From: [Actinobacillus] rossii
GTDB taxonomy: Bacteria > Pseudomonadota > Gammaproteobacteria > Enterobacterales > Pasteurellaceae
Length of the DNA stretch: 64,000 bases
Direction of reading: 5' to 3'
Assembly: GCA_900444965.1 (NCBI GenBank)
Contig: UFRQ01000003.1
Location: 1,984,001-2,048,000, forward strand
The notes under the pieces were generated by a model, which saw only the letters and a list, made by a program, of their open reading frames with translations, made no database searches and was not told the DNA's origin. Position numbers and translations under genes: made by a program. This document shows positions 1-64,000 of this stretch, piece by piece. Position 1 is the stretch's first letter, and each line of letters starts with the position of its first letter.

Positions 1-1785
1 GGTATCCGTCTTGAAATCGATATTAAACGCGATGCCGTTGGTGAAGTGGTTTTAAACCATCTCTACTCACTCACCCAAATGCAAGTGACTTTCGGGATCA
101 ATATGGTGGCACTCGACCACGGTCAACCGAAATTATTTAACCTAAAACAAATTATTGAAGCCTTTGTGAAACATCGCCGCGAAGTGGTGACTCGCCGTAC
201 GGTTTATGAGTTACGCAAAGCTCGCGAACGTGCGCATATTTTGGAAGGTTTAGCTATTGCCTTGGCCAATATCGATCCTGTGATTGATTTGATCCGCGCC
301 TCCAAAACAGCTGAAGAAGCACGTGAAGGTTTATTAGCGCGTTCTTGGGCTTTAGGTAACGTTGCGCCAATGCTTGAAGCGGCCGGTGTTGACGCCTCTC
401 GCCCCGATGATTTACCTGAAGAATGTGGTGTGCGTAATGGTCAATATTACCTTTCTGACGCACAAGCTCGTGCAATTCTTGAATTACGTTTGCACCGTTT
501 AACCGGTTTAGAACACGAAAAAATCGTGGATGAGTACAAGGAAATTTTGGTCGAAATCGGTGAATTACTTCATATTCTGACCAGTGCAGAACGTTTGCGC
601 GAAGTGATCCGTGAAGAATTAGAATTAGTGAAAACCAATTTTAATGATGCACGTCGCACAGAAATTACGGCTGCATCAAGCGACATTAATTTAGAAGACT
701 TAATCGCACAAGAAGATGTAGTGGTCACCCTTTCACACGAAGGTTATGTGAAGTATCAGCCGTTAACAGACTATGAAGCGCAACGCCGTGGTGGCAAGGG
801 TAAATCAGCGACTAAAATGAAAGAAGATGATTTCATTGAGCGTCTTTTAGTGGCAAATACCCACGATACGATTCTTTGTTTCTCTAGCCGTGGACGTTTG
901 TATTGGCTGAAAGTATATCAATTACCTGAAGCAAGTCGCGGCTCGCGCGGTCGTCCTATTGTGAACATTCTTCCATTGGAAGAAAATGAACGCATTACCG
1001 CGATTTTACCGGTGGCAAGTTATGATGAAGACAAATTTGTTGTGATGGCAACAGCCGGCGGTATTGTGAAGAAAACTGCCTTAACAGAATTCAGCCGTCC
1101 ACGTTCAAACGGGATTATTGCGGTGAATTTACGTGATGAAGATGAATTAATCGGCGTGGATATTACCGATGGTTCAAACGAAATTATGTTGTTCTCTTCT
1201 CAAGGTCGCGTAGTCCGTTTTGCTGAAACCGCTGTGCGTTCAATGGGGCGGTTAGCCACAGGTGTTCGTGGTATTAAATTAGCCTTGACCAATGATATAT
1301 CTGAAGATGAAAGTGCGGTCGAAATTGAAGAAGTTTCTGATGATAATGGTGAAGAAACTTTAGACTTAAATATCGATAAAGTTGTATCGTTGGTCATTCC
1401 CAAAAATGATGGTGCGATTTTAACCGCAACCCAAAATGGTTATGGAAAACGTACCGCACTTTCTGAATACCCGACTAAATCTCGTAATACCAAAGGTGTG
1501 ATCTCAATTAAAGTAAGTGAACGTAATGGTAAAGTGGTCGCAGCAACACAAGTGGAAGACAACGACCAAATTATGTTGATTACAGATGCGGGGACACTGG
1601 TTCGTACACGTGTTAATGAAGTCAGCATTGTGGGACGTAACACTCAAGGCGTTCGTTTAATCCGCACGGCGGAAGATGAACATGTGGTTAGCTTAGAACG
1701 TGTTGCAGAGCCTGAAGACGATGAATTTGAAGGAGAAATCACTGACAATTCAGTAGAAAGTGCGGTTGAAAATTCTGAAGAATAA
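1..1785 (+). CDS. gyrA: DNA gyrase subunit A, 3' part (cut by window edge)
   Basis: Catalytic subunit of DNA gyrase, which introduces negative supercoils with GyrB. The reading frame is open from base 1, so the gene begins outside the window. About 594 codons remain of a usual ~870-880, starting at a point matching roughly residue 335 of E. coli GyrA. Visible are the end of the breakage-reunion domain and coiled coil, then the C-terminal DNA-wrapping beta-propeller with its GyrA box QRRGGKG at 781-801, which is needed for supercoiling. The C-terminus is acidic, as is usual. The quinolone-resistance region and active-site Tyr lie outside, so nothing can be said about resistance. USS copies occur at about 1311 and 1758. 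Confidence 0.97.
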
Positions 1786-1821
1786 TTGACTGCACTAAAA
1801 ATCTGCAAGATACCTAAAATT

Positions 1822-1858
1822 AATGCCGTTCAGATTAAATGAACGGCATTTTTATTTT
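1822..1858 (+). terminator. Intrinsic terminator after gyrA
   Basis: An 11-bp perfect stem (1822-1832 with 1840-1850) has a 7-nt loop and is followed by a T-rich stretch. It sits 36 nt after the gyrA stop, between the convergent gyrA and cra genes. It is best formed for the + strand; the minus-strand tail is less T-rich. Confidence 0.85.
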
Positions 1859-1896
1859 CAATAATATGCTATATATTTGACTGCACTTAATCGTGA

Positions 1897-2880
1897 TTAC
1901 CAGCGATGAAAATGAATTTTTCGTATGACTTTTTCTGGTGTCATCGTTATTTTTTTGTTTTTTGTCGGAATAGCCAGTTTAAGTAGTGCCTGTGCAATAG
2001 CATTATGATCTTGCACGCTGCAGACTACTGGATTAGTTAATAATTCGACTAATTCATTTTTTCCAAAAGTCGCAAAAACGATCGTTTCTGGAATAGCTTT
2101 TTGTTTTCTCAAGAAAATTTCTAATACACCTTGTAATAACGTTAATGATGTAGTGTAAATGGCATCTGGTAATTGGTGATGACTTAACCATGAGTCAAAA
2201 GCTTCCGCTGCCGCCTCTTTTTTAAATTCTGTCGCATATAAAAAATCAATATGCGCAGTTTCGTCTTTTAGAGCTTCTCTAAATCCCGTTTCACGCTCTT
2301 TACTAACGGTTAATTCAGGTAATGCGCCCAAAAATAAAATATTTTCATAATGTTGTCTATCTAATAAATTGGCTGCTAAATGGCGTGCATCACTAATATC
2401 ATTCGCAAGTAGATTTTGAACGCCCTCTGCATAAATGCGACGATCAAAACCAATAACTGGAATGTCTTGATTTTGTAGATAAAAATCACTCTCGGCAGGT
2501 AAACTAGTCGAAACAATTAACGCATCTACTTGACGTTGAAAAAGATGTTTAGCACAAGATATTTCATTACTCGGTTTATCATTCGAACAAGTAATTAATA
2601 GTTGATAGCCTTTTTCACGACAACGGTTCTCGAGCAAATTAGCAATTTGCGCATAACTCGTATTTTCAAAATCGGGAATAATCATCCCGATAGTGTTACT
2701 TCTTCCGGCTCGCAATCCTGCCGCCATAGCATTAGGTTTAAAATCATATTCATCAATTAATGCTTGCACGCGCGCGATTGTGCGATCACTGACACGATAT
2801 TCTTTCGCTTTGCCATTTAATACATAACTAGCCGTAGTGCGTGACACACCCGCTAATTTAGCAAGTTCTTCCAACTTCAT
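1897..2880 (-). CDS. cra: Cra/FruR-type LacI-family transcriptional regulator
   Basis: A 327-residue LacI/GalR-family repressor. The N-terminal helix-turn-helix (about residues 1-25, ending in the hinge-side motif TASYVLNGKAKEYRVSD) is nearly identical to E. coli Cra, which senses fructose-1-phosphate or fructose-1,6-bisphosphate and controls sugar and gluconeogenic genes. The rest is the periplasmic-binding-protein-like effector domain, with Cra-typical stretches such as RQVDALIVSTSLP and FLGALPELTVS. Length is close to E. coli Cra (334). The ATG is preceded by AAAGGA at suitable spacing. Fructose PTS genes are not adjacent, so its local target is unknown. It is transcribed divergently from nrdA. 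Confidence 0.88.
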   Translation of the reverse strand: MKLEELAKLAGVSRTTASYVLNGKAKEYRVSDRTIARVQALIDEYDFKPNAMAAGLRAGRSNTIGMIIPDFENTSYAQIANLLENRCREKGYQLLITCSNDKPSNEISCAKHLFQRQVDALIVSTSLPAESDFYLQNQDIPVIGFDRRIYAEGVQNLLANDISDARHLAANLLDRQHYENILFLGALPELTVSKERETGFREALKDETAHIDFLYATEFKKEAAAEAFDSWLSHHQLPDAIYTTSLTLLQGVLEIFLRKQKAIPETIVFATFGKNELVELLTNPVVCSVQDHNAIAQALLKLAIPTKNKKITMTPEKVIRKIHFHRW

Positions 2881-3120
2881 TATTCATCCTTTAAAAAAGC
2901 TATTGTTGCTGAACCGAGTATAGCACTCTCTTTTTCAAGCTTCAGAAAGAATAATTAAAACTGAGAACTCGATCACAAAAAAATATATAAAATTTTCACC
3001 GCACTTTGATTACTCAATTTACAGAAAGATCTTGTCCAAAATAAAATTTCCTTTACTCATAATTACTTAGTTTATGTCAATAATCCGACTCGTAATTTAT
3101 CGCTTGAAATACATTCAAAT

Positions 3121-3168
3121 TTACCGTATCTTGTGCCAGTTTTCATTGGGATAACCCATATATAGTGT
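3121..3168 (+). promoter_or_regulatory. Paired NrdR boxes upstream of nrdA
   Basis: Two 16-bp sites resemble the NrdR consensus ACACWATATATWGTGT. The proximal site (3153-3168) matches 13 of 16 positions; the distal site (3121-3136) matches about 10. They start 32 bp apart, three helical turns, the usual spacing of paired NrdR boxes. They lie 29-77 bp before the nrdA start. NrdR is the ATP/dATP-sensing repressor of ribonucleotide reductase genes. The remaining cra-nrdA gap holds one USS (about 2998) and otherwise only AT-rich DNA. Confidence 0.65.
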
Positions 3169-3197
3169 TTAAACAAGTAGTTTAATAGGCAAATATT

Positions 3198-5468
3198 ATG
3201 AATAAAGCATTGATGGTCACCAAACGTGATGGACAACTTGAGCCCATCGATTTAGACAAGATTCACCGCGTCATTACGTGGGCTGCGGAAGGCTTAGAGA
3301 ATGTTTCTGTATCACAGGTTGAATTGCGTTCGCATATTCAATTTTATGAGGGAATTCGTACTTCGGATATTCACGAAACTATCATTAAAGCCGCCGCAGA
3401 TCTGATCAGCAAAGATGCACCCGACTATCAATATTTAGCTGCTCGTTTAGCTATTTTCCATTTACGTAAAAAAGCTTATGGTCAATTTGAGCCACCTCGT
3501 CTCTATGAGCAGGTGAAAAAATTAGTTCGTATGGGAAAATATGATGAGTCACTTTTAACAGACTATTCACGTGAAGAATGGGAAGAAATGAATGATTTCT
3601 TAGACCACTGGCGTGATATGACCTTCTCTTATGCCGCGGTTAAGCAGCTTGAAGGGAAATATTTAGTGCAAAACCGTGTTACTGGCGAAATCTATGAGTC
3701 CGCTCAATTTTTATATTTATTAGTGGCAGCCAGTTTATTTTCAAAATATCCAAAAGAAACGCGCTTAAACTATATCCGTCGTTTCTATGATGCGACATCA
3801 ACGTTTAAAATCTCATTACCTACACCAATTATGGCGGGGGTTCGTACGCCTACACGCCAATTTAGTTCATGTGTTTTGATCGAATGTGGTGATAGCTTAG
3901 ATTCAATTAATGCGACAGCATCAGCGATTGTGAAATATGTTTCTCAACGCGCGGGGATTGGGGTAAATGCTGGAGCAATCCGTGCATTAGGTAGCCCAAT
4001 TCGTGGCGGTGAAGCATTCCATACGGGCTGTATTCCATTCTATAAATACTTCCAAACCGCCGTTAAATCTTGTTCACAAGGTGGTGTGCGCGGTGGAGCA
4101 GCAACGGTTTATTATCCAATTTGGCATTTAGAAGCAGAAAGCTTATTAGTATTAAAAAATAATCGTGGTGTGGAAGATAACCGTGTTCGTCATATGGACT
4201 ATGGTGTTCAGTTAAATAAATTAATGTATCAACGTTTAATTAAAGGCGGTGATATTACTTTATTTAGCCCATCTGATGTACCAGGGTTATATGAAGCTTT
4301 CTTTGCAGATCAAGAAAAATTTGAACAGCTTTATGAACAATATGAACAAGATCCTGCTATTCGTAAACGTACAGTCAAAGCCGTAGAGTTATTCTCATTG
4401 CTCATGCAGGAACGTGCCTCAACAGGGCGAATTTATATTCATAACGTGGATCATACAAATACCCATTCGCCATTTGATCCTGCAGTTGCGCCGGTTCGTC
4501 AATCAAACCTTTGTTTAGAAATTGCCCTGCCAACCAAACCATTAACACATTTCCACGATGAAAATGGTGAAATAGCGCTATGTACACTTTCTGCTTTCAA
4601 CTTAGGTAAAATTGAGAATCTTGATGAATTAGAAGAATTAGCCGATTTAGCAGTACGCGCTTTAGATGCTTTATTAGATTACCAAGACTACCCTGTTGCT
4701 GCAGCTCGTCGTAGTTCTTTAGGTCGTCGTTCATTAGGTATTGGTGTGATTAACTATGCCTATTATTTAGCAAAAAACAATGTTCGTTATTCAAACGGCA
4801 GTGCCAATAACTTAACGCACCGTACCTTTGAAGCTATTCAATATTATTTACTCAAAGCGTCAATGAATTTAGCCAAAGAGCTAGGTCCTTGCGACTTTTT
4901 CAATGAAACGCGTTATTCACAAGGTATTTTACCGATTGATAACTACAAAAAAGATATTGATAGCATTACTAGCGAACCTTTACATTACGATTGGGAAACA
5001 TTACGTGAAGAAATCAAAACCTACGGCTTACGTAACTCCACATTGACTGCACTCATGCCATCAGAAACATCTTCACAAATTTCTAATGCAACCAATGGTA
5101 TTGAGCCACCACGTGGCCATATTAGCGTAAAAGCATCAAAAGACGGTATTTTAAAACAAGTAGTACCAAACTATGAAACCTTAGGTGAAAACTACGAATT
5201 ATTGTGGGATATGCCAAATATGGATGGTTATTTACATCTTGTGGGTATTATGCAGAAATTCGTCGACCAATCGATTTCTGCCAATACCAACTATGATCCA
5301 CAACGTTTTGAAGATGGTAAAGTACCAATGAAAGTCTTATTAAAAGACTTATTAACCGCTTATAAATTCGGTTTAAAAACGCTTTACTATCAAAATACCC
5401 GTGATGGTGCTGATGATGCACAAGAAGATATGGATGATGGTTGTGCAGGCGGTGCTTGTAAAATCTAA
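3198..5468 (+). CDS. nrdA: Ribonucleoside-diphosphate reductase 1 subunit alpha (class Ia)
   Basis: Large subunit of the aerobic class Ia ribonucleotide reductase, which reduces NDPs to dNDPs using a tyrosyl radical supplied by NrdB. The 756 residues align nearly end to end with E. coli NrdA (761). An N-terminal ATP-cone (about 1-95) is followed by the ten-stranded catalytic barrel. Active-site residues are present: Cys225 (FSSCVLIECG), the NLCLE motif holding the thiyl-radical Cys and catalytic Asn/Glu, the partner Cys in ALCTLSAF, and the C-terminal swinging-arm pair CAGGACKI. No nrdB follows: a terminator and an unrelated lipoprotein gene come next, so the beta subunit must be elsewhere. 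Confidence 0.98.
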   Translation: MNKALMVTKRDGQLEPIDLDKIHRVITWAAEGLENVSVSQVELRSHIQFYEGIRTSDIHETIIKAAADLISKDAPDYQYLAARLAIFHLRKKAYGQFEPPRLYEQVKKLVRMGKYDESLLTDYSREEWEEMNDFLDHWRDMTFSYAAVKQLEGKYLVQNRVTGEIYESAQFLYLLVAASLFSKYPKETRLNYIRRFYDATSTFKISLPTPIMAGVRTPTRQFSSCVLIECGDSLDSINATASAIVKYVSQRAGIGVNAGAIRALGSPIRGGEAFHTGCIPFYKYFQTAVKSCSQGGVRGGAATVYYPIWHLEAESLLVLKNNRGVEDNRVRHMDYGVQLNKLMYQRLIKGGDITLFSPSDVPGLYEAFFADQEKFEQLYEQYEQDPAIRKRTVKAVELFSLLMQERASTGRIYIHNVDHTNTHSPFDPAVAPVRQSNLCLEIALPTKPLTHFHDENGEIALCTLSAFNLGKIENLDELEELADLAVRALDALLDYQDYPVAAARRSSLGRRSLGIGVINYAYYLAKNNVRYSNGSANNLTHRTFEAIQYYLLKASMNLAKELGPCDFFNETRYSQGILPIDNYKKDIDSITSEPLHYDWETLREEIKTYGLRNSTLTALMPSETSSQISNATNGIEPPRGHISVKASKDGILKQVVPNYETLGENYELLWDMPNMDGYLHLVGIMQKFVDQSISANTNYDPQRFEDGKVPMKVLLKDLLTAYKFGLKTLYYQNTRDGADDAQEDMDDGCAGGACKI

Positions 5469-5483
5469 TCACTAAATAATGAA

Positions 5484-5526
5484 AATAACCCTGTACAGAT
5501 TGGATTTGTATAGGGTTATTTTTTTA
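5484..5526 (+). terminator. Intrinsic terminator after nrdA
   Basis: A 14-bp stem (5484-5497 with 5507-5520, one G-U pair) has a 9-nt loop and is followed by seven T. It closes nrdA as its own transcription unit. Confidence 0.9.
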
Positions 5527-5557
5527 ATCATAAAATAAAAATTATTTAGTTTAATAC

Positions 5558-5588
5558 TTGACAGAAGCCATTTTTTTTTTTGAATAAT
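5558..5588 (+). promoter_or_regulatory. Candidate promoter with an 11-T tract in the spacer
   Basis: A perfect -35 hexamer TTGACA (5558-5563) is followed 19 nt later by AATAAT (5583-5588), a 5/6 match to the -10 consensus. The spacer ends in a homopolymer of 11 T (5571-5581). It is the only promoter-like signal before the lipoprotein gene at 5622. The 19-nt spacing is longer than optimal, so loss of T residues would be expected to strengthen it. Confidence 0.45.
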
Positions 5589-5621
5589 AGGGTTATTAAT
5601 TCTCAGAAAAGGAAAACGCTT

Positions 5622-6296
5622 ATGTCTAAAAAATTATTTTTATGTTCAATCATTTCAACAAGTTTATTTGTCACTGCTTGTAACGATCCAAAAGCCGCAA
5701 ATAAAGAGAATTTTGGTAAAGCAGTCTCAGAATATCTTACTACTCAATCTGCAGTTTGTATCTATTACCCAAATTCAAGTTTTGCTACACCAAAAGGGTC
5801 AGCATTAAATAATAACAAACAAATCGTATTTAAATCCAAAGATCTAGCTAATTCATGGTATCAGGATACCACAGACAAAATGACCTATTTAGAGCAAAAA
5901 GGATTGTTTAGTAAACAAGAACAAACGATTCAAGTTGAGGGATTTGGACAGAAACAGGATGTGGCTGTCACGGTTTACTCGCCAACTGATAAAGCAAAAC
6001 CATTCATAACTGAGAAAAATTTAGGATTTGGGAAATCAAAGAAAATATGCACGGGTAAAGTTGAGTTAGATAGTATTGGTACTTTTACAGAACCTGCTGA
6101 AAGATCAGGCATGAAAGTTTCTCGCGTCGAATATACAATTAAAACTAAAGAGCTTGCTGATTGGGCGACAGATCCTAATTTTTCTAAATTATTTAAAGGG
6201 CTTTATGTTGATATTGCAGAAGAACAACAAAAAACAACACTTATTCTGACTAATGATGGTTGGAAAAGCGAACGATTGATGAAAGAAAAATTTTAA
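5622..6296 (+). CDS. Putative lipoprotein of unknown function
   Basis: I do not recognise the family. The start chosen is the ATG at 5622, which has an AAAAGGAAA ribosome site and begins a classic lipoprotein signal peptide: MSKK, a hydrophobic stretch, then the lipobox FVTAC with Cys at residue 20. A TTG 42 nt upstream would place extra residues before the signal peptide and is unlikely. The mature protein of about 205 residues is polar, lysine-rich and without further membrane segments; two more Cys could form a disulfide. It is probably membrane-anchored and facing the periplasm. The gene originally converged on ftsH, sharing its terminator, until an IS inserted at 6317. Confidence 0.75.
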   Translation: MSKKLFLCSIISTSLFVTACNDPKAANKENFGKAVSEYLTTQSAVCIYYPNSSFATPKGSALNNNKQIVFKSKDLANSWYQDTTDKMTYLEQKGLFSKQEQTIQVEGFGQKQDVAVTVYSPTDKAKPFITEKNLGFGKSKKICTGKVELDSIGTFTEPAERSGMKVSRVEYTIKTKELADWATDPNFSKLFKGLYVDIAEEQQKTTLILTNDGWKSERLMKEKF

Positions 6297-6347
6297 TTCT
6301 TTTGCTCGTAATAAAATGTAGAAGATCAAACCTAATCTGACAGTCCC

Positions 6348-7662
6348 GACCCTATCCCAAATTCTGTGTAAACACCCATTTCAACTTAACGGTGATCGTC
6401 TAGGCGATCACCAAAATCAATCATAAATCGATTCATCGCCGGTTTCCGGTTCTGAATCGGCATTGTCCATTTTTTTGATGCATCTTTAATCGCAAGCCAA
6501 ATCACTTTGAAAACTGAATCATCCGTCGGGAATACATTTCGTTTTTTAATCACGCGACGAATCACGCTATTAAGCGATTCCACGGCATTCGTGGTATAAA
6601 TCGCTTTACGAATATCAGCCGGATAATCAAAAAATGTGGCTATATTTGCCCGGTTATCTTCCCAGCCTTTCGCCACAAGCGGGTATTTTGCCTGCCATTT
6701 TTGCGAAAGTGCGGTCAGATTTTCGCGAGCTTGTGCTTCCGTCTGGGCCTGATAAACCTGCTTTAAATCTGCGGTGACGGCTTTGTAATCTTTCCACGAA
6801 ACGAATTTCAAGCTGTTACGCACTAAATGCACAATGCAAAGCTGAATCTTCGTTTTAGGATAGACTGCATTGATGGCTTCCGGGAAGCCTTTTAAACCGT
6901 CTACACAGGCAATAAAAATGTCTTTCAAGCCTCGATTTTGAAGCTCTGTCAGCACATTCGCCCAGAACTTCGCACCTTCATTTTCAGCAATCCAAAGCCC
7001 CAATAACTCTTTATGTCCTTCAAGATTCACACCCAAGGCAACAAACACGGATTTGTTGATAATTCGTCCATCTTGGCGTACTTTCACTACGATACAATCC
7101 GGGTAAACAATTGGATAAACCGTATCAAGCGGGCGATTTTGCCATTCCATTACGCGTTCTTTCACGGCGTCGGTAACGCGAGAAATCAGGCTGGTTGACA
7201 CATCCGCATCATAGAGTTCTTTGAACATTTCAACGATTTCCTGATTACTTAAACCCTTGGCATATAAGGCAATAATCTGCTCATCCATTCCTGTGATGCG
7301 GGTTTGGTTTTTCTTGATAAGTTGCGGTTCAAAGGTGCAGTCACGGTCACGAGGCGTCTCAATTTCTATCTCACCTTCATCACAAATGACGGTCTTAGAT
7401 GTGTAACCGTTACGTGCATTTTTACCTTTTCCAGGCTGGTGTTTTTCATAACCAAGATGGTCGGTCAGTTCACCATTTAACGCAGCCTCGACGGTGATTT
7501 TTTTGAGCATCCGTGAAAATTGATTGAGATCTTCCGGTGTTTTTAGGTTTTTGGCAAATTCCGCTGCCAAGGCGTGAAGTTGTTTTTCGTTCATAATAAA
7601 ATACCTGTGTCTGAATGTATTATCTCAGAAACAGGTATTTACACAAATTGTGGGAGAGGCTC
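6348..7662 (-). mobile_element. IS256-family element, copy 1 (nested in the IS481-family copy)
   Basis: This is a 1,315-bp element with imperfect inverted repeats of about 29 bp (GACCCTATCCC... against GAGCCTCTCCC...). Its exact limits follow from comparison with the second copy at 25240-26554. It interrupts the transposase-distal end of the IS481-family element. The 14-bp sequence AATCTGACAGTCCC occurs directly on both sides (6334-6347 and 7663-7676). That is longer than the 8-9 bp usual for the family. Confidence 0.88.
6386..7594 (-). CDS. IS256-family (mutator-type) transposase
   Basis: A 402-residue transposase of the IS256/Mutator group. The catalytic DDE core is visible: first Asp in the YPDCIVVKVR stretch, second Asp in FIACVDGLKGFPEAI, and Glu in YTTNAVESLNSVIRR, which also carries the family signature. 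The N-terminal third is the DNA-binding region. The length is normal and there is no frameshift, so it is probably active. It is identical in sequence to the protein of the second copy. A USS lies inside the gene. Confidence 0.93.
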   Translation of the reverse strand: MNEKQLHALAAEFAKNLKTPEDLNQFSRMLKKITVEAALNGELTDHLGYEKHQPGKGKNARNGYTSKTVICDEGEIEIETPRDRDCTFEPQLIKKNQTRITGMDEQIIALYAKGLSNQEIVEMFKELYDADVSTSLISRVTDAVKERVMEWQNRPLDTVYPIVYPDCIVVKVRQDGRIINKSVFVALGVNLEGHKELLGLWIAENEGAKFWANVLTELQNRGLKDIFIACVDGLKGFPEAINAVYPKTKIQLCIVHLVRNSLKFVSWKDYKAVTADLKQVYQAQTEAQARENLTALSQKWQAKYPLVAKGWEDNRANIATFFDYPADIRKAIYTTNAVESLNSVIRRVIKKRNVFPTDDSVFKVIWLAIKDASKKWTMPIQNRKPAMNRFMIDFGDRLDDHR

Positions 7663-7702
7663 AATCTGACAGTCCCCGTTTAGAATTACCGTGTCTGTCA
7701 GA

Positions 7703-8782
7703 TTAATTTGAGCTTAAATTCTTTTCTGCCCAAATCCCTTTTCCATCAAGTAATGTTGCCATCGGTGTTCTGCCACAGCACATTTTTCCTTGATGTGTTC
7801 GATGGTGATTATAATACATTAACCACTCATCTAAATCAGCTTGTAATGTCGCTAAATCCGTATATATTTTCTTCCTAAATGCGACTTGGTAAAATTCTTG
7901 TAAGATAGTCTTATGAAAACGTTCACAGATACCATTCGTCTGTGGATGCTTCACTTTCGTTTTAGTATGCTCTATGTCATTTATCGCTAAATAAAGTTCA
8001 TAATCGTGATTTTCCACTTTGCCACAATATTCACTGCCACGGTCGGTGAGAATACGCAACATCGGTAATCCTTGGGCTTCAAAGAACGGCAGGACTTTAT
8101 CATTGAGCATATCTGCAGCGGCAATTGCGGTTTTCATTGTGTAGAGCTTTGCAAAAGCAACCTTGCTATAAGTATCAACAAATGTTTGCTGATAAATGCG
8201 TCCAACACCTTTTAAATTACCTACATAAAAGGTATCTTGTGAACCTAAATAGCCCGGATGAGCGGTTTCAATTTCTCCACTCGATATATCATCCTCTTTC
8301 TTACGTTCCAAGGCTTGGACTTGACTTTCATTTAGAATAATGCCTTTCTCAGCTACTTCTTTCTCTAGTGCATTTAAACGCTGTTTAAAGTTAGCAAGAT
8401 TATGACGTAGCCAAATGGAACGAACACCACCGGCTGAAACAAACACACCTTGCTTGCGAAGTTCGTTACTCACTCGAACTTGTCCGTAAGCTGGAAAATC
8501 TAGGGCAAATTTTACAACAGCTTGCTCAATGTGCTCGTCTACTCGATTTTTGATATTCGGTACCCGACGAGTTTGATTAAGTAATGCTTCAACACCGCCT
8601 TGCTCTACGGCTTGTTGATAGCGATAGAATGTATCTCGGCTCATCCCCATCGCTTTGCAAGCTTGAGAAATGTTTCCGAGTTCTTCTGCTAAATTGAGTA
8701 AACCGGTCTTGTGTTTAATGAGCGGATTGTAAGTAATAAAACATGAGAGTTTCCTTTTTTGTTTAGATTTAATTTTAGACAC
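7703..8782 (-). CDS. IS481-family transposase, copy 1 (start region frameshifted)
   Basis: Helix-turn-helix at the N-terminus (GNISQACKAMGMSRDTFYRYQ), then an rve integrase core with DDE residues in FVDTYSKVAF, RILTDRGSEYCG and HPQTNGICERFHKT. Compared with copy 2 there is one extra base just after the natural start (ATG with AAGGAAA site at about 8743). Read from that ATG, the frame stops after nine codons. The long frame survives only from a GTG further upstream that lacks a ribosome site of its own. The catalytic part is intact, but expression from this copy is probably poor. Confidence 0.88.
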   Translation of the reverse strand: MSKIKSKQKRKLSCFITYNPLIKHKTGLLNLAEELGNISQACKAMGMSRDTFYRYQQAVEQGGVEALLNQTRRVPNIKNRVDEHIEQAVVKFALDFPAYGQVRVSNELRKQGVFVSAGGVRSIWLRHNLANFKQRLNALEKEVAEKGIILNESQVQALERKKEDDISSGEIETAHPGYLGSQDTFYVGNLKGVGRIYQQTFVDTYSKVAFAKLYTMKTAIAAADMLNDKVLPFFEAQGLPMLRILTDRGSEYCGKVENHDYELYLAINDIEHTKTKVKHPQTNGICERFHKTILQEFYQVAFRKKIYTDLATLQADLDEWLMYYNHHRTHQGKMCCGRTPMATLLDGKGIWAEKNLSSN

Positions 8783-8854
8783 TCATATTCTAAACGGGAA
8801 ACTCTCATTTTTATAATGATTTGTCAGATCAAGTCTGATCTTCTACAAATAAAA

Positions 8855-8876
8855 AAGGCGACCTCACTGTCGCCTT
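8855..8876 (-). terminator. Terminator of ftsH, abutted by an IS insertion
   Basis: An 8-bp stem (AAGGCGAC 8855-8862, GTCGCCTT 8869-8876) has a 6-nt loop and, on the minus strand, runs into TTTTTTATTT. The IS481 target site AATAAAA is part of this T-run. It would have been a shared bidirectional terminator with the gene ending at 6296. Confidence 0.85.
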
Positions 8877-8891
8877 CACTCTAGTTAAATC

Positions 8892-10829
8892 TTACAAATC
8901 TTCCGATTTTTCGACCGCACTTTCATCATTATTTTCAGCTTTCACAGCTTCATCTGCCGATTTCTGTGCTTTAGGTTCATCTGATTGAGTCCGTTTTGAA
9001 CTACTTTCTTCCCAACCTGGTGGCGGAGTAACTGGCTCACGATTCATTAATTGTTTGATTTGTTCTTCTTCAATAGTTTCATATTTTACTAACGCATCTT
9101 TCATCGCGTGTAAAATATCTATATTATCAATCAACAATTGGCGAGCACGTCCATAGTTACGATTCACAATCGCACGAACTTCTTCATCGATAGTGTGTGC
9201 CGTTTCATCTGACATATGTTTTGCTTTTGCCATTGAACGACCTAAGAACACTTCACCTTCATCTTCCGAATAAAGAATTGGACCCAGTTTATCTGAGAAC
9301 CCCCATTGGGTCACCATATTACGAGCGATGTTGGTTGCCACTTTAATATCGTTTGATGCCCCTGTTGAAATATTTTCTTCACCATAAATCAAATCTTCAG
9401 CCAAACGACCCGCATACAAGGTAGAAAGTTTACTTTCTAATTGTTTTTGGCTGATGCTGACTTGATCACCTTCTGGTAAGAAGAAAGTTACCCCTAACGC
9501 ACGACCACGTGGAATAATCGTGACTTTGTGTACTGGATCGTGTTCTGGAACTAAATAACCTACAATAGCATGACCAGCCTCATGATAAGCTGTACTTTCT
9601 TTTTGCTTATCTGTCATCATCATAGTGCGACGTTCAGGTCCCATATTGATTTTATCTTTTGCTTTTTCAAACTCCAACATGGTCACAACACGTTTATTAC
9701 CGCGTGCAGCAAATAATGCTGCTTCATTCACTAAGTTAGCTAAATCCGCACCTGAATAACCTGGTGTACCACGAGCCAAGGTCATGGCATCAACATCATC
9801 ACCTAAAGGCACTTTACGCATATGCACTTTTAAGATCTGTTCACGACCACGAACATCTGGCAAACCAACGGTAACTTGACGGTCAAAACGCCCAGGGCGA
9901 ACCAATGCAGGATCCAATACGTCAGGACGGTTAGTTGCCGCGATGACAATAATGCCTTCTTTACCTTCAAAACCATCCATTTCAACTAGCATTTGGTTCA
10001 ATGTTTGCTCTCGTTCATCATGACCACCACCAAGACCAGCACCACGTTGACGGCCCACGGCATCAATTTCATCAATAAAAATCAAACAAGGCGCATTTTT
10101 CTTGGCTTGTTCAAACATATCACGTACACGTGATGCCCCAACACCCACGAACATTTCTACGAAATCAGAGCCTGAGATTGTAAAAAATGGTACTTTGGCT
10201 TCACCTGCAATCGCTTTGGCAATCAGTGTTTTACCTGTTCCTGGCGGTCCCACCATTAAAATCCCTTTAGGAATTTTACCGCCTAATTTTTGGAATTTAG
10301 AAGGATCACGTAGAAAATCAACAATCTCTCCTACTTCTTCTTTCGCTTCATCACAGCCGGCAACATCATCAAAAGTGGTTTTAATCTGTTCTTTTGTCAA
10401 CATTTTTGCACGACTCTTACCAAAGCTCATCGCTTTACCGCCACCGCCTTGCATTTGTCGCATAAAAAAGAACCAAACACCTACAAGAAATAGCATCGGA
10501 AACCAAGAAATTAAAATTTGTGAAAGTAAGCTACGCCCTTCTGGCATCGTTCCTTCCACTTTAATTTTCTTGTTTAACAAATCATTTAAGATTTTGTCAT
10601 CATAAATTGGCATGATTGTGGCATATTTTGAGCCATCGGTTTTCGTCACGTTGATCTCACGATCATCATTAAATTTGACTTGTGCAACCTGATTATTGCC
10701 AACATCTGTAATAAACGTCGTGTAATCCGTTTGATTACTGGAATCAGTTGAGTTAAATCCTTGGTATGCAGTCATCATGACAACAGCAACAACCACCCAA
10801 AGGACAAGATTTTTTACCATATCGTTCAA
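8892..10829 (-). CDS. ftsH: ATP-dependent zinc metalloprotease FtsH
   Basis: Inner-membrane AAA+ protease that degrades misfolded membrane proteins and regulatory proteins as a hexamer. It has 645 residues, the usual length. Two transmembrane segments (about 5-22 and 105-123) flank a periplasmic loop of about 80 residues. The AAA module has Walker A GPPGTGKT (194-201), Walker B LIFIDE (249-254) and the second region of homology with RPGRFDRQ. The zinc site HEAGH is at 416-420. The tail is acidic and low-complexity. It lies downstream of rlmE with a 121-bp gap, the conserved rlmE-ftsH order of gammaproteobacteria. Confidence 0.98.
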
Positions 10830-10950
10830 GGTTTAAACCCCATTGTTAGTTAAAAAATTATTAGTTAAAAATTTGTTACTAGCATATATCAAAATCGATA
10901 AATAAACTAATAGTCAATACCAATTTTTTTCGTAGGGACAAACTTTGTGT

Positions 10951-11577
10951 TTACCCTTTATAACCCGTGGCGACAATATAAACTTCACGAGAACGCCCAC
11001 GTGATGCTTCAGGCTTACGCACTTTTACAACCGAAAATAATGAACGTATTTCGCGTAAATACTCATCAAATCCTTCCCCTTGGAAAACTTTGACGACAAA
11101 ACTTCCTTTAGGGGCAAGGACTTGTTTACACATATCCAATGCCAATTCAACCAAGTACATAGCACGTGGAATATCGACAGATGGCATACCACTAAAATTA
11201 GGGGCCATATCAGACATCACTACGTGAACTTTTTCATCGCCTACACGTTCGAGTAACGCATTTAATACATTTTCATCCCGAAAATCCCCTTGCAAAAAAT
11301 CAACCCCAACAATAGGATCCATTTCTAAAATGTCACAGGCGATAATTCGACCTTTTTCACCAATTTGGGTGACCGCATATTGAGACCAACCACCCGGTGC
11401 GGCACCTAAATCGACAACGGTCATTCCAGGCTTGAAAAGTTTGTCCGTATGTTGAATTTCATCAAGTTTAAAATACGCTCGCGAACGTAATTTTTGCTTA
11501 TGTGCTTTTTGCACAAAAGGATCTTTAAAGTGTTCGTTTAACCAACGGCTCGAACTTGCCGAACGTTTTCTTCCCAT
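10951..11577 (-). CDS. rlmE: 23S rRNA (uridine-2552-2'-O)-methyltransferase RlmE
   Basis: Heat-shock methyltransferase (formerly FtsJ/RrmJ) that methylates U2552 in the A-loop of 23S rRNA at a late step of 50S assembly. The 208 residues match the family length. The SAM-binding motif [13 protein letters not shown] is at about 54-66. The K-D-K-E catalytic tetrad is visible in [23 protein letters not shown] and SREVYIV. It precedes ftsH on the same strand. A USS lies in the gap to diaA. Confidence 0.97.
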
Positions 11578-11653
11578 AAAATAAAAATTCCATTAATGTT
11601 TCTCTGTTATTGGGGCGACTTCACCATATTTAAAGTGCGGTCAAAAAAATTAT

Positions 11654-12238
11654 TTATTTTTGCCCAAATAAACTGTGATCGATTAATTCACATAATGCAT
11701 TAATAATAAACAAATGATTTTCTAAAATACGACTTTCTTTTTGGCTTGGTGCTTGAAGTTCAATGTCATTTTCAGTCAATATTCCTTGATAATAATCATT
11801 CGTTGCCCCCGTTAATGCAATAATGGAGACGTCTTTCGCCGCTGCACAATTGACCACATCTAAAATGGGTTCTTCATTAGCTAAAGGAGACATCACAACA
11901 AGTATGTCACCTTGCTGTGCAACTGCATTAAATTGACGTTGATAAAGTGCGGTCAAATGTTGATCAGAAATAATCGCTGAACCTACAGCACTATCTAAAT
12001 TCAATAAAACGGATGGAAAACTTGGACGCTCTAGCTCATAACGATTCAACAGATTTGCCACTAAAAACTGCGCATTTGCATAAGAACGACCGTGCCCACA
12101 CACGATAATTTTATTACCACGTAATAAGGCTGCCACCATGGTATGCACCGCTTTTTGTAGTTGTTCTACTAAACTGCGGGAGGCAGAAATTTGAGTTTGA
12201 ATACTTTCATTATAAAGATCTTTAATTTTATCTAACAT
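11654..12238 (-). CDS. diaA: DnaA initiator-associating protein DiaA (SIS domain)
   Basis: A 194-residue SIS-domain protein similar over its whole length to E. coli DiaA (196), a tetrameric factor that binds DnaA and promotes its assembly at oriC. Family stretches seen are ESIQTQISAS at the N-terminus, the SIS loop VCGHGRSYANAQF, the ERPSFP segment and the C-terminal LCELIDHSLF. The classical sugar-phosphate isomerase residues are not obvious, as expected for DiaA. It is the third gene of lpoA-yraN-diaA, 2 nt after yraN. Confidence 0.92.
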   Translation of the reverse strand: MLDKIKDLYNESIQTQISASRSLVEQLQKAVHTMVAALLRGNKIIVCGHGRSYANAQFLVANLLNRYELERPSFPSVLLNLDSAVGSAIISDQHLTALYQRQFNAVAQQGDILVVMSPLANEEPILDVVNCAAAKDVSIIALTGATNDYYQGILTENDIELQAPSQKESRILENHLFIINALCELIDHSLFGQK

Positions 12239-12240
12239 AA

Positions 12241-12618
12241 TTAATCTAGAAAATTAGGAAACCATTGTACATCATCAATCGAACGACCAAAGGCGATTAA
12301 ATCAAAACGGCAGTCTGCATCTTCTAAACTACAATCTCGTTTAGCAAGCCACATATTTGCCGCATCAAGCCATTTTTGCTGTTTACGCCAATCAACACTT
12401 TCTACTGCAGAACCAAACCTATCATTTTTACGCTGACGCACTTCCACAAACACGATGGTTTCGCCTTCCTGCATAATTAAGTCAAGCTCACCACACTTAA
12501 AGTATTGATTAGCCGCAATAAATTTTAGCCCTTGCTGCTCTAAAAAAAGGCGAGCTTGATGCTCAAAGCTCGCCCCTTGTTCACGCGTTGTTAATAGGCG
12601 TTTCATTAGTGTTAGCAT
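12241..12618 (-). CDS. yraN: YraN/UPF0102 family endonuclease-fold protein
   Basis: A 125-residue UPF0102 protein with the restriction-endonuclease-like core: GELDLIM and [10 protein letters not shown] supply the acidic and lysine residues of a PD-(D/E)xK nuclease motif, and CRFDLIAF follows. Family function is not established; the fold suggests Holliday-junction-resolvase-like DNA binding. The start codon overlaps the lpoA stop by one base (TAATG), which suggests translational coupling. An in-frame ATG at 12606 is an alternative start. Confidence 0.92.
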
Positions 12619-14342
12619 TAATTTAATGGCACCACATTACCGTCTTGATATTCAAACCATGTCATACTACGTTCGATATTACAGTTTGGTCCTGCACTTA
12701 ATTTACCTGTTAAGCCACTCACTGAGAAACCCGGTACTTGGCGCAATTCATTAAATTGGTTAATCAATAACCACGCATCAGCACCCATGGCATATAACCG
12801 CATTAAACTATAATCTCCACCTGTAGCTTGATTAATTTTTTGATATTGTGCAGCGTCCGTTTCTTTAAAGAACGGAATATCACTAAATCTCACTCCGTTC
12901 ATTTGTAAACGATACTCCGGCGTACTATTCGAGCTATTACTACGAGAACTAGCATACACACGGGCAGTTGAACCTGAATTAGTTAATGCGGATTTAATTT
13001 CTGTTAATTCATCCGCTGTCGCTACAACATAAACACCTTCAGCATCTTTGCCTGAGCCATCTTGAATTAAAACGGCGGCTTCATCTGTGCTATTGAAAAA
13101 TTTAATATTTGCGTCATTGCCTGATAATTGCTGCCAACGAACGGTAAAAGCGGAAGCAGTACGTTGTCCGACATCAGACTGTGGCACGAATACGAGTGGA
13201 TTGCGTACATTATCATTCCACATTCTATCTGCAGCAGATTCCGCTTCATCTTCTGGTGATAAACCAAAATAACAAAGCTTATTGACTGCACGGATATTGT
13301 AAGTTGAATTTAATGCCAATACATCAAGTCCTTGAATCGCATTCGGATTATTAATCACAGCATCTACATTAGGTTTCAATAATGGTCCAACAATTGCTGA
13401 AGAACCTGTTGCTTTTGCTTGCTCAATAGCATCTTGCACAGGTGTTGCAATGGTATCAACAAATTCCACTTGCATATTATTATCTATACCACGTGCATCG
13501 TTGAAACCTGATTGTACCGTTGAACCAATCACGCTTGCATCCCCACTTAGCGGCAATAACACTGAAATTTTATTTAATTGTGTTTGTTGAAAATTATTCA
13601 CACTTTTCAATTCAGTTGGAAACAGATACGCTGCGCTATGATTTGGATATTGTGCTTTCCACGCATCCAACGCTTTACTTAATTGCGAAGGTTGATTCAC
13701 ATTATCGTTATAAGCTTTCGCAAGTGCTAACCAACCGCCAAGCGCAATATTACCATCTGCCGACGCACCATTGACCACGCCTTTATTTGCGGAACGCAAT
13801 AATGCCCAAGTGCGGTCAATATTTTCTTGTTTTCTCTGTACATCAGTTAAATTCGCATCTACCTGTGTACGCGCTTTCACCGCATCAATTATATCATTTT
13901 GATTCTCAGCAATTTTAGCAGCCACTTCATAATAACGCGCTTTTTGCGATTGGCTTAATTGTTCCAAGTTAATCATGCGGAGAGCTGATGTTGCTTCGGT
14001 ATTTTTACGTTTAGCGGCTAAAATATGTGCATCAATAATAGATTTATCTACTAGCTGTTCTGGCGTTAAATCGTTTAATTCATCGAGTAATGCTTCTGCT
14101 TGCGGTACTTTGTTTTCCGTAATCATGACACGGGCAGCAAGTAATTTATACGTTTGCTGATCTTCCACATTCTGCGTTTGCTCTATTTTATTCATATAAA
14201 AATCAGAGCTAGCATTGGCATCATTTTTTAATGTGCGAGTAAAATCATCCCCAAATAAAGTTGTGCAACCTGCTAACAATACAGGAAATAAAAGTGGCAT
14301 TAAACGTTTCTTAAATTTAGTGCCTTGTAATAGAATAGTCAT
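12618..14342 (-). CDS. lpoA: Penicillin-binding protein activator LpoA (outer-membrane lipoprotein)
   Basis: Outer-membrane lipoprotein that reaches through the periplasm to stimulate PBP1A. The lipobox VLLAGC puts the acylated Cys at residue 26. About 220 residues of TPR-like helical N-domain are followed by a periplasmic-binding-protein-like C-domain beginning near [10 protein letters not shown]. The 574 residues match the shorter Haemophilus form (E. coli LpoA is about 678). It leads the lpoA-yraN-diaA run and is divergent from rsmI across 85 bp, the standard yraL-yraM-yraN-diaA arrangement. Confidence 0.95.
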
Positions 14343-14427
14343 TGTATTACCTCATTAAGATAAACCGAGAAAATTATACGGATCTTACTTCGCTCACCGA
14401 CTAAAAGCAATTAAAAGAAGAGACAAA

Positions 14428-15273
14428 ATGAATCAAACTGGCATTTTATATATTATCGCAACACCAATCGGCAACTTACAAGACATCACCCAACGTGCAT
14501 TAGAAACCTTTGCACAGGTGGATTTAATTGCCGCTGAAGATACACGTCACAGCGGTTTATTACTCAATCACTACGGCATCAAAAGACCATTTTTCGCTTT
14601 ACACGATCATAATGAACAACAAAAAGCGGATCTGTTAGTTGAAAAATTACAACAAGGTACAAATATAGCCCTAATCTCTGATGCGGGTACGCCATTAATC
14701 AGTGATCCGGGCTTTCATTTAGTACGCAAATGCCGCCAAGCAGGTTTAAAAGTTGTCCCATTACCGGGTGCTTGTGCGGCAATTACCGCTTTATGTGCAT
14801 CAGGTATCGCCTCCGATCGTTTCTGTTTCGAAGGTTTTTTACCCGCTAAAACTAAAGCGCGGAAAGATAAATTACAAACTATTGCCGAAGAAGACCGCAC
14901 TTTAATCTTTTATGAAAGCACGCACCGTATTTTAGATACACTTGAAGATATTGAAGCCGTACTTGGCGCTGATCGCTATATTGTGCTGGCTCGAGAAATC
15001 ACCAAAACATGGGAAACCATTTCAGGTGATACTGTCAGCAATTTACGCCAATGGTTAGCAGAAGATCCCAACCGTACCAAAGGCGAAATGGTGTTAATCA
15101 TCGAAGGAAAACCCAAAACAGAAGACAACGATAAAATTAACCCACAGGCAATCAAAGCATTACAATTAATCGCCAAAGAATTACCACTAAAAAAAGCTGC
15201 CACTATCGTAGCGGAACTTTATGGTTATAAGAAAAATGCACTCTATCAATTTGGCATTGATAATTTTAGCTAA
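14428..15273 (+). CDS. rsmI: 16S rRNA (cytidine-1402-2'-O)-methyltransferase RsmI
   Basis: Tetrapyrrole-methylase-fold enzyme (YraL) that 2'-O-methylates C1402 of 16S rRNA in the P site. The 281 residues are normal. Family motifs include [15 protein letters not shown] at the N-terminus, [27 protein letters not shown] and the [12 protein letters not shown] substrate loop. The ATG has a GAAGAGA ribosome site. It is the first and only gene of its unit, ending at a strong shared terminator. Confidence 0.97.
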
Positions 15274-15286
15274 ACTACGTAAACAA

Positions 15287-15313
15287 AAATGGCACGAAAA
15301 TATCGTGCCATTT
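15287..15313. terminator. Bidirectional terminator between rsmI and the PheC-like gene
   Basis: A perfect 11-bp stem (15287-15297 with 15303-15313) has a 5-nt loop. A/T-rich tails lie on both sides, between two convergent genes. Confidence 0.85.
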
Positions 15314-15320
15314 GTATGAA

Positions 15321-16100
15321 TTAATCACGCGGTAACCATTTATCAATAGCGCGTTGTAGTTCACCTGATTGGCGTTCAAGCTCAAAGAATTGATCGACAT
15401 AAGCTTTAAAACGGAAATCATTATTTGGCACTAACCAACCATTTTTAGCGGGTTTCAATGGTTTATCTGGATTCACTGCACAAAGCACGCCTTTATGTTC
15501 ATGGGCTTTTACAATAGCTTCAGCCGCTTCACTCACGAAGACATCTGCTTTTTTATCAATAACTTGTTGGAAAATCGTTAAATTCTCAGGATTCATCGTT
15601 AATTTCGCTTTAGTCAACACAGTACGGGCATAATTTTCATTACTGCCACCAGGGTTGGCGATAATATTCACATCGGGACGGTTAATATCTTCCACAGTTT
15701 GATATTTTTTTACGTTTTCACAGCGTACAATTGGTGTTTTGCCATTAATAAAATAAGGTTCACTAAACAAACCTTTTTGCTGACGAGCAAGTGTAATTGA
15801 AATACCACCAACAGCTAAATCGCATTTTTGCTCAAAATCTGTAAGTAATGTTTTCCAAGTCGTTTTAACAATTGTCACTTTAGCATCCAAACTCGCCGCT
15901 AATTTATTCACTAAATCATTATCTAAACCTTCAAATTGACCGTTATTATCAAAACTAAAAGGTTTATAATCTCCCGGCGAACAAACTTTAATTTCTTTCG
16001 TTTCAAGGATCTTTGCTAACGTATCAGGAGTTTGTGTCGTAGCTTGTACCGACGTCGCACTAAGTGCGGTCAAAAAAATCGCTAAAAATGTTTTTTTCAT
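15321..16100 (-). CDS. Periplasmic solute-binding-fold protein, PheC-like (cyclohexadienyl dehydratase family)
   Basis: Signal peptide MKKTFLAIFLTALSATSVQA, then a type-II periplasmic binding fold. Characteristic stretches (GDYKPFSF, GKTPIVRCE, NPGGSNENYA, NLTIFQQVIDKKADV, GVLCAV) resemble Pseudomonas PheC, a secreted cyclohexadienyl/arogenate dehydratase making phenylalanine, more than ordinary amino-acid-binding proteins. Alternatively it is a plain polar-amino-acid receptor; no ABC permease or ATPase gene is adjacent, which favours an enzyme. The ATG at 16100 is preferred over one 21 nt upstream because it has AAGGA at good spacing and begins the signal peptide. A USS lies in the signal region. 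Confidence 0.7.
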   Translation of the reverse strand: MKKTFLAIFLTALSATSVQATTQTPDTLAKILETKEIKVCSPGDYKPFSFDNNGQFEGLDNDLVNKLAASLDAKVTIVKTTWKTLLTDFEQKCDLAVGGISITLARQQKGLFSEPYFINGKTPIVRCENVKKYQTVEDINRPDVNIIANPGGSNENYARTVLTKAKLTMNPENLTIFQQVIDKKADVFVSEAAEAIVKAHEHKGVLCAVNPDKPLKPAKNGWLVPNNDFRFKAYVDQFFELERQSGELQRAIDKWLPRD

Positions 16101-16133
16101 GCTGAATTCCTTATATGGCATTAATAAAAAAGA

Positions 16134-16154
16134 GTTTAGGTATCATACCTAAAC
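16134..16154 (-). terminator. Terminator downstream of mltB
   Basis: A 9-bp stem GTTTAGGTA/TACCTAAAC with a 3-nt loop is followed on the minus strand by TCTTTTTTATT. Confidence 0.75.
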
Positions 16155-16178
16155 CCCTTAGTGGATGGCAAGTTATAT

Positions 16179-17272
16179 TTACATGACTGTCACATTTTTA
16201 ATACGATCAGCAAACATTCCAACACTTAACGCATAATAATTAGAACGATTCCAATCTAAAATCGTGCGGAAATTATTAGTCACCAAAAATGCTCGAGCAA
16301 CATCTTTATCTGGACGAATCAGCCATAAATCCGCACCAGACATAGCATTTAACTTAGCTTGTTCACCGTTATTTTTAAGTACGACGCCTTGTGCTTGCCA
16401 ATCACTAAGCGAGCGTGCTTTTCCTTTCTCAGTACCCGTTTGATCTAAGCTAATATATTGCGTTAATTCGACTTCCACGCCCCAAGGTAACTTGTCGTTC
16501 CAACCCACGGTATGTAAATAATTGGCAATTGATGCGAACACATCATATTCATTTGTCCAGATATCTTTACGCCCGTCACCATCACCATCCGCTGCATAGT
16601 TCAAATAGGAAGTCGGCATAAATTGTGTTTGTCCCATCGCCCCAGCCCAAGATCCCAATAAACGAGCGCGTTGAATATCATTACGATCTAGCATTTTCAT
16701 CGCATTAACAAATTCTTTGCTGAATAATTTTTCGCGGCGACCATCAAAGGCAAGTGTAGCCAACGCAGAAAGCATATCAAAGCAGCCTTGATAATAACCA
16801 AAGCTACTTTCCATACCCCATAAAGCTAGAATAAATTCTTGCTGGACACCAAAATTTTGGCTCGCCTTTTGTAATTGCGTGTACGAATATCCCAATAATT
16901 TTCTTCCGCTTTATCCACTTTGGCTTGCGTTAAATGCTTGGTAATGTAATTAGTTGCACCATTTGGATTTGGTGGCGAAGGAGGTTGATTTTTGCGACGC
17001 ACCAAATTCCCCGCTTGCTTTTGATCTAATTCTACCGCTTTCGTAATATAGCGAATATTTTGTTGTGCATTTAAGGTTGCAGTGGAAACACCCTGCCCTG
17101 CGGCTTTTCGTTTTAAAAATTGCACATAATCCTGGAAATTATCCAAAGTACGTGCTTTATCATAAATCGCTGTTTCACCTAACGGCGGAATATTATTCAT
17201 ATTTTCATTTGAAGAATAACCTGCCACGATTAAGCATGTAGCAAGTGCGGTTAATTAAAAAAAAGTTTTCAT
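16179..17272 (-). pseudogene. mltB: mltB, lytic murein transglycosylase B, broken by three lesions
   Basis: MltB is an outer-membrane lipoprotein that cleaves peptidoglycan. Here it is inactivated. First, codon 6 (17255-17257) is TAA, inside the signal peptide MKTFF. Second, the lipobox should read LIVAGC but the Cys codon is TAT (LIVAGY). Third, a frameshift at about 16876-16895 separates the N-terminal part (ending ENYWD) from the catalytic part (starting TQLQKASQNFGV). The catalytic Glu region WGMESSFGYYQG and the GAMGQTQFMP motif are otherwise intact. The two pieces could only be made separately from internal starts, without export. A USS sits in the signal-peptide codons. Confidence 0.9.
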
Positions 17273-17290
17273 AAAATCCCCTTGAGTCAA

Positions 17291-18100
17291 TTATTTTCTC
17301 ATTAGTTTGTATAATAGTTTTACCACTGAAACAGGCATTAAACGTGGCAACGTGCGAGCTAAAAAAGTAATAAAACCACTCACCGCACTTTGAATTTTAA
17401 GCTGTTGTTTCAAACGATACAGTTTCCATTCACTTTTAGCATACACCAAACCACGACGACGGTTAAACATCGCATTACCTGCAGTACGTGCCATCAAAAG
17501 CACTTCGGGTAAATTTCCCACTTTTTTACCTGTCGCAATAACACGGTTCCACAAATTGTAATCTTCAAGAAATAAGTGATGCTGATAGTAACCGACTTCT
17601 TCGAGAAGAGATTTACGATACGCCACTGTCATATGATTAAATGGAGAGCGCATTTGATTAAACTTCACAATTTCCGCATAATCCGTTGGCACATGGCGTT
17701 CTGCAATAATCACATTAGGATCTTCATCAAACTCCGCAATTTGTGTACTAAACATCACGACATCGGGATGTTGTTCAATATAGGCAACTTGTTTAGCAAA
17801 ACGTTCCGGCAAACAAATATCATCGGTGTCCATACGAAACAGCCACTCGTTACTTGCTGCTTTAATCCCTTCATTTAGGGCTTTGCCCAACCCGACATTT
17901 TGCGGCAACGCTACACGTTTGATCGGTAATGTACCTTGAAATTCATCAAGCACCGATTCCAACTCTGGCGTAACGGCACCATCTAAAACCAAAATAATTT
18001 CATCTGCTTGTACAGTTTGCTCAACTAAGCTTTGCAAACTTGCACGTAAGAATTCGGGTTTTTCCTTAATATATAAGGACATCAAAACTGAAAATTTCAT
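17291..18100 (-). CDS. lsgF: Family 2 glycosyltransferase, LsgF-like
   Basis: GT-A fold inverting glycosyltransferase of surface glycan synthesis, acting on the cytoplasmic face. It starts MKFSVLMSLY, has the nucleotide-sugar Asp region (ILVLDG) and the metal-binding DTDD in FRMDTDDICLP, then the acceptor-side LEDYNLWNR motif. The 269 residues and overall sequence resemble LsgF of the Haemophilus lsg lipooligosaccharide locus (about 268 residues). It is the last glycan gene and directly abuts the previous one. The sugar transferred cannot be deduced. Confidence 0.8.
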   Translation of the reverse strand: MKFSVLMSLYIKEKPEFLRASLQSLVEQTVQADEIILVLDGAVTPELESVLDEFQGTLPIKRVALPQNVGLGKALNEGIKAASNEWLFRMDTDDICLPERFAKQVAYIEQHPDVVMFSTQIAEFDEDPNVIIAERHVPTDYAEIVKFNQMRSPFNHMTVAYRKSLLEEVGYYQHHLFLEDYNLWNRVIATGKKVGNLPEVLLMARTAGNAMFNRRRGLVYAKSEWKLYRLKQQLKIQSAVSGFITFLARTLPRLMPVSVVKLLYKLMRK

Positions 18101-18982
18101 TTATACAAATCTTTTTAAATTAATTGCCAACTTAGGCGAAATAAATGTGACAACAGCGATAACTAAATGTTTTAAATCATGACTTAATTTAAACATTTCA
18201 AAATAATACTTTGCTGCTTTCCGAGATAAATTCATAGCATGCGGATACACTAAAATATAAAGCGAATTTAATTTAAAGTTATGCGCTTGCTCTGCTGTTT
18301 TTACATAGCGTTCACGAATAATATCAATGGCTTTTTCTGTATTTTCCATATTAGTTGATACACTTGAACGTTTAGTATGGAATGTGCATAAAGTTAAAGG
18401 ATTATCCACATAAATAGGTCTAAAGTTTTGACTTGAAACCACTTTTAATACAAAATCATAATCTTCAAGCGATTTTAATTCTGTTGATAATCCATTTACT
18501 TCAAAGAAAAACGCTTTTTTAATTCCTATCATTGGAATTCCACCTACTTTATTAGCCAGTAGTATATTTTCCAGTGTTAATTTTTCTGGTGGTAAAGGAT
18601 GTGTAATATAACTAAAACCTTCATTCACCATTTCGCATTTTGCTGGGTGATAAATAAAATTAGCTTGTTTATTTTCGCTAATTGCTTGCGCCAATAGTTC
18701 ACATTTATTATTTTCAAAGCGATCATCATCATCTAAAAATAATAGCCATTCATTTTGTGCATTTTCCGCCCCGATATTACGGCTTTTAGCCGGCCCTGCG
18801 TTAATTTCATTACGTAACAGCTTGACTGGAAAACTAAAAGTGCGGTCAATTTTTATCGTATTTGGGGAACAGTCATCAATCACTATCACTTCAAAATTTT
18901 TCATCGTTTGGTTTTCTAAACTTAAAAGTAAAGCATTGACTTCCGCATTACGATTATAAGAAGGAACAATAATACTAAACAT
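18101..18982 (-). CDS. Family 2 glycosyltransferase, LsgE-like
   Basis: A 293-residue GT2 enzyme. N-terminal FSIIVPSYNRNAEV, first aspartates VIDDCSPN, metal site LFLDDDDRF and later LKSLEDYDFVLKV are the usual GT-A landmarks. The C-terminus is basic and amphipathic, suggesting membrane association. Length and position beside the LsgF-like gene suggest the LsgE equivalent, but identity of the sugar is unknown. It overlaps the polymerase gene by one base. A USS lies inside. Confidence 0.75.
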   Translation of the reverse strand: MFSIIVPSYNRNAEVNALLLSLENQTMKNFEVIVIDDCSPNTIKIDRTFSFPVKLLRNEINAGPAKSRNIGAENAQNEWLLFLDDDDRFENNKCELLAQAISENKQANFIYHPAKCEMVNEGFSYITHPLPPEKLTLENILLANKVGGIPMIGIKKAFFFEVNGLSTELKSLEDYDFVLKVVSSQNFRPIYVDNPLTLCTFHTKRSSVSTNMENTEKAIDIIRERYVKTAEQAHNFKLNSLYILVYPHAMNLSRKAAKYYFEMFKLSHDLKHLVIAVVTFISPKLAINLKRFV

Positions 18983-20160
18983 TAGTTTCTCTCAAGATAT
19001 TTTAATTTTCCTTTGTTTCCAAATAAGGAAACAAACATTAAAAATGTTGTCATTAAACCAGGATAGGCATACGTATCTGCTTTAATATTTAATACACTTA
19101 ATAAAAATAAAGTAGATAATATATAAATCCGACTACCATTAAACCAATTATCTGCAATACGTTTTACAAAATAAGCTGTAAATAAGAAACAGATAAAAAT
19201 ATAGCCTACGCCACCATATAGTGCCTGACGAATAAATCCTGAATCAGATCCACCGTAATAACTCCAGCCATTAGGTTGGTAATAAAGCCCATCCCCCATA
19301 ATTAATTGTTTCAATTCAGGCATAAATAAATGTTTATTCATTAACGTATCTGTCGATGAACTTAAATTATTACCATGAAATAAATTAATTAAAGGTTCTA
19401 GCGCATGTTCAACATAAGGATGAGTAGGATAAAAATAAGCCAACCCTAAACATAATAATCCGAACGCAAGTAAGGCTGGAATATAACGAACACGAAAATA
19501 AACGAGAATACTGACCGCTGAAAAGATTAAAAAAGTCCGACCCGAAATTAAACCAATACAAAGTAATAAGAACAGATAAATAGCATTTAATGCTTGTCCT
19601 TTAGCATGATTAGCTAAAATAAAATGCAATAACATCAGATAGAATGCACTTAATGGGAAAAATGCCGATGATGTTAAATTATAAAGGCGATATTCTTGTT
19701 CAGAACCAATAAAGCGGGGCAAATGCCCACCCATCATCGAATTTGTATTAAGTGAAAAATCCACTACAAATGACACGCCAAATAAAGCCAAAATACCAAT
19801 AATTGCTTGAATTGAAATACCAATATTTAAGTCACGAAGTAATTGCGACTTATTTTCAATATTAAGATAAAACGTATTGTAAATCATAATGCCAAAACAA
19901 AATATGACAAAAGATTTAACGTACATACTGATCACACCAAATTCTTTTGTTCCGTTTATAAGAATTGGAATAACCGAAATTACAACTAAGGAGAGACAAA
20001 CAATCAAACTATCCATTGGAATAACAAATTTTGTCTGCAATTTCTTATACCATTGATAGCCAAACCATAAAACGGTGAAGATACCAATGAGCATACCCAT
20101 TCGTACAATATGGAAAAACCAAGGATCGTATAGATAAAATAAATTCACTAATGCTGACAT
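18982..20160 (-). CDS. wzy: Wzy-type O-antigen/polysaccharide polymerase (or ligase-like)
   Basis: A 392-residue protein with about ten hydrophobic membrane segments and a large hydrophilic loop near residues 240-310. There is little conserved sequence, as is typical of Wzy polymerases, which join lipid-linked repeat units in the periplasm. WaaL-type ligases share the topology, so that alternative stays open. The neighbouring Wzx-type flippase favours a Wzx/Wzy pathway. It overlaps its neighbours by one base on each side. Confidence 0.68.
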   Translation of the reverse strand: MSALVNLFYLYDPWFFHIVRMGMLIGIFTVLWFGYQWYKKLQTKFVIPMDSLIVCLSLVVISVIPILINGTKEFGVISMYVKSFVIFCFGIMIYNTFYLNIENKSQLLRDLNIGISIQAIIGILALFGVSFVVDFSLNTNSMMGGHLPRFIGSEQEYRLYNLTSSAFFPLSAFYLMLLHFILANHAKGQALNAIYLFLLLCIGLISGRTFLIFSAVSILVYFRVRYIPALLAFGLLCLGLAYFYPTHPYVEHALEPLINLFHGNNLSSSTDTLMNKHLFMPELKQLIMGDGLYYQPNGWSYYGGSDSGFIRQALYGGVGYIFICFLFTAYFVKRIADNWFNGSRIYILSTLFLLSVLNIKADTYAYPGLMTTFLMFVSLFGNKGKLKYLERN

Positions 20161-20927
20161 TATAAATTTCTCTTAATCGCAAGTAGTTTTTTCAATGGGA
20201 ATTTGAATAATTTTTTCATCATATTGTTATTTAAAGAACCACGTAAGTCTTCTAAATTACTCGTTAAACTTGGGTTTTCAATCGCCATTAATGGACGCAC
20301 TACTAAAATATCTAAACCAAATTTATCGCCAAATAAAATAAAATCATCGGCTAACCAATATAAATTTTGTTGTGCGCGTTCTAAAAATACACGACAAGCT
20401 GACTTTTTAATTAAATATGCTACAGTGCCCGCAAAATAATTACGATAAGGATACGCAAAACGATATTTTGTATGGCCAATTTTTTTCTGTGCAAAGCCAA
20501 AGGTTGTTGGATAGTTTATGATTAATTCTTTATCATCAAAGCTCGGAATTTTTGATTGCCCAACTAAAATAATATCAGCTTTCAATTTTTCATTTAAAAG
20601 CGCGGTTAAATTTTTATTAAATTTTTCAGCAAAAAGCACATCATCTTCGCAGACTAATACGTAATCATTTTCATCTATTGTCTGATCATCTACAATCTTT
20701 TGATATACCGCCAAATGACTTAAAGTACAACCAATTTCACCTTTAGTCACATTACGGTGATAAGCTTGTTTAAAATGCTCAAAATTAAATTTATCACGTA
20801 ATGTATCTTCGGACAGCACCATTGTATTAATCGCATTAAATATCTCAAAGTCAATGGTATCAGGCTGTGAAAAAAAGAGTTCACGACGCTGTACATCTTT
20901 TTCTAATGAGATTAAATATTTTTTCAT
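20160..20927 (-). CDS. Family 25 glycosyltransferase (LOS/glycan biosynthesis)
   Basis: A 255-residue GT25 protein, the family of Haemophilus and Neisseria LOS galactosyl/glucosyltransferases such as LgtB, Lex2B and LpsA. Landmarks: [33 protein letters not shown], the catalytic [10 protein letters not shown] and the downstream [11 protein letters not shown] segment. The C-terminus is lysine-rich. It overlaps the flippase gene by 4 bp and the polymerase gene by 1 bp, so translation is probably coupled. Confidence 0.85.
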
Positions 20928-22120
20928 TTTTTCTCTAATTTTAACTTAGTCACTGGGTATTTAAAATAATAAATGATTGAAATCATTAAACGCGTTAAAC
21001 TCGCCCCAATAAAAGCAAAAGCGACGCCATAAAGTTGATGATCTTTTAATAAATAGAACAGTCCAACAAATACGGCAATAGAAATAAGTTGACGAGTAAA
21101 TAAAAGGATTTGTTTACCTTGAATTAACATATTTTGTGAAAGTAACCAAGATAAACCGGCAATAATTGAGTTTAAAATAAACCAAATTAAAATTGGTGCA
21201 ACTTCAATATATTTTGCACTAAAAAAGAATTTAATAATGGGTTCAGCTAAAAATGGGGTTAATAAAACTGCTCCCACACTCATTAAGGCAATGACAGCTA
21301 ATACAGATTTAATTCGGTTTAAATTATTTAATAATCCTGAGTAATAATAATCCGTTAGCATATTAATAAATTTTGTTAATAACGCATCAAAAGCAATACA
21401 TACCGTATAAAGACCTAAATAATAATGTCCAATCCAAGCAACAATTAAAAATTTATCAATACTTGCCGTTGTTGCACCAAATATCTGATAAAGATTTTGT
21501 TTAAACCAAGTTTTTAAGAAAAAAGTGCGGTCAATTTTTTTAATATTTTGTTCTTGTTTGAATTTTTGCTCAATTTTATAAAGATAAAAAAGACAAGTAG
21601 TACCTTGAATAAGACTAAATACGGTTAATAATTGAATCACCATTTCCAATGGCTGCTCACCTAATAATAAGTAAGCCCCACCATAAATCGCAACCAGCAA
21701 AATGGGTTGCTGTAAAGTCAACGCACGATAAATTCGTAATTTAGGGTCAATTTTACTTTTTTCTAATGTAATAGTTAAAATGGCAGTAAAGATGACATTG
21801 ATGACAAATAAAAATTCGAAAGATGTAAAATCAAAACAAGCTATCACAAATAAAGCGACGACGATTGCCAAAGCTAGAAAAGCTAAACAATAACGCCGCC
21901 AATATAAATATTGCTTATGGCGCATAGATAATGCGAGAGCAAAACCCGATCCCCCTGTTGTAATAGTAACGACATAAGAAACAGATGTGACAAACAATTG
22001 ATGGGTACCGCGATCGTTCACTGAAAGCATATGGGCAAGTACAAATGAACTGACCATTGTGAGTCCCATACTAAAAATGGTAACCCCAATTAATGTTAAA
22101 AAATGACGATTATTTTTCAT
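20924..22120 (-). CDS. Wzx-type polysaccharide flippase (LsgA-like)
   Basis: A 398-residue multi-pass protein (about 12 hydrophobic segments) of the MOP/polysaccharide transporter superfamily. It is predicted to flip the undecaprenyl-linked glycan to the periplasmic face. Size and position recall LsgA of the Haemophilus lsg locus (about 401 residues). It overlaps the pyruvyl transferase end by 11 bp. A USS with flanking T-run lies inside the gene. Confidence 0.8.
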
Positions 22121-23087
22121 TCGAATTATATAATTTAGTGTAATCTATTCCACTGGTCCATTGGTGATAATAGCCAGAGTTTTTGCCATAAGAATTATCA
22201 CAAACTTGGTTTGGCAATCCTAATAAACAAGAAAATATATGCCCATGTAAACGACTAGTAATCACTTCATCATAACTCAAGAAAATATCCTGACAACGTT
22301 GAATTACCGCCAATGAATGTTGATACCAAAGATCATTAATTTTATTTTTTACGAAACTTAGCTTAAATTTATTTGCTAATTTTGAAAAACGACTGCACCA
22401 TAATTCAAATTTTATATCGCTAGGTAATAGAATATCATCCCAATCTTTTACATTTTCTAAAGAAGATAAACTCGCTTGTATTTCCGTTTCAATATGGCTC
22501 TTTTCAATATCTTTTCGCAAAAAATATAATGTTTTACCAAGCGATGTATGCTGCGCTTTCTTAGGCAATGTACCATATAGTTGATGAGCCATATCTGGCG
22601 ATAAATAAACCTTATCTGAAAAATGAGCTTTCATCATTTCAAAGGTTTTAATATCCCGAGAAAATAAATGTAAATCTTGATGTTGTGAAAAAAGTGCGGA
22701 TGAATTTTTCATTGCTTCATTATTTGAATAATGCGCAGTTTGTGGCAATAAAATAATACGATTAGCAGGAAATTCTTGCACAATATCTTCTCGCATTTTC
22801 TGTATCAAAGGATATAGATCACCAAAATTCCCACCTCCATGACATAAAATCGTCGTATTTTTACCGATATATTTTTTGGCTTCTTGTAAATCAAAAGCTT
22901 GTAATGCTCGGCGTAACTTAATTTGAATCTGATAATCTTTAAAAAATTGTTCTGTACCAGCATAAATTAATAAATCCCCTACATTTAAATGTAACGGATA
23001 ATCAAAATAAACCACATCATTTTTATCTAAAATAAGTTCATCAATAGCACTTAATTTTTGTTTTAATGACACTAAAATTGAATTCAT
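22110..23087 (-). CDS. Polysaccharide pyruvyl transferase family protein
   Basis: Predicted to add pyruvate ketals from phosphoenolpyruvate to a surface glycan. The family layout is seen: VYFDYPLHLNVGDLLIYAG near the N-terminus, ILCHGGGNFGDLYP, ILLPQT, then VITSRLHGHIFSCLLGLP and the final KNSGYY motif. The ATG at 23087 is chosen because conserved sequence starts soon after it; an in-frame ATG at 23135 would add 16 residues, and neither has a strong ribosome site. It is the first gene of the six-gene glycan operon. Confidence 0.82.
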   Translation of the reverse strand: MNSILVSLKQKLSAIDELILDKNDVVYFDYPLHLNVGDLLIYAGTEQFFKDYQIQIKLRRALQAFDLQEAKKYIGKNTTILCHGGGNFGDLYPLIQKMREDIVQEFPANRIILLPQTAHYSNNEAMKNSSALFSQHQDLHLFSRDIKTFEMMKAHFSDKVYLSPDMAHQLYGTLPKKAQHTSLGKTLYFLRKDIEKSHIETEIQASLSSLENVKDWDDILLPSDIKFELWCSRFSKLANKFKLSFVKNKINDLWYQHSLAVIQRCQDIFLSYDEVITSRLHGHIFSCLLGLPNQVCDNSYGKNSGYYHQWTSGIDYTKLYNSNEK

Positions 23088-23227
23088 AATGTTTCTAGCT
23101 GGCCTTATGGCAAATGAAAAAAACGTGCGTATCATAGCACTTCGGTGGAGATTTTGACAGATGTTTAAGCATTGAGTTCATAGCAATTTTGGGGAATAAT
23201 AGACGCTCTCATTATGAAGGATTTTCT

Positions 23228-23974
23228 ATGTTCGAATTTACCAAAATTGTTACTAACATCATCTTGCCCCCTTTTGATGTAATTATCTTATTATTAGTTT
23301 CTGCGTGCTTATTTCTTTTTCGTTTCAAAAAACTCGCTTTTTTAACCGCACTTTTAAGTGTAGCGATACTCTATATTTGCAGTATTCCTTATACAGCTCA
23401 AAAACTTACGGATAGTTTAGTAAAAGAAGATAATCTGACACTTAATGATTATCGCCAAGCACAAGCTATTGTTGTACTCGGTGGTGGACTACGTGACAGT
23501 AAAGAACTTTATAATTCAATTACTGTACCGGGTTTACCACTCGAACGTATGCGCTATGCGAGTTATTTACATAAAGAAACGGAACTGCCTATTTTAATTT
23601 CTGGCGCCAGCCCAAATGGTAATTCAGAAGCCAAAGTCATGGGGCAAGAATTCTTTACTTTCTTTGGTGTACAACCTAAATGGTTAGAAGAAAAATCAAC
23701 AAATACGAAAGAAAATGCGCTATATACGAAAGAAATACTCGACCGTGAGAAAATCTCACACATTGTATTAGTGACCCATCAATGGCATATGCAACGAGCT
23801 AAAATGCTGTTTGAACGACAAGGTTTTACAGTTTACCCGGCCAGTGTAGGCGAAGGAAGAACACCTGAATCCTATGGATTAAATTATATGCATTTCATCC
23901 CACAAGCCGGTGCACTGAATGCGAATATGCAGTTACTCAAAGAATGGATTGGTTATTGGAAAGAAAAATTCTAA
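23228..23974 (+). CDS. elyC: Envelope biogenesis factor ElyC (DUF218 family)
   Basis: Inner-membrane protein with two N-terminal transmembrane segments (about 15-33 and 37-55) and a periplasmic DUF218/SanA-type domain. Motifs AIVVLGGGLRDS, ERMRYASYLH, LISGASPNG, NTKENALYTKEIL and LVTHQWHMQRAKMLFERQ are family-typical. E. coli ElyC affects lipid carrier use in peptidoglycan assembly. The ATG at 23228 has AAGGA at 6 nt; a start 39 nt upstream is less likely. A USS lies in the second membrane segment and another just after the gene. Confidence 0.85.
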   Translation: MFEFTKIVTNIILPPFDVIILLLVSACLFLFRFKKLAFLTALLSVAILYICSIPYTAQKLTDSLVKEDNLTLNDYRQAQAIVVLGGGLRDSKELYNSITVPGLPLERMRYASYLHKETELPILISGASPNGNSEAKVMGQEFFTFFGVQPKWLEEKSTNTKENALYTKEILDREKISHIVLVTHQWHMQRAKMLFERQGFTVYPASVGEGRTPESYGLNYMHFIPQAGALNANMQLLKEWIGYWKEKF

Positions 23975-24007
23975 ATACCAAAGTGCGGTCAAAAATGATA
24001 CATAAAA

Positions 24008-25228
24008 TGTAGAAGATCAGACTTGATCTGACAAATCATTATAAAAATGAGAGTTTCCCGTTTAGAATATGAGTGTCTAAAATTCAATCTAAACAAAAAA
24101 GGAAACTCTCATGTTTTATTCTAACAATCCGCTCATTAAACACAAGACTGGTTTACTCAATTTAGCAGAAGAACTCGGAAACATTTCTCAAGCTTGTAAA
24201 GCGATGGGAATGAGCCGAGATACATTCTATCGCTATCAACAAGCCGTAGAGCAAGGTGGTGTTGAAGCATTACTTAATCAAACTCGTCGGGTACCGAATA
24301 TCAAAAATCGAGTAGACGAGCACATTGAGCAAGCTGTTGTAAAATTTGCTCTAGATTTTCCAGCTTACGGACAAGTTCGAGTGAGTAACGAACTTCGCAA
24401 GCAAGGTGTGTTTGTTTCAGCTGGTGGTGTTCGTTCCATTTGGCTACGTCATAATCTTGCTAACTTTAAACAGCGTTTAAATGCACTAGAGAAAGAAGTA
24501 GCTGAGAAAGGCATTATTCTAAATGAAAGTCAAGTCCAAGCCTTGGAACGTAAGAAAGAGGATGATATATCGAGTGGAGAAATTGAAACCGCTCATCCGG
24601 GCTATTTAGGTTCACAAGATACCTTTTATGTAGGTAATTTAAAAGGTGTTGGACGCATTTATCAGCAAACATTTGTTGATACTTATAGCAAGGTTGCTTT
24701 TGCAAAGCTCTACACAATGAAAACCGCAATTGCCGCTGCAGATATGCTCAATGATAAAGTCCTGCCGTTCTTTGAAGCCCAAGGATTACCGATGTTGCGT
24801 ATTCTCACCGACCGTGGTAGTGAATATTGTGGCAAGGTGGAAAATCACGATTATGAGCTTTATTTAGCGATAAATGACATAGAGCATACTAAAACGAAAG
24901 TGAAGCATCCACAGACGAATGGTATCTGTGAACGTTTTCATAAGACTATCTTACAAGAATTTTACCAAGTCGCATTTAGGAAGAAAATATATACGGATTT
25001 AGCGACATTACAAGCTGATTTAGATGAGTGGTTAATGTATTATAATCACCATCGAACACATCAAGGAAAAATGTGCTGTGGCAGAACACCGATGGCAACA
25101 TTACTTGATGGAAAAGGGATTTGGGCAGAAAAGAATTTAAGCTCAAATTAATCTGACAGACACGGTAATTCTAAACGGGAAACTCTCATTTTTATAATGA
25201 TTTGTCAGATCAAGTCTGATCTTCTACA
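24008..25228 (+). mobile_element. IS481-family element, copy 2, with matching 60-bp ends
   Basis: A 1,221-bp element with TGTAGAAGATC... ends. Both ends carry the same sequence, a perfect inverted repeat of about 60 bp. In copies 1 and 3 the transposase-distal end is different (it continues CAAACCTAATCTGACAGTCC). The left flank ACATAAAA (24000-24007) recurs not at its own right end but beyond the neighbouring IS256 element at 26556-26563. Confidence 0.88.
24111..25151 (+). CDS. IS481-family transposase, copy 2 (intact start)
   Basis: A 346-residue transposase starting at an ATG 7 nt after AAGGA, giving MFYSNNPLIKHK. From PLIKHK onward it is identical to copy 1, which carries an extra base near this start. 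It has an N-terminal helix-turn-helix and the rve core with DDE residues (FVDTYSK, LTDRGSEY, NGICERFHK). Of the two complete copies this one looks properly expressed. Confidence 0.93.
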   Translation: MFYSNNPLIKHKTGLLNLAEELGNISQACKAMGMSRDTFYRYQQAVEQGGVEALLNQTRRVPNIKNRVDEHIEQAVVKFALDFPAYGQVRVSNELRKQGVFVSAGGVRSIWLRHNLANFKQRLNALEKEVAEKGIILNESQVQALERKKEDDISSGEIETAHPGYLGSQDTFYVGNLKGVGRIYQQTFVDTYSKVAFAKLYTMKTAIAAADMLNDKVLPFFEAQGLPMLRILTDRGSEYCGKVENHDYELYLAINDIEHTKTKVKHPQTNGICERFHKTILQEFYQVAFRKKIYTDLATLQADLDEWLMYYNHHRTHQGKMCCGRTPMATLLDGKGIWAEKNLSSN

Positions 25229-25239
25229 TCTAATGTCTA

Positions 25240-26554
25240 GACCCTATCCCAAATTCTGTGTAAACACCCATTTCAACTTAACGGTGATCGTCTAGGCGAT
25301 CACCAAAATCAATCATAAATCGATTCATCGCCGGTTTCCGGTTCTGAATCGGCATTGTCCATTTTTTTGATGCATCTTTAATCGCAAGCCAAATCACTTT
25401 GAAAACTGAATCATCCGTCGGGAATACATTTCGTTTTTTAATCACGCGACGAATCACGCTATTAAGCGATTCCACGGCATTCGTGGTATAAATCGCTTTA
25501 CGAATATCAGCCGGATAATCAAAAAATGTGGCTATATTTGCCCGGTTATCTTCCCAGCCTTTCGCCACAAGCGGGTATTTTGCCTGCCATTTTTGCGAAA
25601 GTGCGGTCAGATTTTCGCGAGCTTGTGCTTCCGTCTGGGCCTGATAAACCTGCTTTAAATCTGCGGTGACGGCTTTGTAATCTTTCCACGAAACGAATTT
25701 CAAGCTGTTACGCACTAAATGCACAATGCAAAGCTGAATCTTCGTTTTAGGATAGACTGCATTGATGGCTTCCGGGAAGCCTTTTAAACCGTCTACACAG
25801 GCAATAAAAATGTCTTTCAAGCCTCGATTTTGAAGCTCTGTCAGCACATTCGCCCAGAACTTCGCACCTTCATTTTCAGCAATCCAAAGCCCCAATAACT
25901 CTTTATGTCCTTCAAGATTCACACCCAAGGCAACAAACACGGATTTGTTGATAATTCGTCCATCTTGGCGTACTTTCACTACGATACAATCCGGGTAAAC
26001 AATTGGATAAACCGTATCAAGCGGGCGATTTTGCCATTCCATTACGCGTTCTTTCACGGCGTCGGTAACGCGAGAAATCAGGCTGGTTGACACATCCGCA
26101 TCATAGAGTTCTTTGAACATTTCAACGATTTCCTGATTACTTAAACCCTTGGCATATAAGGCAATAATCTGCTCATCCATTCCTGTGATGCGGGTTTGGT
26201 TTTTCTTGATAAGTTGCGGTTCAAAGGTGCAGTCACGGTCACGAGGCGTCTCAATTTCTATCTCACCTTCATCACAAATGACGGTCTTAGATGTGTAACC
26301 GTTACGTGCATTTTTACCTTTTCCAGGCTGGTGTTTTTCATAACCAAGATGGTCGGTCAGTTCACCATTTAACGCAGCCTCGACGGTGATTTTTTTGAGC
26401 ATCCGTGAAAATTGATTGAGATCTTCCGGTGTTTTTAGGTTTTTGGCAAATTCCGCTGCCAAGGCGTGAAGTTGTTTTTCGTTCATAATAAAATACCTGT
26501 GTCTGAATGTATTATCTCAGAAACAGGTATTTACACAAATTGTGGGAGAGGCTC
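25240..26554 (-). mobile_element. IS256-family element, copy 2
   Basis: Same 1,315-bp element and ends as 6348-7662. It lies 11 bp (TCTAATGTCTA) beyond the IS481 copy 2 right end. No target duplication flanks it on its own. Together with IS481 copy 2 it is bracketed by ACATAAAA direct repeats (24000-24007, 26556-26563). Confidence 0.88.
25278..26486 (-). CDS. IS256-family (mutator-type) transposase, copy 2
   Basis: Identical in protein sequence to the transposase at 6386-7594, 402 residues with the full DDE set. The identity indicates recent movement within this genome. It points towards ydgA on the same strand but is separated from it by the element end and a USS-pair arm. Confidence 0.93.
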   Translation of the reverse strand: MNEKQLHALAAEFAKNLKTPEDLNQFSRMLKKITVEAALNGELTDHLGYEKHQPGKGKNARNGYTSKTVICDEGEIEIETPRDRDCTFEPQLIKKNQTRITGMDEQIIALYAKGLSNQEIVEMFKELYDADVSTSLISRVTDAVKERVMEWQNRPLDTVYPIVYPDCIVVKVRQDGRIINKSVFVALGVNLEGHKELLGLWIAENEGAKFWANVLTELQNRGLKDIFIACVDGLKGFPEAINAVYPKTKIQLCIVHLVRNSLKFVSWKDYKAVTADLKQVYQAQTEAQARENLTALSQKWQAKYPLVAKGWEDNRANIATFFDYPADIRKAIYTTNAVESLNSVIRRVIKKRNVFPTDDSVFKVIWLAIKDASKKWTMPIQNRKPAMNRFMIDFGDRLDDHR

Positions 26555-26595
26555 CACATAAAATATCTTGAGTTTTTGACCGCACTTCAATCTAA

Positions 26596-28038
26596 TTAAT
26601 CACTTCCCATACCTAGTGCTAATAAGAATAATAAACCTTGCAGTTCTTGGTTCGAAATCTTCTTATCATTAAAATTCAGGTATTCACCTTCAATATGAGC
26701 GTTTAATTTCAATACATTACCATCTTCTACAAATAGATTATTCCGAACACCTTCAGAAATAAATTCAGCCAGTGCTACTTGTGCTTGTTTATCTGCGTCT
26801 TCTTTACTTAGCCCTTTTTCATGCTGCTCTATTTGAGAAAAAGCGTCCAAAAATAATGTTTTATCTAAAGAAGCATTCACTGTGAATGTTTTGAATAAAC
26901 TTAATAAATTGATATTTTGGCTAATTTTTGTCATATCCAATTTTGCCAAATGAATATTCAAATCTGCTGCAAATTTTCCACTTTCACGTTCAATTTTTAA
27001 ATTGGTCGCTTTAATTTGTGGCTCATTCATAATCACCGCTAAACCAATCGATTGTTCAAGATCAGCCGGTAACGTTCCATTATTTACTGATTGTTCTAAC
27101 GCTTTTTCTATAGCGCTTGCATCAAGATGGTTAAATTCAACGTTACTTTGTAGCTTACCAATAGCCACGTCATTTACTTTAATATCGTCTAAATGATAGT
27201 CAACACCATAATCTACAAACTGATCTTTCAAGTTTGATTTGTAATGAAACACACTATTTTTTGTTTCAAAATTGATGTTTTTGCCATCACTATCCGTACC
27301 ATTAAATACAATTTTTTCCGCTTTTAATACCACGTTACCATTAGAAAGATATTTGAACTCTTTAGCATTCTTATCAACGTCAACATCCAGTTTCACACCG
27401 TTTAGTACTAATGCACGAGGTGTTTTACCACTCTCTATATTCGCATCTTCAATTTTAATCTCTTTTGCCAACAATGTTGATTTGTTATCTGAACCATCTC
27501 GGTTCGTATCATATTCAAGTTGGAGATCTAGCGTTAATTTAGCTTTATCATAAACCACATCTTTCAGTTTCGATGTAAGCACACCATTTATTTTTTGGCT
27601 ATAACTCAATGTAAATTCATTGGTGAACGGATTGCTTTCATTAACAAACCATTTTTCTGTTTGCGTATTTTTAACTAATCCAATATCGGCTGAGAACATT
27701 GTTGGTGCAAAATTCAATTTTTTGACTAAATTTAACGGTAATGGACCGTGATAGAATGAACCAGCAAAGGGTAATACCATTTTTTCCCCTTGTTCACCAA
27801 TGATTACCGTATCATAAGCAACTTGTGAACTGAAAACGCCACGCTCAAACTTCAAGTTTTCATTAGAAACCCGCAATGGAATACCATTTGCGTTAAATAT
27901 TTTTGCTAATTCTTTGTTTGCTTGTTCGAACTGATTTTTCATTTCAGTTTCAGCTTTGTAACCAGTGTAATACGCTCCGCCAGTCCAAATAACACCTAAA
28001 CCAACGACGACAGCTATCGCTAATGTTGATTTTTTCAT
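26596..28038 (-). CDS. ydgA: YdgA family protein (DUF945)
   Basis: An envelope protein of unknown molecular function. It has one N-terminal membrane anchor or uncleaved signal (MKKSTLAIAVVVGLGVIWTG) followed by about 455 residues of mostly beta-rich, polar periplasmic sequence; family members are about 480-500 residues. The ATG at 28038 follows AGGGG at 7 nt and is preferred to a start 21 nt upstream. It lies 34 bp downstream of epmC on the same strand and is probably cotranscribed. It ends facing the split USS-pair terminator. Confidence 0.82.
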   Translation of the reverse strand: MKKSTLAIAVVVGLGVIWTGGAYYTGYKAETEMKNQFEQANKELAKIFNANGIPLRVSNENLKFERGVFSSQVAYDTVIIGEQGEKMVLPFAGSFYHGPLPLNLVKKLNFAPTMFSADIGLVKNTQTEKWFVNESNPFTNEFTLSYSQKINGVLTSKLKDVVYDKAKLTLDLQLEYDTNRDGSDNKSTLLAKEIKIEDANIESGKTPRALVLNGVKLDVDVDKNAKEFKYLSNGNVVLKAEKIVFNGTDSDGKNINFETKNSVFHYKSNLKDQFVDYGVDYHLDDIKVNDVAIGKLQSNVEFNHLDASAIEKALEQSVNNGTLPADLEQSIGLAVIMNEPQIKATNLKIERESGKFAADLNIHLAKLDMTKISQNINLLSLFKTFTVNASLDKTLFLDAFSQIEQHEKGLSKEDADKQAQVALAEFISEGVRNNLFVEDGNVLKLNAHIEGEYLNFNDKKISNQELQGLLFLLALGMGSD

Positions 28039-28072
28039 CTTATATCCCCTATAAATCACTTATAACTCATCA

Positions 28073-28645
28073 TTAAATTTTTGCCACATCAAATTTTGTT
28101 ATATCAATGCAATCTTCAGTACCGTAAAATGCAGCCAACGCTTTACGTAAAGTTTCAGCCCGTTTAGGTAAATAACCACGCTCTGCATACGCTTTCACTT
28201 GAGCATATACAGCCTGTTTAAATGGTGTTGCATCGCCAGGATTACCGTTTAAATTATCAGCACTAGCAAAATAACGAAAACCGGCCGCCATTGCTAAAAC
28301 CCACTCAATGGCTTGCGGTTTTACTTCCACTTTTTCAAAATCACGCTGACGTTCTGCAGAACGTCCATCTGGTTCATACCAATAACCAAAATCTTCTAAT
28401 TGACGGCGAGCTTCCCCTGCAACTAACCAATGAGACACTTCATGTAGCGCACTGCTGTAATAACCACGCGCAAAATAAATCGCATGATATGGCAAAACTG
28501 CATAGCCGTCTGTTTTATGATTAGCTGGAATATAAATAGGTTCTTCACCACCTCTAACCAGACGCGTATTAAATTCATCTGCAAAACAGGCATTAAAAAT
28601 TGAAATAATATCGTCTAATGTATGTATTTGCTCATTTTGTTGCAT
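28073..28645 (-). CDS. epmC: Elongation factor P hydroxylase EpmC (YfcM)
   Basis: Completes the EF-P modification by hydroxylating the beta-lysylated lysine. The 190 residues align well with E. coli YfcM (182): IFNACFADEFNTRLVRGGEEPIY, the metal-binding ALHEVSHW, GEARRQLEDFGYWYEPDGR and VEVKPQAIEW. The HExxH-like segment and acidic residues fit its iron-dependent mechanism. EpmA, EpmB and EF-P genes are not in the window. Confidence 0.92.
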   Translation of the reverse strand: MQQNEQIHTLDDIISIFNACFADEFNTRLVRGGEEPIYIPANHKTDGYAVLPYHAIYFARGYYSSALHEVSHWLVAGEARRQLEDFGYWYEPDGRSAERQRDFEKVEVKPQAIEWVLAMAAGFRYFASADNLNGNPGDATPFKQAVYAQVKAYAERGYLPKRAETLRKALAAFYGTEDCIDITKFDVAKI

Positions 28646-28662
28646 TTTATTCTCTCTAAATG

Positions 28663-28687
28663 TAAAAGCCCACGACCATCGTGAGCT
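28663..28687 (-). terminator. Terminator after yhbY
   Basis: An 11-bp stem (28663-28673 with 28677-28687, one G-U pair) has a 3-nt loop. On the minus strand the second arm ends in a T-run. It lies between yhbY and epmC. Confidence 0.75.
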
Positions 28688-28700
28688 TTAAGCATTAACT

Positions 28701-28997
28701 TTATTTACGTGGAAGTGAAATTTTCTTTTCTTCACTTTCACGATATAACACAACGATATGTCCAATAGTTTGGACCGCTTCAGCTTTGGTTTCACGAACA
28801 ATGGCATCGATGATAAGTTGCTTAGTTTCACGATCTGCACCAGCGACTTTAACTTTAATTAATTCGTGATGAGAAAGGGCGTTGTCAATTTCGGCTAATA
28901 CCCCTTCCGTTAAACCATTTCCGCCTAACATCACAACGGGGTTTAAATGATGCGCCAAGCCTTTTAAATATTGTTTTTGTTTTGTTGATAAAGTCAT
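28701..28997 (-). CDS. yhbY: Ribosome assembly RNA-binding protein YhbY
   Basis: A 98-residue CRS1-YhbY (CRM) domain protein that binds pre-50S particles. The GxxG loop (MLGGNGLTEGV) and the HELIKVKV strand are clear. The ATG is preceded by TAGGAAA. In enterobacteria yhbY lies between greA and rlmE-ftsH; here it is near greA but rlmE-ftsH is 17 kb away, so the cluster has been rearranged. Confidence 0.95.
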   Translation of the reverse strand: MTLSTKQKQYLKGLAHHLNPVVMLGGNGLTEGVLAEIDNALSHHELIKVKVAGADRETKQLIIDAIVRETKAEAVQTIGHIVVLYRESEEKKISLPRK

Positions 28998-29018
28998 TCT
29001 TTTTCCTATTTAATTAAC

Positions 29019-29060
29019 AAAGTGCGGATAAAAACACTCGCGTTTTTATCCGCACTTTTT
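29019..29060 (+). terminator. Hairpin of inverted USS-like arms
   Basis: A 17-bp perfect stem (29019-29035 with 29042-29058) has a 6-nt loop followed by T-rich DNA on the + strand. Each arm carries AAGTGCGGA, a one-base variant of the uptake signal. It lies upstream of yhbY and insulates the tRNA region. Confidence 0.8.
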
Positions 29061-29174
29061 CTCTTTTTCGCTATTATATGCTAATTTGAATCCATTGTAA
29101 TTAAGGAATTTTTCATTTTAACTGGATGAATTGCTTTGTTTTTAGTCAATCGAACATTTTTTTTAAATTTCTAT

Positions 29175-29202
29175 TTGACAGGCGACCTGAAATCCGTAGA
29201 AT
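29175..29202 (+). promoter_or_regulatory. Stable-RNA promoter for the tRNA pair
   Basis: TTGACA (29175-29180), 16-nt spacer, TAGAAT (29197-29202), then a GC-rich discriminator (ACGCCCCG) typical of stringently controlled tRNA/rRNA promoters. It lies 35 bp before tRNA-Gly. Confidence 0.85.
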
Positions 29203-29236
29203 ACGCCCCGTTGCTTGTGATGAGTGACGTTAATAC

Positions 29237-29312
<76 letters not shown>

Positions 29313-29340
29313 TTCTCTCAAAGAGAAATAAATGCGTTGT

Positions 29341-29427
29341 GCCCGAGTGGCGGAATCGGTAGACGCAAGGGATTTAAAATCCCTCGCCTTTCGGGGCGTG
29401 CCAGTTCAAGTCTGGCCTCGGGCACCA
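29341..29427 (+). tRNA. tRNA-Leu (anticodon UAA)
   Basis: An 87-nt class II tRNA with a long variable arm (CGCCTTTCGGGGCG). Acceptor GCCCGAG pairs with CTCGGGC, anticodon TAA lies in the loop TTTAAAA, the T-arm holds GTTCAAGT, and CCA is encoded. It shares the promoter with tRNA-Gly. Confidence 0.97.
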
Positions 29428-29452
29428 TTTAATTAGAGATTGAAAAAAAGAT

Positions 29453-29474
29453 AGTCGCGTAAGCGGCTTTTTTT
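29453..29474 (+). terminator. Terminator of the tRNA operon
   Basis: A 6-bp stem AGTCGC/GCGGCT (one G-U pair) with a GTAA tetraloop is followed by seven T, 26 nt after tRNA-Leu. Confidence 0.8.
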
Positions 29475-29522
29475 ATATCCAAATTTTAATACTGTTTTGT
29501 TATCAACACTTGCCTAAAAATA

Positions 29523-29544
29523 ACCCACTTTGAAATTAGTGGGT
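29523..29544 (-). terminator. Terminator of dacB
   Basis: A 7-bp stem ACCCACT/AGTGGGT has an 8-nt loop and is followed on the minus strand by TATTTTTAGG, 37 nt past the dacB stop. Confidence 0.7.
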
Positions 29545-29580
29545 CATGTTTCTTATTTACTAGTAATTTAGTTGTCTTCT

Positions 29581-31017
29581 CTACTCTGCATAAACGGCGT
29601 TATAAAGTTTATGTTCAAAATTGACTAATGGTGCCCGCTTCGTTTTATTTTCTAATTCACCCGTCGAATAGCCATTAATAAATTGTACAAATGCCACTTT
29701 CTCACCGCGTGCATTAGTCATAAAACCAGCTAAATTATACACACCTTTAAGAGAACCTGTTTTAGCTAACACATTTTTTACTAATGGTGCTTGGATAAGA
29801 CCACCGCGACCACTAATAGTGCCATCCACACCAGCGATAGGAAATGTTTCCATTAAATGTAAGTTATTTTCATTTTTTGCCATATATTCTAAGGCTTGCA
29901 ACATGGTATTAGGATCAATCAGATTATGACGTGATAACCCCGAACCATCAGCGATAATTGTATGTCCAAAGTTGACACCTGCTTGAGTTGAAAGTACACG
30001 TTTAAGTGCCATTGCACCAAGTTGGAAAGAGGCGGGGCGCTTGTAAGTATGATAGGCAACAGTGCGAAATAAACTATCTGCAATTTGATTATCCGATTTT
30101 TTCATCATTTTCTTTAACAAATCAGGTAATGGTTTTGAAAAGTGTTGTGCAAGTACCTGACCATTTTGTGGTTGATGCGGAACTTGAACCTGATGGTTAA
30201 ATTCAATTCCCACCTGTTTCAATTGTCGTTGGATGATCGCTGCCGCATAAGCATCGGGATCTTGTACAGCAAAACTTAAACCAAAAGGTTTGCTCTGGCG
30301 GCCAATACATCCCTTGATTTGATAGCGATTATTATCATGAACAACGGCATCAAGTTGGCAATAAGGCGCTTCTTCATTACTTACAACTTTAACTTGTCCA
30401 AAAACTTGAATAGGATATTGTGTCGGCACATTAAATTTTACATCTTCACCAATAGATTGATTTGCATCTAAATTAACTGAAAAACAATTACTATCAATAT
30501 TGGCTGCAGCAGGAGGAGAATTAAAACACATCGTTAAATCATTCCAAATCCAACCTGTTCCGCGATCGTGGCTAGCAAATACGGAAGTATCTAAAATTAA
30601 GTTACCGTTAATTTTATTTATACCTTGTTTTTTCACTTGGGCGAATAATTGATAAAGCTGCCCTGTCGTTAAATCGGGATCGCCAGTAAATTTCACGATG
30701 ATGTCGCCATTTAATTCACCATTTTGTATAGAACCATTTGTCAACACGCTCGTTTCAAATTGAAATTGATCACCTAATACTAATTTAGCTGCTAACGCCG
30801 TAAATACTTTTTGAGTACTCGCTGGCAACATAAAGGTTGAAGCATTATAGTCTGCAATAATTTGATCATTATTAAGATTCTTAGCAACAAAAGCCAAGCT
30901 TGCGCCTTGCGGTAACTCTTGACTAAATGAATGCACATCAACTTGTGCAAAAGCAGTCACACTGAATAAAAGGCTAGAAAGAATCAATTTTTTAGAAAAA
31001 TTTGTTATATTTGACAT
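29581..31017 (-). CDS. dacB: D-alanyl-D-alanine carboxypeptidase/endopeptidase PBP4
   Basis: Periplasmic class C penicillin-binding protein that trims and cleaves peptidoglycan crosslinks. Signal peptide of about 24 residues (ends AFA). Active-site motifs: SxxK in LPASTQKVF (near residue 66), SxN as SDN in MMKKSDNQIADSL, and KTG in VLAKTGSLKGV. The large insertion between SxxK and SxN is typical of DacB. The 478 residues match the family. It is divergent from greA, as in E. coli. Confidence 0.96.
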   Translation of the reverse strand: MSNITNFSKKLILSSLLFSVTAFAQVDVHSFSQELPQGASLAFVAKNLNNDQIIADYNASTFMLPASTQKVFTALAAKLVLGDQFQFETSVLTNGSIQNGELNGDIIVKFTGDPDLTTGQLYQLFAQVKKQGINKINGNLILDTSVFASHDRGTGWIWNDLTMCFNSPPAAANIDSNCFSVNLDANQSIGEDVKFNVPTQYPIQVFGQVKVVSNEEAPYCQLDAVVHDNNRYQIKGCIGRQSKPFGLSFAVQDPDAYAAAIIQRQLKQVGIEFNHQVQVPHQPQNGQVLAQHFSKPLPDLLKKMMKKSDNQIADSLFRTVAYHTYKRPASFQLGAMALKRVLSTQAGVNFGHTIIADGSGLSRHNLIDPNTMLQALEYMAKNENNLHLMETFPIAGVDGTISGRGGLIQAPLVKNVLAKTGSLKGVYNLAGFMTNARGEKVAFVQFINGYSTGELENKTKRAPLVNFEHKLYNAVYAE

Positions 31018-31186
31018 AGTAAAAGTGCGGTTAGTTATTGCTATTTTTTTTCAGGCGAACAATAATAGACCCCGAACTCTTTTGAGTAAATTTATTTTTA
31101 CTCATAATCCAAAATTTTTATTTATGCTACGACATTGTAATACATGCCGTGGTTTTGTTTTTACTTGAGAAAGGAGAAAACGAGAA

Positions 31187-31663
31187 ATGAAACAAATTCC
31201 AATGACTGTTCGTGGCGCAGAATTATTGCGTGAAGAACTTGATTTCCTAAAAAATACCCGTCGCCCTGAAATCATCAAAGCAATTGCAGAAGCGCGTGAG
31301 CATGGCGATTTAAAAGAAAATGCTGAATACCATGCAGCTCGTGAGCAACAAGGATTCTGCGAAGGACGTATTCAAGAAATCGAAGGTAAATTATCCAATT
31401 GCCAAATTATTGATGTCACCAAAATGCCGAATAATGGCAAAGTCATTTTTGGTGCGACAGTGGTATTGTTAAATGTGAATACTGAAGATGAAGTCACTTA
31501 CAAAATTGTCGGTGATGATGAAGCCGATATTAAATCAGGTTTCATTTCTGTGAACTCACCCATTGCTCGCGGTTTAGTTGGCAAAGAAGTGGATGATACA
31601 GTGAATATCGTCACGCCTGGTGGCACGGTAGAATTTGAAATAGTAGAAGTAAATTATATTTAA
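31187..31663 (+). CDS. greA: Transcription elongation factor GreA
   Basis: Stimulates RNA polymerase to cleave backtracked transcripts. The 158 residues have the N-terminal antiparallel coiled coil (about 1-75) with acidic tip residues in [17 protein letters not shown], then the C-terminal FKBP-like domain. A strong AAGGAG lies 9 nt before the ATG. The 169-bp gap to dacB must hold both promoters; it also has a USS near 31022. It ends at a shared terminator. Confidence 0.98.
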
Positions 31664-31682
31664 TCTCTGCTATAACATAAAC

Positions 31683-31710
31683 AAGCCTTAGCATTTAAAT
31701 GTTAAGGCTT
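31683..31710. terminator. Bidirectional terminator between greA and phoR
   Basis: A 12-bp stem (31683-31694 with 31699-31710, one G-U pair) with a TTAA loop and T-rich tails, between convergent genes. Confidence 0.85.
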
Positions 31711-31715
31711 AATTT

Positions 31716-32993
31716 TTATTTAACAATATAACGTTCTGGAATAATAAAAGAAAAACAGCTTCCTTTCCCTTTTTTACTTTGAATATCTAAAGTTGAATGA
31801 TGTTGTTCAAGGGCATGCTTAACAATAGCTAATCCTAGACCGCTACCGCCGGTTTGATTACTTCTCGATTCATCGACTCGATAAAAGCGTTCAGTTAAAT
31901 GGGGAATATGTTCTTCCGATATACCAATACCATCATCCAACACAGAAAATTTAACTCCTTCAGGACAACGTTTCCAACTGATATGAATATGCGAATGTGT
32001 CCCCGAATGTCTAATTGCATTATAAATTAAATTAGAAACCGCACTTTGTAATTGACTTTCATCACCTAATATTTCTAAGTTTGGATCAATATCAAAAGTT
32101 AATTCCTGAGAAATATCTTGCAATATCAATGAATTATTTTTTAATGAATAAAGTAATTGTGAAACATCAACAGCATAATGTTCATTAGTAGAATGCTCAA
32201 TTTTAGCTAAAAGACTTAATTGATCTAATAAATTGGACATTCTTTGGCTCTGCTCAATCATTGATTGAATTGCTTGGTGATAAAGTTCATTCTCTTTCAT
32301 ACTATCAGTAAGTAGTTCTAAATAACCTTGCAACACAGTAAGCGGTGTTCTCAACTCGTGATTAACATTCGATAAAAAAGTTTGTCGTGTACGCATTAAA
32401 TTAATCATTTGCGTAATATCACGTGCAATAATCAGATATTTTGACTCATTATAAATAGTTACATTTATTTCTATATAACGCTGATTATTTGTTAAGAGAA
32501 CTAAAGGATGCTGATTAGATGGATTATCAAAATAAGTTTTGAATTCAGGATAAAAAATAATATTAAAAATATTTTTAACTATTTTCTTATGCCAATAAAA
32601 AGAAAAGATTTCTTGTGCTGTATTATTACACCAGAAAATCAGACCATCTTTTTGACAAATAATGACGCCGTCAGGCAAATACTGAATATTTTTATTGATT
32701 TTAGATAATAATCTTAAACTCTGAATTTTTTCTTTATGATTTTTCCGTTCCCAGTAAGCTTGGCTAGGGGAAATATATTCTAGAACACTTCGCCGATTCT
32801 TTGACTCTACTTGCGGATATAAAATTTCGAGTAATTTAAATTCATTTCTGTGGTGCCAAAGTAACGCTAGAACTAAAAAAAAGACCAGCCAAAAGTAAAA
32901 ATCTTTTGCCAATAAACTAAAAATAAAGGAGAAGGTTAAAACTAAAATAGTTTCAAGAAATATATGTTTATAAGATAATCTTATTTTCATCAT
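31716..32993 (-). CDS. phoR: Phosphate regulon sensor histidine kinase PhoR
   Basis: Membrane sensor kinase that phosphorylates PhoB when phosphate is low and is held inactive by the Pst transporter. Two N-terminal membrane segments (about 12-29 and 32-47), a PAS domain (about 95-195), the HisKA motif NVNHELRTPL with the phosphorylated His near 212, then the HATPase N box and GGSGLGLAI. The 425 residues match E. coli PhoR (431). It directly follows phoB with no gap. Confidence 0.95.
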   Translation of the reverse strand: MMKIRLSYKHIFLETILVLTFSFIFSLLAKDFYFWLVFFLVLALLWHHRNEFKLLEILYPQVESKNRRSVLEYISPSQAYWERKNHKEKIQSLRLLSKINKNIQYLPDGVIICQKDGLIFWCNNTAQEIFSFYWHKKIVKNIFNIIFYPEFKTYFDNPSNQHPLVLLTNNQRYIEINVTIYNESKYLIIARDITQMINLMRTRQTFLSNVNHELRTPLTVLQGYLELLTDSMKENELYHQAIQSMIEQSQRMSNLLDQLSLLAKIEHSTNEHYAVDVSQLLYSLKNNSLILQDISQELTFDIDPNLEILGDESQLQSAVSNLIYNAIRHSGTHSHIHISWKRCPEGVKFSVLDDGIGISEEHIPHLTERFYRVDESRSNQTGGSGLGLAIVKHALEQHHSTLDIQSKKGKGSCFSFIIPERYIVK

Positions 32994-33683
32994 TTACTCT
33001 CCAAAGTGATTTGAGAAACGATAACCACTCCCCCGCACAGTTTGTATATAACGATCGAAATGATAAGGTTCTAAACATTTACGTAAACGCCGGATATAGA
33101 CATCAACTGTGCGATCTTCAACATAAATATCATTCCCCCAAATAAAGTCTAATAATTGATCCCTACTATAGACTTTTTCTGGATGTTGCATGAAAAAATG
33201 CAATAACTTATATTCCGTTGAACTCAAATTAATGTCATTATTTTGATAACTCACTCGTTTGGCATTTTGATCTAAAATTAATCCATCCCGATTTAAAAGA
33301 TGAGAATTTTGTTCATAGGTTCGGCGTAATAAAGCATCGATACGAGCTAATAGTACTTTAGGGGAAAATGGTTTTGTGACATAATCATCTGCGCCTGCTT
33401 GCAAACAAGTGATACAATCTTCTTCAGTACTACGCGCTGTCAACATAATGATGGGAATATTGTCAAACGGTGGTGTTTTTTTCAAATATTGAATAAATTG
33501 CAATCCAGAACGACCTGGTAACATCCAATCTAATAAAATTAATTCAGGATTTTCTTCTACTTTTTTAACCGCACTTTGATAATCAAAAGCCTCAATCACA
33601 TCGTATTCTTTTTGTTTAAGAAATAACTTAACCATTTCGCGGATAGCTTGTTCATCTTCAATCACTAGAATTCGAGTTGCCAT
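32994..33683 (-). CDS. phoB: Phosphate regulon response regulator PhoB
   Basis: OmpR-family activator binding pho boxes. The receiver domain has acidic residues in VIEDEQ, phospho-acceptor Asp near residue 52 (LLDWMLPG), Thr in MLTARS and Lys in VTKPFSP. The C-terminal winged helix has [19 protein letters not shown] and [13 protein letters not shown]. The 229 residues match E. coli. No phoU gene lies between pstB and phoB, unlike in enterobacteria. A USS lies inside and another just upstream. Confidence 0.96.
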
Positions 33684-33718
33684 AAATATCTCTCTAAAGT
33701 GCGGTTAAAATTCAATCA

Positions 33719-34486
33719 TTATCCCATTCTACCACGAATATAATCTTCCGTTCTTTTATGATTAGGTTGTTCAAATATTTTTGACGTTTCACCAAATTCG
33801 ACCAATTCACCTAAATACATATAAGCCGTATAATCCGAACAACGTGCCGCTTGCTGCATATTATGCGTGACAATTGCCACGGTATAATCTTGTTTAAGCT
33901 CAAGAATAAGCTCTTCAATTTTCATTGTAGAAATAGGATCCAACGCAGAACAAGGTTCATCCAACAACAATACTTCTGGTTTAATGGCAATACCACGCGC
34001 AATACACAAACGCTGTTGTTGTCCGCCTGATAAACTATCACCGCTCTTATTCAGTTTATTTTTCACTTCATTCCATAACGCGGCTTTAGTTAATGCCCAT
34101 TCCACACGATCATTCATTTCGGATTTACTTAATTTTTCAAATAATTTAATACCAAACGCAATATTGTCGTAAATAGACATTGGGAATGGCGTCGGTTTCT
34201 GGAAAACCATACCGACTTTAGCTCGAATAATGGAAATATCCGTTTTGGATGTCAGTAAATTATCACCATCTAAATTAATTTCGCCCGTTGCCTTTTGGGT
34301 AGGATAGAGTTCAAACATTCGGTTAAAAGTACGTAATAAAGTCGATTTACCGCAACCAGATGGCCCAATAAATGCGGTAACTTTATTACGTGCAATACGT
34401 AAATTAATATTTTTTAATGCATGAAAATCGCCATAATAAAAATTTAAATTTTTTACATCCAGCTTTGTATTAATCATATCGATCAT
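33719..34486 (-). CDS. pstB: Phosphate ABC transporter ATP-binding protein PstB
   Basis: Energises high-affinity phosphate uptake on the inner face of the PstCA permease. Walker [11 protein letters not shown]-loop [12 protein letters not shown], signature [14 protein letters not shown], Walker [14 protein letters not shown] and switch His (IVTHNMQQ) are all present. The 255 residues are normal. It ends 36 bp before phoB, with a USS in the gap. Confidence 0.97.
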
Positions 34487-34495
34487 ATTCTATTC

Positions 34496-35347
34496 CTATT
34501 TTCCTTTATTATTAAAATAAAGACGCGCAAAAATGTTTAAACCAAGGACAAAAAAGGTAATTAATGTCGCCCCCGCCCAAGCTAATTCATTCCAATCTTG
34601 GAATGGACTTGCCGCATATTGATAAATAACGACGGGCAAATTAGACATGGGTTCGTTCATATTAAATGACAAGAATTGGTTAGAAAGTGCCGTAAATAAC
34701 AAAGGTGCAGTTTCCCCCGCAATACGCGCAATGGCGAGCAAGATCCCCGTTAAAATACCTGACTTCACAGCCTTATAACAAATCATAGTGATGACTTTCC
34801 AACGTGGGCAACCTAACGCTATAGCGGCTTCACGCAAATTATTAGGTATCAGTAACAGCATATTTTCCGTTGTTCTTACCACAATAGGAATTACGATTAC
34901 CACTAACGCGAATGCCCCCGCCCAGCCAGAGAAATGTTTTACTTGTGCCACATAAATAGAATAGATAAATAAACCAATAATAATAGACGGCGCAGAAAGC
35001 AAAATATCATTTAAAAAACGCGTCATTGCAGCTAATTTACTTGATTTACCATATTCAGCTAAATATGTTCCCGCCAAAACACCGATAGGCGCACCGATAA
35101 AAATAGCGACGAGCAGCATTTGTCCTGAACCAATAATCGCATTAATTAAACCGCCTTTTTCTCCTGGCCCTGGAGTTTTCTCAAAAAAGAGATCCATAGA
35201 TAAAGCCGGAATGCCTTTCATCACTAGCGTTGCAATAATCCAAAACAACCAAAATAAACCGAAGATGACCGCGAAAACTGCAATACTTATCATCAATTTA
35301 TTCATACACTTACGCTGTTTAAAACGTGATGTCATATAACTTTGCAT
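34496..35347 (-). CDS. pstA: Phosphate ABC transporter permease PstA
   Basis: Inner-membrane permease subunit with six transmembrane segments and the EAA-like loop (EAAIALGCPRWKVITMI) that contacts PstB. The 283 residues match the Haemophilus family. It lies between pstC (1 bp gap) and pstB (9 bp gap), so all are one transcript. Confidence 0.95.
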   Translation of the reverse strand: MQSYMTSRFKQRKCMNKLMISIAVFAVIFGLFWLFWIIATLVMKGIPALSMDLFFEKTPGPGEKGGLINAIIGSGQMLLVAIFIGAPIGVLAGTYLAEYGKSSKLAAMTRFLNDILLSAPSIIIGLFIYSIYVAQVKHFSGWAGAFALVVIVIPIVVRTTENMLLLIPNNLREAAIALGCPRWKVITMICYKAVKSGILTGILLAIARIAGETAPLLFTALSNQFLSFNMNEPMSNLPVVIYQYAASPFQDWNELAWAGATLITFFVLGLNIFARLYFNNKGK

Positions 35348-35348
35348 A

Positions 35349-36299
35349 CTAATGTTTCCCTTCTTTTAAGGTCATTCGAGCGATCAATAAACGCGAAGCG
35401 GCTAATACTAAAGTCGTAATCAAAAATAAGATTAACCCCAATTCCATCAAGGAGGATTTTTGTAATCCTGCGGCTTCATTAAATTCATTAGCAATCGCGG
35501 AAGCAATGGATGTAGCTGGAGAAAAAATAGAATTTGGTAAATTAAATGAGTTCCCTATCACAAAAGTAATCGCCATCGTTTCACCTAAAGCACGCCCAAG
35601 CCCAAGCATAATACCGCCAATCACACCATTTTTTGTATAAGGCAAAACTACATTCCATATGACTTCCCAAGTTGTAGAGCCCAATCCATAAGCAGACTCT
35701 TTTAACATAGGCGGAACGACATCAAAAACTTCGCGCATAATAGAGGCAATAAATGGAATAATCATAATGGCAAGCACTAAACCCGCCGTAAACAACCCCA
35801 CACCGAAAGGCGCTCCAGAAAATAGCAAACCGATATAAGGCAAATCCCCTAAACTCTCAATTAAGTGCGGTTGAATATATTCTTGAAATAATGGTACAAA
35901 AACAAACAATCCCCACATCCCATAAATAATCGAAGGAATTGCAGCAAGCATTTCCACAGCTAGTCCAATAGGTTTCTTCAACCATTGTGGCGCCAGTTCA
36001 GTGAGAAAGGTTGCAATCCCAAAAGAAATTGGTACCGCAACAATCAATGCAAGTAAAGCAGACACAAGCGTTCCGACAATCGGCACAATTGCGCCATAAA
36101 CATCTTGGGTTGGATTCCATTCATCTGTCCATAAAAATGAAAAGCCAAATTTTTGAATCGAATCCCAACTTCCATAAATCAAGGAAACTAAAATCGATCC
36201 CAACATAATCAGCACAATAAAAGCAAAGCTCTTGGTTAAATTTCTGAACAGAAACTCAAGGGCTTTTTGTTTATAGCATTTGTGTTCAAATTCTTTCAT
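35349..36299 (-). CDS. pstC: Phosphate ABC transporter permease PstC
   Basis: Partner permease of PstA. It has 316 residues with six membrane segments and an EAA loop ([20 protein letters not shown]). It has typical PstC sequence near the N-terminus ([19 protein letters not shown]). A USS lies inside. In an intact operon it would follow pstS; here its upstream promoter region is cut off by the prophage 0.9 kb away. Confidence 0.95.
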
Positions 36300-36314
36300 A
36301 TAATTTATCTATTT

Positions 36315-36339
36315 GGGCTTAATTCATCGCCTTAAGCCC
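36315..36339 (-). promoter_or_regulatory. Hairpin between pstS and pstC
   Basis: An 8-bp stem GGGCTTAA/TTAAGCCC with a 9-nt loop and no T-run on the minus strand. This placement is typical of RNA hairpins that stabilise or attenuate pstS mRNA relative to pstCAB. Confidence 0.5.
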
Positions 36340-36368
36340 ATAAAATGTCTATAAATCTGACCGCACTT

Positions 36369-37164
36369 TTAACGAACAAGTTTCCCATTTGTATCTTTAA
36401 TTTCACTTTGCCATTGGGTTTTAATTTGTTTCACAACATCTGCCGGCAAAGGTACATAATCTAATTCACCTGCCGCATTTTGTCCTTTTGTGAATGCCCA
36501 ATCAAAGAAATCTAATACACCTTTAGTTGACTCTGGTTTATCCGCCACTTTATGTAACAAAATAAAACTTGCTGCCGTTACAGGCCATGAATCCGCTCCG
36601 GGTTCGTTAGTTAATACGACGCCCATCCCTGCGCTTTCATTCCATTTCGCATTGGCGGCTGCCGATGCAAAGCTTTCTTTCGTTGGCTGTACAAAATGAC
36701 CATCTTTATTTTGTAATGATGCCCAAGCTAAATTATTTTGTTTCACGTAAGCATATTCCACATAACTGATAGAATATTTAAGTTGACTGATATAGGCTGC
36801 GACCCCTTCATTACCTTTACCACCTTGTCCAGTTGGCCATTTGACTGATTTCCCTTCACCCACTTTGGCTTTCCATTCAGCAGAAATTTTTGATAAATAA
36901 TTTGTCCAACCAAATGTTGTACCTGAACCATCAGAGCGATAAATAACAATAATATCTTTATCAGGTAACGCTACCCCATCATTCAATTTAACAATCGCAG
37001 GATCATTCCATTTTTTAATATTACCTAAGAAAATGTTAGCTAAAACATCACCGGAAAGTTTCAATTTCCCTGCCGGAATTCCTGGCAAATTCACTACAGG
37101 CACAGTACCACCAATAATTGCAGGAAATTGTAAAAGTTTATGTTCTTCCAAAAGATCCGCTTTC
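36369..37164 (-). pseudogene. pstS: pstS, phosphate-binding protein, 3' part only (cut by prophage)
   Basis: Periplasmic phosphate receptor of the Pst system. The retained part starts ...KADLLEEHKLLQFPAIIGG, matching about residue 85 of a roughly 335-345-residue PstS, and runs to the normal C-terminus. Key phosphate-site loop RSDGSGTTF and the WPTGQGGKGNEG stretch are present. The signal peptide and first ligand loops are missing. The frame runs on through 15 prophage-encoded codons to an ATG at 37211, but there is no signal peptide, so no functional receptor is made. The missing 5' part should lie on the far side of the prophage. Confidence 0.92.
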
Positions 37165-37244
37165 TGTAAGCGCGCGAAATTTTTTGCATAAAATGCCAGT
37201 TTTATTTGCATAGTAAAATCTTAAAATCTATGCAAATAAAACTG
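37165..37244. repeat. Prophage right end with inverted repeat
   Basis: It starts TGTAAGCGCGCGAAATTTTT and contains a perfect 16-bp inverted repeat, CAGTTTTATTTGCATA (37197-37212) and its complement (37229-37244), 16 bp apart. GCATAAAATGCC between them is a further related motif. These are likely transposase-binding sites of the phage end. Confidence 0.6.
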
Positions 37245-37258
37245 ATTTTTTGAAATTT

Positions 37259-37291
37259 AAAAGCCCTTTAAAATCACTTTAAAGGGCTTTT
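37259..37291 (-). terminator. Terminator at the end of the prophage late operon
   Basis: A 14-bp stem (37259-37272 with 37278-37291) has a 5-nt loop followed by AAATTTC on the minus strand. It is 6 nt after the methylase stop and would limit phage transcription into pst genes. Confidence 0.7.
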
Positions 37292-37296
37292 ACTAC

Positions 37297-38136
37297 TTAA
37301 AATTTAAACACCATATTATCTTCATACTTTCCTGAGTAACTTGTTGAAGTATTTACAACAATACGCTCATAATTCTGAAATGTTTGCCAGTTATCCCATT
37401 TATCTTCAATCATTGCATCTACATAACGCACAAACTCGCTTTTAGTCGAACTGAAGAACACAAAAGGCGGTCTGGTTAAATGGATTAACCGTAAGAAATC
37501 CACTAAATCAAAATAGGTAGCTTGTTTGTAACTTGCCTGATGCGTGCAGAGATACGGTGGATCTAACACAAACAGCGCTTTCAGGTTGTTTTGATATTTA
37601 GGCAATAATGTGTGGAAACTTTCGCTGACCACTTCAATGCCGTCCAAATAGCCGTCTGCACTGGGATAATCCGACCGGCGAATACAATGCCAAAAATCTT
37701 CTTTAAACAGCTTGTCCAGCGTTGCCACCTGTTGCCCGCTAAAACAAAGCCACGAGCATAGAATATGCTCATTGATGTAACCGTCAAAGTTTTTGATTAC
37801 ATCAATAATTTGCGATTTTACATCGTTTGGCACTTTCTTTGATTTAGGGTATTCCGCTAATAATGGGTAAATTGCTTGGCGTAAGCGGTTGATGTCGTCA
37901 ATGTGTTTTAGTCGTTCTGCGTAACCGTCAAAGTCGTTGTAAATTACAGTCGCCTTTGGTTTTAGACGTTTAGCCGCGTGACTGAGTAAACCGCTGCCGC
38001 CGAACGCATCCACAATCGTCCAACCTTCGCCGTCGCAGGGGATACGCTCAAGCAGGCGTTCAAAATGTTTTAAAAACATTCGTTTCTGCCCAATAAATGG
38101 GAGTGGAGCTTGTTTAAAAATAGGTTGATTTGCCAT
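37297..38136 (-). CDS. Phage DNA adenine methylase (Dam-type), in the mom position
   Basis: A 279-residue N6-adenine methyltransferase. N-terminal PLPFIGQKRMFLKHF is the Dam-type SAM motif (FxGxK), VDAFGGSGLLSHAAK is the second SAM loop and VLDPPYL is the catalytic DPPY. It occupies the place of mom in Mu, whose product modifies adenines to protect phage DNA. Target sequence cannot be read. A com-like gene is 57 bp upstream and a hairpin covers the start codon, suggesting Com-controlled translation. AAGGAT lies in the hairpin loop. Confidence 0.88.
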   Translation of the reverse strand: MANQPIFKQAPLPFIGQKRMFLKHFERLLERIPCDGEGWTIVDAFGGSGLLSHAAKRLKPKATVIYNDFDGYAERLKHIDDINRLRQAIYPLLAEYPKSKKVPNDVKSQIIDVIKNFDGYINEHILCSWLCFSGQQVATLDKLFKEDFWHCIRRSDYPSADGYLDGIEVVSESFHTLLPKYQNNLKALFVLDPPYLCTHQASYKQATYFDLVDFLRLIHLTRPPFVFFSSTKSEFVRYVDAMIEDKWDNWQTFQNYERIVVNTSTSYSGKYEDNMVFKF

Positions 38137-38157
38137 AGTTTATCCTTTTTCTATGGC
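38132..38157 (-). promoter_or_regulatory. Start-codon hairpin of the methylase gene
   Basis: A 7-bp perfect stem GCCATAG (38132-38138) / CTATGGC (38151-38157) with a 12-nt loop. The ATG at 38136-38134 is inside the stem and the ribosome site AAGGAT in the loop. This resembles the translation-inhibitor structure of Mu mom that Com opens. Confidence 0.6.
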
Positions 38158-38193
38158 GTTCAGGTATTCAAGATACTCAGACACTCAAATCAA

Positions 38194-38310
38194 TTAAAAT
38201 TTATTTATCTGTTTACAGCGCAAGCATTTAATTTCTAATTGCTGAACTTGCTTTGCTCTTGCTAATAATTTATTGCAATATTTGCAACGGATTTCCTTTA
38301 AAATTTGCAT
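38194..38310 (-). CDS. com: Com-like zinc-knuckle translational activator
   Basis: A 38-residue protein: MQILKEIRCKYCNKLL at the N-terminus, then CLRCKQ near the end. The two CxxC pairs and the IRCKxCNKLL stretch match Mu Com, a zinc-finger RNA-binding protein that activates translation of mom by remodelling its mRNA. It is shorter than Mu Com (62), lacking the tail after the second CxxC. AAAGG is only a partial upstream match. It lies between the structured 38311-38527 region and the methylase gene. Confidence 0.78.
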   Translation of the reverse strand: MQILKEIRCKYCNKLLARAKQVQQLEIKCLRCKQINKF

Positions 38311-38527
38311 ATAACATTTTCTCATTCTAATTGGTTTTGTTACAATTTGCTCGCCTAGCTAGGTAGGCGGCATATGGCTATATGCAAGCGTGTTTTGCGT
38401 AGCTGGCATTATCCGTGTTGCTGCACGAATAATGTCGCCGTCTTTAGTTTAGGCTTATTACATATTCACTCCTTAAAATCATTCATCATTTCAAGTCAAG
38501 ACAACGTTTATTCATTTATTTTTTATT
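38311..38527. other. Gene-poor structured region upstream of com
   Basis: About 217 bp with no convincing gene. It holds an 11-bp hairpin (38407-38417 with 38424-38434), and palindromes CCTAGCTAGG and GCATATGGCTATATGC near 38354-38386. By analogy with Mu this should contain the com/mom promoter, but I could not place a -10/-35 with confidence. Confidence 0.4.
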
Positions 38528-39226
38528 TTAACCTGCCACAATATCTAATTCATTTTCAATAATTTGATGGTTTTCATCTTTATGAAACGAGCCATCTGCA
38601 TTATGCCAATGCACCGCAGGCAATTCTTCCCCCGTTTGTTCAACAACCAATAACTTACCGAATGGGCTTTGATAAACCACTTCAGCAAGGTTGCCGTTGC
38701 GTAGTGTTACTGTACCTTTTGTAGCCTCATAGCTACGTTGTTTAAGTAAGTAACCTTCTAACTCCAATAATGCCGCCAACTGATTAGGACTAAACCGCCA
38801 ACCATTTTCATTGCCGAAAATAGCGTTAAAGCACCATTCCGAGCAGAAATATTTACTGCGTTTTTGCTTGATGCCAAATACCACGCCAAGCGCACCAATA
38901 AAGTCATATTTTTTACCTAAAGTGCGGTTGAAATAGGCTTTAATTTGGTTTTCTGACACGTCATTAAGCGGAATGAGTGTCCACGTTTTAGCATCGCTCA
39001 CGTCAATCCGTTTTACACGTACGCCACCTTCGCGTGGTGAACTGGAATAACAGTCATAAACCGTATCGCAGTCGTAACGGTCGGTAAAATTAATCTGTTT
39101 TTCTACGGCAATTTCGCAGTGAGAAAACTCGCCACGCGTAAATACACGCACCACAAAATCCGTCAATTTATCCAACAAATCACCACCATGACCTTTATAC
39201 AAAGCCAGAAAAATTCTATTTTTCAT
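38528..39226 (-). CDS. Permuted papain-like (YiiX/NlpC-P60 superfamily) phage protein
   Basis: A 232-residue protein. The first about 140 residues look like a YiiX-type cysteine hydrolase: conserved His in TRGEFSHCEIAV and Cys in SKYFCSEWC, with the intervening RVKRIDV and GKKYDFIGAL segments common in this group. The last about 70 residues are a separate small domain. A role in peptidoglycan or lipid amide cleavage during entry or exit is possible. It follows the fibre-assembly gene with an 11-bp overlap. A USS lies inside. Confidence 0.65.
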   Translation of the reverse strand: MKNRIFLALYKGHGGDLLDKLTDFVVRVFTRGEFSHCEIAVEKQINFTDRYDCDTVYDCYSSSPREGGVRVKRIDVSDAKTWTLIPLNDVSENQIKAYFNRTLGKKYDFIGALGVVFGIKQKRSKYFCSEWCFNAIFGNENGWRFSPNQLAALLELEGYLLKQRSYEATKGTVTLRNGNLAEVVYQSPFGKLLVVEQTGEELPAVHWHNADGSFHKDENHQIIENELDIVAG

Positions 39227-39845
39227 CGTTCACCCCTTGCCAAAAGCCGGAAAAATCATAATCTTCTGGATTTTCTTCTTGCATCATCAGTGCAATGTGC
39301 ATGGCACCGTTTTCATAACACTTCTCTTTATGGTTTTTGACGGCGTTCCATAAAATCTTAAACTCATCAAATGTGATTGATTTAAAGCTGTAATCTGAGA
39401 AGATCAACGTGTATTCGTTGTCTTTTCCGTTTAAGTCAAAATCGGCTTTCATTTGAACGTAATTCGATAGTGCGATTTCATCTGTATCGACTTTCTTTCC
39501 AAATTCAGGAATAAAAACCCCACCACTTAGGATTTCATTGCGTTTTGCAATGATTTTCTCACGCACGACTTCTTGCATTGTACGCTTGAAGTTTGCTTTT
39601 TCCACTTCGTCGAAAATCCATTTTATCCCGTTCCATTTATGAAATGACGTTGGTGCTTTTCCGCTACATTTTAAAACTCCATTTTCAGACCAAACTTCGC
39701 CACCACCTGTGATTGACTCTGATATGCTGTTAATTTCATCTTGATTTTTGACTAAATACCAGTTCTCACCTAAGACAACATCACCATTTTCTGCGATCTC
39801 AACATCATCAAAAACTTTTAAGTTAATATTGAATTTTTTTACCAT
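39216..39845 (-). CDS. Tail fibre assembly-type protein (Mu U position)
   Basis: A 209-residue protein directly after the fibre gene, where Mu has gpU, the fibre chaperone. The N-terminal half has a beta-rich fibre-like stretch; the C-terminal half (from about 105, IIAKRNEILSGG) resembles the DUF4376 region of fibre-assembly proteins. The ATG overlaps the fibre stop by 7 bp. Identification rests mostly on position. Confidence 0.6.
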   Translation of the reverse strand: MVKKFNINLKVFDDVEIAENGDVVLGENWYLVKNQDEINSISESITGGGEVWSENGVLKCSGKAPTSFHKWNGIKWIFDEVEKANFKRTMQEVVREKIIAKRNEILSGGVFIPEFGKKVDTDEIALSNYVQMKADFDLNGKDNEYTLIFSDYSFKSITFDEFKILWNAVKNHKEKCYENGAMHIALMMQEENPEDYDFSGFWQGVNDEK

Positions 39846-41437
39846 GAACCACCTCCCATAATTTGAATATTTATTCCTACTTTCGCTCTGGCTGGTGCAA
39901 ATACTTTAATTTGTGTTTGGCTTATCATTGTTGCACCATAGCTATACTTAGCTCCACCGTCATCTGAAACATTAATGATGGAATCCATTGTTATCGCTTC
40001 TGGAAGGTTTAAGATGATTTCCCCATTACGTGGAACTGTATTAGAAAATTTCATTTGAATAAGTTTCCAACCCGCTCTACGCACAACTTCTAGCCTTAAT
40101 ACTTTTGCTCCGACATAATGAGATGGATATATGGATTCAGTAATTAACTTGTCTGCTTTTAACCAAGACATTACCGCGTCTGGATTGTCACAAAACCGTG
40201 TGTAATTATCTGTTGAGTTGTTAATTCGGAACGCAATCGCACCTTGAATTCGACTCTCATTCTGATAAGTATTGCGAAAACATCGCGCATTTAAATCACC
40301 AGCACCGTCCGTTTTGACATAAGAATTGGCACCGCCAGAGCTGGAGAACTCTGTATCAAGTACGGTTGTTCCTGTTTTTTTGGGGAACATCACTTTATAA
40401 ACAACGCTATCTTTAATTGCACCAACAACTGCCGCGAAGTAATTACCTGTGCTTGGCGCCGACTCCCATCTAACTTCTTGGTTTGCTGTGTTAAATGTAC
40501 GAACTGATGAGTACTCTCCGTTTTTAATGATTAAATGACCACTCATCGTATCGCCTGATTTGGAAACGCGACCATTGGCATTGTTATTTGCAGTATTTGC
40601 TTGGTTGAGTGCTGTAGTACCTCGGTCGTAGGCAGACTTAACACCAGCCACGCTGGCTGGGACAGTATTGCTTGAATTGTTTACCGCGGCTGATAAATTA
40701 CGTTCAGTCAAAAATGACGTCCAATCAGACCAGTTTACGCCATCATCGTTGCATCTAACTTTAATATCGCTTTCAGTATAGAAAATCATCTGTACTTTCT
40801 GATTTCCTACATCGAATTGCCACGCTTGCGCGTCAAATGCGCCTTGATTGTAATGTGGATGATTTTTAGTCGTTTCGGTGATAGCAAAGAACAACGTACC
40901 ATTAGGCACGGTGTTCATATCGCCGTACCATTTATTTGTTGTTAGAATCGGATTGACGCTGTCCGCTTTAGTGTTTGCCTTGTTTAATGCTTCCACGCCT
41001 TTATCATAAGCGGTTTTAGCAGCAAAACTTGTTGCCACCGTATCCGAACTGTTGCTATTTACTGCATTTGATTTCTTACTGTTCGGAATGTAGTTCGCAA
41101 AAGAGCGGGTATTGCTGTCAATGAACCCTTTTAGAATTTTAATAACCTTAGCGGTTGCGCCTAAAGACTCACTATCACTATCATAACCTGAGTAAAGTGG
41201 ACGTTCTTTCCCGATAATTACCTTAATCGCATCATAAATTTGAGTTTGTTTGGCTGGATCAGCTGTTAATTCTGCCTTGGCTAACAAATAGCGGATTTCA
41301 ATGCCAAAATCACGCATATGTTCTTGGACGTTATTTAACCACGTATCATTAACACGCGTTCCTTGAGTGCCTGTTGAAGGATTGCCGTTATGAAATAAGC
41401 CATCTTCGCTATCAATTTTAGGTAATAAATCTCTCAT
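39839..41437 (-). CDS. Tail fibre protein (Mu S position)
   Basis: Host-recognition fibre. The N-terminus (DLLPKIDSEDGLFHNGNPST...RVNDTWLNN) is the phage-attachment domain; repeated NSSNTVPAS/AYDKGVEALNKAN units form the shaft, and the glycine-rich C-terminus ends in GGGSW. The ATG at 41437 is chosen because it begins the conserved MRDLLPKI and follows GAGACG; an upstream in-frame ATG at 41467 would overlap gp48. No invertase or crossover site is present, so there is no sign of fibre switching. Confidence 0.82.
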   Translation of the reverse strand: MRDLLPKIDSEDGLFHNGNPSTGTQGTRVNDTWLNNVQEHMRDFGIEIRYLLAKAELTADPAKQTQIYDAIKVIIGKERPLYSGYDSDSESLGATAKVIKILKGFIDSNTRSFANYIPNSKKSNAVNSNSSDTVATSFAAKTAYDKGVEALNKANTKADSVNPILTTNKWYGDMNTVPNGTLFFAITETTKNHPHYNQGAFDAQAWQFDVGNQKVQMIFYTESDIKVRCNDDGVNWSDWTSFLTERNLSAAVNNSSNTVPASVAGVKSAYDRGTTALNQANTANNNANGRVSKSGDTMSGHLIIKNGEYSSVRTFNTANQEVRWESAPSTGNYFAAVVGAIKDSVVYKVMFPKKTGTTVLDTEFSSSGGANSYVKTDGAGDLNARCFRNTYQNESRIQGAIAFRINNSTDNYTRFCDNPDAVMSWLKADKLITESIYPSHYVGAKVLRLEVVRRAGWKLIQMKFSNTVPRNGEIILNLPEAITMDSIINVSDDGGAKYSYGATMISQTQIKVFAPARAKVGINIQIMGGGSW

Positions 41438-41447
41438 ATTCGTCTCG

Positions 41448-42038
41448 CTATGCTGTTGGATAGGCAAAATAACAGTAGGTATGCGCTGGTTTTAAATCTC
41501 TGAAAAATTCTTCTACTATAGGATCGCCGAATTCCACTAAATAATCGCCGGCAAAAGAAGAGCCGGCACGAAAGTACACGATATTACTGTCCGCATTTAA
41601 TATGCTGACGCGCCACATAAATATTAAGTTTTCTGTCGGCTCATTTCTGAATTGAACGATATCGCCAGGATCAGGTAACTCATTTTTCAATGGGGAAAAT
41701 TCAGTAATTTTAATTTGATAACCAATCCCTTCGGCAAGGCGGATAAAATAAGGAATAGAAAGCCCACCGACAGCGTTCAATTGAATAATGACTCGCTTCA
41801 CGCGTTCGCTATAAGATTTAGTTAAATCTGTTTTTAATCCACACAATCGCTCCCAATCTGCAAGCATCGTGCTGCTTGTCTCGGGCTCAATGACATTAAG
41901 GGTTTCAATCGCTTTCTCTTGCAGTCTGTCAAATGCATTACCATCCACTTCACATTGAATTAAGAAGTTTTCTCCATTAACTTGATAAGCAACTGGCGGA
42001 TATAACTGAGCGATAATGGATTTATGTTCGAATCGCAT
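41448..42038 (-). CDS. Baseplate/tail protein, Mu gp48 (YmfQ/DUF2313) family
   Basis: A 196-residue protein of the gp48/YmfQ family that joins the baseplate to the fibre. Typical are ETSSTMLADWERLCGL (decoration of the family core) and VKRVIIQLNAVGGLSIPYFIRLAEGIGY. It lies 2 bp after gp47 and before the fibre gene. Confidence 0.85.
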   Translation of the reverse strand: MRFEHKSIIAQLYPPVAYQVNGENFLIQCEVDGNAFDRLQEKAIETLNVIEPETSSTMLADWERLCGLKTDLTKSYSERVKRVIIQLNAVGGLSIPYFIRLAEGIGYQIKITEFSPLKNELPDPGDIVQFRNEPTENLIFMWRVSILNADSNIVYFRAGSSFAGDYLVEFGDPIVEEFFRDLKPAHTYCYFAYPTA

Positions 42039-42040
42039 AT

Positions 42041-43099
42041 TTACTCCAACAAACTGACATCAACTTGTCCTAAGCGGAACCACTCAATTTTGCTAGAGAT
42101 ATCCGCAATTTTATTAGCCGTTGGTTGTGTAATTTCTCGGTCAACCACCCCGATTAAATCACTCACAATGGCTTCGCATTGTGACAAAATTAAGTTATCA
42201 GCCGGACTCAATGTATTAAAATGTGTAGCCAATGCGGTTTTAATTTGAGATGTCATTTCACTTAAAGAGACATTATTCAACTTGACTTTAATATTAAAAT
42301 CCACTCGCGTCACATCAGGCTTAACTACTTTACTTTCTTTTGCTGTCACCGGACGAACTTCATCAATATAAGCCTGACAACGCTGCACCGTCTCATCATT
42401 CGGCACGTCATTATTAGCGGTTATAGCAATATCGACCGTACCCAACCCACGGCGTAATGGATAAACATAAGCAGCATCTACACCGTCCACCTCTAACGCC
42501 CAGTTCTTATAATCGTATCGATTACCGCCTGCGGCAGGACGACGAATTTTTTCTAACAAACGCGCTAGTAAAGCCGCATCAGTTTCGATATCTGTACCGC
42601 CTATAACATCACTTAATGTTAATTCTGTTTGCACACCTTTAGACGTACTCATAAAATTAGCCGTCACTTGGTGAGTATTTGACGCGGTACCTGCTGTTAA
42701 AGCACGAACGGCAACTGTGGCAACACCTTCGGAGTTAATATCCGTACTTCCCGTCGTCACATAAAATAATCCCGTTGTACTTTTTATCTGCAACCCCGCA
42801 CTAACAGTACTATTAGCTAATCCTTTGATGTGAGCATATCCAATGGCATGAGTCGCATTCTTACGTCTTAACCCACGTAATGCTGCATGTTTTTCTAAAT
42901 ACTCCGTATCCGCACTGTCAGGAAAGAATTGTTTAATAATCCATTTCTGGTGCGCATAAAGTCCTTCCGCAGCGGCAGCTAATGCGGATGCGCGAGCATA
43001 ATTATCACTGTCAACACTAATATCCGCATCACTATCAAGACTTTGATAATCGCGTAAAATTGCGCGGCGAATATCATCAAAACTTGGCACCTTAAACAA
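42041..43099 (-). CDS. Baseplate J-like protein, Mu gp47
   Basis: A 352-residue wedge protein of the contractile baseplate. N-terminal VPSFDDIRRAILRDYQSL, then EYLEKHAALRGLRRKNATHAIG and the RIRRPAAGG-type segment (LLEKIRRPAAGGNRYDYKNW) are hallmarks of the J/gp47 family. It follows gp46 after 14 bp. Confidence 0.92.
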   Translation of the reverse strand: MFKVPSFDDIRRAILRDYQSLDSDADISVDSDNYARASALAAAAEGLYAHQKWIIKQFFPDSADTEYLEKHAALRGLRRKNATHAIGYAHIKGLANSTVSAGLQIKSTTGLFYVTTGSTDINSEGVATVAVRALTAGTASNTHQVTANFMSTSKGVQTELTLSDVIGGTDIETDAALLARLLEKIRRPAAGGNRYDYKNWALEVDGVDAAYVYPLRRGLGTVDIAITANNDVPNDETVQRCQAYIDEVRPVTAKESKVVKPDVTRVDFNIKVKLNNVSLSEMTSQIKTALATHFNTLSPADNLILSQCEAIVSDLIGVVDREITQPTANKIADISSKIEWFRLGQVDVSLLE

Positions 43100-43113
43100 A
43101 ACTTAACTCCCTT

Positions 43114-43464
43114 TTAAACCGGTTTTACCGGGTGTTTGAATGCAAAACTTTGTCCCCGATTATCGGTCACTGAAATATGTAAAATAAGACTTCCATTTTG
43201 AGGTCGCTCTACATCAATTGAAATTTCACGCGCGCGCCCATCATCAAGCAAAGGTTGTAATGCTTCTTCTGCATATTGCTGCGCCAACATACTTATGCGT
43301 GAAATATCTTTTTCCCGTTGTAATGTATGGAGCAGAGAGCCTACACGCCCATTTGCCCACCAAGCACCTAACGGGGTTGTTAATCTGATGTACACGGCAT
43401 TCTGCAATGTACTAATTTGCTCACTTGTGTAGTCGCCTGTGAGCGGGCTGATCTCTCTGTCCAT
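43114..43464 (-). CDS. Baseplate wedge protein, Mu gp46 (GPW/gp25 family)
   Basis: A 116-residue gp25-like lysozyme-fold baseplate protein with IRLTTPLGAWWANGRVGSLLH and the C-terminal beta region. The ATG at 43464 begins the family-typical N-terminus, yet no ribosome site precedes it. A late-promoter-like -10 (43476-43471) would place transcription start on or next to this ATG, so the message may be leaderless. Confidence 0.85.
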   Translation of the reverse strand: MDREISPLTGDYTSEQISTLQNAVYIRLTTPLGAWWANGRVGSLLHTLQREKDISRISMLAQQYAEEALQPLLDDGRAREISIDVERPQNGSLILHISVTDNRGQSFAFKHPVKPV

Positions 43465-43470
43465 GCTGAC

Positions 43471-43516
43471 AGAATACTGGAAAGAAAAAAAAGAAAAGGG
43501 GCAATGCCATTCAGCA
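43471..43516 (-). promoter_or_regulatory. Predicted phage late promoter before gp46
   Basis: Minus strand: TGCTGAATG (43516-43508), exactly 31 nt, then TATTCTG (-10 at 43476-43471). It shares layout with the sites at 55540-55585 and 63270-63315. The 9-mer here sits in a TATGC-N6-GCAT dyad, similar in form to Mor/C-type activator sites. Confidence 0.6.
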
Positions 43517-43523
43517 TAGCCCC
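43498..43523 (-). terminator. Terminator after gp45 that overlaps the late-promoter activator site
   Basis: A 10-bp stem GGGGCAATGC/GCATAGCCCC (one mismatch) has a 6-nt loop and on the minus strand is followed by TTTTCTTTTTTTTC. It ends the gp45 transcript and its stem is the presumed activator dyad. Confidence 0.75.
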
Positions 43524-43563
43524 ACAGTTAGAAATGAGAGAGATAATTACAAAGATGATGATG

Positions 43564-44139
43564 TTAATGCACCATCACCTTGTTCTCGGTGAGTATGGTT
43601 AGTAAAGATTTATCCCCGGCAGAAACATCCCCTTTAGCTTTCACATCCCCTTTAGCTTTCACATCTCCTTTGGTATTCATATCACCGTCAGCGTTAATTG
43701 AACCGGAAGCTTTGATTTCTGGTGTCAGGAAACTCACTTTAGTATTAGCCTTAACATTAAATTCTTCGCAATTCACTTCAATGATTTTCCCTTGTTTTAA
43801 GACAATGGATGCGCCTGATTGATTATAAACAGCTACTTCGCCGCCTTTAAGATTTTTAATTCTAAACTCACCATTTTCTGTGGCGATTACCACTCCATGC
43901 GATGTGGCGCCACCGATAGGAATAATAACAGCCTGCGTGTTGGCTGGCGGTACGGAAGTAAATCCGAACTGCTGCATAAACTCAAGATCAGAAATGATCT
44001 CACCCGAAAGACCTGACACTTGCGTTTTCTGAATATCATCCTTAGAATTCATTAAATTCAACGTTCCACGAAAGGCTTGTCGAATACCTTGAGCAATATT
44101 CTGTGCCGCTTGGCTAATTTGTTGGCTTAATCTTCGCAT
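43564..44139 (-). CDS. Baseplate spike protein, Mu gp45
   Basis: A 191-residue central spike protein (gpV/gp45 family) that punctures the outer membrane. The OB-fold part holds PIGGATSHGVVIATENGEF; the C-terminal beta-helix starts with the KGDVKAKGDVKAKGDVSAGD repeats. It follows gp44 directly. Confidence 0.88.
   Translation of the reverse strand: MRRLSQQISQAAQNIAQGIRQAFRGTLNLMNSKDDIQKTQVSGLSGEIISDLEFMQQFGFTSVPPANTQAVIIPIGGATSHGVVIATENGEFRIKNLKGGEVAVYNQSGASIVLKQGKIIEVNCEEFNVKANTKVSFLTPEIKASGSINADGDMNTKGDVKAKGDVKAKGDVSAGDKSLLTILTENKVMVH
43629..43664. repeat. 18-bp tandem repeat inside gp45
   Basis: Two perfect 18-bp units (CCCCTTTAGCTTTCACAT), followed by a decayed third. They encode KGDVKA-type hexapeptides of the spike helix. 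The unit is a multiple of three, so copy changes would lengthen the spike without breaking the frame. Confidence 0.85.
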
Positions 44140-44140
44140 A

Positions 44141-45292
44141 TCAATCCTTACTGGTGTCCGCTAAAATTTTTGTTTTTTTCTCTTTTTTCTTCTTATTCTT
44201 GCGCCCTTTTTTGCCTTTACGCTTACGGGCTTGCTCGGATTTTTCCACATAAGCATCAGGCGTCCAAACACCGTCTTCTTTAAAACGAAGTTCTGTCTGT
44301 GTACCACCACTTCGAGAAAGTGTAAATCGTCGTCCCATTAAGAAGAAAATGGCATCAATATCGTATTCTTCACAAATCACGTGCACGCGTTGACCAACTG
44401 ACCACAACACACCACTCTCAGTCTTATGATCTGACACGATAATCCGCAAATCAAAACTGTCCAGCTGACTATCGGATATATGTTTTTTAGCCCATTTTTT
44501 AAGTGCGGTTAAATCTTCCACATCAGGAACGACTACTGTTTTAGGCTTATATACTGGCACGTTCGGATCTGTGTAAACCCATTTCAAATCGTTCTTATTA
44601 CTATCACCCGAACGTCCATGTCTCTGCGCAAGAAATGTGATTTCACTAAAACGCTGTGATACATCAAAAGTTAGTTCAGCTTGAATAAAATTGTTCTTCA
44701 CACCATTTTTCATGCAGCACAACGTTGCAACGGGTTCACTCGAATAATCAGCGCCCCCGACAATCAACACGCCGTTTGGCTCAAACCAACAATGTAAACC
44801 GGCTGAATTAGCACATTTCATAATGGCATTCCATGCCGTTTCACCAACATCAATATCTACACGATCTAAAATAGGATTACTTTCTGCCTTGAGTTGCACT
44901 TTATTAATTCCTAGTGGAGCAACGATTTTCTTAACGGCATCTAATACAGTTAGACCTTTCACATTCAACTGTGGGGCAGAGCAATCAACTAAAATTGATG
45001 CCCGATCTCGACCATTAACAACAAAGGTGCGAGTAGTCTTATTAATACTATGACGTGTTGTATCAATAATACCTGTCATAATTGTCTCGCCATTAATTTT
45101 TATTACCGCCTCTTTACCTGATAAATCTTCAAATACGGTATGATTAGACGGTAGTCCAATTTCAAAGCTAAAGGCATCTGCCGGGATAAGGAAATCACTA
45201 TCCACGTCATAACTTTTCCATTTATTGTGTTGTGCGCCATCAATTTCTAACACAACATCGTTGAAGAAAGGCGCATTCTCATTAGATTGCAT
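44141..45292 (-). CDS. Baseplate hub protein, Mu gp44 (P; late control D-like)
   Basis: A 383-residue hub protein related to gpD/gp27. Conserved stretches: VVLEIDGAQHNKWKSYDV, GLTVLDAVKKIVAPLG and ETAWNAIMKCANSAGLHCW. The C-terminus is strongly basic (RKRKGKKGRKNKKKKEKK), unusually so, perhaps contacting DNA or the spike. A USS lies inside. Confidence 0.88.
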   Translation of the reverse strand: MQSNENAPFFNDVVLEIDGAQHNKWKSYDVDSDFLIPADAFSFEIGLPSNHTVFEDLSGKEAVIKINGETIMTGIIDTTRHSINKTTRTFVVNGRDRASILVDCSAPQLNVKGLTVLDAVKKIVAPLGINKVQLKAESNPILDRVDIDVGETAWNAIMKCANSAGLHCWFEPNGVLIVGGADYSSEPVATLCCMKNGVKNNFIQAELTFDVSQRFSEITFLAQRHGRSGDSNKNDLKWVYTDPNVPVYKPKTVVVPDVEDLTALKKWAKKHISDSQLDSFDLRIIVSDHKTESGVLWSVGQRVHVICEEYDIDAIFFLMGRRFTLSRSGGTQTELRFKEDGVWTPDAYVEKSEQARKRKGKKGRKNKKKKEKKTKILADTSKD

Positions 45293-45314
45293 AACTATTT
45301 AACACCGTTCCTTT

Positions 45315-46766
45315 CTAAATAAAATTCGGATAACGAATATGCGCATTTAACCGTAACAATTCGTTGGAACGCGTATAATCACCGTACAACCAATGCGCTT
45401 GTTGCTGCATTGTGCCTGTTTTTTCCACAATTCTTACAATCAAAGGCGGTTTTTGGTTAATAGCTGCAATTGATAATCTTGTAACAGCATGAGCCACATC
45501 TCTCAAACTCTCGCTTAATACCTGCGCATTCATGTAACTGTTATTCATTGGTGCATTCAAATAGGTAGATTCATCTTGTTTCTGTAACGCTCTCACTGTG
45601 TTCAAAGCATCAAGCAATAATAACCGCGTTTTTGTACAAAGATATTCCACTTCTGATGGCAGAATATCATCTGCCACTTCTTCAATTAATTGGGTCGCGA
45701 TTTTAGCTACCACGCCAGCACAAGCCACGCGCAATACGCACTCTAATAGCACCGCATCACTTTTAAGTACGCCCAATGAGTAAGATTGTATCGTTGCACT
45801 TCCACTGTTCTTCAGACGTGCAGCAACTTGAGCGGCAGTTGGTGCTTTTTCTACACCTTTAACAAGGTTTCGCGGATAATTTATCACGATATCTACTGCA
45901 TCAAGTACGGCATCGAAACGAGAACGGATGTTAAATACATCATCGGAACTCACCGGATTCTCGTCATCGTCATCGGAATCAATGATAAAGCTATTATCTC
46001 TCCCTTGGAGCAAACGCTGAGAAATTGTACTGCTGGTATGATTAGATTGACGAGAAATCTGTGATAATTCAGTTAAGCCATTATTCAAAATCAGCACTAA
46101 GTCTTCTACCGCATGGTTTGACTGTTTGGATAACGTGCTGGCGGTTACGCCAGACATCAACGTATAAGAGTTTTTATCTGCACCAAATAAATCGCGTATG
46201 CTTTCATAGACGCTGTAGATAATTTGCCACATTCCAATGACACGCGAACCTGAACTAAGTCCGGCTGTGATGGCTTCCATTGTCACACTATAATAGTCCA
46301 TCGCTTTATCCAAATACGAATTCACCTTAGAAAATGCACTATCCACAGCTGTTAATACAGAGTTTTCAAACACAAATATCGGTTGCATTTCAGATGCTTC
46401 TTTAAATTGCAACTCAAGTGTCGCATAATTGACATCGTCCGCATTGTGGTTGAAGTTTGCAAAGACACAAAGCATTTGGGGCATGCGTCCACGAATAGGA
46501 TGCACCAATACTGCTGGTTTATTGCTTTCTAAGGCTTTAAGAAGTGCTTTAAACTGACTAAAATAACCATCACCAAAAAACACGGCAGATAAACGCACGG
46601 TTTGCGGATTGAGCCCCATACTCTCAAGATCCGCACCATTAACAAAAGGATAGGTATGTTCAATAACTGCGCGCTCTAGCTGGTCATCAATACTCACCAC
46701 ATCAAACATCACACCGTTATAACTTGCCTGCTGAATCGGCATCGTCCAGCCTTGAAATAAACTCAT
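45315..46766 (-). CDS. DNA circularisation/tail protein, Mu gp43 (N)
   Basis: A 483-residue protein of the Mu N family. The N-terminal domain (GWTMPIQQASYNGVMFDVVSI...AVIEHTYPFVNGADLESMGL) is the annotated DNA-circularisation N-terminal domain, in fact a tail hub-proximal protein. It overlaps the tape-measure stop by one base. A shorter start at MPIQQASYNG is possible. Confidence 0.86.
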   Translation of the reverse strand: MSLFQGWTMPIQQASYNGVMFDVVSIDDQLERAVIEHTYPFVNGADLESMGLNPQTVRLSAVFFGDGYFSQFKALLKALESNKPAVLVHPIRGRMPQMLCVFANFNHNADDVNYATLELQFKEASEMQPIFVFENSVLTAVDSAFSKVNSYLDKAMDYYSVTMEAITAGLSSGSRVIGMWQIIYSVYESIRDLFGADKNSYTLMSGVTASTLSKQSNHAVEDLVLILNNGLTELSQISRQSNHTSSTISQRLLQGRDNSFIIDSDDDDENPVSSDDVFNIRSRFDAVLDAVDIVINYPRNLVKGVEKAPTAAQVAARLKNSGSATIQSYSLGVLKSDAVLLECVLRVACAGVVAKIATQLIEEVADDILPSEVEYLCTKTRLLLLDALNTVRALQKQDESTYLNAPMNNSYMNAQVLSESLRDVAHAVTRLSIAAINQKPPLIVRIVEKTGTMQQQAHWLYGDYTRSNELLRLNAHIRYPNFI

Positions 46767-49384
46767 TAGACACCTCGCTTAAAGTTCTGATACTGCTGCT
46801 CTGAGACTTGTTCAGCAACAACTCGACCTTCCAATTCTACGGTAATCTTATTCTGCAATGTCGTGGTCTGTGCCTGAATAGCAGATAAGAGTCCTGCTGA
46901 AATCGACTTTCCGAGCGACTGAATATCTGCCGTCAAAGTGGTTTGGAAGGTGTTCATTTGTTGTTCTTGACTTTGTGTTAACGGCGTGAAATCAATATTA
47001 GCAAGACTACCATCCCCCGCAGAAACCGCATTGCCTTTTAGTACCGAACTTTTACCTAGGTTAGGATTGTTTAACCCGGCATAAAACTTGTTCTGCACAA
47101 CTTGCCAGTCTGCCTTACCATCTAACACAGTCTTGGCATAAGCACGTTCTTCATCATTTGCCACCCAGGAACCAACGCCATTTAAGATGTTATTAGCTTT
47201 AATCTTTTGACGAGCTTCAAACTTACTGCGTTGTTCGCTAACACTTGCTTGTTGTTCAGGTGTTAACTCATGCCAATTCCGATTGAATGATGTTAGCATC
47301 TTGGCTTTTTCATCATCGCTCGAAAACCAACTATTAAGCTTTTTAAAATCGAGCTTAAATTTATTCTGCTTAAATTGTGCTGTTAAACGTTTCACTTCAT
47401 CAGGATTAGAACCGAACTTCTCAATATCCAACAAATACTTATCATCCGCCCAACCGTTAGAAACAGCTTTAGACGCAATCTCATAACGCTCTTTATCGCT
47501 TAACTTAGTATTATCCCAATGATACTCACGCATACGGCGTTCATCTGCATTTTCACTACTGGTTAGCATTGTCGCAGCACCTGCAACGCCAAGCGCACGA
47601 CTGCCCACATTCAACAGTTTGCCCCATTTACCGCCAGCAGCAACACGCCCATTTCCGCCAACCGTGGTTGCCACATCAATCGCCCCACCAACCGCATTTC
47701 CGCCTTTTCCTAAATTCAATAAGGCAAGAGAACCGGCGGCAGCAAATGCAGCTGTGCCTAAAATCTTAATACTATCTACTGCACCAACCATTGCCTGTGA
47801 AAGTGCTGGATATTGCTCACCATATTCCGTCATCTTCTGAGCAAGATCGGCTGTCCAATTTGTTACACTATTAAAATTCTCAACCTGCGTCATTTCATAC
47901 TTATTTCCTGCGCTCTGAAACTTAACCGCCGCTTGTTCACTAATAAATAACGCATCACGGTCAGTTTCTCCTTTGGCATTTATATAAGCTTCTTCTACAT
48001 TTTGCCCTGTTTGACGTTGTGAGCGGATACCGAACAACCCCAACCAAGCTTGTTGATCAGCCACCAACTCACCTACGCGAGAACCTTGTACATAATTTGC
48101 AACAGATTCTAAAGCTGAATTTCTCTCTCCTTGGCTTTGAGCTTTATCTACTAGTTGCTTAAGTTTCTGATATTCTTTATCTCCAACTAGAATATCATCC
48201 ACCACAGACAAGAATGCATCCACGGTATCCTGTCCTTTGTTCATATAACTCATCATAGATTTTTTTAAATCTACACCGTCATAATGCTTACCGTCTTTGC
48301 CAGTGTATTCAATTTTCTTGGCTCGGTTAAGGGTATCTTGTGAATTAACTTTCGACAAAAAATTCATTGTATTTGTTGCTGTTTCTGAGCTACCACCAGA
48401 AACGTTATAAATTTGTTGCAACATCTTGAACATTTTCTTTGCGCCATCCATACCCTCAAGACCAGCGCCCTTTGCTTTTGCAAATAAACTCGGAGCATAT
48501 TGCGCCATATCACGCAACTCAAAACCACCTGCCTTACCTGCCACATTGGCATAATCTAAGAAGTCTTGAATTTCATTTTCTTTTAAACCATATCCCAAAC
48601 CAGCATTAACTAGATTAGCAATATCTGTTGTGCTAGAACCTGTTGCCATTGCATTTTTTTGAATACTTGGCAATAAATTAAGTGCAGTATCTACACTTAC
48701 CTTTCCTTGAGATACAAGTGAACCCAAAGCTTCCATTGCAGTTTCTTTTGAACCACCATATTTCACAGTCGCATCTTTAATAACATTATGAATATTATCC
48801 ATTCCCGCTTTTTTACCTGCATTATCCCGATCTGCATAAGCAGTATTGGACAGATAAGCCAAAGCAAGATTGTAATCAGCCGTATTTTTAATAGGACGCG
48901 CCGCCAATGTTGCTCCAACGCTAACACCAGCCGCTACCCCCGTTGCTACTCGACCATATCCCATCATTTTTGACCCAAAACTTGGCGCAGGCATTTTCCC
49001 CATTTCCGCATTTAACTGCGCAATTTGCTGTCTTGATGCCGCATAAGCACGGTTAAGCTCTGTAGCAGATGCACGACCGCTACGTGCAAGGCGATTATAA
49101 GCGGCTTCTGTGCGTTGGATTTCACGTTGAATCTGATGTTCTGAGCGAATTCCCAAGGTTTGGCGCGTTTGCGCTAAACGCCGTGCATAGTTTTCTGCTT
49201 TACCTGATAAAGCACTTTGCAGCACGTCTGTCTGACGCGCAGCGTCTTGCTGTTCTTTTGCACCACGTTTTGCGGCATCAGTTGCACGCTTTGCCCCTTT
49301 TTCTACTTCATCGGCCACTTTCTTTAGACCCGCACTAGCCTGATCTTTTAAAGTAACCGCCATTTTCAAGTTCATATCTGCCAT
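46766..49384 (-). CDS. Tail tape measure protein, Mu gp42
   Basis: An 872-residue protein that sets tail length. The N-terminal 110 residues are coiled coil (many Ala, Lys, Gln), followed by the TP901-type core (TADYNLALAYLSNTAY, KETAMEALGSLVSQGKV) and glycine/alanine-rich hydrophobic segments near 545-600. At roughly 3 residues per nm it predicts a tail of the order of 130 nm. It follows the tail chaperone after a terminator. Confidence 0.93.
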   Translation of the reverse strand: MADMNLKMAVTLKDQASAGLKKVADEVEKGAKRATDAAKRGAKEQQDAARQTDVLQSALSGKAENYARRLAQTRQTLGIRSEHQIQREIQRTEAAYNRLARSGRASATELNRAYAASRQQIAQLNAEMGKMPAPSFGSKMMGYGRVATGVAAGVSVGATLAARPIKNTADYNLALAYLSNTAYADRDNAGKKAGMDNIHNVIKDATVKYGGSKETAMEALGSLVSQGKVSVDTALNLLPSIQKNAMATGSSTTDIANLVNAGLGYGLKENEIQDFLDYANVAGKAGGFELRDMAQYAPSLFAKAKGAGLEGMDGAKKMFKMLQQIYNVSGGSSETATNTMNFLSKVNSQDTLNRAKKIEYTGKDGKHYDGVDLKKSMMSYMNKGQDTVDAFLSVVDDILVGDKEYQKLKQLVDKAQSQGERNSALESVANYVQGSRVGELVADQQAWLGLFGIRSQRQTGQNVEEAYINAKGETDRDALFISEQAAVKFQSAGNKYEMTQVENFNSVTNWTADLAQKMTEYGEQYPALSQAMVGAVDSIKILGTAAFAAAGSLALLNLGKGGNAVGGAIDVATTVGGNGRVAAGGKWGKLLNVGSRALGVAGAATMLTSSENADERRMREYHWDNTKLSDKERYEIASKAVSNGWADDKYLLDIEKFGSNPDEVKRLTAQFKQNKFKLDFKKLNSWFSSDDEKAKMLTSFNRNWHELTPEQQASVSEQRSKFEARQKIKANNILNGVGSWVANDEERAYAKTVLDGKADWQVVQNKFYAGLNNPNLGKSSVLKGNAVSAGDGSLANIDFTPLTQSQEQQMNTFQTTLTADIQSLGKSISAGLLSAIQAQTTTLQNKITVELEGRVVAEQVSEQQYQNFKRGV

Positions 49385-49431
49385 AGTTCTTCACTCAAAA
49401 TTGTTTTAAATACCATTTAAAACCTATAAAA

Positions 49432-49452
49432 AAAAGGGCATAACGCCCTTTT
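49432..49452 (-). terminator. Terminator/hairpin between tail chaperone and tape measure genes
   Basis: An 8-bp stem AAAAGGGC/GCCCTTTT with a 5-nt loop is followed on the minus strand by four more T. The stem includes the stop codon of the frameshift extension. Confidence 0.7.
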
Positions 49453-50031
49453 AATTTGCCTGTTGTTCTGTTTTTTTTCTTCGCGTAAAGACGTAATGCG
49501 TTGTCTCAACATCCATATTGTTTTGAGTGCTGCGCCCACCCAATGCAAGTAAACCGCTATCCATCCACGCATTAAGCTCTGCATGACACATCATTTCAAT
49601 ACGATCATAAGTAAAACCGAATTTACTTAAGAAAATAACCGCACTTCGCAAGTTTCGCTCAAGTTCAAAAACACTAAATTGCTGTTTTAACTTTTCTCGC
49701 TTAGGTTTAGGCGTTCCCCAGCGGCGATACGCTTTTTTCTCAACTCACCAATAGCGGCTGTTAGGATGTCGTAGTCAGTTGGATTGAGATGATCAAGAAG
49801 AAATTCAGGATTCATTTTTTCTTTATCCATCCCTACAAATTCGACTTGTTGTGCCAAATACGCCATATCGACGAGCATCTGCACAGATTGATTACTGGTT
49901 TCAGTATCTAATCCGAGCTCTGCAATCTGCTCAACTGCACGCACTTCCCCCCCTAAAGTGAGCAACTGTACTTTAAAATCATAAAAAGTACGGTCACCGA
50001 TTGAGATACCGAACAGTAAACGCCCCTCCAT
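49451..50031 (-). CDS. Tail assembly chaperone, frameshifted long form (Mu gp41-gp41')
   Basis: Long product of a programmed -1 frameshift. Codons 1-100 are read in the first frame; after A-AAA-AAG (49738-49732) reading continues in the -1 frame from 49732 to the stop at 49451, adding about 93 residues starting AYRRWGTPKPKREK and including AVIFLSKFGFTYDRIEMM. The total is about 193 residues. This mirrors the G/GT chaperones of lambda, which bind the tape measure protein whose gene lies next. The extension has no good start of its own. Confidence 0.75.
49687..50031 (-). CDS. Tail assembly chaperone, short form (Mu gp41)
   Basis: A 114-residue unshifted product: N-terminal MEGRLLFGISIGDRTFYDFKV, a helical middle (EQIAELGL...MLVDMAYLAQQV) and C-terminus LRKKRIAAGERLNLSEKS. 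Located between tube and tape-measure genes, the standard place for the tail chaperone. Its start overlaps the tube stop by one base. Confidence 0.82.
   Translation of the reverse strand: MEGRLLFGISIGDRTFYDFKVQLLTLGGEVRAVEQIAELGLDTETSNQSVQMLVDMAYLAQQVEFVGMDKEKMNPEFLLDHLNPTDYDILTAAIGELRKKRIAAGERLNLSEKS
49732..49738 (-). promoter_or_regulatory. -1 ribosomal frameshift heptamer A-AAA-AAG
   Basis: In frame the sequence is AGA AAA AAG, encoding R98-K99-K100 of the short chaperone. It is the most efficient known slippery heptamer in E. coli. The -1 frame is open for 93 codons after it. A GC-rich stretch (TATCGCCGCTGGGG) follows within a few bases. Confidence 0.75.
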
Positions 50032-50399
50032 TATTCAACCACCTTATCGCAAGCGATCATTTGAATATCACGTACTTCTTCGTTATCCACTGTATAAGAT
50101 GTTCCGACTTCCGTGACAAAGCAATTGGTGTAACTCGTACGCACGCCATTCTGTTCTTCGACTGTAACACGTGCATCATCAACGTTATCCCAATCAGGCT
50201 CATCACTATCCAACGGCACAGCAACGGTCATCGAAAGAGTATATTCTCGGATCCCTTTTGCATAACCTTTGACACGCTGCTTACGATTAATGGTTTTGAC
50301 AGCTTTACGACCAGTCGATACCTTAACATCCAGTTTTGTGAGTTCAACTTCAACCCCATCTACTTCCACAAAACCAAGACTTGCATATTTCAACGCCAT
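50031..50399 (-). CDS. Tail tube protein (Mu M)
   Basis: A 122-residue inner tube protein. Visible are a beta-rich N-terminus (FVEVDGVEVELTKLDVKVSTGRKAVKTINR), SMTVAVPLDSDEPDWDNV and the final EVRDIQMIACDKV. It follows the sheath gene after 10 bp, as in Mu. Confidence 0.9.
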   Translation of the reverse strand: MALKYASLGFVEVDGVEVELTKLDVKVSTGRKAVKTINRKQRVKGYAKGIREYTLSMTVAVPLDSDEPDWDNVDDARVTVEEQNGVRTSYTNCFVTEVGTSYTVDNEEVRDIQMIACDKVVE

Positions 50400-50409
50400 A
50401 CATATCCCC

Positions 50410-51819
50410 CTATAAAATCAAATCAATACGGTTTGCGACAACATGTAATCCATTAACAACATCAGCAGGAATCTGCGTGTCCAAACGATTTACATCAATA
50501 CTATTGCGCTGCACAATTAATTTAGCTTTATTCGCTTTCACATTTTCAAGGATTTCTTCATCATCCAGTTTTAAAAGCACATCTAAAATTTCTGACTTCA
50601 CTTTTTCAGGTGTGCGATTTGAAAGTTTTGAGCGTGGAAAACGTAATGCGATACGTTGCTCAATGGCTTTCCGGGTGTAATCTAACGTGCGAATTGTGGT
50701 TAAATCCAATAAAGACGGATCATCCGTATTCGTCGCGGACTTCGTATATGTAGAAATTGCGCGTAAAATTTGAACCTTACTATTTACAATCTTCAAAGGC
50801 GTTAACCCATGAAATAACGCTTGATTTAATTCGCCGAACAATGGCATCTGCGTGACATCTACTAATGTTAATCCTTTGATTTCAAGAGTATTAAGTGGAC
50901 GCGCAGGATCTTCTTCGCTGGCAATAACCGCACCGTAACCTGCTGCAATGATTGCAGCATTATCACTTGCGCCTTTATACCAAGCACAAGTTAAACGTCC
51001 ATCATTAAGCTGTTCAGCGAAGTCTGAACCGCTAGACATTGTGCCAGTCCAAGCCAGTACACCAATAGCAGGTTTCTTTTCAATTGGACTTGAAACACTT
51101 TCTAAGTGCGCTGATAAGGCTTTAGCGTTTGCGATATCAGTGAATGGTGAAATAATAATATGATAATGTTCACCTGCCACACTCGTTAACGCATCGGCAA
51201 TTTCCGCATTTTCTTGGCCACCTGATAGTGCGGTTAAATTAATACTTAAACCTGATGCGGTATTACGATAACCAAGGCTAATCCCATTACCAATTTCACC
51301 TTTGCATTTTGCGGTGAGATTAATGGTACTACCAGATAATTCCGCAACAACCGTTGAATCACGTGTGCCATTAATTAATGCTGCCATACGTGATGCACAA
51401 CTTGCTGAACCTTCACCATTGGTGACACTAATTTTAAAATCTTCATTAGCAATTGAGACTGTTAACACGCCAGCAGAGCTCGCCGTGCCATCAATCACTA
51501 CGGAACCTGTTGCAGCGACACCAGATTCATGATCTGCCAGTCCTACAACTGTCAAACGGATTAAACTGTTATTACGGATAGCTTGACGAGTCATTAAATG
51601 CGCCCAAGACCCATAACCAAAGGTTTCTGCTGCGTCGATATCAGAATATACGCGCAACGGTGCACTATATTTCTCAACGCCAGATTTAGTCATTGGGGCT
51701 AAAATTAGCACTTCTTGCTCATTGGTCGGTAAACTACTGACCGCGCCTTTGGTGTTATACTCCGTATAAACACCTGGATGACGAATACTAGTAGGGATCT
51801 TCTCAAACTCGATATTCAT
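50410..51819 (-). CDS. Contractile tail sheath protein (Mu L)
   Basis: A 469-residue sheath subunit. N-terminal PTSIRHPGVYTEYNTKGAV, then EVLILAPMTKSG and AETFGYGSWAHLMTRQAIR. The C-terminal conserved domain has TIRTLDYTRKAIEQRIALRFPRSKL-type sequence. It overlaps the DUF2635 gene by 4 bp (ATGA). Confidence 0.95.
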   Translation of the reverse strand: MNIEFEKIPTSIRHPGVYTEYNTKGAVSSLPTNEQEVLILAPMTKSGVEKYSAPLRVYSDIDAAETFGYGSWAHLMTRQAIRNNSLIRLTVVGLADHESGVAATGSVVIDGTASSAGVLTVSIANEDFKISVTNGEGSASCASRMAALINGTRDSTVVAELSGSTINLTAKCKGEIGNGISLGYRNTASGLSINLTALSGGQENAEIADALTSVAGEHYHIIISPFTDIANAKALSAHLESVSSPIEKKPAIGVLAWTGTMSSGSDFAEQLNDGRLTCAWYKGASDNAAIIAAGYGAVIASEEDPARPLNTLEIKGLTLVDVTQMPLFGELNQALFHGLTPLKIVNSKVQILRAISTYTKSATNTDDPSLLDLTTIRTLDYTRKAIEQRIALRFPRSKLSNRTPEKVKSEILDVLLKLDDEEILENVKANKAKLIVQRNSIDVNRLDTQIPADVVNGLHVVANRIDLIL

Positions 51820-52031
51820 TCTTTTGCTCCTTTGATTTTATTTGATACTTCCACTTCCGAGACTTTAATCGTGCGTTTCACGCTTTTTTCATTAACTTTT
51901 ATCAAATCCCCATCTAACAATAAACGGCGGTAATACAATGTATTTGGCACATCTACCACGTTTTGGTCAATAAACTGACGAGCTGAATGTTCAAAAGGGA
52001 CTTTCAAGCCGATTCTTGCTTTGACTTTCAT
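51816..52031 (-). CDS. Small phage protein, DUF2635 (Mu gp38)
   Basis: A 71-residue basic protein with VPFEHSARQFIDQNVVDVPNTLYYRRLLLDGDLI, the DUF2635 pattern. The family precedes sheath genes in Mu-like phages; function is unknown. It directly follows gp37 and is coupled to the sheath gene. Confidence 0.85.
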   Translation of the reverse strand: MKVKARIGLKVPFEHSARQFIDQNVVDVPNTLYYRRLLLDGDLIKVNEKSVKRTIKVSEVEVSNKIKGAKE

Positions 52032-52676
52032 TTAAGTTTGCTCCTGTGTCTCCACGGTATAAGGTACACTTGCACCAGTAGTTGGATCGTAAATATTACC
52101 CAGCACCTGTTCTAAATACGGATAAGGCTCAGATAATTCGCCTTTATATTGATTAAAGATATAATCAGGACTTGAGCGATCTTGTGTAACTTCAGGGAAA
52201 CGTCCATCTTCAAGTGGAGATAAATCATCAAAGATGACATCATATTCCACCGAATACGCGGTTAATCTCTGATTTTTTACTTGCTGATTATTAAACAAGG
52301 TTCGCACACGCACTGGTTCTAACGGCTGTACTATCTGTCCTAGCGTTTGGCTATCAAGCAAACGACGCACGGCTGTAATCAACTGATAAGCACCGATTTC
52401 ACGACTATCCACACCGCCAGCACGTCCAGCAAGATTGCTACGTAAAGATTGCGTCACCACCATAATGGCAAAAGTTGCAGTGCTTTGATAACGAGATGCA
52501 CGAACATTCATCCGTTTCACATTTGCACCACCATAGGTCACCATCACCAGTGGTAAGCGGTTAGTGCCGATACTGTCATCATTAAACTCACCACCATAAC
52601 TTCTTACTGTTACTGCCAGTTTGCCTAAACCACGTCTTAGCCGCTCAACTAAAGCATTCTCAATTTTCGTAATCAC
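52032..52676 (-). CDS. Phage protein gp37 (DUF1834)
   Basis: A 214-residue member of the Mu gp37 family, probably a tail terminator. Core stretches are ITKIENALVERLRRGLGKLAVTV, RLPLVMVTYGGA and GAYQLITAVRRLLDSQTLG. The GTG at 52676 is preferred: it follows AGGAT and starts the conserved VITKIENAL. A longer frame to 52718 would overlap gp36 by 59 bp. Confidence 0.82.
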   Translation of the reverse strand: MITKIENALVERLRRGLGKLAVTVRSYGGEFNDDSIGTNRLPLVMVTYGGANVKRMNVRASRYQSTATFAIMVVTQSLRSNLAGRAGGVDSREIGAYQLITAVRRLLDSQTLGQIVQPLEPVRVRTLFNNQQVKNQRLTAYSVEYDVIFDDLSPLEDGRFPEVTQDRSSPDYIFNQYKGELSEPYPYLEQVLGNIYDPTTGASVPYTVETQEQT

Positions 52677-53094
52677 GTGCGAAAATCCTGTTATTTCCGT
52701 TAAAAAACTGCACCGCACTGTCCGCGTTAGTCACATCAGTATTCATAGATTCATCTTCAATACCTAAAGAAATTTTTCCACTGGCTAAGGCTTCAAGTTC
52801 TTTAATACTCAGCTTATACCGTTCGATGATTTCATCCGTAATAGGTACATCCGACATACTGCACAAACGATAACGTGTTAAATCACAACAAATCCGTGTC
52901 AAGTTCTGTGGTACAGTCGCCAAAGGCAACTTATAACGCGCACTTAAGTAACCATCAATCTGCGAACTACTATCTGATAAACCAATCTCAAGTACGGCAT
53001 AATTAATCTCACCTACATTATCGCGATCAGTTAATTGCAATGCCTGTAGTTCTCCAACACGAACGATAAAATCTTGTGCCTGTGCATACATCAT
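52660..53094 (-). CDS. Phage protein gp36 (DUF1320)
   Basis: A 144-residue head-tail connector-type protein. Visible are MYAQAQDFIVRVGELQALQLTDRD, SQIDGYLSARYKLPLATVPQNLTRICCDLTRYRLC, both typical of DUF1320. It lies one base from gp35 and overlaps gp37 by 17 bp. Confidence 0.9.
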   Translation of the reverse strand: MMYAQAQDFIVRVGELQALQLTDRDNVGEINYAVLEIGLSDSSSQIDGYLSARYKLPLATVPQNLTRICCDLTRYRLCSMSDVPITDEIIERYKLSIKELEALASGKISLGIEDESMNTDVTNADSAVQFFNGNNRIFARDYEN

Positions 53095-53486
53095 TATTTA
53101 TCCGTTAAATAAGTCACTTCGAGCCAGGGGTCATCCACGAGATCGAGCATTTTCCCGTCCGACAAAACATCAAGTGGAATTTCTACTACATCCGTTTTAT
53201 TAAAACGAAAACCGGCACGACCATAGCTGTCATGTGGATGAATATCACGTAGTTTCACTGCCACGCCCGTTGCGACAAATTCATTTGGTTTCAATTCAGA
53301 TGTTTCCACATCAGAAATATCTGTCTTCTCACTCGGTTTCTCATTTTCTAGGGTATCAGCCGTATCAAGAAGCTCTTGTTCTCTCATTTCGGTATGAGAG
53401 CTGTCTGAATTTCCCACCGAGTTTTGAAAATTGGTTTCAACCTTCTGGATTTGTTCAGCTTGCTCTTCTTTTCTTTTTCTGCCCAT
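53094..53486 (-). CDS. Phage protein gp35 (HI1506-like C-terminal domain)
   Basis: About 130 residues. The N-terminal 65 are acidic, Ser/Glu-rich and probably disordered; the C-terminal part (VAVKLRDIHPHDSYGRAGFRFNKTDVVEIP) is the conserved Mu gp35-type domain. The ATG at 53486 is preferred over 53492, since GGAG lies 7 nt before it but only 2 nt before the other. Function is unknown, probably a head protein. Confidence 0.78.
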   Translation of the reverse strand: MGRKRKEEQAEQIQKVETNFQNSVGNSDSSHTEMREQELLDTADTLENEKPSEKTDISDVETSELKPNEFVATGVAVKLRDIHPHDSYGRAGFRFNKTDVVEIPLDVLSDGKMLDLVDDPWLEVTYLTDK

Positions 53487-53530
53487 AATCATTCTCCATA
53501 TAAGTCGGGGAGTACCCCGACTTCGTGTTG

Positions 53531-54451
53531 CTACTCAATGATTTGTGATGACACAACCACTTTTAAACGACCTTTTAAGATATTTGTTGTGCCGTTAATT
53601 ACTTCACCTTCACAAATCTGACGTGCTTTGAATTCCAATGCCGGCGGCACTAAAATGACATTTGGACGAATATTCAATAATTTACTGCCATCACCTTTAA
53701 GCGATTGCATTTTGGCAATCACCGCCATAATGTTCTCTGCGGTCAACTCCGTTTGCTCAACACGATGCGCTAATTGCCAGAAACCAAAACCAGCCGCACC
53801 ACGCGCACGCACACCCCATTCGTAGATGTCTTCATTGAAGACGGTATCCGATTTTGATGGGTCAAATTTGGTTTCGATTTCAGGGGCAGTACGCTCCTGC
53901 CAAATCAACGGTTTAATCGCATTCGTGGTATCAAAGATATAAAACGTTGGTGCAGCACTTGTAGTGCCGGTTGTAATATTGCTTTGCTCTGTTGATGAGC
54001 CTGTACCATCTACGTTTTCATAAACAGGATGGTCAGTGTCAAAGTAGTTTTGACCGTCATAACATAATGTTGCTTTACCTTCTTTGAGTAAGCCAAACAC
54101 TAAATCATCAGGCAATTCAGCGGCAGATTGTGCCGCTTGTTGCACCATTGGGCGGAATAATCCAACTTGGTCATCTTCAATATCCGTGCGCGGAATTCCA
54201 ACCGTGGCTTCGTATAATTTATTTTCAATGCTGGTGCCTTGGGCTTGCATTGCTTTGCGCTGACGTTTGCCTACCCATTCAATCAATTTCGGGAATTGAC
54301 TTAAAAAGCCGTAAGTGTTCACTTTAGTATTCGATGACACTTTCATAGCGATTAAATCCCATTGAGGTTTAATTAATGCTAACCCCGCAAGAAAATCTTT
54401 CTTAAATTGCATTTCAATCGCTTTTAACACTTCTGATTTCTTAAAGCTCAT
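53531..54451 (-). CDS. Major head protein (Mu T)
   Basis: A 306-residue capsid subunit of the Mu T family: FLSQFPKLIEWVGKRQRKAMQAQGTSIENKLYEATVGIPRTDIEDD-type N-domain, ATLCYDGQNYFDTDHPVY, and the C-terminal NVILVPPALEFKARQI. The start overlaps the protease/scaffold stop by one base. Confidence 0.94.
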   Translation of the reverse strand: MSFKKSEVLKAIEMQFKKDFLAGLALIKPQWDLIAMKVSSNTKVNTYGFLSQFPKLIEWVGKRQRKAMQAQGTSIENKLYEATVGIPRTDIEDDQVGLFRPMVQQAAQSAAELPDDLVFGLLKEGKATLCYDGQNYFDTDHPVYENVDGTGSSTEQSNITTGTTSAAPTFYIFDTTNAIKPLIWQERTAPEIETKFDPSKSDTVFNEDIYEWGVRARGAAGFGFWQLAHRVEQTELTAENIMAVIAKMQSLKGDGSKLLNIRPNVILVPPALEFKARQICEGEVINGTTNILKGRLKVVVSSQIIE

Positions 54452-54993
54452 TATTTTTGCTCCTTATGTTCTTTAATAAATTCCGCTTCCGTCATGCCTA
54501 AAGCACGCGCCGCCGCTTGTTCTGCTGCGCTTAACGCCACAACATTAAGGTTCGGGTTATCTTTCGCTTGCGCTTGACCACTTAATGCAGCAATAGCTGG
54601 AGCCTTGTCTAAATACGCACTTAATGCTTCCACGCTTAAACTTTCTGCCCATTCTTTTAGTGCAGGAGATAACTTGCCGTTGCTTAATGCGGCAGTAATT
54701 AACGCACCTTTTTTATCTGCATCACGTTCTGCTTTGATTGCATTTAAATCTGCTTGTAATACTACAACCTGTTCAACAGGCACATATTTAGCCGGATCCA
54801 CTTTGCCAGCTTGAGAACTTAATGCCGCGATATTGCTATCTTTCGCTTTAAGTTCCTTGTAAACTTGCGACAAGGCAACTTCAGATGTACCTTTGCTTTC
54901 TGCTAAGGCAAGCACATCCGCTTTAATTTCTTGCTCAGTGGCATCTTTTTTACCCATAAGCGCACATAAAGCCGCTAACAGCTCTTTATCCAT
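54451..54993 (-). CDS. Internal-start scaffold protein (Mu Z-like)
   Basis: An in-frame internal ATG (MDKELLAALCALMGKK) has a strong AAGGA 9 nt before it and lies exactly at the protease-scaffold junction. It would give a 180-residue scaffold, helical and Ala/Glu/Lys-rich, as Mu makes Z from within I. Evidence is position plus the ribosome site. Confidence 0.68.
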   Translation of the reverse strand: MDKELLAALCALMGKKDATEQEIKADVLALAESKGTSEVALSQVYKELKAKDSNIAALSSQAGKVDPAKYVPVEQVVVLQADLNAIKAERDADKKGALITAALSNGKLSPALKEWAESLSVEALSAYLDKAPAIAALSGQAQAKDNPNLNVVALSAAEQAAARALGMTEAEFIKEHKEQK

Positions 54994-55494
54994 GGTTTGA
55001 TTTCCTTCTGTTAAATCGAAGTGAGAACTTGCGGCAACAATGGCATCATCCATTCCATCTAAAGCCGGAACGTTTGTGAGTGCCGCATGGAAAATTTTGC
55101 GCACATAACCATCTCGGTCGTAGGCGAAGACTGCGGATATATAACGATATTCACCATTCTTAATATATTCTGCCGCTCTGTCTGTCCAACGCACGTCTGC
55201 AAAAATGCCTTGCGGGGTAAAGTACAAATACTCCATCCACCCTGCACTTGGAGCTTCTTTGCCATTGGTTTTGCTATGCAAAATCTGATGTTCATAGTCA
55301 ATCGGCAATGGATTACGCTGACTATTCGCCAACGCCACAATATCCGCCCCATTGCTATCGGCAACAATCCAAGCTGCCACATCAGTCGGTCGTCCGTCAG
55401 TGGCACGAAACTCCCCATAAGGCAAAAGCTGAATAGTCCCAGTTTTCGCTTGAGAAATTTCAAAGCCAGCAACGGCTAATTTGAGTTTATTCAT
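54451..55494 (-). CDS. Prohead protease with C-terminal scaffold (Mu I)
   Basis: A 347-residue protein. The N-terminal ~150 residues are the Mu I protease (IQLLPYGEFRATDGRP, NPLPIDYEHQILHSKTNGK, YRYISAVFAYDRDG, HAALTNVPALDGM); the rest is a helical, charged scaffold region. The ATG at 55494 starts the conserved MNKLKLAVAGFEIS; the frame upstream of it is hydrophobic noise. It lies just downstream of a predicted late promoter. Confidence 0.88.
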   Translation of the reverse strand: MNKLKLAVAGFEISQAKTGTIQLLPYGEFRATDGRPTDVAAWIVADSNGADIVALANSQRNPLPIDYEHQILHSKTNGKEAPSAGWMEYLYFTPQGIFADVRWTDRAAEYIKNGEYRYISAVFAYDRDGYVRKIFHAALTNVPALDGMDDAIVAASSHFDLTEGNQTMDKELLAALCALMGKKDATEQEIKADVLALAESKGTSEVALSQVYKELKAKDSNIAALSSQAGKVDPAKYVPVEQVVVLQADLNAIKAERDADKKGALITAALSNGKLSPALKEWAESLSVEALSAYLDKAPAIAALSGQAQAKDNPNLNVVALSAAEQAAARALGMTEAEFIKEHKEQK

Positions 55495-55539
55495 TACATA
55501 ACCAATCCTTTTCGTTAAAAAATCAGTAATTAGGATGGC

Positions 55540-55585
55540 AGAATATCGAATTGAGAAGAATGAAAAGAGAAGAGTGCATTCAGCA
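55540..55585 (-). promoter_or_regulatory. Predicted phage late promoter before the protease gene
   Basis: Minus strand: TGCTGAATG (55585-55577), exactly 31 nt, then TATTCTG (-10 at 55545-55540), about 46 nt before the gene start. It corresponds to the position of Mu P(I). The 9-mer lies in a short AGTGC/GCACT dyad. Confidence 0.6.
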
Positions 55586-55635
55586 CTGAGAATAATATTT
55601 AAAAAAGACGGCATTAACCTTAAAAATAAAATAAA

Positions 55636-55659
55636 GGGTTGCGCCAAATAACGCAACCC
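55636..55659 (-). terminator. Terminator between G and the protease gene
   Basis: An 8-bp perfect stem GGGTTGCG/CGCAACCC with an 8-nt loop is followed on the minus strand by TTTATTTTATTTTT. It ends transcription from the lysis-packaging-F-G block just before the next late promoter. Confidence 0.8.
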
Positions 55660-55759
55660 GTTTTAAAACCTTTTTAAATCGTTTTAAATCGTTTTAAAAA
55701 ATTTCATTCGATAAATCACACATCATCTTGAAATAATCGCATAACGCGCGATTTATGGG

Positions 55760-56176
55760 CTATTTTACCAATCCTTTGAAATAATCTTGAATATCATCAA
55801 TTAAGTCTAATTCATCTTGTTCAGTCAATTGTAAAAATGGGCGTGCAGGAATTGTGACACTTAACCCACGTCCAGCTTTACCACCAAATTGATGAATAGC
55901 CGCATAGATAACATTCGTCCCGACCAGTGCACTGTCATTATTATAAAAACTCGTGATACTACTCATTAAGTTTTCAGTATCAACAAGTGGCGTACCCTGA
56001 CGGTGTTCTATCCCTTTCCATTTAGGACGACCGCCAGATTCAAAGTTTTGTAAAACAGCAGACTCCATCGTTCCTGCCAACGAACGCATAAGCGGGGCGC
56101 GATTTGCTGTTTTTTCAGCAACTTTATTAAGCAATGCAACGACTTTATCGGCATTGTTGATTTCTATTTCAATCAA
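55760..56176 (-). CDS. Virion morphogenesis protein (Mu G)
   Basis: A 138-residue protein of the phage virion morphogenesis family: EIEINNADKVVALLNKVAE, FESGGRPKWKGIEHRQGTPLVDTENLMSSI and ARPFLQLTEQDELDLIDDI. It has a role in head-tail joining or tail completion. The 124-bp gap to F has no recognisable feature. Confidence 0.92.
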   Translation of the reverse strand: MIEIEINNADKVVALLNKVAEKTANRAPLMRSLAGTMESAVLQNFESGGRPKWKGIEHRQGTPLVDTENLMSSITSFYNNDSALVGTNVIYAAIHQFGGKAGRGLSVTIPARPFLQLTEQDELDLIDDIQDYFKGLVK

Positions 56177-56300
56177 GTGTATAGTCCTTATGAAAATAAC
56201 GCGGTTATCAGAAAAGCGATGAATCTCCCAGATCGCAAGCGATGAGATGTAATAGACTCGGGACTGTGTGCAGGTGTGGGGAGCCCTGCCTGATGACCGC

Positions 56301-57593
56301 TTATTTATTTAATAGCTTTTCAAGTTCTTTATTTCTCATTTTTCGGAATGACAAAATAAAGAGTTCATTCTCCAACACTTTCAAAACTAGCATTTTTCCT
56401 TTTTTTATAAACATATACCGATCATGAAAGTCCTTTGCAGGCAATAAATAATCGGGCGTATTAATCATATCAGGTAAATCACTATATTCATTGGCATTAA
56501 AATCTTGCCCTTCACGACTATTAAACTGCTTAATTAATGTATCATCGGATAGCCACACTGTAGATGTTTTAGCATTTATTTTGGTTTTGCTTTCTTTTGA
56601 TAAAACCCCAGCAGCAAATTTAAAGTTAAAGCTCAACTTATTGCGGATATTAACTACTTGCTCCGTAGTTAATTTGCCGTTTAATTGATTGACATCTTTA
56701 ATACTTTCAATTTCTTTTTTCAACCGTTTAAAATTATGTAAAAACTCCCCACCTATCATCTCCACTTTTGCAAATTGATGTGCCAGTTTTTCTGGGTACA
56801 AATCAAGATTTGGACGATAACTTAACCGCCCAATGTTGTAATCAAATCCCTTGTCGGTAGTGCGGATTGAACCGTCGGGTAGTTTAAAGCCTACTGTTTT
56901 TTCCACGTTGCCTTGTTTATCTGCAGGACGGTCAATCTCTACAAGGTTTTGACTGCTGTCATCGGGTTTATCTATGCCTTTGCGCTTTAAATCACGGTCC
57001 GCAAGAGCGATCACTGTGCAACGGCAATTAAACCCGTTTGGAGGATAAAAGGTTGCCCAAAATGGATCATCATAGCGGTAAATTCGCCCATGTAGTGCCA
57101 TGTGCGCAGGACGAGTGCGATTATCGCCTACCGCAGAGTATTGCCAATAAGGGCGGTTATCCACGTTATCCATCAAGCGTTGATAACGTCCGGCGGAGTA
57201 AGCAGCTTGTGTATTCACTCGAAAAATGGTATTCAAGCGGCGGGGAGTGCCGAAATATTCCCCGGTTTTCGGGTCGGCGAGCTGTTTGCCGTCAATGCCG
57301 CGGCTAACTTTTTTATCATGCGCAAAGACCCAGCCTTTTCGCTCAAACTCCGCCATGATATCCTTTTTCCATTGGGAAAAAGATATGCCATTTTTTACCG
57401 CACTTTCGAGACTGGCGTAAATATCTTTTGTCATTTCCAGGCTATCTAAACGCGCGATGGTGGTTGCTCGAGCCAGTGCGCTGTCGTAGAGCTCTTTTTT
57501 AAATACCTTGGAGGCAAGCAGTTTTTTCTGATGTAAGAAATCTACCGCCTCTTTGGGCTCAAGCCCGATTAAAAACTTAGGTGCACTAAGCAT
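56301..57593 (-). CDS. Minor head protein F with C-terminal PBECR-type nuclease domain
   Basis: 430 residues in two parts. Residues 1 to about 270 are the Mu F/SPP1 gp7 head morphogenesis domain, with signature RTRPAHMALHGRIYRYDDP and YPPNGFNCRCTV. Residues about 290-430 resemble the phage-Barnase-EndoU-ColicinE5/D-RelE-like (PBECR) nuclease domains known to be appended to such proteins: STVWLSDDTLIKQFNSREG, MINTPDYLL and a final ELFILSFRKM strand. The nuclease assignment is by pattern only. F proteins sit at the portal, so the domain could be ejected with DNA. The start overlaps the portal stop by 8 bp. Confidence 0.82.
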   Translation of the reverse strand: MLSAPKFLIGLEPKEAVDFLHQKKLLASKVFKKELYDSALARATTIARLDSLEMTKDIYASLESAVKNGISFSQWKKDIMAEFERKGWVFAHDKKVSRGIDGKQLADPKTGEYFGTPRRLNTIFRVNTQAAYSAGRYQRLMDNVDNRPYWQYSAVGDNRTRPAHMALHGRIYRYDDPFWATFYPPNGFNCRCTVIALADRDLKRKGIDKPDDSSQNLVEIDRPADKQGNVEKTVGFKLPDGSIRTTDKGFDYNIGRLSYRPNLDLYPEKLAHQFAKVEMIGGEFLHNFKRLKKEIESIKDVNQLNGKLTTEQVVNIRNKLSFNFKFAAGVLSKESKTKINAKTSTVWLSDDTLIKQFNSREGQDFNANEYSDLPDMINTPDYLLPAKDFHDRYMFIKKGKMLVLKVLENELFILSFRKMRNKELEKLLNK

Positions 57594-59208
57594 GGTTTGC
57601 TCCTAATAAATCCGCAATAAAGAGTGCATTAGCAAGATAGGCTTGATGTTGCTCACTTTGTAATTGCGGATAAATCTCGGCGAGTTTATCGCTTGCCTCA
57701 TCATAGCTTTCGCAAGCCATTAATGCCGCTACGGCGGTTTGTACAATAGGATCTAACTGCTTATTAAAATCCACATTCGCAAAGGCATCATTGAGTGCAT
57801 TATCCAACGCATCTTGAGGATCGTTGCTGTCAGGATTGGCAGTGAGTGCTGCAGACTGGCAACCACAAGGGCAACCTTTGCCGTGATGTAGTCCAGAAAG
57901 TGCGGTGGATTTTAATGCCGTTTTATCATCGGTTTGAACGTTGTTTAAAACCGTTTTTAAAATCGGTTCATCGTCCTGCGCTTCAGGAATGCCTAATTTT
58001 TCTAACGCCCAACTAACAGGAATAGGCAATCCACAGCCCACCAGTTTTGGCAACGCATCGGCGAATTGGGTTAAATCCGCAGGTTCTTTTGTATCAAACT
58101 CAAAGTGCGGAATGCGGCTTGGATCGATATTCGGATCATAGTTAATTTGACAATATGCCAAAATAATTTGCTGGGTTAGTGTCTGCGCAATTTGCTTTGC
58201 GTCACTCACCAATAAATCGCGTCGCACTTCGTTGTGCACTTGTCCGAGCGCATTGGTTGAGCTTTTGCCATCTGCGCCACTGGTGAGTGTTTGTCCTAAA
58301 ATCATGCGCGCAATGGATTTCTCGCACCAATCTACCATTTGTAAAAATGGATTAGATTGCCCTGTGCTATTGTTTGCCGCATTGTGCAATTCCACTTTCA
58401 TGCTTTCAGGCATAATACCTGCCGCGTTATGCCCAATTTGCGCCAAAGCGCGTAAAAGCGTACGCTTTTCATCAGGGGTAGCACCTGCGCCGTATTTACC
58501 GATACGGATTGGCATGCCATAAAGCTCTAAAAACTCGGCAAAATCGTGCACCGAATAGTGCTTAAACATGTACAGCCATACGAGCGTGCGATATAAGCCT
58601 TCACGGGCTAATTGCACCGAGCGCGATTTATGGGTATGTACCACCCAACCAAAGGCTCGCAACGGCTCACCAGTGGGGTTATCAGGGGTTTTAAGCAATA
58701 AATTATCGTCTTTATCAAGTCTAAACCATGATTGTGGAATATGCTTAAAACGTGCGGGCAACTGTTTGCCGTCTTTCTGCGTCCACGCAATTTCCAGCGC
58801 GGAAAAACCGTGTCCCACCGCGTCCATGCAGTCAATCAGCAAGTTGTCTGTGTAGCCAATTTGATTAAACAACGCGTCCACATCTTCAGTGATTTGCTCT
58901 TCTTGTGGCGTGGCGTCTTTAGGCGCTTTAATTGACCAATCCAGCGTTAAAATCGCGCGTTTACGCGTAGCGATATTGGCGCCGATATCACCATCTTGCT
59001 CTTCAATATCCATATAAAGCTCGTGCTGTGCGGTAATATCGCCATTTTCCGCATCTTCCATCAAGGATTTCAATTTGGCAGGCGTAATCTTATGGCTAGG
59101 GTGATCTGAAATAATTCGCCCTGCGTCTGTCACCTGCGCTTCTTCGGTTTGCGTAGGCTCAAACATCGCCTTAATTTTATTTTTGATAGTGTCGTAAAAT
59201 TTCGCCAT
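57586..59208 (-). CDS. Portal protein, Mu gp29 (DUF935)
   Basis: A 540-residue portal through which DNA is packaged. DUF935 stretches include RKRAILTLDWSIKAP, VHTHKSRSVQLAREGLYRTLVWLYMFKHYSV and FAEFLELYGMPIRIGKYG. A Cys cluster (GKGCPCGC) near 460 is common in Haemophilus versions. The ATG at 59208 (MAKFYDTI) has GGAAG at 7 nt and is preferred over one 15 nt upstream inside the terminase gene. Confidence 0.92.
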   Translation of the reverse strand: MAKFYDTIKNKIKAMFEPTQTEEAQVTDAGRIISDHPSHKITPAKLKSLMEDAENGDITAQHELYMDIEEQDGDIGANIATRKRAILTLDWSIKAPKDATPQEEQITEDVDALFNQIGYTDNLLIDCMDAVGHGFSALEIAWTQKDGKQLPARFKHIPQSWFRLDKDDNLLLKTPDNPTGEPLRAFGWVVHTHKSRSVQLAREGLYRTLVWLYMFKHYSVHDFAEFLELYGMPIRIGKYGAGATPDEKRTLLRALAQIGHNAAGIMPESMKVELHNAANNSTGQSNPFLQMVDWCEKSIARMILGQTLTSGADGKSSTNALGQVHNEVRRDLLVSDAKQIAQTLTQQIILAYCQINYDPNIDPSRIPHFEFDTKEPADLTQFADALPKLVGCGLPIPVSWALEKLGIPEAQDDEPILKTVLNNVQTDDKTALKSTALSGLHHGKGCPCGCQSAALTANPDSNDPQDALDNALNDAFANVDFNKQLDPIVQTAVAALMACESYDEASDKLAEIYPQLQSEQHQAYLANALFIADLLGANHA

Positions 59209-59210
59209 GT

Positions 59211-60854
59211 TTAATGCTTCCATTTGCTTTCGTAATCGTCAAAATCATCGTCATAACCGCCAGTCTCATTGTCCAATGCTTGCCACTCAATCGGTGCGGA
59301 TGAGCTCACTGCATTGCGCCAGAGCATTTCCAACGCATCAGGACCGTCATCATGATCCGCTTTCGGAAAATGTCTAAGTTGTGTTTCGAGAGTAGATTGT
59401 GACCGATGTAATAAAATCAGTCCGTTTGCGATGTGCGGTTGCAGGCTTTCAATACGTAACATTTTGTCGCTATTGGGTTTGGTTGCCGTAGCCGGCACCG
59501 GCTTGCCACGCGCGGCAGAGCGTTTAATCAGTTCCGTTTGTAAAAATTCTTGGAATTGCACCGTCTCCACAAACCAGCGGTGACAGTTATATTGCGTGTG
59601 CAAGCGGATCACATCTTCGATGATTAAATCAGGTACGCGTTTTTTAATCTGGGCTTCAACCACGTATAATTTGCCAGTGGCACGGTGATAACCGCCCACT
59701 AAAATGGCGCTTGGGTCACGGCTTGCTCCCGCTTTGCCCATTGATGGGTCAAGCGCACCAAAGTAAATCAAGTCGTTCGGTAGTTCCGTCCAATACTGGA
59801 TACTGTTAGCAAAAATGGCATCATCACCTGAAATCGGATCATTTTGATACTCGGAATCAAATGCCGAATGTCCATCAGACGCGCGGATTTTCATCAGATA
59901 CAAGATAGGACGGGCGAGCCAAGAGACAACCGCGCCTTTGTCCATTTCCGCTTTGTGTTGCTGATAGAATAGGTCGGAGAGTGTATCATCATCGCCGTCT
60001 TCAGATAAAAAGATGTTCTCCCATTCGTCCCACAGCGCCATGTTGTCAGGCATGCGTAAAATGGCTTTAAACCGCACGCGTTTCCAGCCTTTGGTGCTTA
60101 AAATACGGTTGAGCACGCTGTCATAATGCAAGATAGTACCCACATAAATCACATCAAACTTTTCACCTGCCGCGCCAAGTTTTAGCACGGCTTTCAAAAT
60201 CCAGTCATGCAACTTATTGCGCTGTTCCGGTGTTTGCACGGATTCATCGTTTTCAATATCATCGAGCACCACTAAATCAGGACGATACGCCCCATGACGT
60301 CGACCACGCAATTTTTGTCCTGCACCGACAGCTTCCACTTTCTGATTTTTGCTGGTTAAAATCGCCCCGGCGCGCCATACTTTACCCGGAGTTAATTCTG
60401 GAAAATCAATCGCCAAGCGCGGGTTAGATTCGATTTCAACCTTAATTGCTTCCAGCATGCCGTAGGCTTGTTCTTTGGTATCCATCGCGATGATGATGTA
60501 CTTTTTCAGATCGCACACCATATTCCACAAAGGGAATAATTGGGTACAGATAGTAGATTTAGCTTCACCACGGGGCGCGGCAATGGCTTGCCGAACGGAT
60601 TTAGTTTTATCCGAAACGGATTGCGGCAACTGCTCAAACAGGTATTCGTGTAGTTGGGATTTATGCTCGCTCCGCACATAATGCGGGAAATACGATTGCA
60701 CAAAAAACTCAAAACCATCGGGGTTGAGCACTTTGTTACGTCTTTCCACAATCGCTTGCGGGCTGTCATCCCAGCCTTCGAAATTGGCTTCGATATTGCG
60801 CTGTAAATCCGCGCGCAAGCGTTCCAGTTCGAGCTCAAATTCTTTTTTGTTCAT
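59211..60854 (-). CDS. Terminase large subunit, Mu gp28
   Basis: A 547-residue packaging motor. The ATPase part has the Walker A-like APRGEAKSTI and Walker B LVVLDDIEND; the C-terminal nuclease begins with FGALDPSMGKAG and continues with VVEAQIKK and the HDDGPDALEML acidic motif. All core motifs are intact. It follows gp27 and a 40-codon membrane peptide gene. Confidence 0.94.
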   Translation of the reverse strand: MNKKEFELELERLRADLQRNIEANFEGWDDSPQAIVERRNKVLNPDGFEFFVQSYFPHYVRSEHKSQLHEYLFEQLPQSVSDKTKSVRQAIAAPRGEAKSTICTQLFPLWNMVCDLKKYIIIAMDTKEQAYGMLEAIKVEIESNPRLAIDFPELTPGKVWRAGAILTSKNQKVEAVGAGQKLRGRRHGAYRPDLVVLDDIENDESVQTPEQRNKLHDWILKAVLKLGAAGEKFDVIYVGTILHYDSVLNRILSTKGWKRVRFKAILRMPDNMALWDEWENIFLSEDGDDDTLSDLFYQQHKAEMDKGAVVSWLARPILYLMKIRASDGHSAFDSEYQNDPISGDDAIFANSIQYWTELPNDLIYFGALDPSMGKAGASRDPSAILVGGYHRATGKLYVVEAQIKKRVPDLIIEDVIRLHTQYNCHRWFVETVQFQEFLQTELIKRSAARGKPVPATATKPNSDKMLRIESLQPHIANGLILLHRSQSTLETQLRHFPKADHDDGPDALEMLWRNAVSSSAPIEWQALDNETGGYDDDFDDYESKWKH

Positions 60855-60957
60855 CCGTTTTTAATCCAACACTAACGCTAAAAAAATAAACCAGCCCCCA
60901 AACCTTTGCAATCATTGATAGCAAGAGCAAAGCAAGTAGTAAGTAAATCACAGCCAT
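60835..60957 (-). CDS. Small predicted membrane protein (40 aa)
   Basis: The start ATG overlaps the gp27 stop (TAATG), and the stop lies 20 bp inside the terminase gene. The product is MAVIYLLLALLLLSMIAK followed by VWGLVYFFSVSVGL and a charged tail: one or two hydrophobic helices. It fills the 102-bp gap between two packaging genes. Translational coupling supports it being real; function is unknown. Confidence 0.55.
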   Translation of the reverse strand: MAVIYLLLALLLLSMIAKVWGLVYFFSVSVGLKTDEQKRI

Positions 60958-61457
60958 TATTTAAACTCCTTTTGGATTTGCACTTCCAATTCATCAAGCA
61001 TTTCTAAAAATTCAGGCAATAAGTGCGGTTTTTTGGTTTTAACCAAATTCGCCATCATTTCAATCACGCGCAGTGCAGTGGCAATCGCACTGGTTTCTGG
61101 TAACAGTTTTTTACTGGATGCAGTCATTTTGGCAAAACTGTCAGCAAGAGCACTTAAGGCTTCCACTTTCTCTGCCGTGCTTAAATCTTGGTTTTCTTCA
61201 AGTTCCGTCATTAAAGTGCGGTATTTAATTAGAAAACCGGCTAGTAACCCTTGCGCAATGTTTTCGATTCCGCCGCTTGCCATCACTTGAACATCGCGAG
61301 CCTTTTCCCAGTTGTCGCCGTCTTTTTCCGCGGCGGTTTTCCAACGTCGCGCCGTGCCGAATGAGACTCCTGCTTTTTCTGCAGCTTGTTCTAGGCTTAA
61401 ACGGTCAAAGACATAATAACGGCGCACAAACGCACGTGTTTTTTCATCGTGTGCCAT
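60957..61457 (-). CDS. Terminase small subunit-like protein, Mu gp27 (DUF1804)
   Basis: A 166-residue protein with an N-terminal helix-turn-helix (LSLEQAAEKAGVSFGTARRWK) and a helical rest, as in small terminase subunits. It is directly upstream of the large-subunit region. Two USS copies lie inside. Confidence 0.87.
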   Translation of the reverse strand: MAHDEKTRAFVRRYYVFDRLSLEQAAEKAGVSFGTARRWKTAAEKDGDNWEKARDVQVMASGGIENIAQGLLAGFLIKYRTLMTELEENQDLSTAEKVEALSALADSFAKMTASSKKLLPETSAIATALRVIEMMANLVKTKKPHLLPEFLEMLDELEVQIQKEFK

Positions 61458-61712
61458 TTATCCCCCGAATTTTAAGCGGATAAACTCAATACCGATGGCA
61501 ACCAGACCACCACCGACACCACCGGCTAAAATGGCTTGATTGCGTGTTTTCTGGCGCATATCATCTAAATCCATTTGCAAAGCTTTGACTTGCTGTTGCA
61601 GTAAGACAATATCTGTGTTTTGTTGATCCACTTTGTCATTAATGCGCTCGGTCAAACTTAAAATTAAGTCCACCTTTTCATTAATTGATTTTTTCCCTGT
61701 GCGTCTTGTCAT
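61458..61712 (-). CDS. Small coiled-coil membrane protein (Mu gp26 position)
   Basis: 84 residues: a basic N-terminus, a coiled coil (about 12-55, LTERINDKVDQQNTDIVLLQQQVKALQ) and a C-terminal hydrophobic, glycine-rich segment (AILAGGVGGGLVAIGIEF). Function is unknown. It abuts gp27 and overlaps the preceding gene by 4 bp. Confidence 0.72.
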   Translation of the reverse strand: MTRRTGKKSINEKVDLILSLTERINDKVDQQNTDIVLLQQQVKALQMDLDDMRQKTRNQAILAGGVGGGLVAIGIEFIRLKFGG

Positions 61713-61963
61713 TTGTCTGCCTTTTTATCGAGTTTAGTATCAATTTTCTCTAATTTATCCATAATTTGATTCAGTTGCGTTTCCAGTGAGCGCGTCACCT
61801 GACCTGCCATTTCTTTGGTTTGGTATTTTTCTTCCACGGTTTTAATATTGTCAGAAAGCGTTTTAAAATCCGCCTCCAATCGCTTAAACCAAAGCCCGAT
61901 AAAAAATGTGGCAATCCCCACTAAAAAGTTAAAAATCATCATGCCGCTAATTTGCACTTCCAT
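61709..61963 (-). CDS. Small membrane-anchored coiled-coil protein (Mu gp25 position)
   Basis: 84 residues: N-terminal membrane segment (FNFLVGIATFFIGLWFKRL) and a long C-terminal coiled coil (EADFKTL to KLDKKADK). The layout recalls DUF2730 proteins of Mu-like phages, but I am not certain of the family. It overlaps the Rz1-like gene end by 17 bp. Confidence 0.7.
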   Translation of the reverse strand: MEVQISGMMIFNFLVGIATFFIGLWFKRLEADFKTLSDNIKTVEEKYQTKEMAGQVTRSLETQLNQIMDKLEKIDTKLDKKADK

Positions 61964-62156
61964 TTTTCGGCTCCTTGCAAATTGTGCGATAAGTGTCGTT
62001 ATGCACTTTGATTTGACGCAGCGTTTCTGTGGTATCTTGGCGACTGGCTTTTATTACGTTAAACCCCGTACAGGCGGTGTTAGTCACGTAGGTCGTTGGA
62101 TTGCTGCAAGCTATCAATAAGCTCATTGCGGTTACGAGTAATAGTGCTTTCTTCAT
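61947..62156 (-). CDS. Rz1-like outer-membrane spanin lipoprotein
   Basis: A 69-residue lipoprotein: MKKALLLVTAMSLLIAC with the acylated Cys at 17, then CTGFNVIKASRQDTTETLRQIKVHNDTY, typical of phage LysC/Rz1-type proteins. It starts inside the Rz-like gene in another frame, the classical spanin arrangement, and pairs with it to fuse the membranes at lysis. Confidence 0.78.
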   Translation of the reverse strand: MKKALLLVTAMSLLIACSNPTTYVTNTACTGFNVIKASRQDTTETLRQIKVHNDTYRTICKEPKNGSAN

Positions 62157-62331
62157 TTTTCTTTCTCACTTCTGCATTTTTTACTTGGGTTTCTGCAGTG
62201 TCTTTTTGTGCTTTTAACGCCGCATTGGTCTTTAGAATCTTTTCGATTTCATTGTTTGCTTGTTTTAACTTAAAGGCGCCGTAGCAAACGACAATAAACA
62301 CAACGCTCGATGCGATAAAAATCCAGCTCAT
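62080..62331 (-). CDS. Rz-like inner-membrane spanin
   Basis: An 83-residue protein with an N-terminal membrane anchor (WIFIASSVVFIVVCYGAFKL) and a periplasmic coiled coil rich in Lys/Glu/Asn. Its last 77 bp overlap the Rz1-like gene in another frame. It follows the holin gene with a 4-bp overlap. Confidence 0.76.
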   Translation of the reverse strand: MSWIFIASSVVFIVVCYGAFKLKQANNEIEKILKTNAALKAQKDTAETQVKNAEVRKKNEESTITRNRNELIDSLQQSNDLRD

Positions 62332-62555
62332 TTCTCACTCTCCTTAGCTGCTTTATATGCAGACACCGCGCCTTTCGTTGCCACCAAACCGCCACCGAAT
62401 CCTGCTAAATACAAGAATAAATCAGGTACATAACCGCGGTCTAAGTAAACGCTATAAATCAACGTGCCTGCCAGAGTTAAAAAGGTTAAGAATTGCACGG
62501 TTGTTGTGGTAGATAAACGCCCATCCGCATTGGTTACAAGTTCTTTTAGTGCCAT
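62328..62555 (-). CDS. Putative holin (two membrane segments)
   Basis: 75 residues with two hydrophobic helices (VQFLTFLTLAGTLIYSVYL and LFLYLAGFGGGLVATKGAV) and a charged C-terminus, located between the lysozyme and spanin genes. This suits a class II holin that releases the lysozyme; the family looks like DUF2644 of Haemophilus Mu-like prophages. Function is inferred from topology and position. Confidence 0.7.
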   Translation of the reverse strand: MALKELVTNADGRLSTTTTVQFLTFLTLAGTLIYSVYLDRGYVPDLFLYLAGFGGGLVATKGAVSAYKAAKESEK

Positions 62556-62717
62556 TTATGCCCCCAATTTCAAATATAACGCCATAGCAGGGGTTAATTT
62601 CCCTTGCTTGCAATATGACCACGCATTTTTGCTCATAAAGTGCGGTCGGTTTTGATGCACTTTTTGTTTAGGTTTGAACCAATTAAAAATACGTTTAAAA
62701 ACACCTACAAATTTCAT
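62556..62717 (-). CDS. Small basic phage protein (53 aa)
   Basis: It starts MKFVGVFKRIFNWFKPKQ and ends MALYLKLGA; AAGGGGG lies just before the ATG, and the stop immediately precedes the holin ATG. It is rich in Lys, Phe and Trp, and the N-terminus could form an amphipathic helix. A USS lies within it. It fills the gap between lysozyme and holin; function is unknown. Confidence 0.6.
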   Translation of the reverse strand: MKFVGVFKRIFNWFKPKQKVHQNRPHFMSKNAWSYCKQGKLTPAMALYLKLGA

Positions 62718-62728
62718 TAAATCCCCCT

Positions 62729-63235
62729 TTAATCATTATCTTTTGCGCCATAACGTAAATTTTCTGCAATACGATTCACCCAACCTTTGCCATAGGTCGA
62801 AAAACGGCTTAATTTGGTATAAAACAACAATCGTTCCGCATTAAATCGCATTAAGACATCGTTTTCACTCATGGACTTAATCGCTGCAAGAGATAACGTA
62901 CCAATCACGCCATCATCCGCCACACCAACCGCGCGCTGTAACATACGGCTGGCATTGCCCATGCCATGATTGATGCAGGCGTCAAAAAATTGAAACGCAA
63001 TTGCCAACGGCATTTTTTCGCATTGATAACGTTCCCAAAAGGCTTTACGATAAATGGCTTTCGCTTGTTCACGCGTCATATCTCGCATTGCTCCGATATA
63101 ACCATTTTCTAAAGCGGTACGATGAGTAATTCCCCAGTTAGTTTCGCCGCCCGGGTCACGCGGGTCATTCACATAACCGCCTTCATGCCCCATGCAACGG
63201 TCAAACACCTGATCAAAAGTTAAAATTTTTGACAT
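62729..63235 (-). CDS. Phage lysozyme/N-acetylmuramidase (GH108)
   Basis: A 168-residue endolysin of the glycosyl hydrolase 108 family. The catalytic Glu lies in CMGHEGGYVNDPRDPGGETNWGIT; AFQFFDACINHGMGNASRMLQRAVG and VADDGVIG form the peptidoglycan-binding end. The ATG at 63235 (MSKILTFDQ) has AAGGG at 8 nt; a longer frame upstream crosses a hairpin and promoter and is rejected. There is no signal peptide, so a holin is needed. Confidence 0.9.
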   Translation of the reverse strand: MSKILTFDQVFDRCMGHEGGYVNDPRDPGGETNWGITHRTALENGYIGAMRDMTREQAKAIYRKAFWERYQCEKMPLAIAFQFFDACINHGMGNASRMLQRAVGVADDGVIGTLSLAAIKSMSENDVLMRFNAERLLFYTKLSRFSTYGKGWVNRIAENLRYGAKDND

Positions 63236-63242
63236 AAAAAAA

Positions 63243-63268
63243 GCCCTTAATGATTTTTCATTAAGGGC
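63243..63268 (-). promoter_or_regulatory. Hairpin with T-run over the lysozyme ribosome site
   Basis: A perfect 11-bp stem GCCCTTAATGA/TCATTAAGGGC with a 4-nt loop. On the minus strand it is followed by seven T and then the lysozyme ATG. The ribosome site AAGGG (63248-63244) is in the second arm. It can act as a terminator of upstream transcripts and hides the ribosome site. Confidence 0.8.
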
Positions 63269-63269
63269 A

Positions 63270-63315
63270 ATTATGAAAAAAGAAGAGAACAAGAAAGAGC
63301 CAATGGCATTCAGCA
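63270..63315 (-). promoter_or_regulatory. Predicted phage late promoter before lysozyme
   Basis: Minus strand: TGCTGAATG (63315-63307), exactly 31 nt, then CATAAT (-10 at 63275-63270). The predicted start near 63262 is inside the first arm of the downstream hairpin. It corresponds to Mu P(lys). Confidence 0.62.
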
Positions 63316-63327
63316 GGTCATCTCACT

Positions 63328-63534
63328 TTAAAATAAGTAACCTTGCACCATAACATTATCCGCCTGCGTCACAATCTTCCAGCCAACACGATCACAAATC
63401 TCATACTTCGGACATAAACTCAGCATTGCCTGACGACCACTTTTTTTCTCTTTTTGTGTCAAATAGATATATTCTGCTCTGAAACGTAAATCACGCAAAG
63501 CACGTAATGCCACAACACATCGCGGGATATAAAC
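63328..63534 (-). pseudogene. 3' fragment of an unidentified phage gene, cut by IS481 copy 3
   Basis: The frame is open from the IS edge at 63534 to the stop at 63328 (about 68 codons): ...RALRDLRFRAEYIYLTQKEK, then SLCPKYEICDRVGWKIV and QADNVMVQGYLF. A GTG at 63513 could start a 61-residue product, but the open frame runs into the IS, so it is more likely the end of a longer gene. I do not recognise the family. In Mu the activator gene C lies here, but no Mor/C helix-turn-helix is visible. Confidence 0.5.
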
Positions 63535-64000
63535 TGTAGAAGATCAAACCTAATCTGACAGTCCCCGTTTAGAATTACCGTGTCTGTCAGATTAATTTGA
63601 GCTTAAATTCTTTTCTGCCCAAATCCCTTTTCCATCAAGTAATGTTGCCATCGGTGTTCTGCCACAGCACATTTTTCCTTGATGTGTTCGATGGTGATTA
63701 TAATACATTAACCACTCATCTAAATCAGCTTGTAATGTCGCTAAATCCGTATATATTTTCTTCCTAAATGCGACTTGGTAAAATTCTTGTAAGATAGTCT
63801 TATGAAAACGTTCACAGATACCATTCGTCTGTGGATGCTTCACTTTCGTTTTAGTATGCTCTATGTCATTTATCGCTAAATAAAGCTCATAATCGTGATT
63901 TTCCACCTTGCCACAATATTCACTACCACGGTCGGTGAGAATACGCAACATCGGTAATCCTTGGGCTTCAAAGAACGGCAGGACTTTATCATTGAGCATA
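63535..64000 (-). mobile_element. IS481-family element, copy 3 (cut by window edge)
   Basis: It begins with TGTAGAAGATCAAACC and continues uninterrupted through the transposase-distal end, showing the intact form of the end that IS256 disrupted in copy 1. A few base differences from copy 1 (for example near 63885 and 63906) make it a distinct copy. The left flank is ATATAAAC. Confidence 0.9.
63592..64000 (-). CDS. IS481-family transposase, copy 3, C-terminal part
   Basis: The last 135-136 codons of the transposase, from MLNDKVLPFFEAQG to the stop, identical in protein sequence to copies 1 and 2. It includes the second Asp (LTDRGSEYCG) and the Glu (NGICERFHK) of the DDE triad. The start lies beyond the window, so integrity is unknown. 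Confidence 0.92.
   Translation of the reverse strand, partial: MLNDKVLPFFEAQGLPMLRILTDRGSEYCGKVENHDYELYLAINDIEHTKTKVKHPQTNGICERFHKTILQEFYQVAFRKKIYTDLATLQADLDEWLMYYNHHRTHQGKMCCGRTPMATLLDGKGIWAEKNLSSN

Follow-up and report, generated by a model that had tools for sequence, protein, structure and literature searches.

The Mu-like prophage in the analysed DNA of [Actinobacillus] rossii (the window, a stretch of 64,000 nucleotides) raises the question of how its late genes are switched on and from which RNA they are read. In phage Mu, C activates the late promoters Plys, PI, PP and Pmom, and Mor activates the middle promoter Pm. For the prophage of the window the likely answer is that three late promoters are activated by a protein of the Mor/C family, with starts placed so that the first genes can be read mainly from their own late RNA.

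Probable promoter sites in the window

The 9-mer TGCTGAATG was found on the minus strand at 63315-63307, 55585-55577 and 43516-43508, in agreement with the preliminary description. Also the spacing and the hexamers were as described: in each case the 9-mer is followed after 31 nt by a -10 hexamer, CATAAT in front of lys, TATTCT in front of the I protease gene and TATTCT in front of gp46. The reported absence of a -35 element held as well, the sigma-70 scan giving no -35/-10 pair at the three hexamers. The predicted transcription starts lie 7 nt downstream of the -10 element, as is usual, and the promoter elements are as follows.

63298..63315, minus strand: predicted operator of the lys promoter, TGCTGAATGCCATTGGCT, spanning -52 to -35
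63270..63275, minus strand: -10 element of the lys promoter, CATAAT, with the predicted +1 at 63263
55568..55585, minus strand: predicted operator of the I promoter, TGCTGAATGCACTCTTCT, spanning -52 to -35
55540..55545, minus strand: -10 element of the I promoter, TATTCT, with the predicted +1 at 55533
43499..43516, minus strand: predicted operator of the gp46 promoter, TGCTGAATGGCATTGCCC, spanning -52 to -35
43471..43476, minus strand: -10 element of the gp46 promoter, TATTCT, with the predicted +1 at 43464

The window includes a fourth exact copy of TGCTGAATG at 36882-36874, inside a PBP_like_2 (pstS-like) coding region and with AAATGG at the expected place of the -10. In the shuffled-window control 0.72 copies were expected, and at least four copies were present in none of the 100 shuffles. 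The pattern TGCTGAATG-N28..34-TATNNT had five matches in the 2.66 Mb genome and the reversed control pattern one. The five consisted of the I and gp46 sites of two prophage copies and one match elsewhere; the lys site falls outside this count because its hexamer is CATAAT. The genome contains another prophage that is nearly identical, and this second copy has the same set of three promoters.

When the whole window was scanned on both strands with a model built from 74 sites of other phages, the three sites ranked 1st, 3rd and 5th, the second rank being taken by 14602, a hit without explanation. A candidate for a fourth late (mom-like) promoter at 59401 had a similar score (12.8) but was not accepted because of its poor -10, and the model scan gave no further convincing late promoter site within the prophage. 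The Rfam search of the region 43000-64000 gave no match. The TGC...GCA dyad centred near -46, which had been described for the sites, did not stand as a conserved dyad, as it varies between them: TGC-N5-GCA is present at I and TGC-N6-GCA at gp46, and the dyad is missing at lys.

Hairpins and start codons at the predicted +1

At lys and I the predicted starts lie within hairpins close to the start codon.

63243..63268, minus strand: terminator-like hairpin with a T run, which folds; second of the 30 terminator-like sites in 43400-63390
62729..63235, minus strand: lys, endolysin (Glyco_hydro_108), ATG at predicted +29
55636..55659, minus strand: terminator-like hairpin just 5' of the I operator, first of the same 30 sites
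55502..55538, minus strand: hairpin CCATCCT...AGGATTGG, from folding, -7.6 kcal/mol for the stretch
54451..55494, minus strand: gene I, Mu-like head protease/scaffold (PF10123)

The 5' arm of the lys hairpin spans the predicted +1, and its 3' arm has TAAGG, placed 9 nt ahead of the lys ATG. At I the hairpin at 55502..55538 has its 5' arm divided by the predicted +1, and its 3' arm overlaps the Shine-Dalgarno sequence; the hairpin at 55636..55659 probably closes the preceding operon. RNA from these two promoters would then start inside the 5' arm, and read-through RNA would keep the start region covered, the lys hairpin in such RNA being also terminator-like.

Among the related prophages the predicted +1 split the 5' arm of a start-adjacent hairpin in all 36 lys regions and in 21 of the 29 I regions, the same test being passed at 20% (lys comparison) and 28% (I comparison) of other boundaries. 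Three of the eight failures at I (SuMu, L039 and G054b) may stem from a too early choice of start codon, and the SuMu record annotates that early I start. When the RNA start was moved from -6 to 0, the mean folding energy changed from -13.3 to -3.2 kcal/mol at lys and from -9.0 to -3.6 kcal/mol at I. Over the 15 nt that precede the start codon, the mean probability of being unpaired rose from 0.23 (start at -24) to 0.53 (start at 0) for lys and from 0.37 to 0.57 for I, a moderate gain in openness.

It is possible, although rather unlikely, that the late promoters are real but the lys and I hairpins are merely terminators of the preceding operon, with no effect on translation. This would fit the T run following 35 of the 36 lys hairpins, the position of both top-listed terminator-like sites of the late region at late promoters, the only moderate rise in openness, and the overlapping of signals in compact genomes. 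However, many I hairpins have by eye no T run, yet their 3' arm lies at the Shine-Dalgarno sequence, and at both lys and I the step in energy comes just before the predicted +1. Also at the Mu lys and I promoters and at three further lys promoters most of the structure is gone from RNA that begins at the predicted +1, in a comparison run without a shuffled control and with the Mu -10 elements placed by this analysis itself. The late promoters of Mu were reportedly mapped by Margolin and co-workers in 1989.

The gp46 promoter has a different arrangement, with a hairpin over the operator and the start codon at the predicted +1.

43498..43523, minus strand: hairpin GGGGC.ATGC..GCAT.GCCCC with a T run, overlapping the gp46 operator, fold -16.7 kcal/mol
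43114..43464, minus strand: gp46, baseplate wedge protein (PF07409), its ATG starting at the predicted +1

The hairpin is a probable terminator of the preceding operon; it is missing from the list of 30 terminator-like sites in 43400-63390. Since the predicted +1 coincides with the A of the gp46 ATG, the mRNA should be leaderless, the RNA starting at the AUG itself. The gp46 matches numbered 41, of which 28 were retrieved, two were the own copies and 11 fell outside the alignment (one of these, prophage 3, was inspected). In 26 of the 27 distinct viral upstreams both the -10 and the operator were in register with the gp46 start, and an SD-like tetramer before gp46 was found in none of the 27; the search pattern behind this set fixed the gp46 start and not the upstream sequence. 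An ungapped alignment of 27 non-redundant upstreams from the gp46 ATG placed GAA at -48..-46, the -10 at -12..-7 and the dyad centre at -43.5. The predicted +1 was also the deposited start of the gp46 CDS in 3927AP2 (29094), SuMu (30517) and the Klebsiella phage (29800).

As the +1 is a prediction from the position of the -10, the true start could lie a few bases off, and the gp46 mRNA would then have a very short leader or lack the AUG and use a later codon. Two phages of the survey deviate, G031 being off by 1 nt and G053 lacking a -10 at the exact place. Such a shift is nevertheless improbable: the offset is constant in all but one of the viral upstreams, no SD-like tetramer accompanies it, and gp46 is conserved from its first codons, with codons 4, 8, 9, 10 and 12 varying silently, which makes the AUG the likely start. 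Synonymous variation at the gp46 start was low (p 0.024), a weak signal, and an RNA-level constraint on the first codons was not adopted. With the three starts as predicted, each late operon would depend mainly on its own late RNA for the reading of its first gene.

Operator in related prophages and the candidate activator gene

The operator common to the relatives was TGNNGAA, in a dyad that has its centre at -43.5; the right half of this dyad is degenerate in the phage of the window. All three sites were present in the 26 Pasteurellaceae prophages with all three regions, and sites were found in 34 of the 36 lys regions and in all of the 29 I and 29 gp46 regions, counts that include near-identical prophages. 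The 31-nt spacing was kept in 33/34, 27/29 and 28/29 of these sites, respectively; at lys and I the best scoring sites were taken, any gap from 20 to 22 being accepted and values other than 21 slightly penalised, and the common spacing is therefore favoured there. Two distant activator matches without a site (G130b and G065b) were scored as misses, and a partial activator match (G123) was outside the survey. For the Klebsiella phage the record supplied the lys region, and the site tables omit L028, L029, L031-L035, L037, L038 and L044 as redundant or short.

With a target-free model the three promoters were the top three in the whole records of Mannheimia phage 3927AP2, for which the model was also built without three close relatives, of SuMu and of the Klebsiella phage. 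Top-three hits without explanation were present at 7474 in VW-6B and 2415 in MP22. The PWM missed the Mu promoters because the Mu operator differs.

The preliminary description had proposed a search for the motif in related prophages; these share the degenerate operator at lys, I and gp46 but not the literal 9-mer. The search with the literal TGCTGAATG pattern in Pasteurellaceae (6, then 140 genomes) failed, as the listed outside matches look like chance, and reversed-pattern controls likewise gave matches; the literal test was discarded because only TGNNGAA is common to the relatives. That the three 9-mers are a chance or copied repeat without promoter function would agree with the scattered matches of the literal 9-mer and -10 in 51 of the 140 genomes, none of those listed outside this genome (G000) being on a surveyed late promoter, but this is hardly credible when the degenerate operator recurs at these three positions in every one of the 26 prophages and tops the ranking of the three whole phage records.

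A candidate for the cognate Mor/C gene, which the preliminary description had proposed to look for beyond the window, was found intact in prophage copy 2, directly upstream of the lys promoter; it is the one activator gene that the two prophage copies yielded. In the window an IS element and a deletion have removed the first half of the gene.

63328..63537, minus strand: remnant of the Mor/C-family activator gene, about residues 69/73-140, first half gone
63534..64000, minus strand: IS element (rve transposase) in the activator gene, continuing past the window to about 64735

With its activator gene broken beside the IS, the prophage of the window would run its late genes only with an activator supplied in trans.

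The protein of copy 2 fits the Mor/C family by sequence match. It matched PHROG 836, 'late transcriptional activator', with an E-value of 1.1e-34, and PF08765 with 2.6e-5 and 24.6 bits, just below the cut-off of 24.9; at E 0.001 PF08765 was matched by 25 of the 26 aligned activators, the best with 7.6e-11. The protein has a C-terminal helix-turn-helix (HTH) in the model. The Foldseek comparison of the model with Mor was not significant (1rr7, E 1.7). The three best matches of the activator profile among PDB sequences were to Mu C/RNA polymerase and Mor structures, and these matches were weak (E 0.012 to 0.21) and covered the C-terminal half. Of the structures of this kind, 9l0x and 9vw8 are cryo-EM complexes of RNA polymerase with Mu C, and 1rr7 and 9l0y are structures of Mor.

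With a family activator encoded before lys and sites recurring in relatives, Mor/C-type activation, as originally proposed, is the best reading of the sequence: the activator would bind the dyad at about -43.5 beside a -10 without a -35 and so turn each late promoter on. In 30 activators the operator base -49 tracked residues 90 and 123, and base -51 residues 106 and 120; residues 106, 120 and 123 fall within the modelled HTH. Residue 123 breaks the rule in 5 of the 30. The covariation rests on three changes on the best tree, one of them forced by supported branches, and these independent changes are too few for phylogenetic proof.

Relation to Mu and other phages

The arrangement resembles that of Mu in its Mor/C-family activator, its -10 without a -35 and its dyad at about -43.5, the position given for Mor at Mu Pm in a passage of PMC4287176, and also in having promoters at lys and I and the activator gene directly before lys. 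Unlike in Mu, the operator sequence is different, no mom-type fourth site was found in this prophage, and the third promoter is at gp46 instead of P. The last difference had been noted in the preliminary description; it is the norm in the clade and no oddity of this one prophage.

In T4 gene e, according to passages of PMC3014915, a hairpin in read-through RNA conceals the start region, and late RNA without the 5' part of the hairpin is translated. The predicted late starts of lys and I similarly lie within the 5' strand of a start-region hairpin. The phage and the promoter type are different, the lys hairpin is terminator-like and the pattern is present also at I, and membership in the T4 system is not claimed. 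Phage transcripts 'are often leaderless' (passage in PMC5312081), and the predicted gp46 mRNA would be like these in having its +1 at the AUG and no Shine-Dalgarno sequence. It would differ from known leaderless mRNAs in its predicted activator-dependent late promoter, in coding for a baseplate protein and in a register kept across the phage family. No paper describing late transcripts of Mu-like phages as leaderless or hairpin-split was found in the literature searched, most subscription journals being outside it, and the passages on promoters examined from a SuMu paper and a Mu lysis paper (PMC3447690, PMC9239132) include no such report either.

These observations suggest that Mu-like late genes are gated twice, in transcription and in translation. 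There is about an even chance that this is a rule of the Mu-like supergroup, selection setting the late +1 on the AUG or in the 5' arm of the start-region hairpin. If so, it would cover Mu (lys, I), D3112/MP22, VW-6B, Klebsiella and Pasteurellaceae phages despite their differing operators, and the lysis and head genes would have a second, translational lock, the first gene being translated only from RNA of its own promoter. Passages of PMC4553209 describe 3927AP2 and SuMu as lacking C and leave what replaces it to experiments; for such C-less phages a candidate activator, its operator and three targets can now be named. Natural operator-activator pairs of differing operator class are thereby also available.

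In VW-6B the predicted +1 was the deposited CDS start of I (17655), and in MP22 the deposited start of orf19a (9627), there with a weak site and 32-nt spacing. The annotated start of I in MP22 looks wrong, because a leaderless start has no Shine-Dalgarno sequence.

The three probable late promoters and their candidate activator

The preliminary description of the prophage had reported TGCTGAATG upstream of lys (endolysin), I (head protease/scaffold) and gp46 (baseplate wedge protein), each time exactly 31 nt before a -10-like hexamer (CATAAT, TATTCT and TATTCT, respectively), and this was confirmed. In all likelihood the three sites are activator-dependent late promoters, a promoter class that is itself already known from Mu. 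Within the literature searched, the activator and promoter set of these phages seems novel.

A candidate for the cognate Mor/C protein, sought beyond the window, was found as a 140-residue gene (L010:2392-2814) in copy 2, a second near-identical prophage of the same genome, directly upstream of the copy 2 lys promoter. The three largest blocks shared by the two prophages are 97.4, 99.5 and 99.8% identical, and a fourth aligned block of 1.6 kb 92.9%. All three sites are present also in copy 2, with no difference over the 69 bases surrounding either the I or the gp46 site and with a single base change, upstream of the operator, at the lys site. The corresponding features of the window's copy, together with the terminase candidate of its late half, are:

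63328-63537, activator remnant, matching residues 69-140, with one stop
63534-64735, insertion sequence (IS); IS and deletion removed the first half of the activator
59211-60854, minus strand, putative terminase ORF without Pfam match, assigned by the gene order of Mannheimia phage 3927AP2

With the first half of its activator gone, the window prophage probably cannot turn on its own late genes unaided, and copy 2 could provide the activator in trans.

The same IS is present in both copies at different insertion points (63328-64735; L010:2392-4290), in copy 1 taking the place of the activator's first half and in copy 2 lying within or adjoining a neighbouring 111-residue gene. More copies of it are found at about 7663-8852 and 24008-25179. 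Another Mor homologue (L001, C3:2154242-2154559) had no lys gene within the following 300 bases.

Recurrence in relatives and operator specificity

The activator was present in 32 of the 140 Pasteurellaceae genomes surveyed (38 matches, two of these in the own genome), and loci were retrieved for 35 of the 36 remaining activator matches and for 28 of 41 gp46 loci. The operator with GAA correctly placed was found in 34 of 36 lys regions and in all 29 I and all 29 gp46 regions, copy 2 included; the spacing was the same as in the window in 33/34, 27/29 and 28/29 cases, respectively. All 26 prophages having the three regions, a few of them near-identical to one another, carried all three sites. 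When both strands were scanned with a weight matrix built from 74 sites of other phages, the three promoters ranked 1, 2 and 3 in 3927AP2, Haemophilus phage SuMu and the Klebsiella phage, and 1, 3 and 5 in the window. The lys and I sites ranked 1 and 2 in VW-6B, and the I and orf19a sites 1 and 3 in MP22.

The operator varies among the phages (TGCTGAA, TGTGGAA, TACTGAA, TGTTGAA), the three promoters mostly changing in step. In the set of 30 activators compared, T or G at base -49 tracks F or L/I at residue 90 (one exception) and G or A at residue 123 (five exceptions); G or A at base -51 tracks residues 106 (the A class being without R) and 120. Residues 106, 120 and 123 lie within the two helices of the modelled HTH. 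Genomes G121 and G125 have nearly the same I promoter, and differ in operator class and residue 123. The covariation is suggestive but no proof, because only one of the three operator changes that the tree needs at -49 is forced by supported branches.

A third, more distant Mu-like prophage of the genome (L016-L018, C3:995001-1050000) has a Mor-type activator and its own repeated operator, TCCGCAAACTCAA, located at lys, at I and within gp45.

Predicted RNA starts

Ungapped alignment from the ATG of 27 non-redundant gp46 upstreams (out of 32) placed three elements: GAA at -48..-46 (G in 26, A in 27 and A in 26 of the 27), a right operator half with T in 22 and C in 23 at -40 and -39, and a -10 at -12..-7 whose fixed T, A and T occur in 24, 25 and 26. 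The resulting dyad, (T/G)GAA-N4-(T/C)TC(C/A), is centred at -43.5, as is the dyad bound by Mor at Mu Pm, which runs from -51 to -36 in a promoter without a -35 (PMC4287176).

With +1 placed seven bases past the -10, the gp46 RNA would begin with the A of AUG. A scan of viral contigs for the gp46 start yielded 53 contigs, some of phages shared with the survey; their 27 distinct 60-base gp46 upstreams had GAA at -48..-46 in 27, TA...T at -12..-7 in 26 and both in 26, and an SD-like tetramer ahead of gp46 in none. For gp46 of 3927AP2, SuMu and the Klebsiella phage, I of VW-6B and orf19a of MP22, the predicted +1 is exactly the first base of the deposited CDS; for I of the Klebsiella phage it is 1 nt off. 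In MP22 the predicted +1 of I (18651) adjoins an in-frame ATG at 18652, 42 codons ahead of the annotated start, and the added residues resemble, in our reading, other I proteins. The annotated start is probably 42 codons too late (L027:18652-18778). By eye, D3112 has the same layout as MP22 at both sites. Leaderless phage messages are already known (PMC5312081); the in-register gp46 start, predicted to be leaderless, seems novel within the literature searched.

At lys, and in most cases at I, the predicted starts fall inside hairpins. A split arm, with at least three of the ten bases preceding the predicted +1 pairing with RNA past it, was found in 36 of 36 non-redundant lys promoters (20% at other boundaries) and in 21 of 29 I promoters (28%). 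When the RNA start was moved from -6 to 0, the mean folding energy for lys (n=36) changed from -13.3 to -3.2 kcal/mol and that for I (n=28 and 24) from -9.0 to -3.6 kcal/mol. For the 15 nt preceding the start codon, the mean probability of being unpaired, with RNA starts at -24, -6 and 0, was 0.23, 0.43 and 0.53 for lys and 0.37, 0.42 and 0.57 for I. The 3' arm often bears an SD-like stretch and a T run follows the lys hairpin in 35/36, so that read-through RNA would be terminated at the hairpin or have its start left hidden.

Promoters outside the clade behave alike, structure dropping at the predicted +1, in values calculated with no shuffled control: lys in the Klebsiella phage (-19.8 to -7.3 kcal/mol), in VW-6B (-21.7 to -6.1) and, with a hairpin-split start, in the third prophage (-22.9 to -9.1), and both promoters in Mu (lys, -14.7 to -6.6; I, -18.2 to -5.8), where we placed the -10 elements by equal distance to the common CATAA. 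In the third prophage I looks leaderless (-12.1 to -8.2 kcal/mol, likewise with no shuffled control). The predicted layout is that known from T4 gene e, of which the late RNA is without the 5' part of an inhibitory structure (PMC3014915). The recurrence of such late starts inside start-region hairpins seems novel within the literature searched.

Terminator-like sites and other features of the late region

The late half of the prophage lies on the minus strand at about 37.3-63.5 kb of the window, where Pfam names endolysin, portal, F, G-like tail completion, I, gpT, sheath, tape measure, DNA circularisation, gp44, gp45, gp46 and gp47-like proteins. Terminator-like sites numbered 30 in the late region vs 19.4 in shuffles, and the first two listed are located at late promoters. 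A hairpin of -8 kcal/mol or lower overlaps the gp46 operator in 14 of 28 phages, including the window's (-16.7 kcal/mol), whereas 152 of 1400 shuffled segments had one. In 3927AP2 (L023:28985-29040) the hairpin just ahead of the gp46 operator consists of an inverted pair similar to DNA uptake signals (ACAAGCGGTC).

Between G and I, a repeated TTTAAAACG-type stretch (55660-55710) is present also in relatives; the Mu record has a gyrase cut site annotated at the matching position, and by this analogy the stretch may be the counterpart of the strong gyrase site of Mu. The F-like head protein (56301-57593) has a C-terminal domain of the PBECR3 family, which is described as nuclease-like. The window prophage appears to interrupt a pstS-like gene: the flanking ORFs (36369-37211 and L009:10574-10849) match consecutive profile segments of the Pfam family PBP_like_2.
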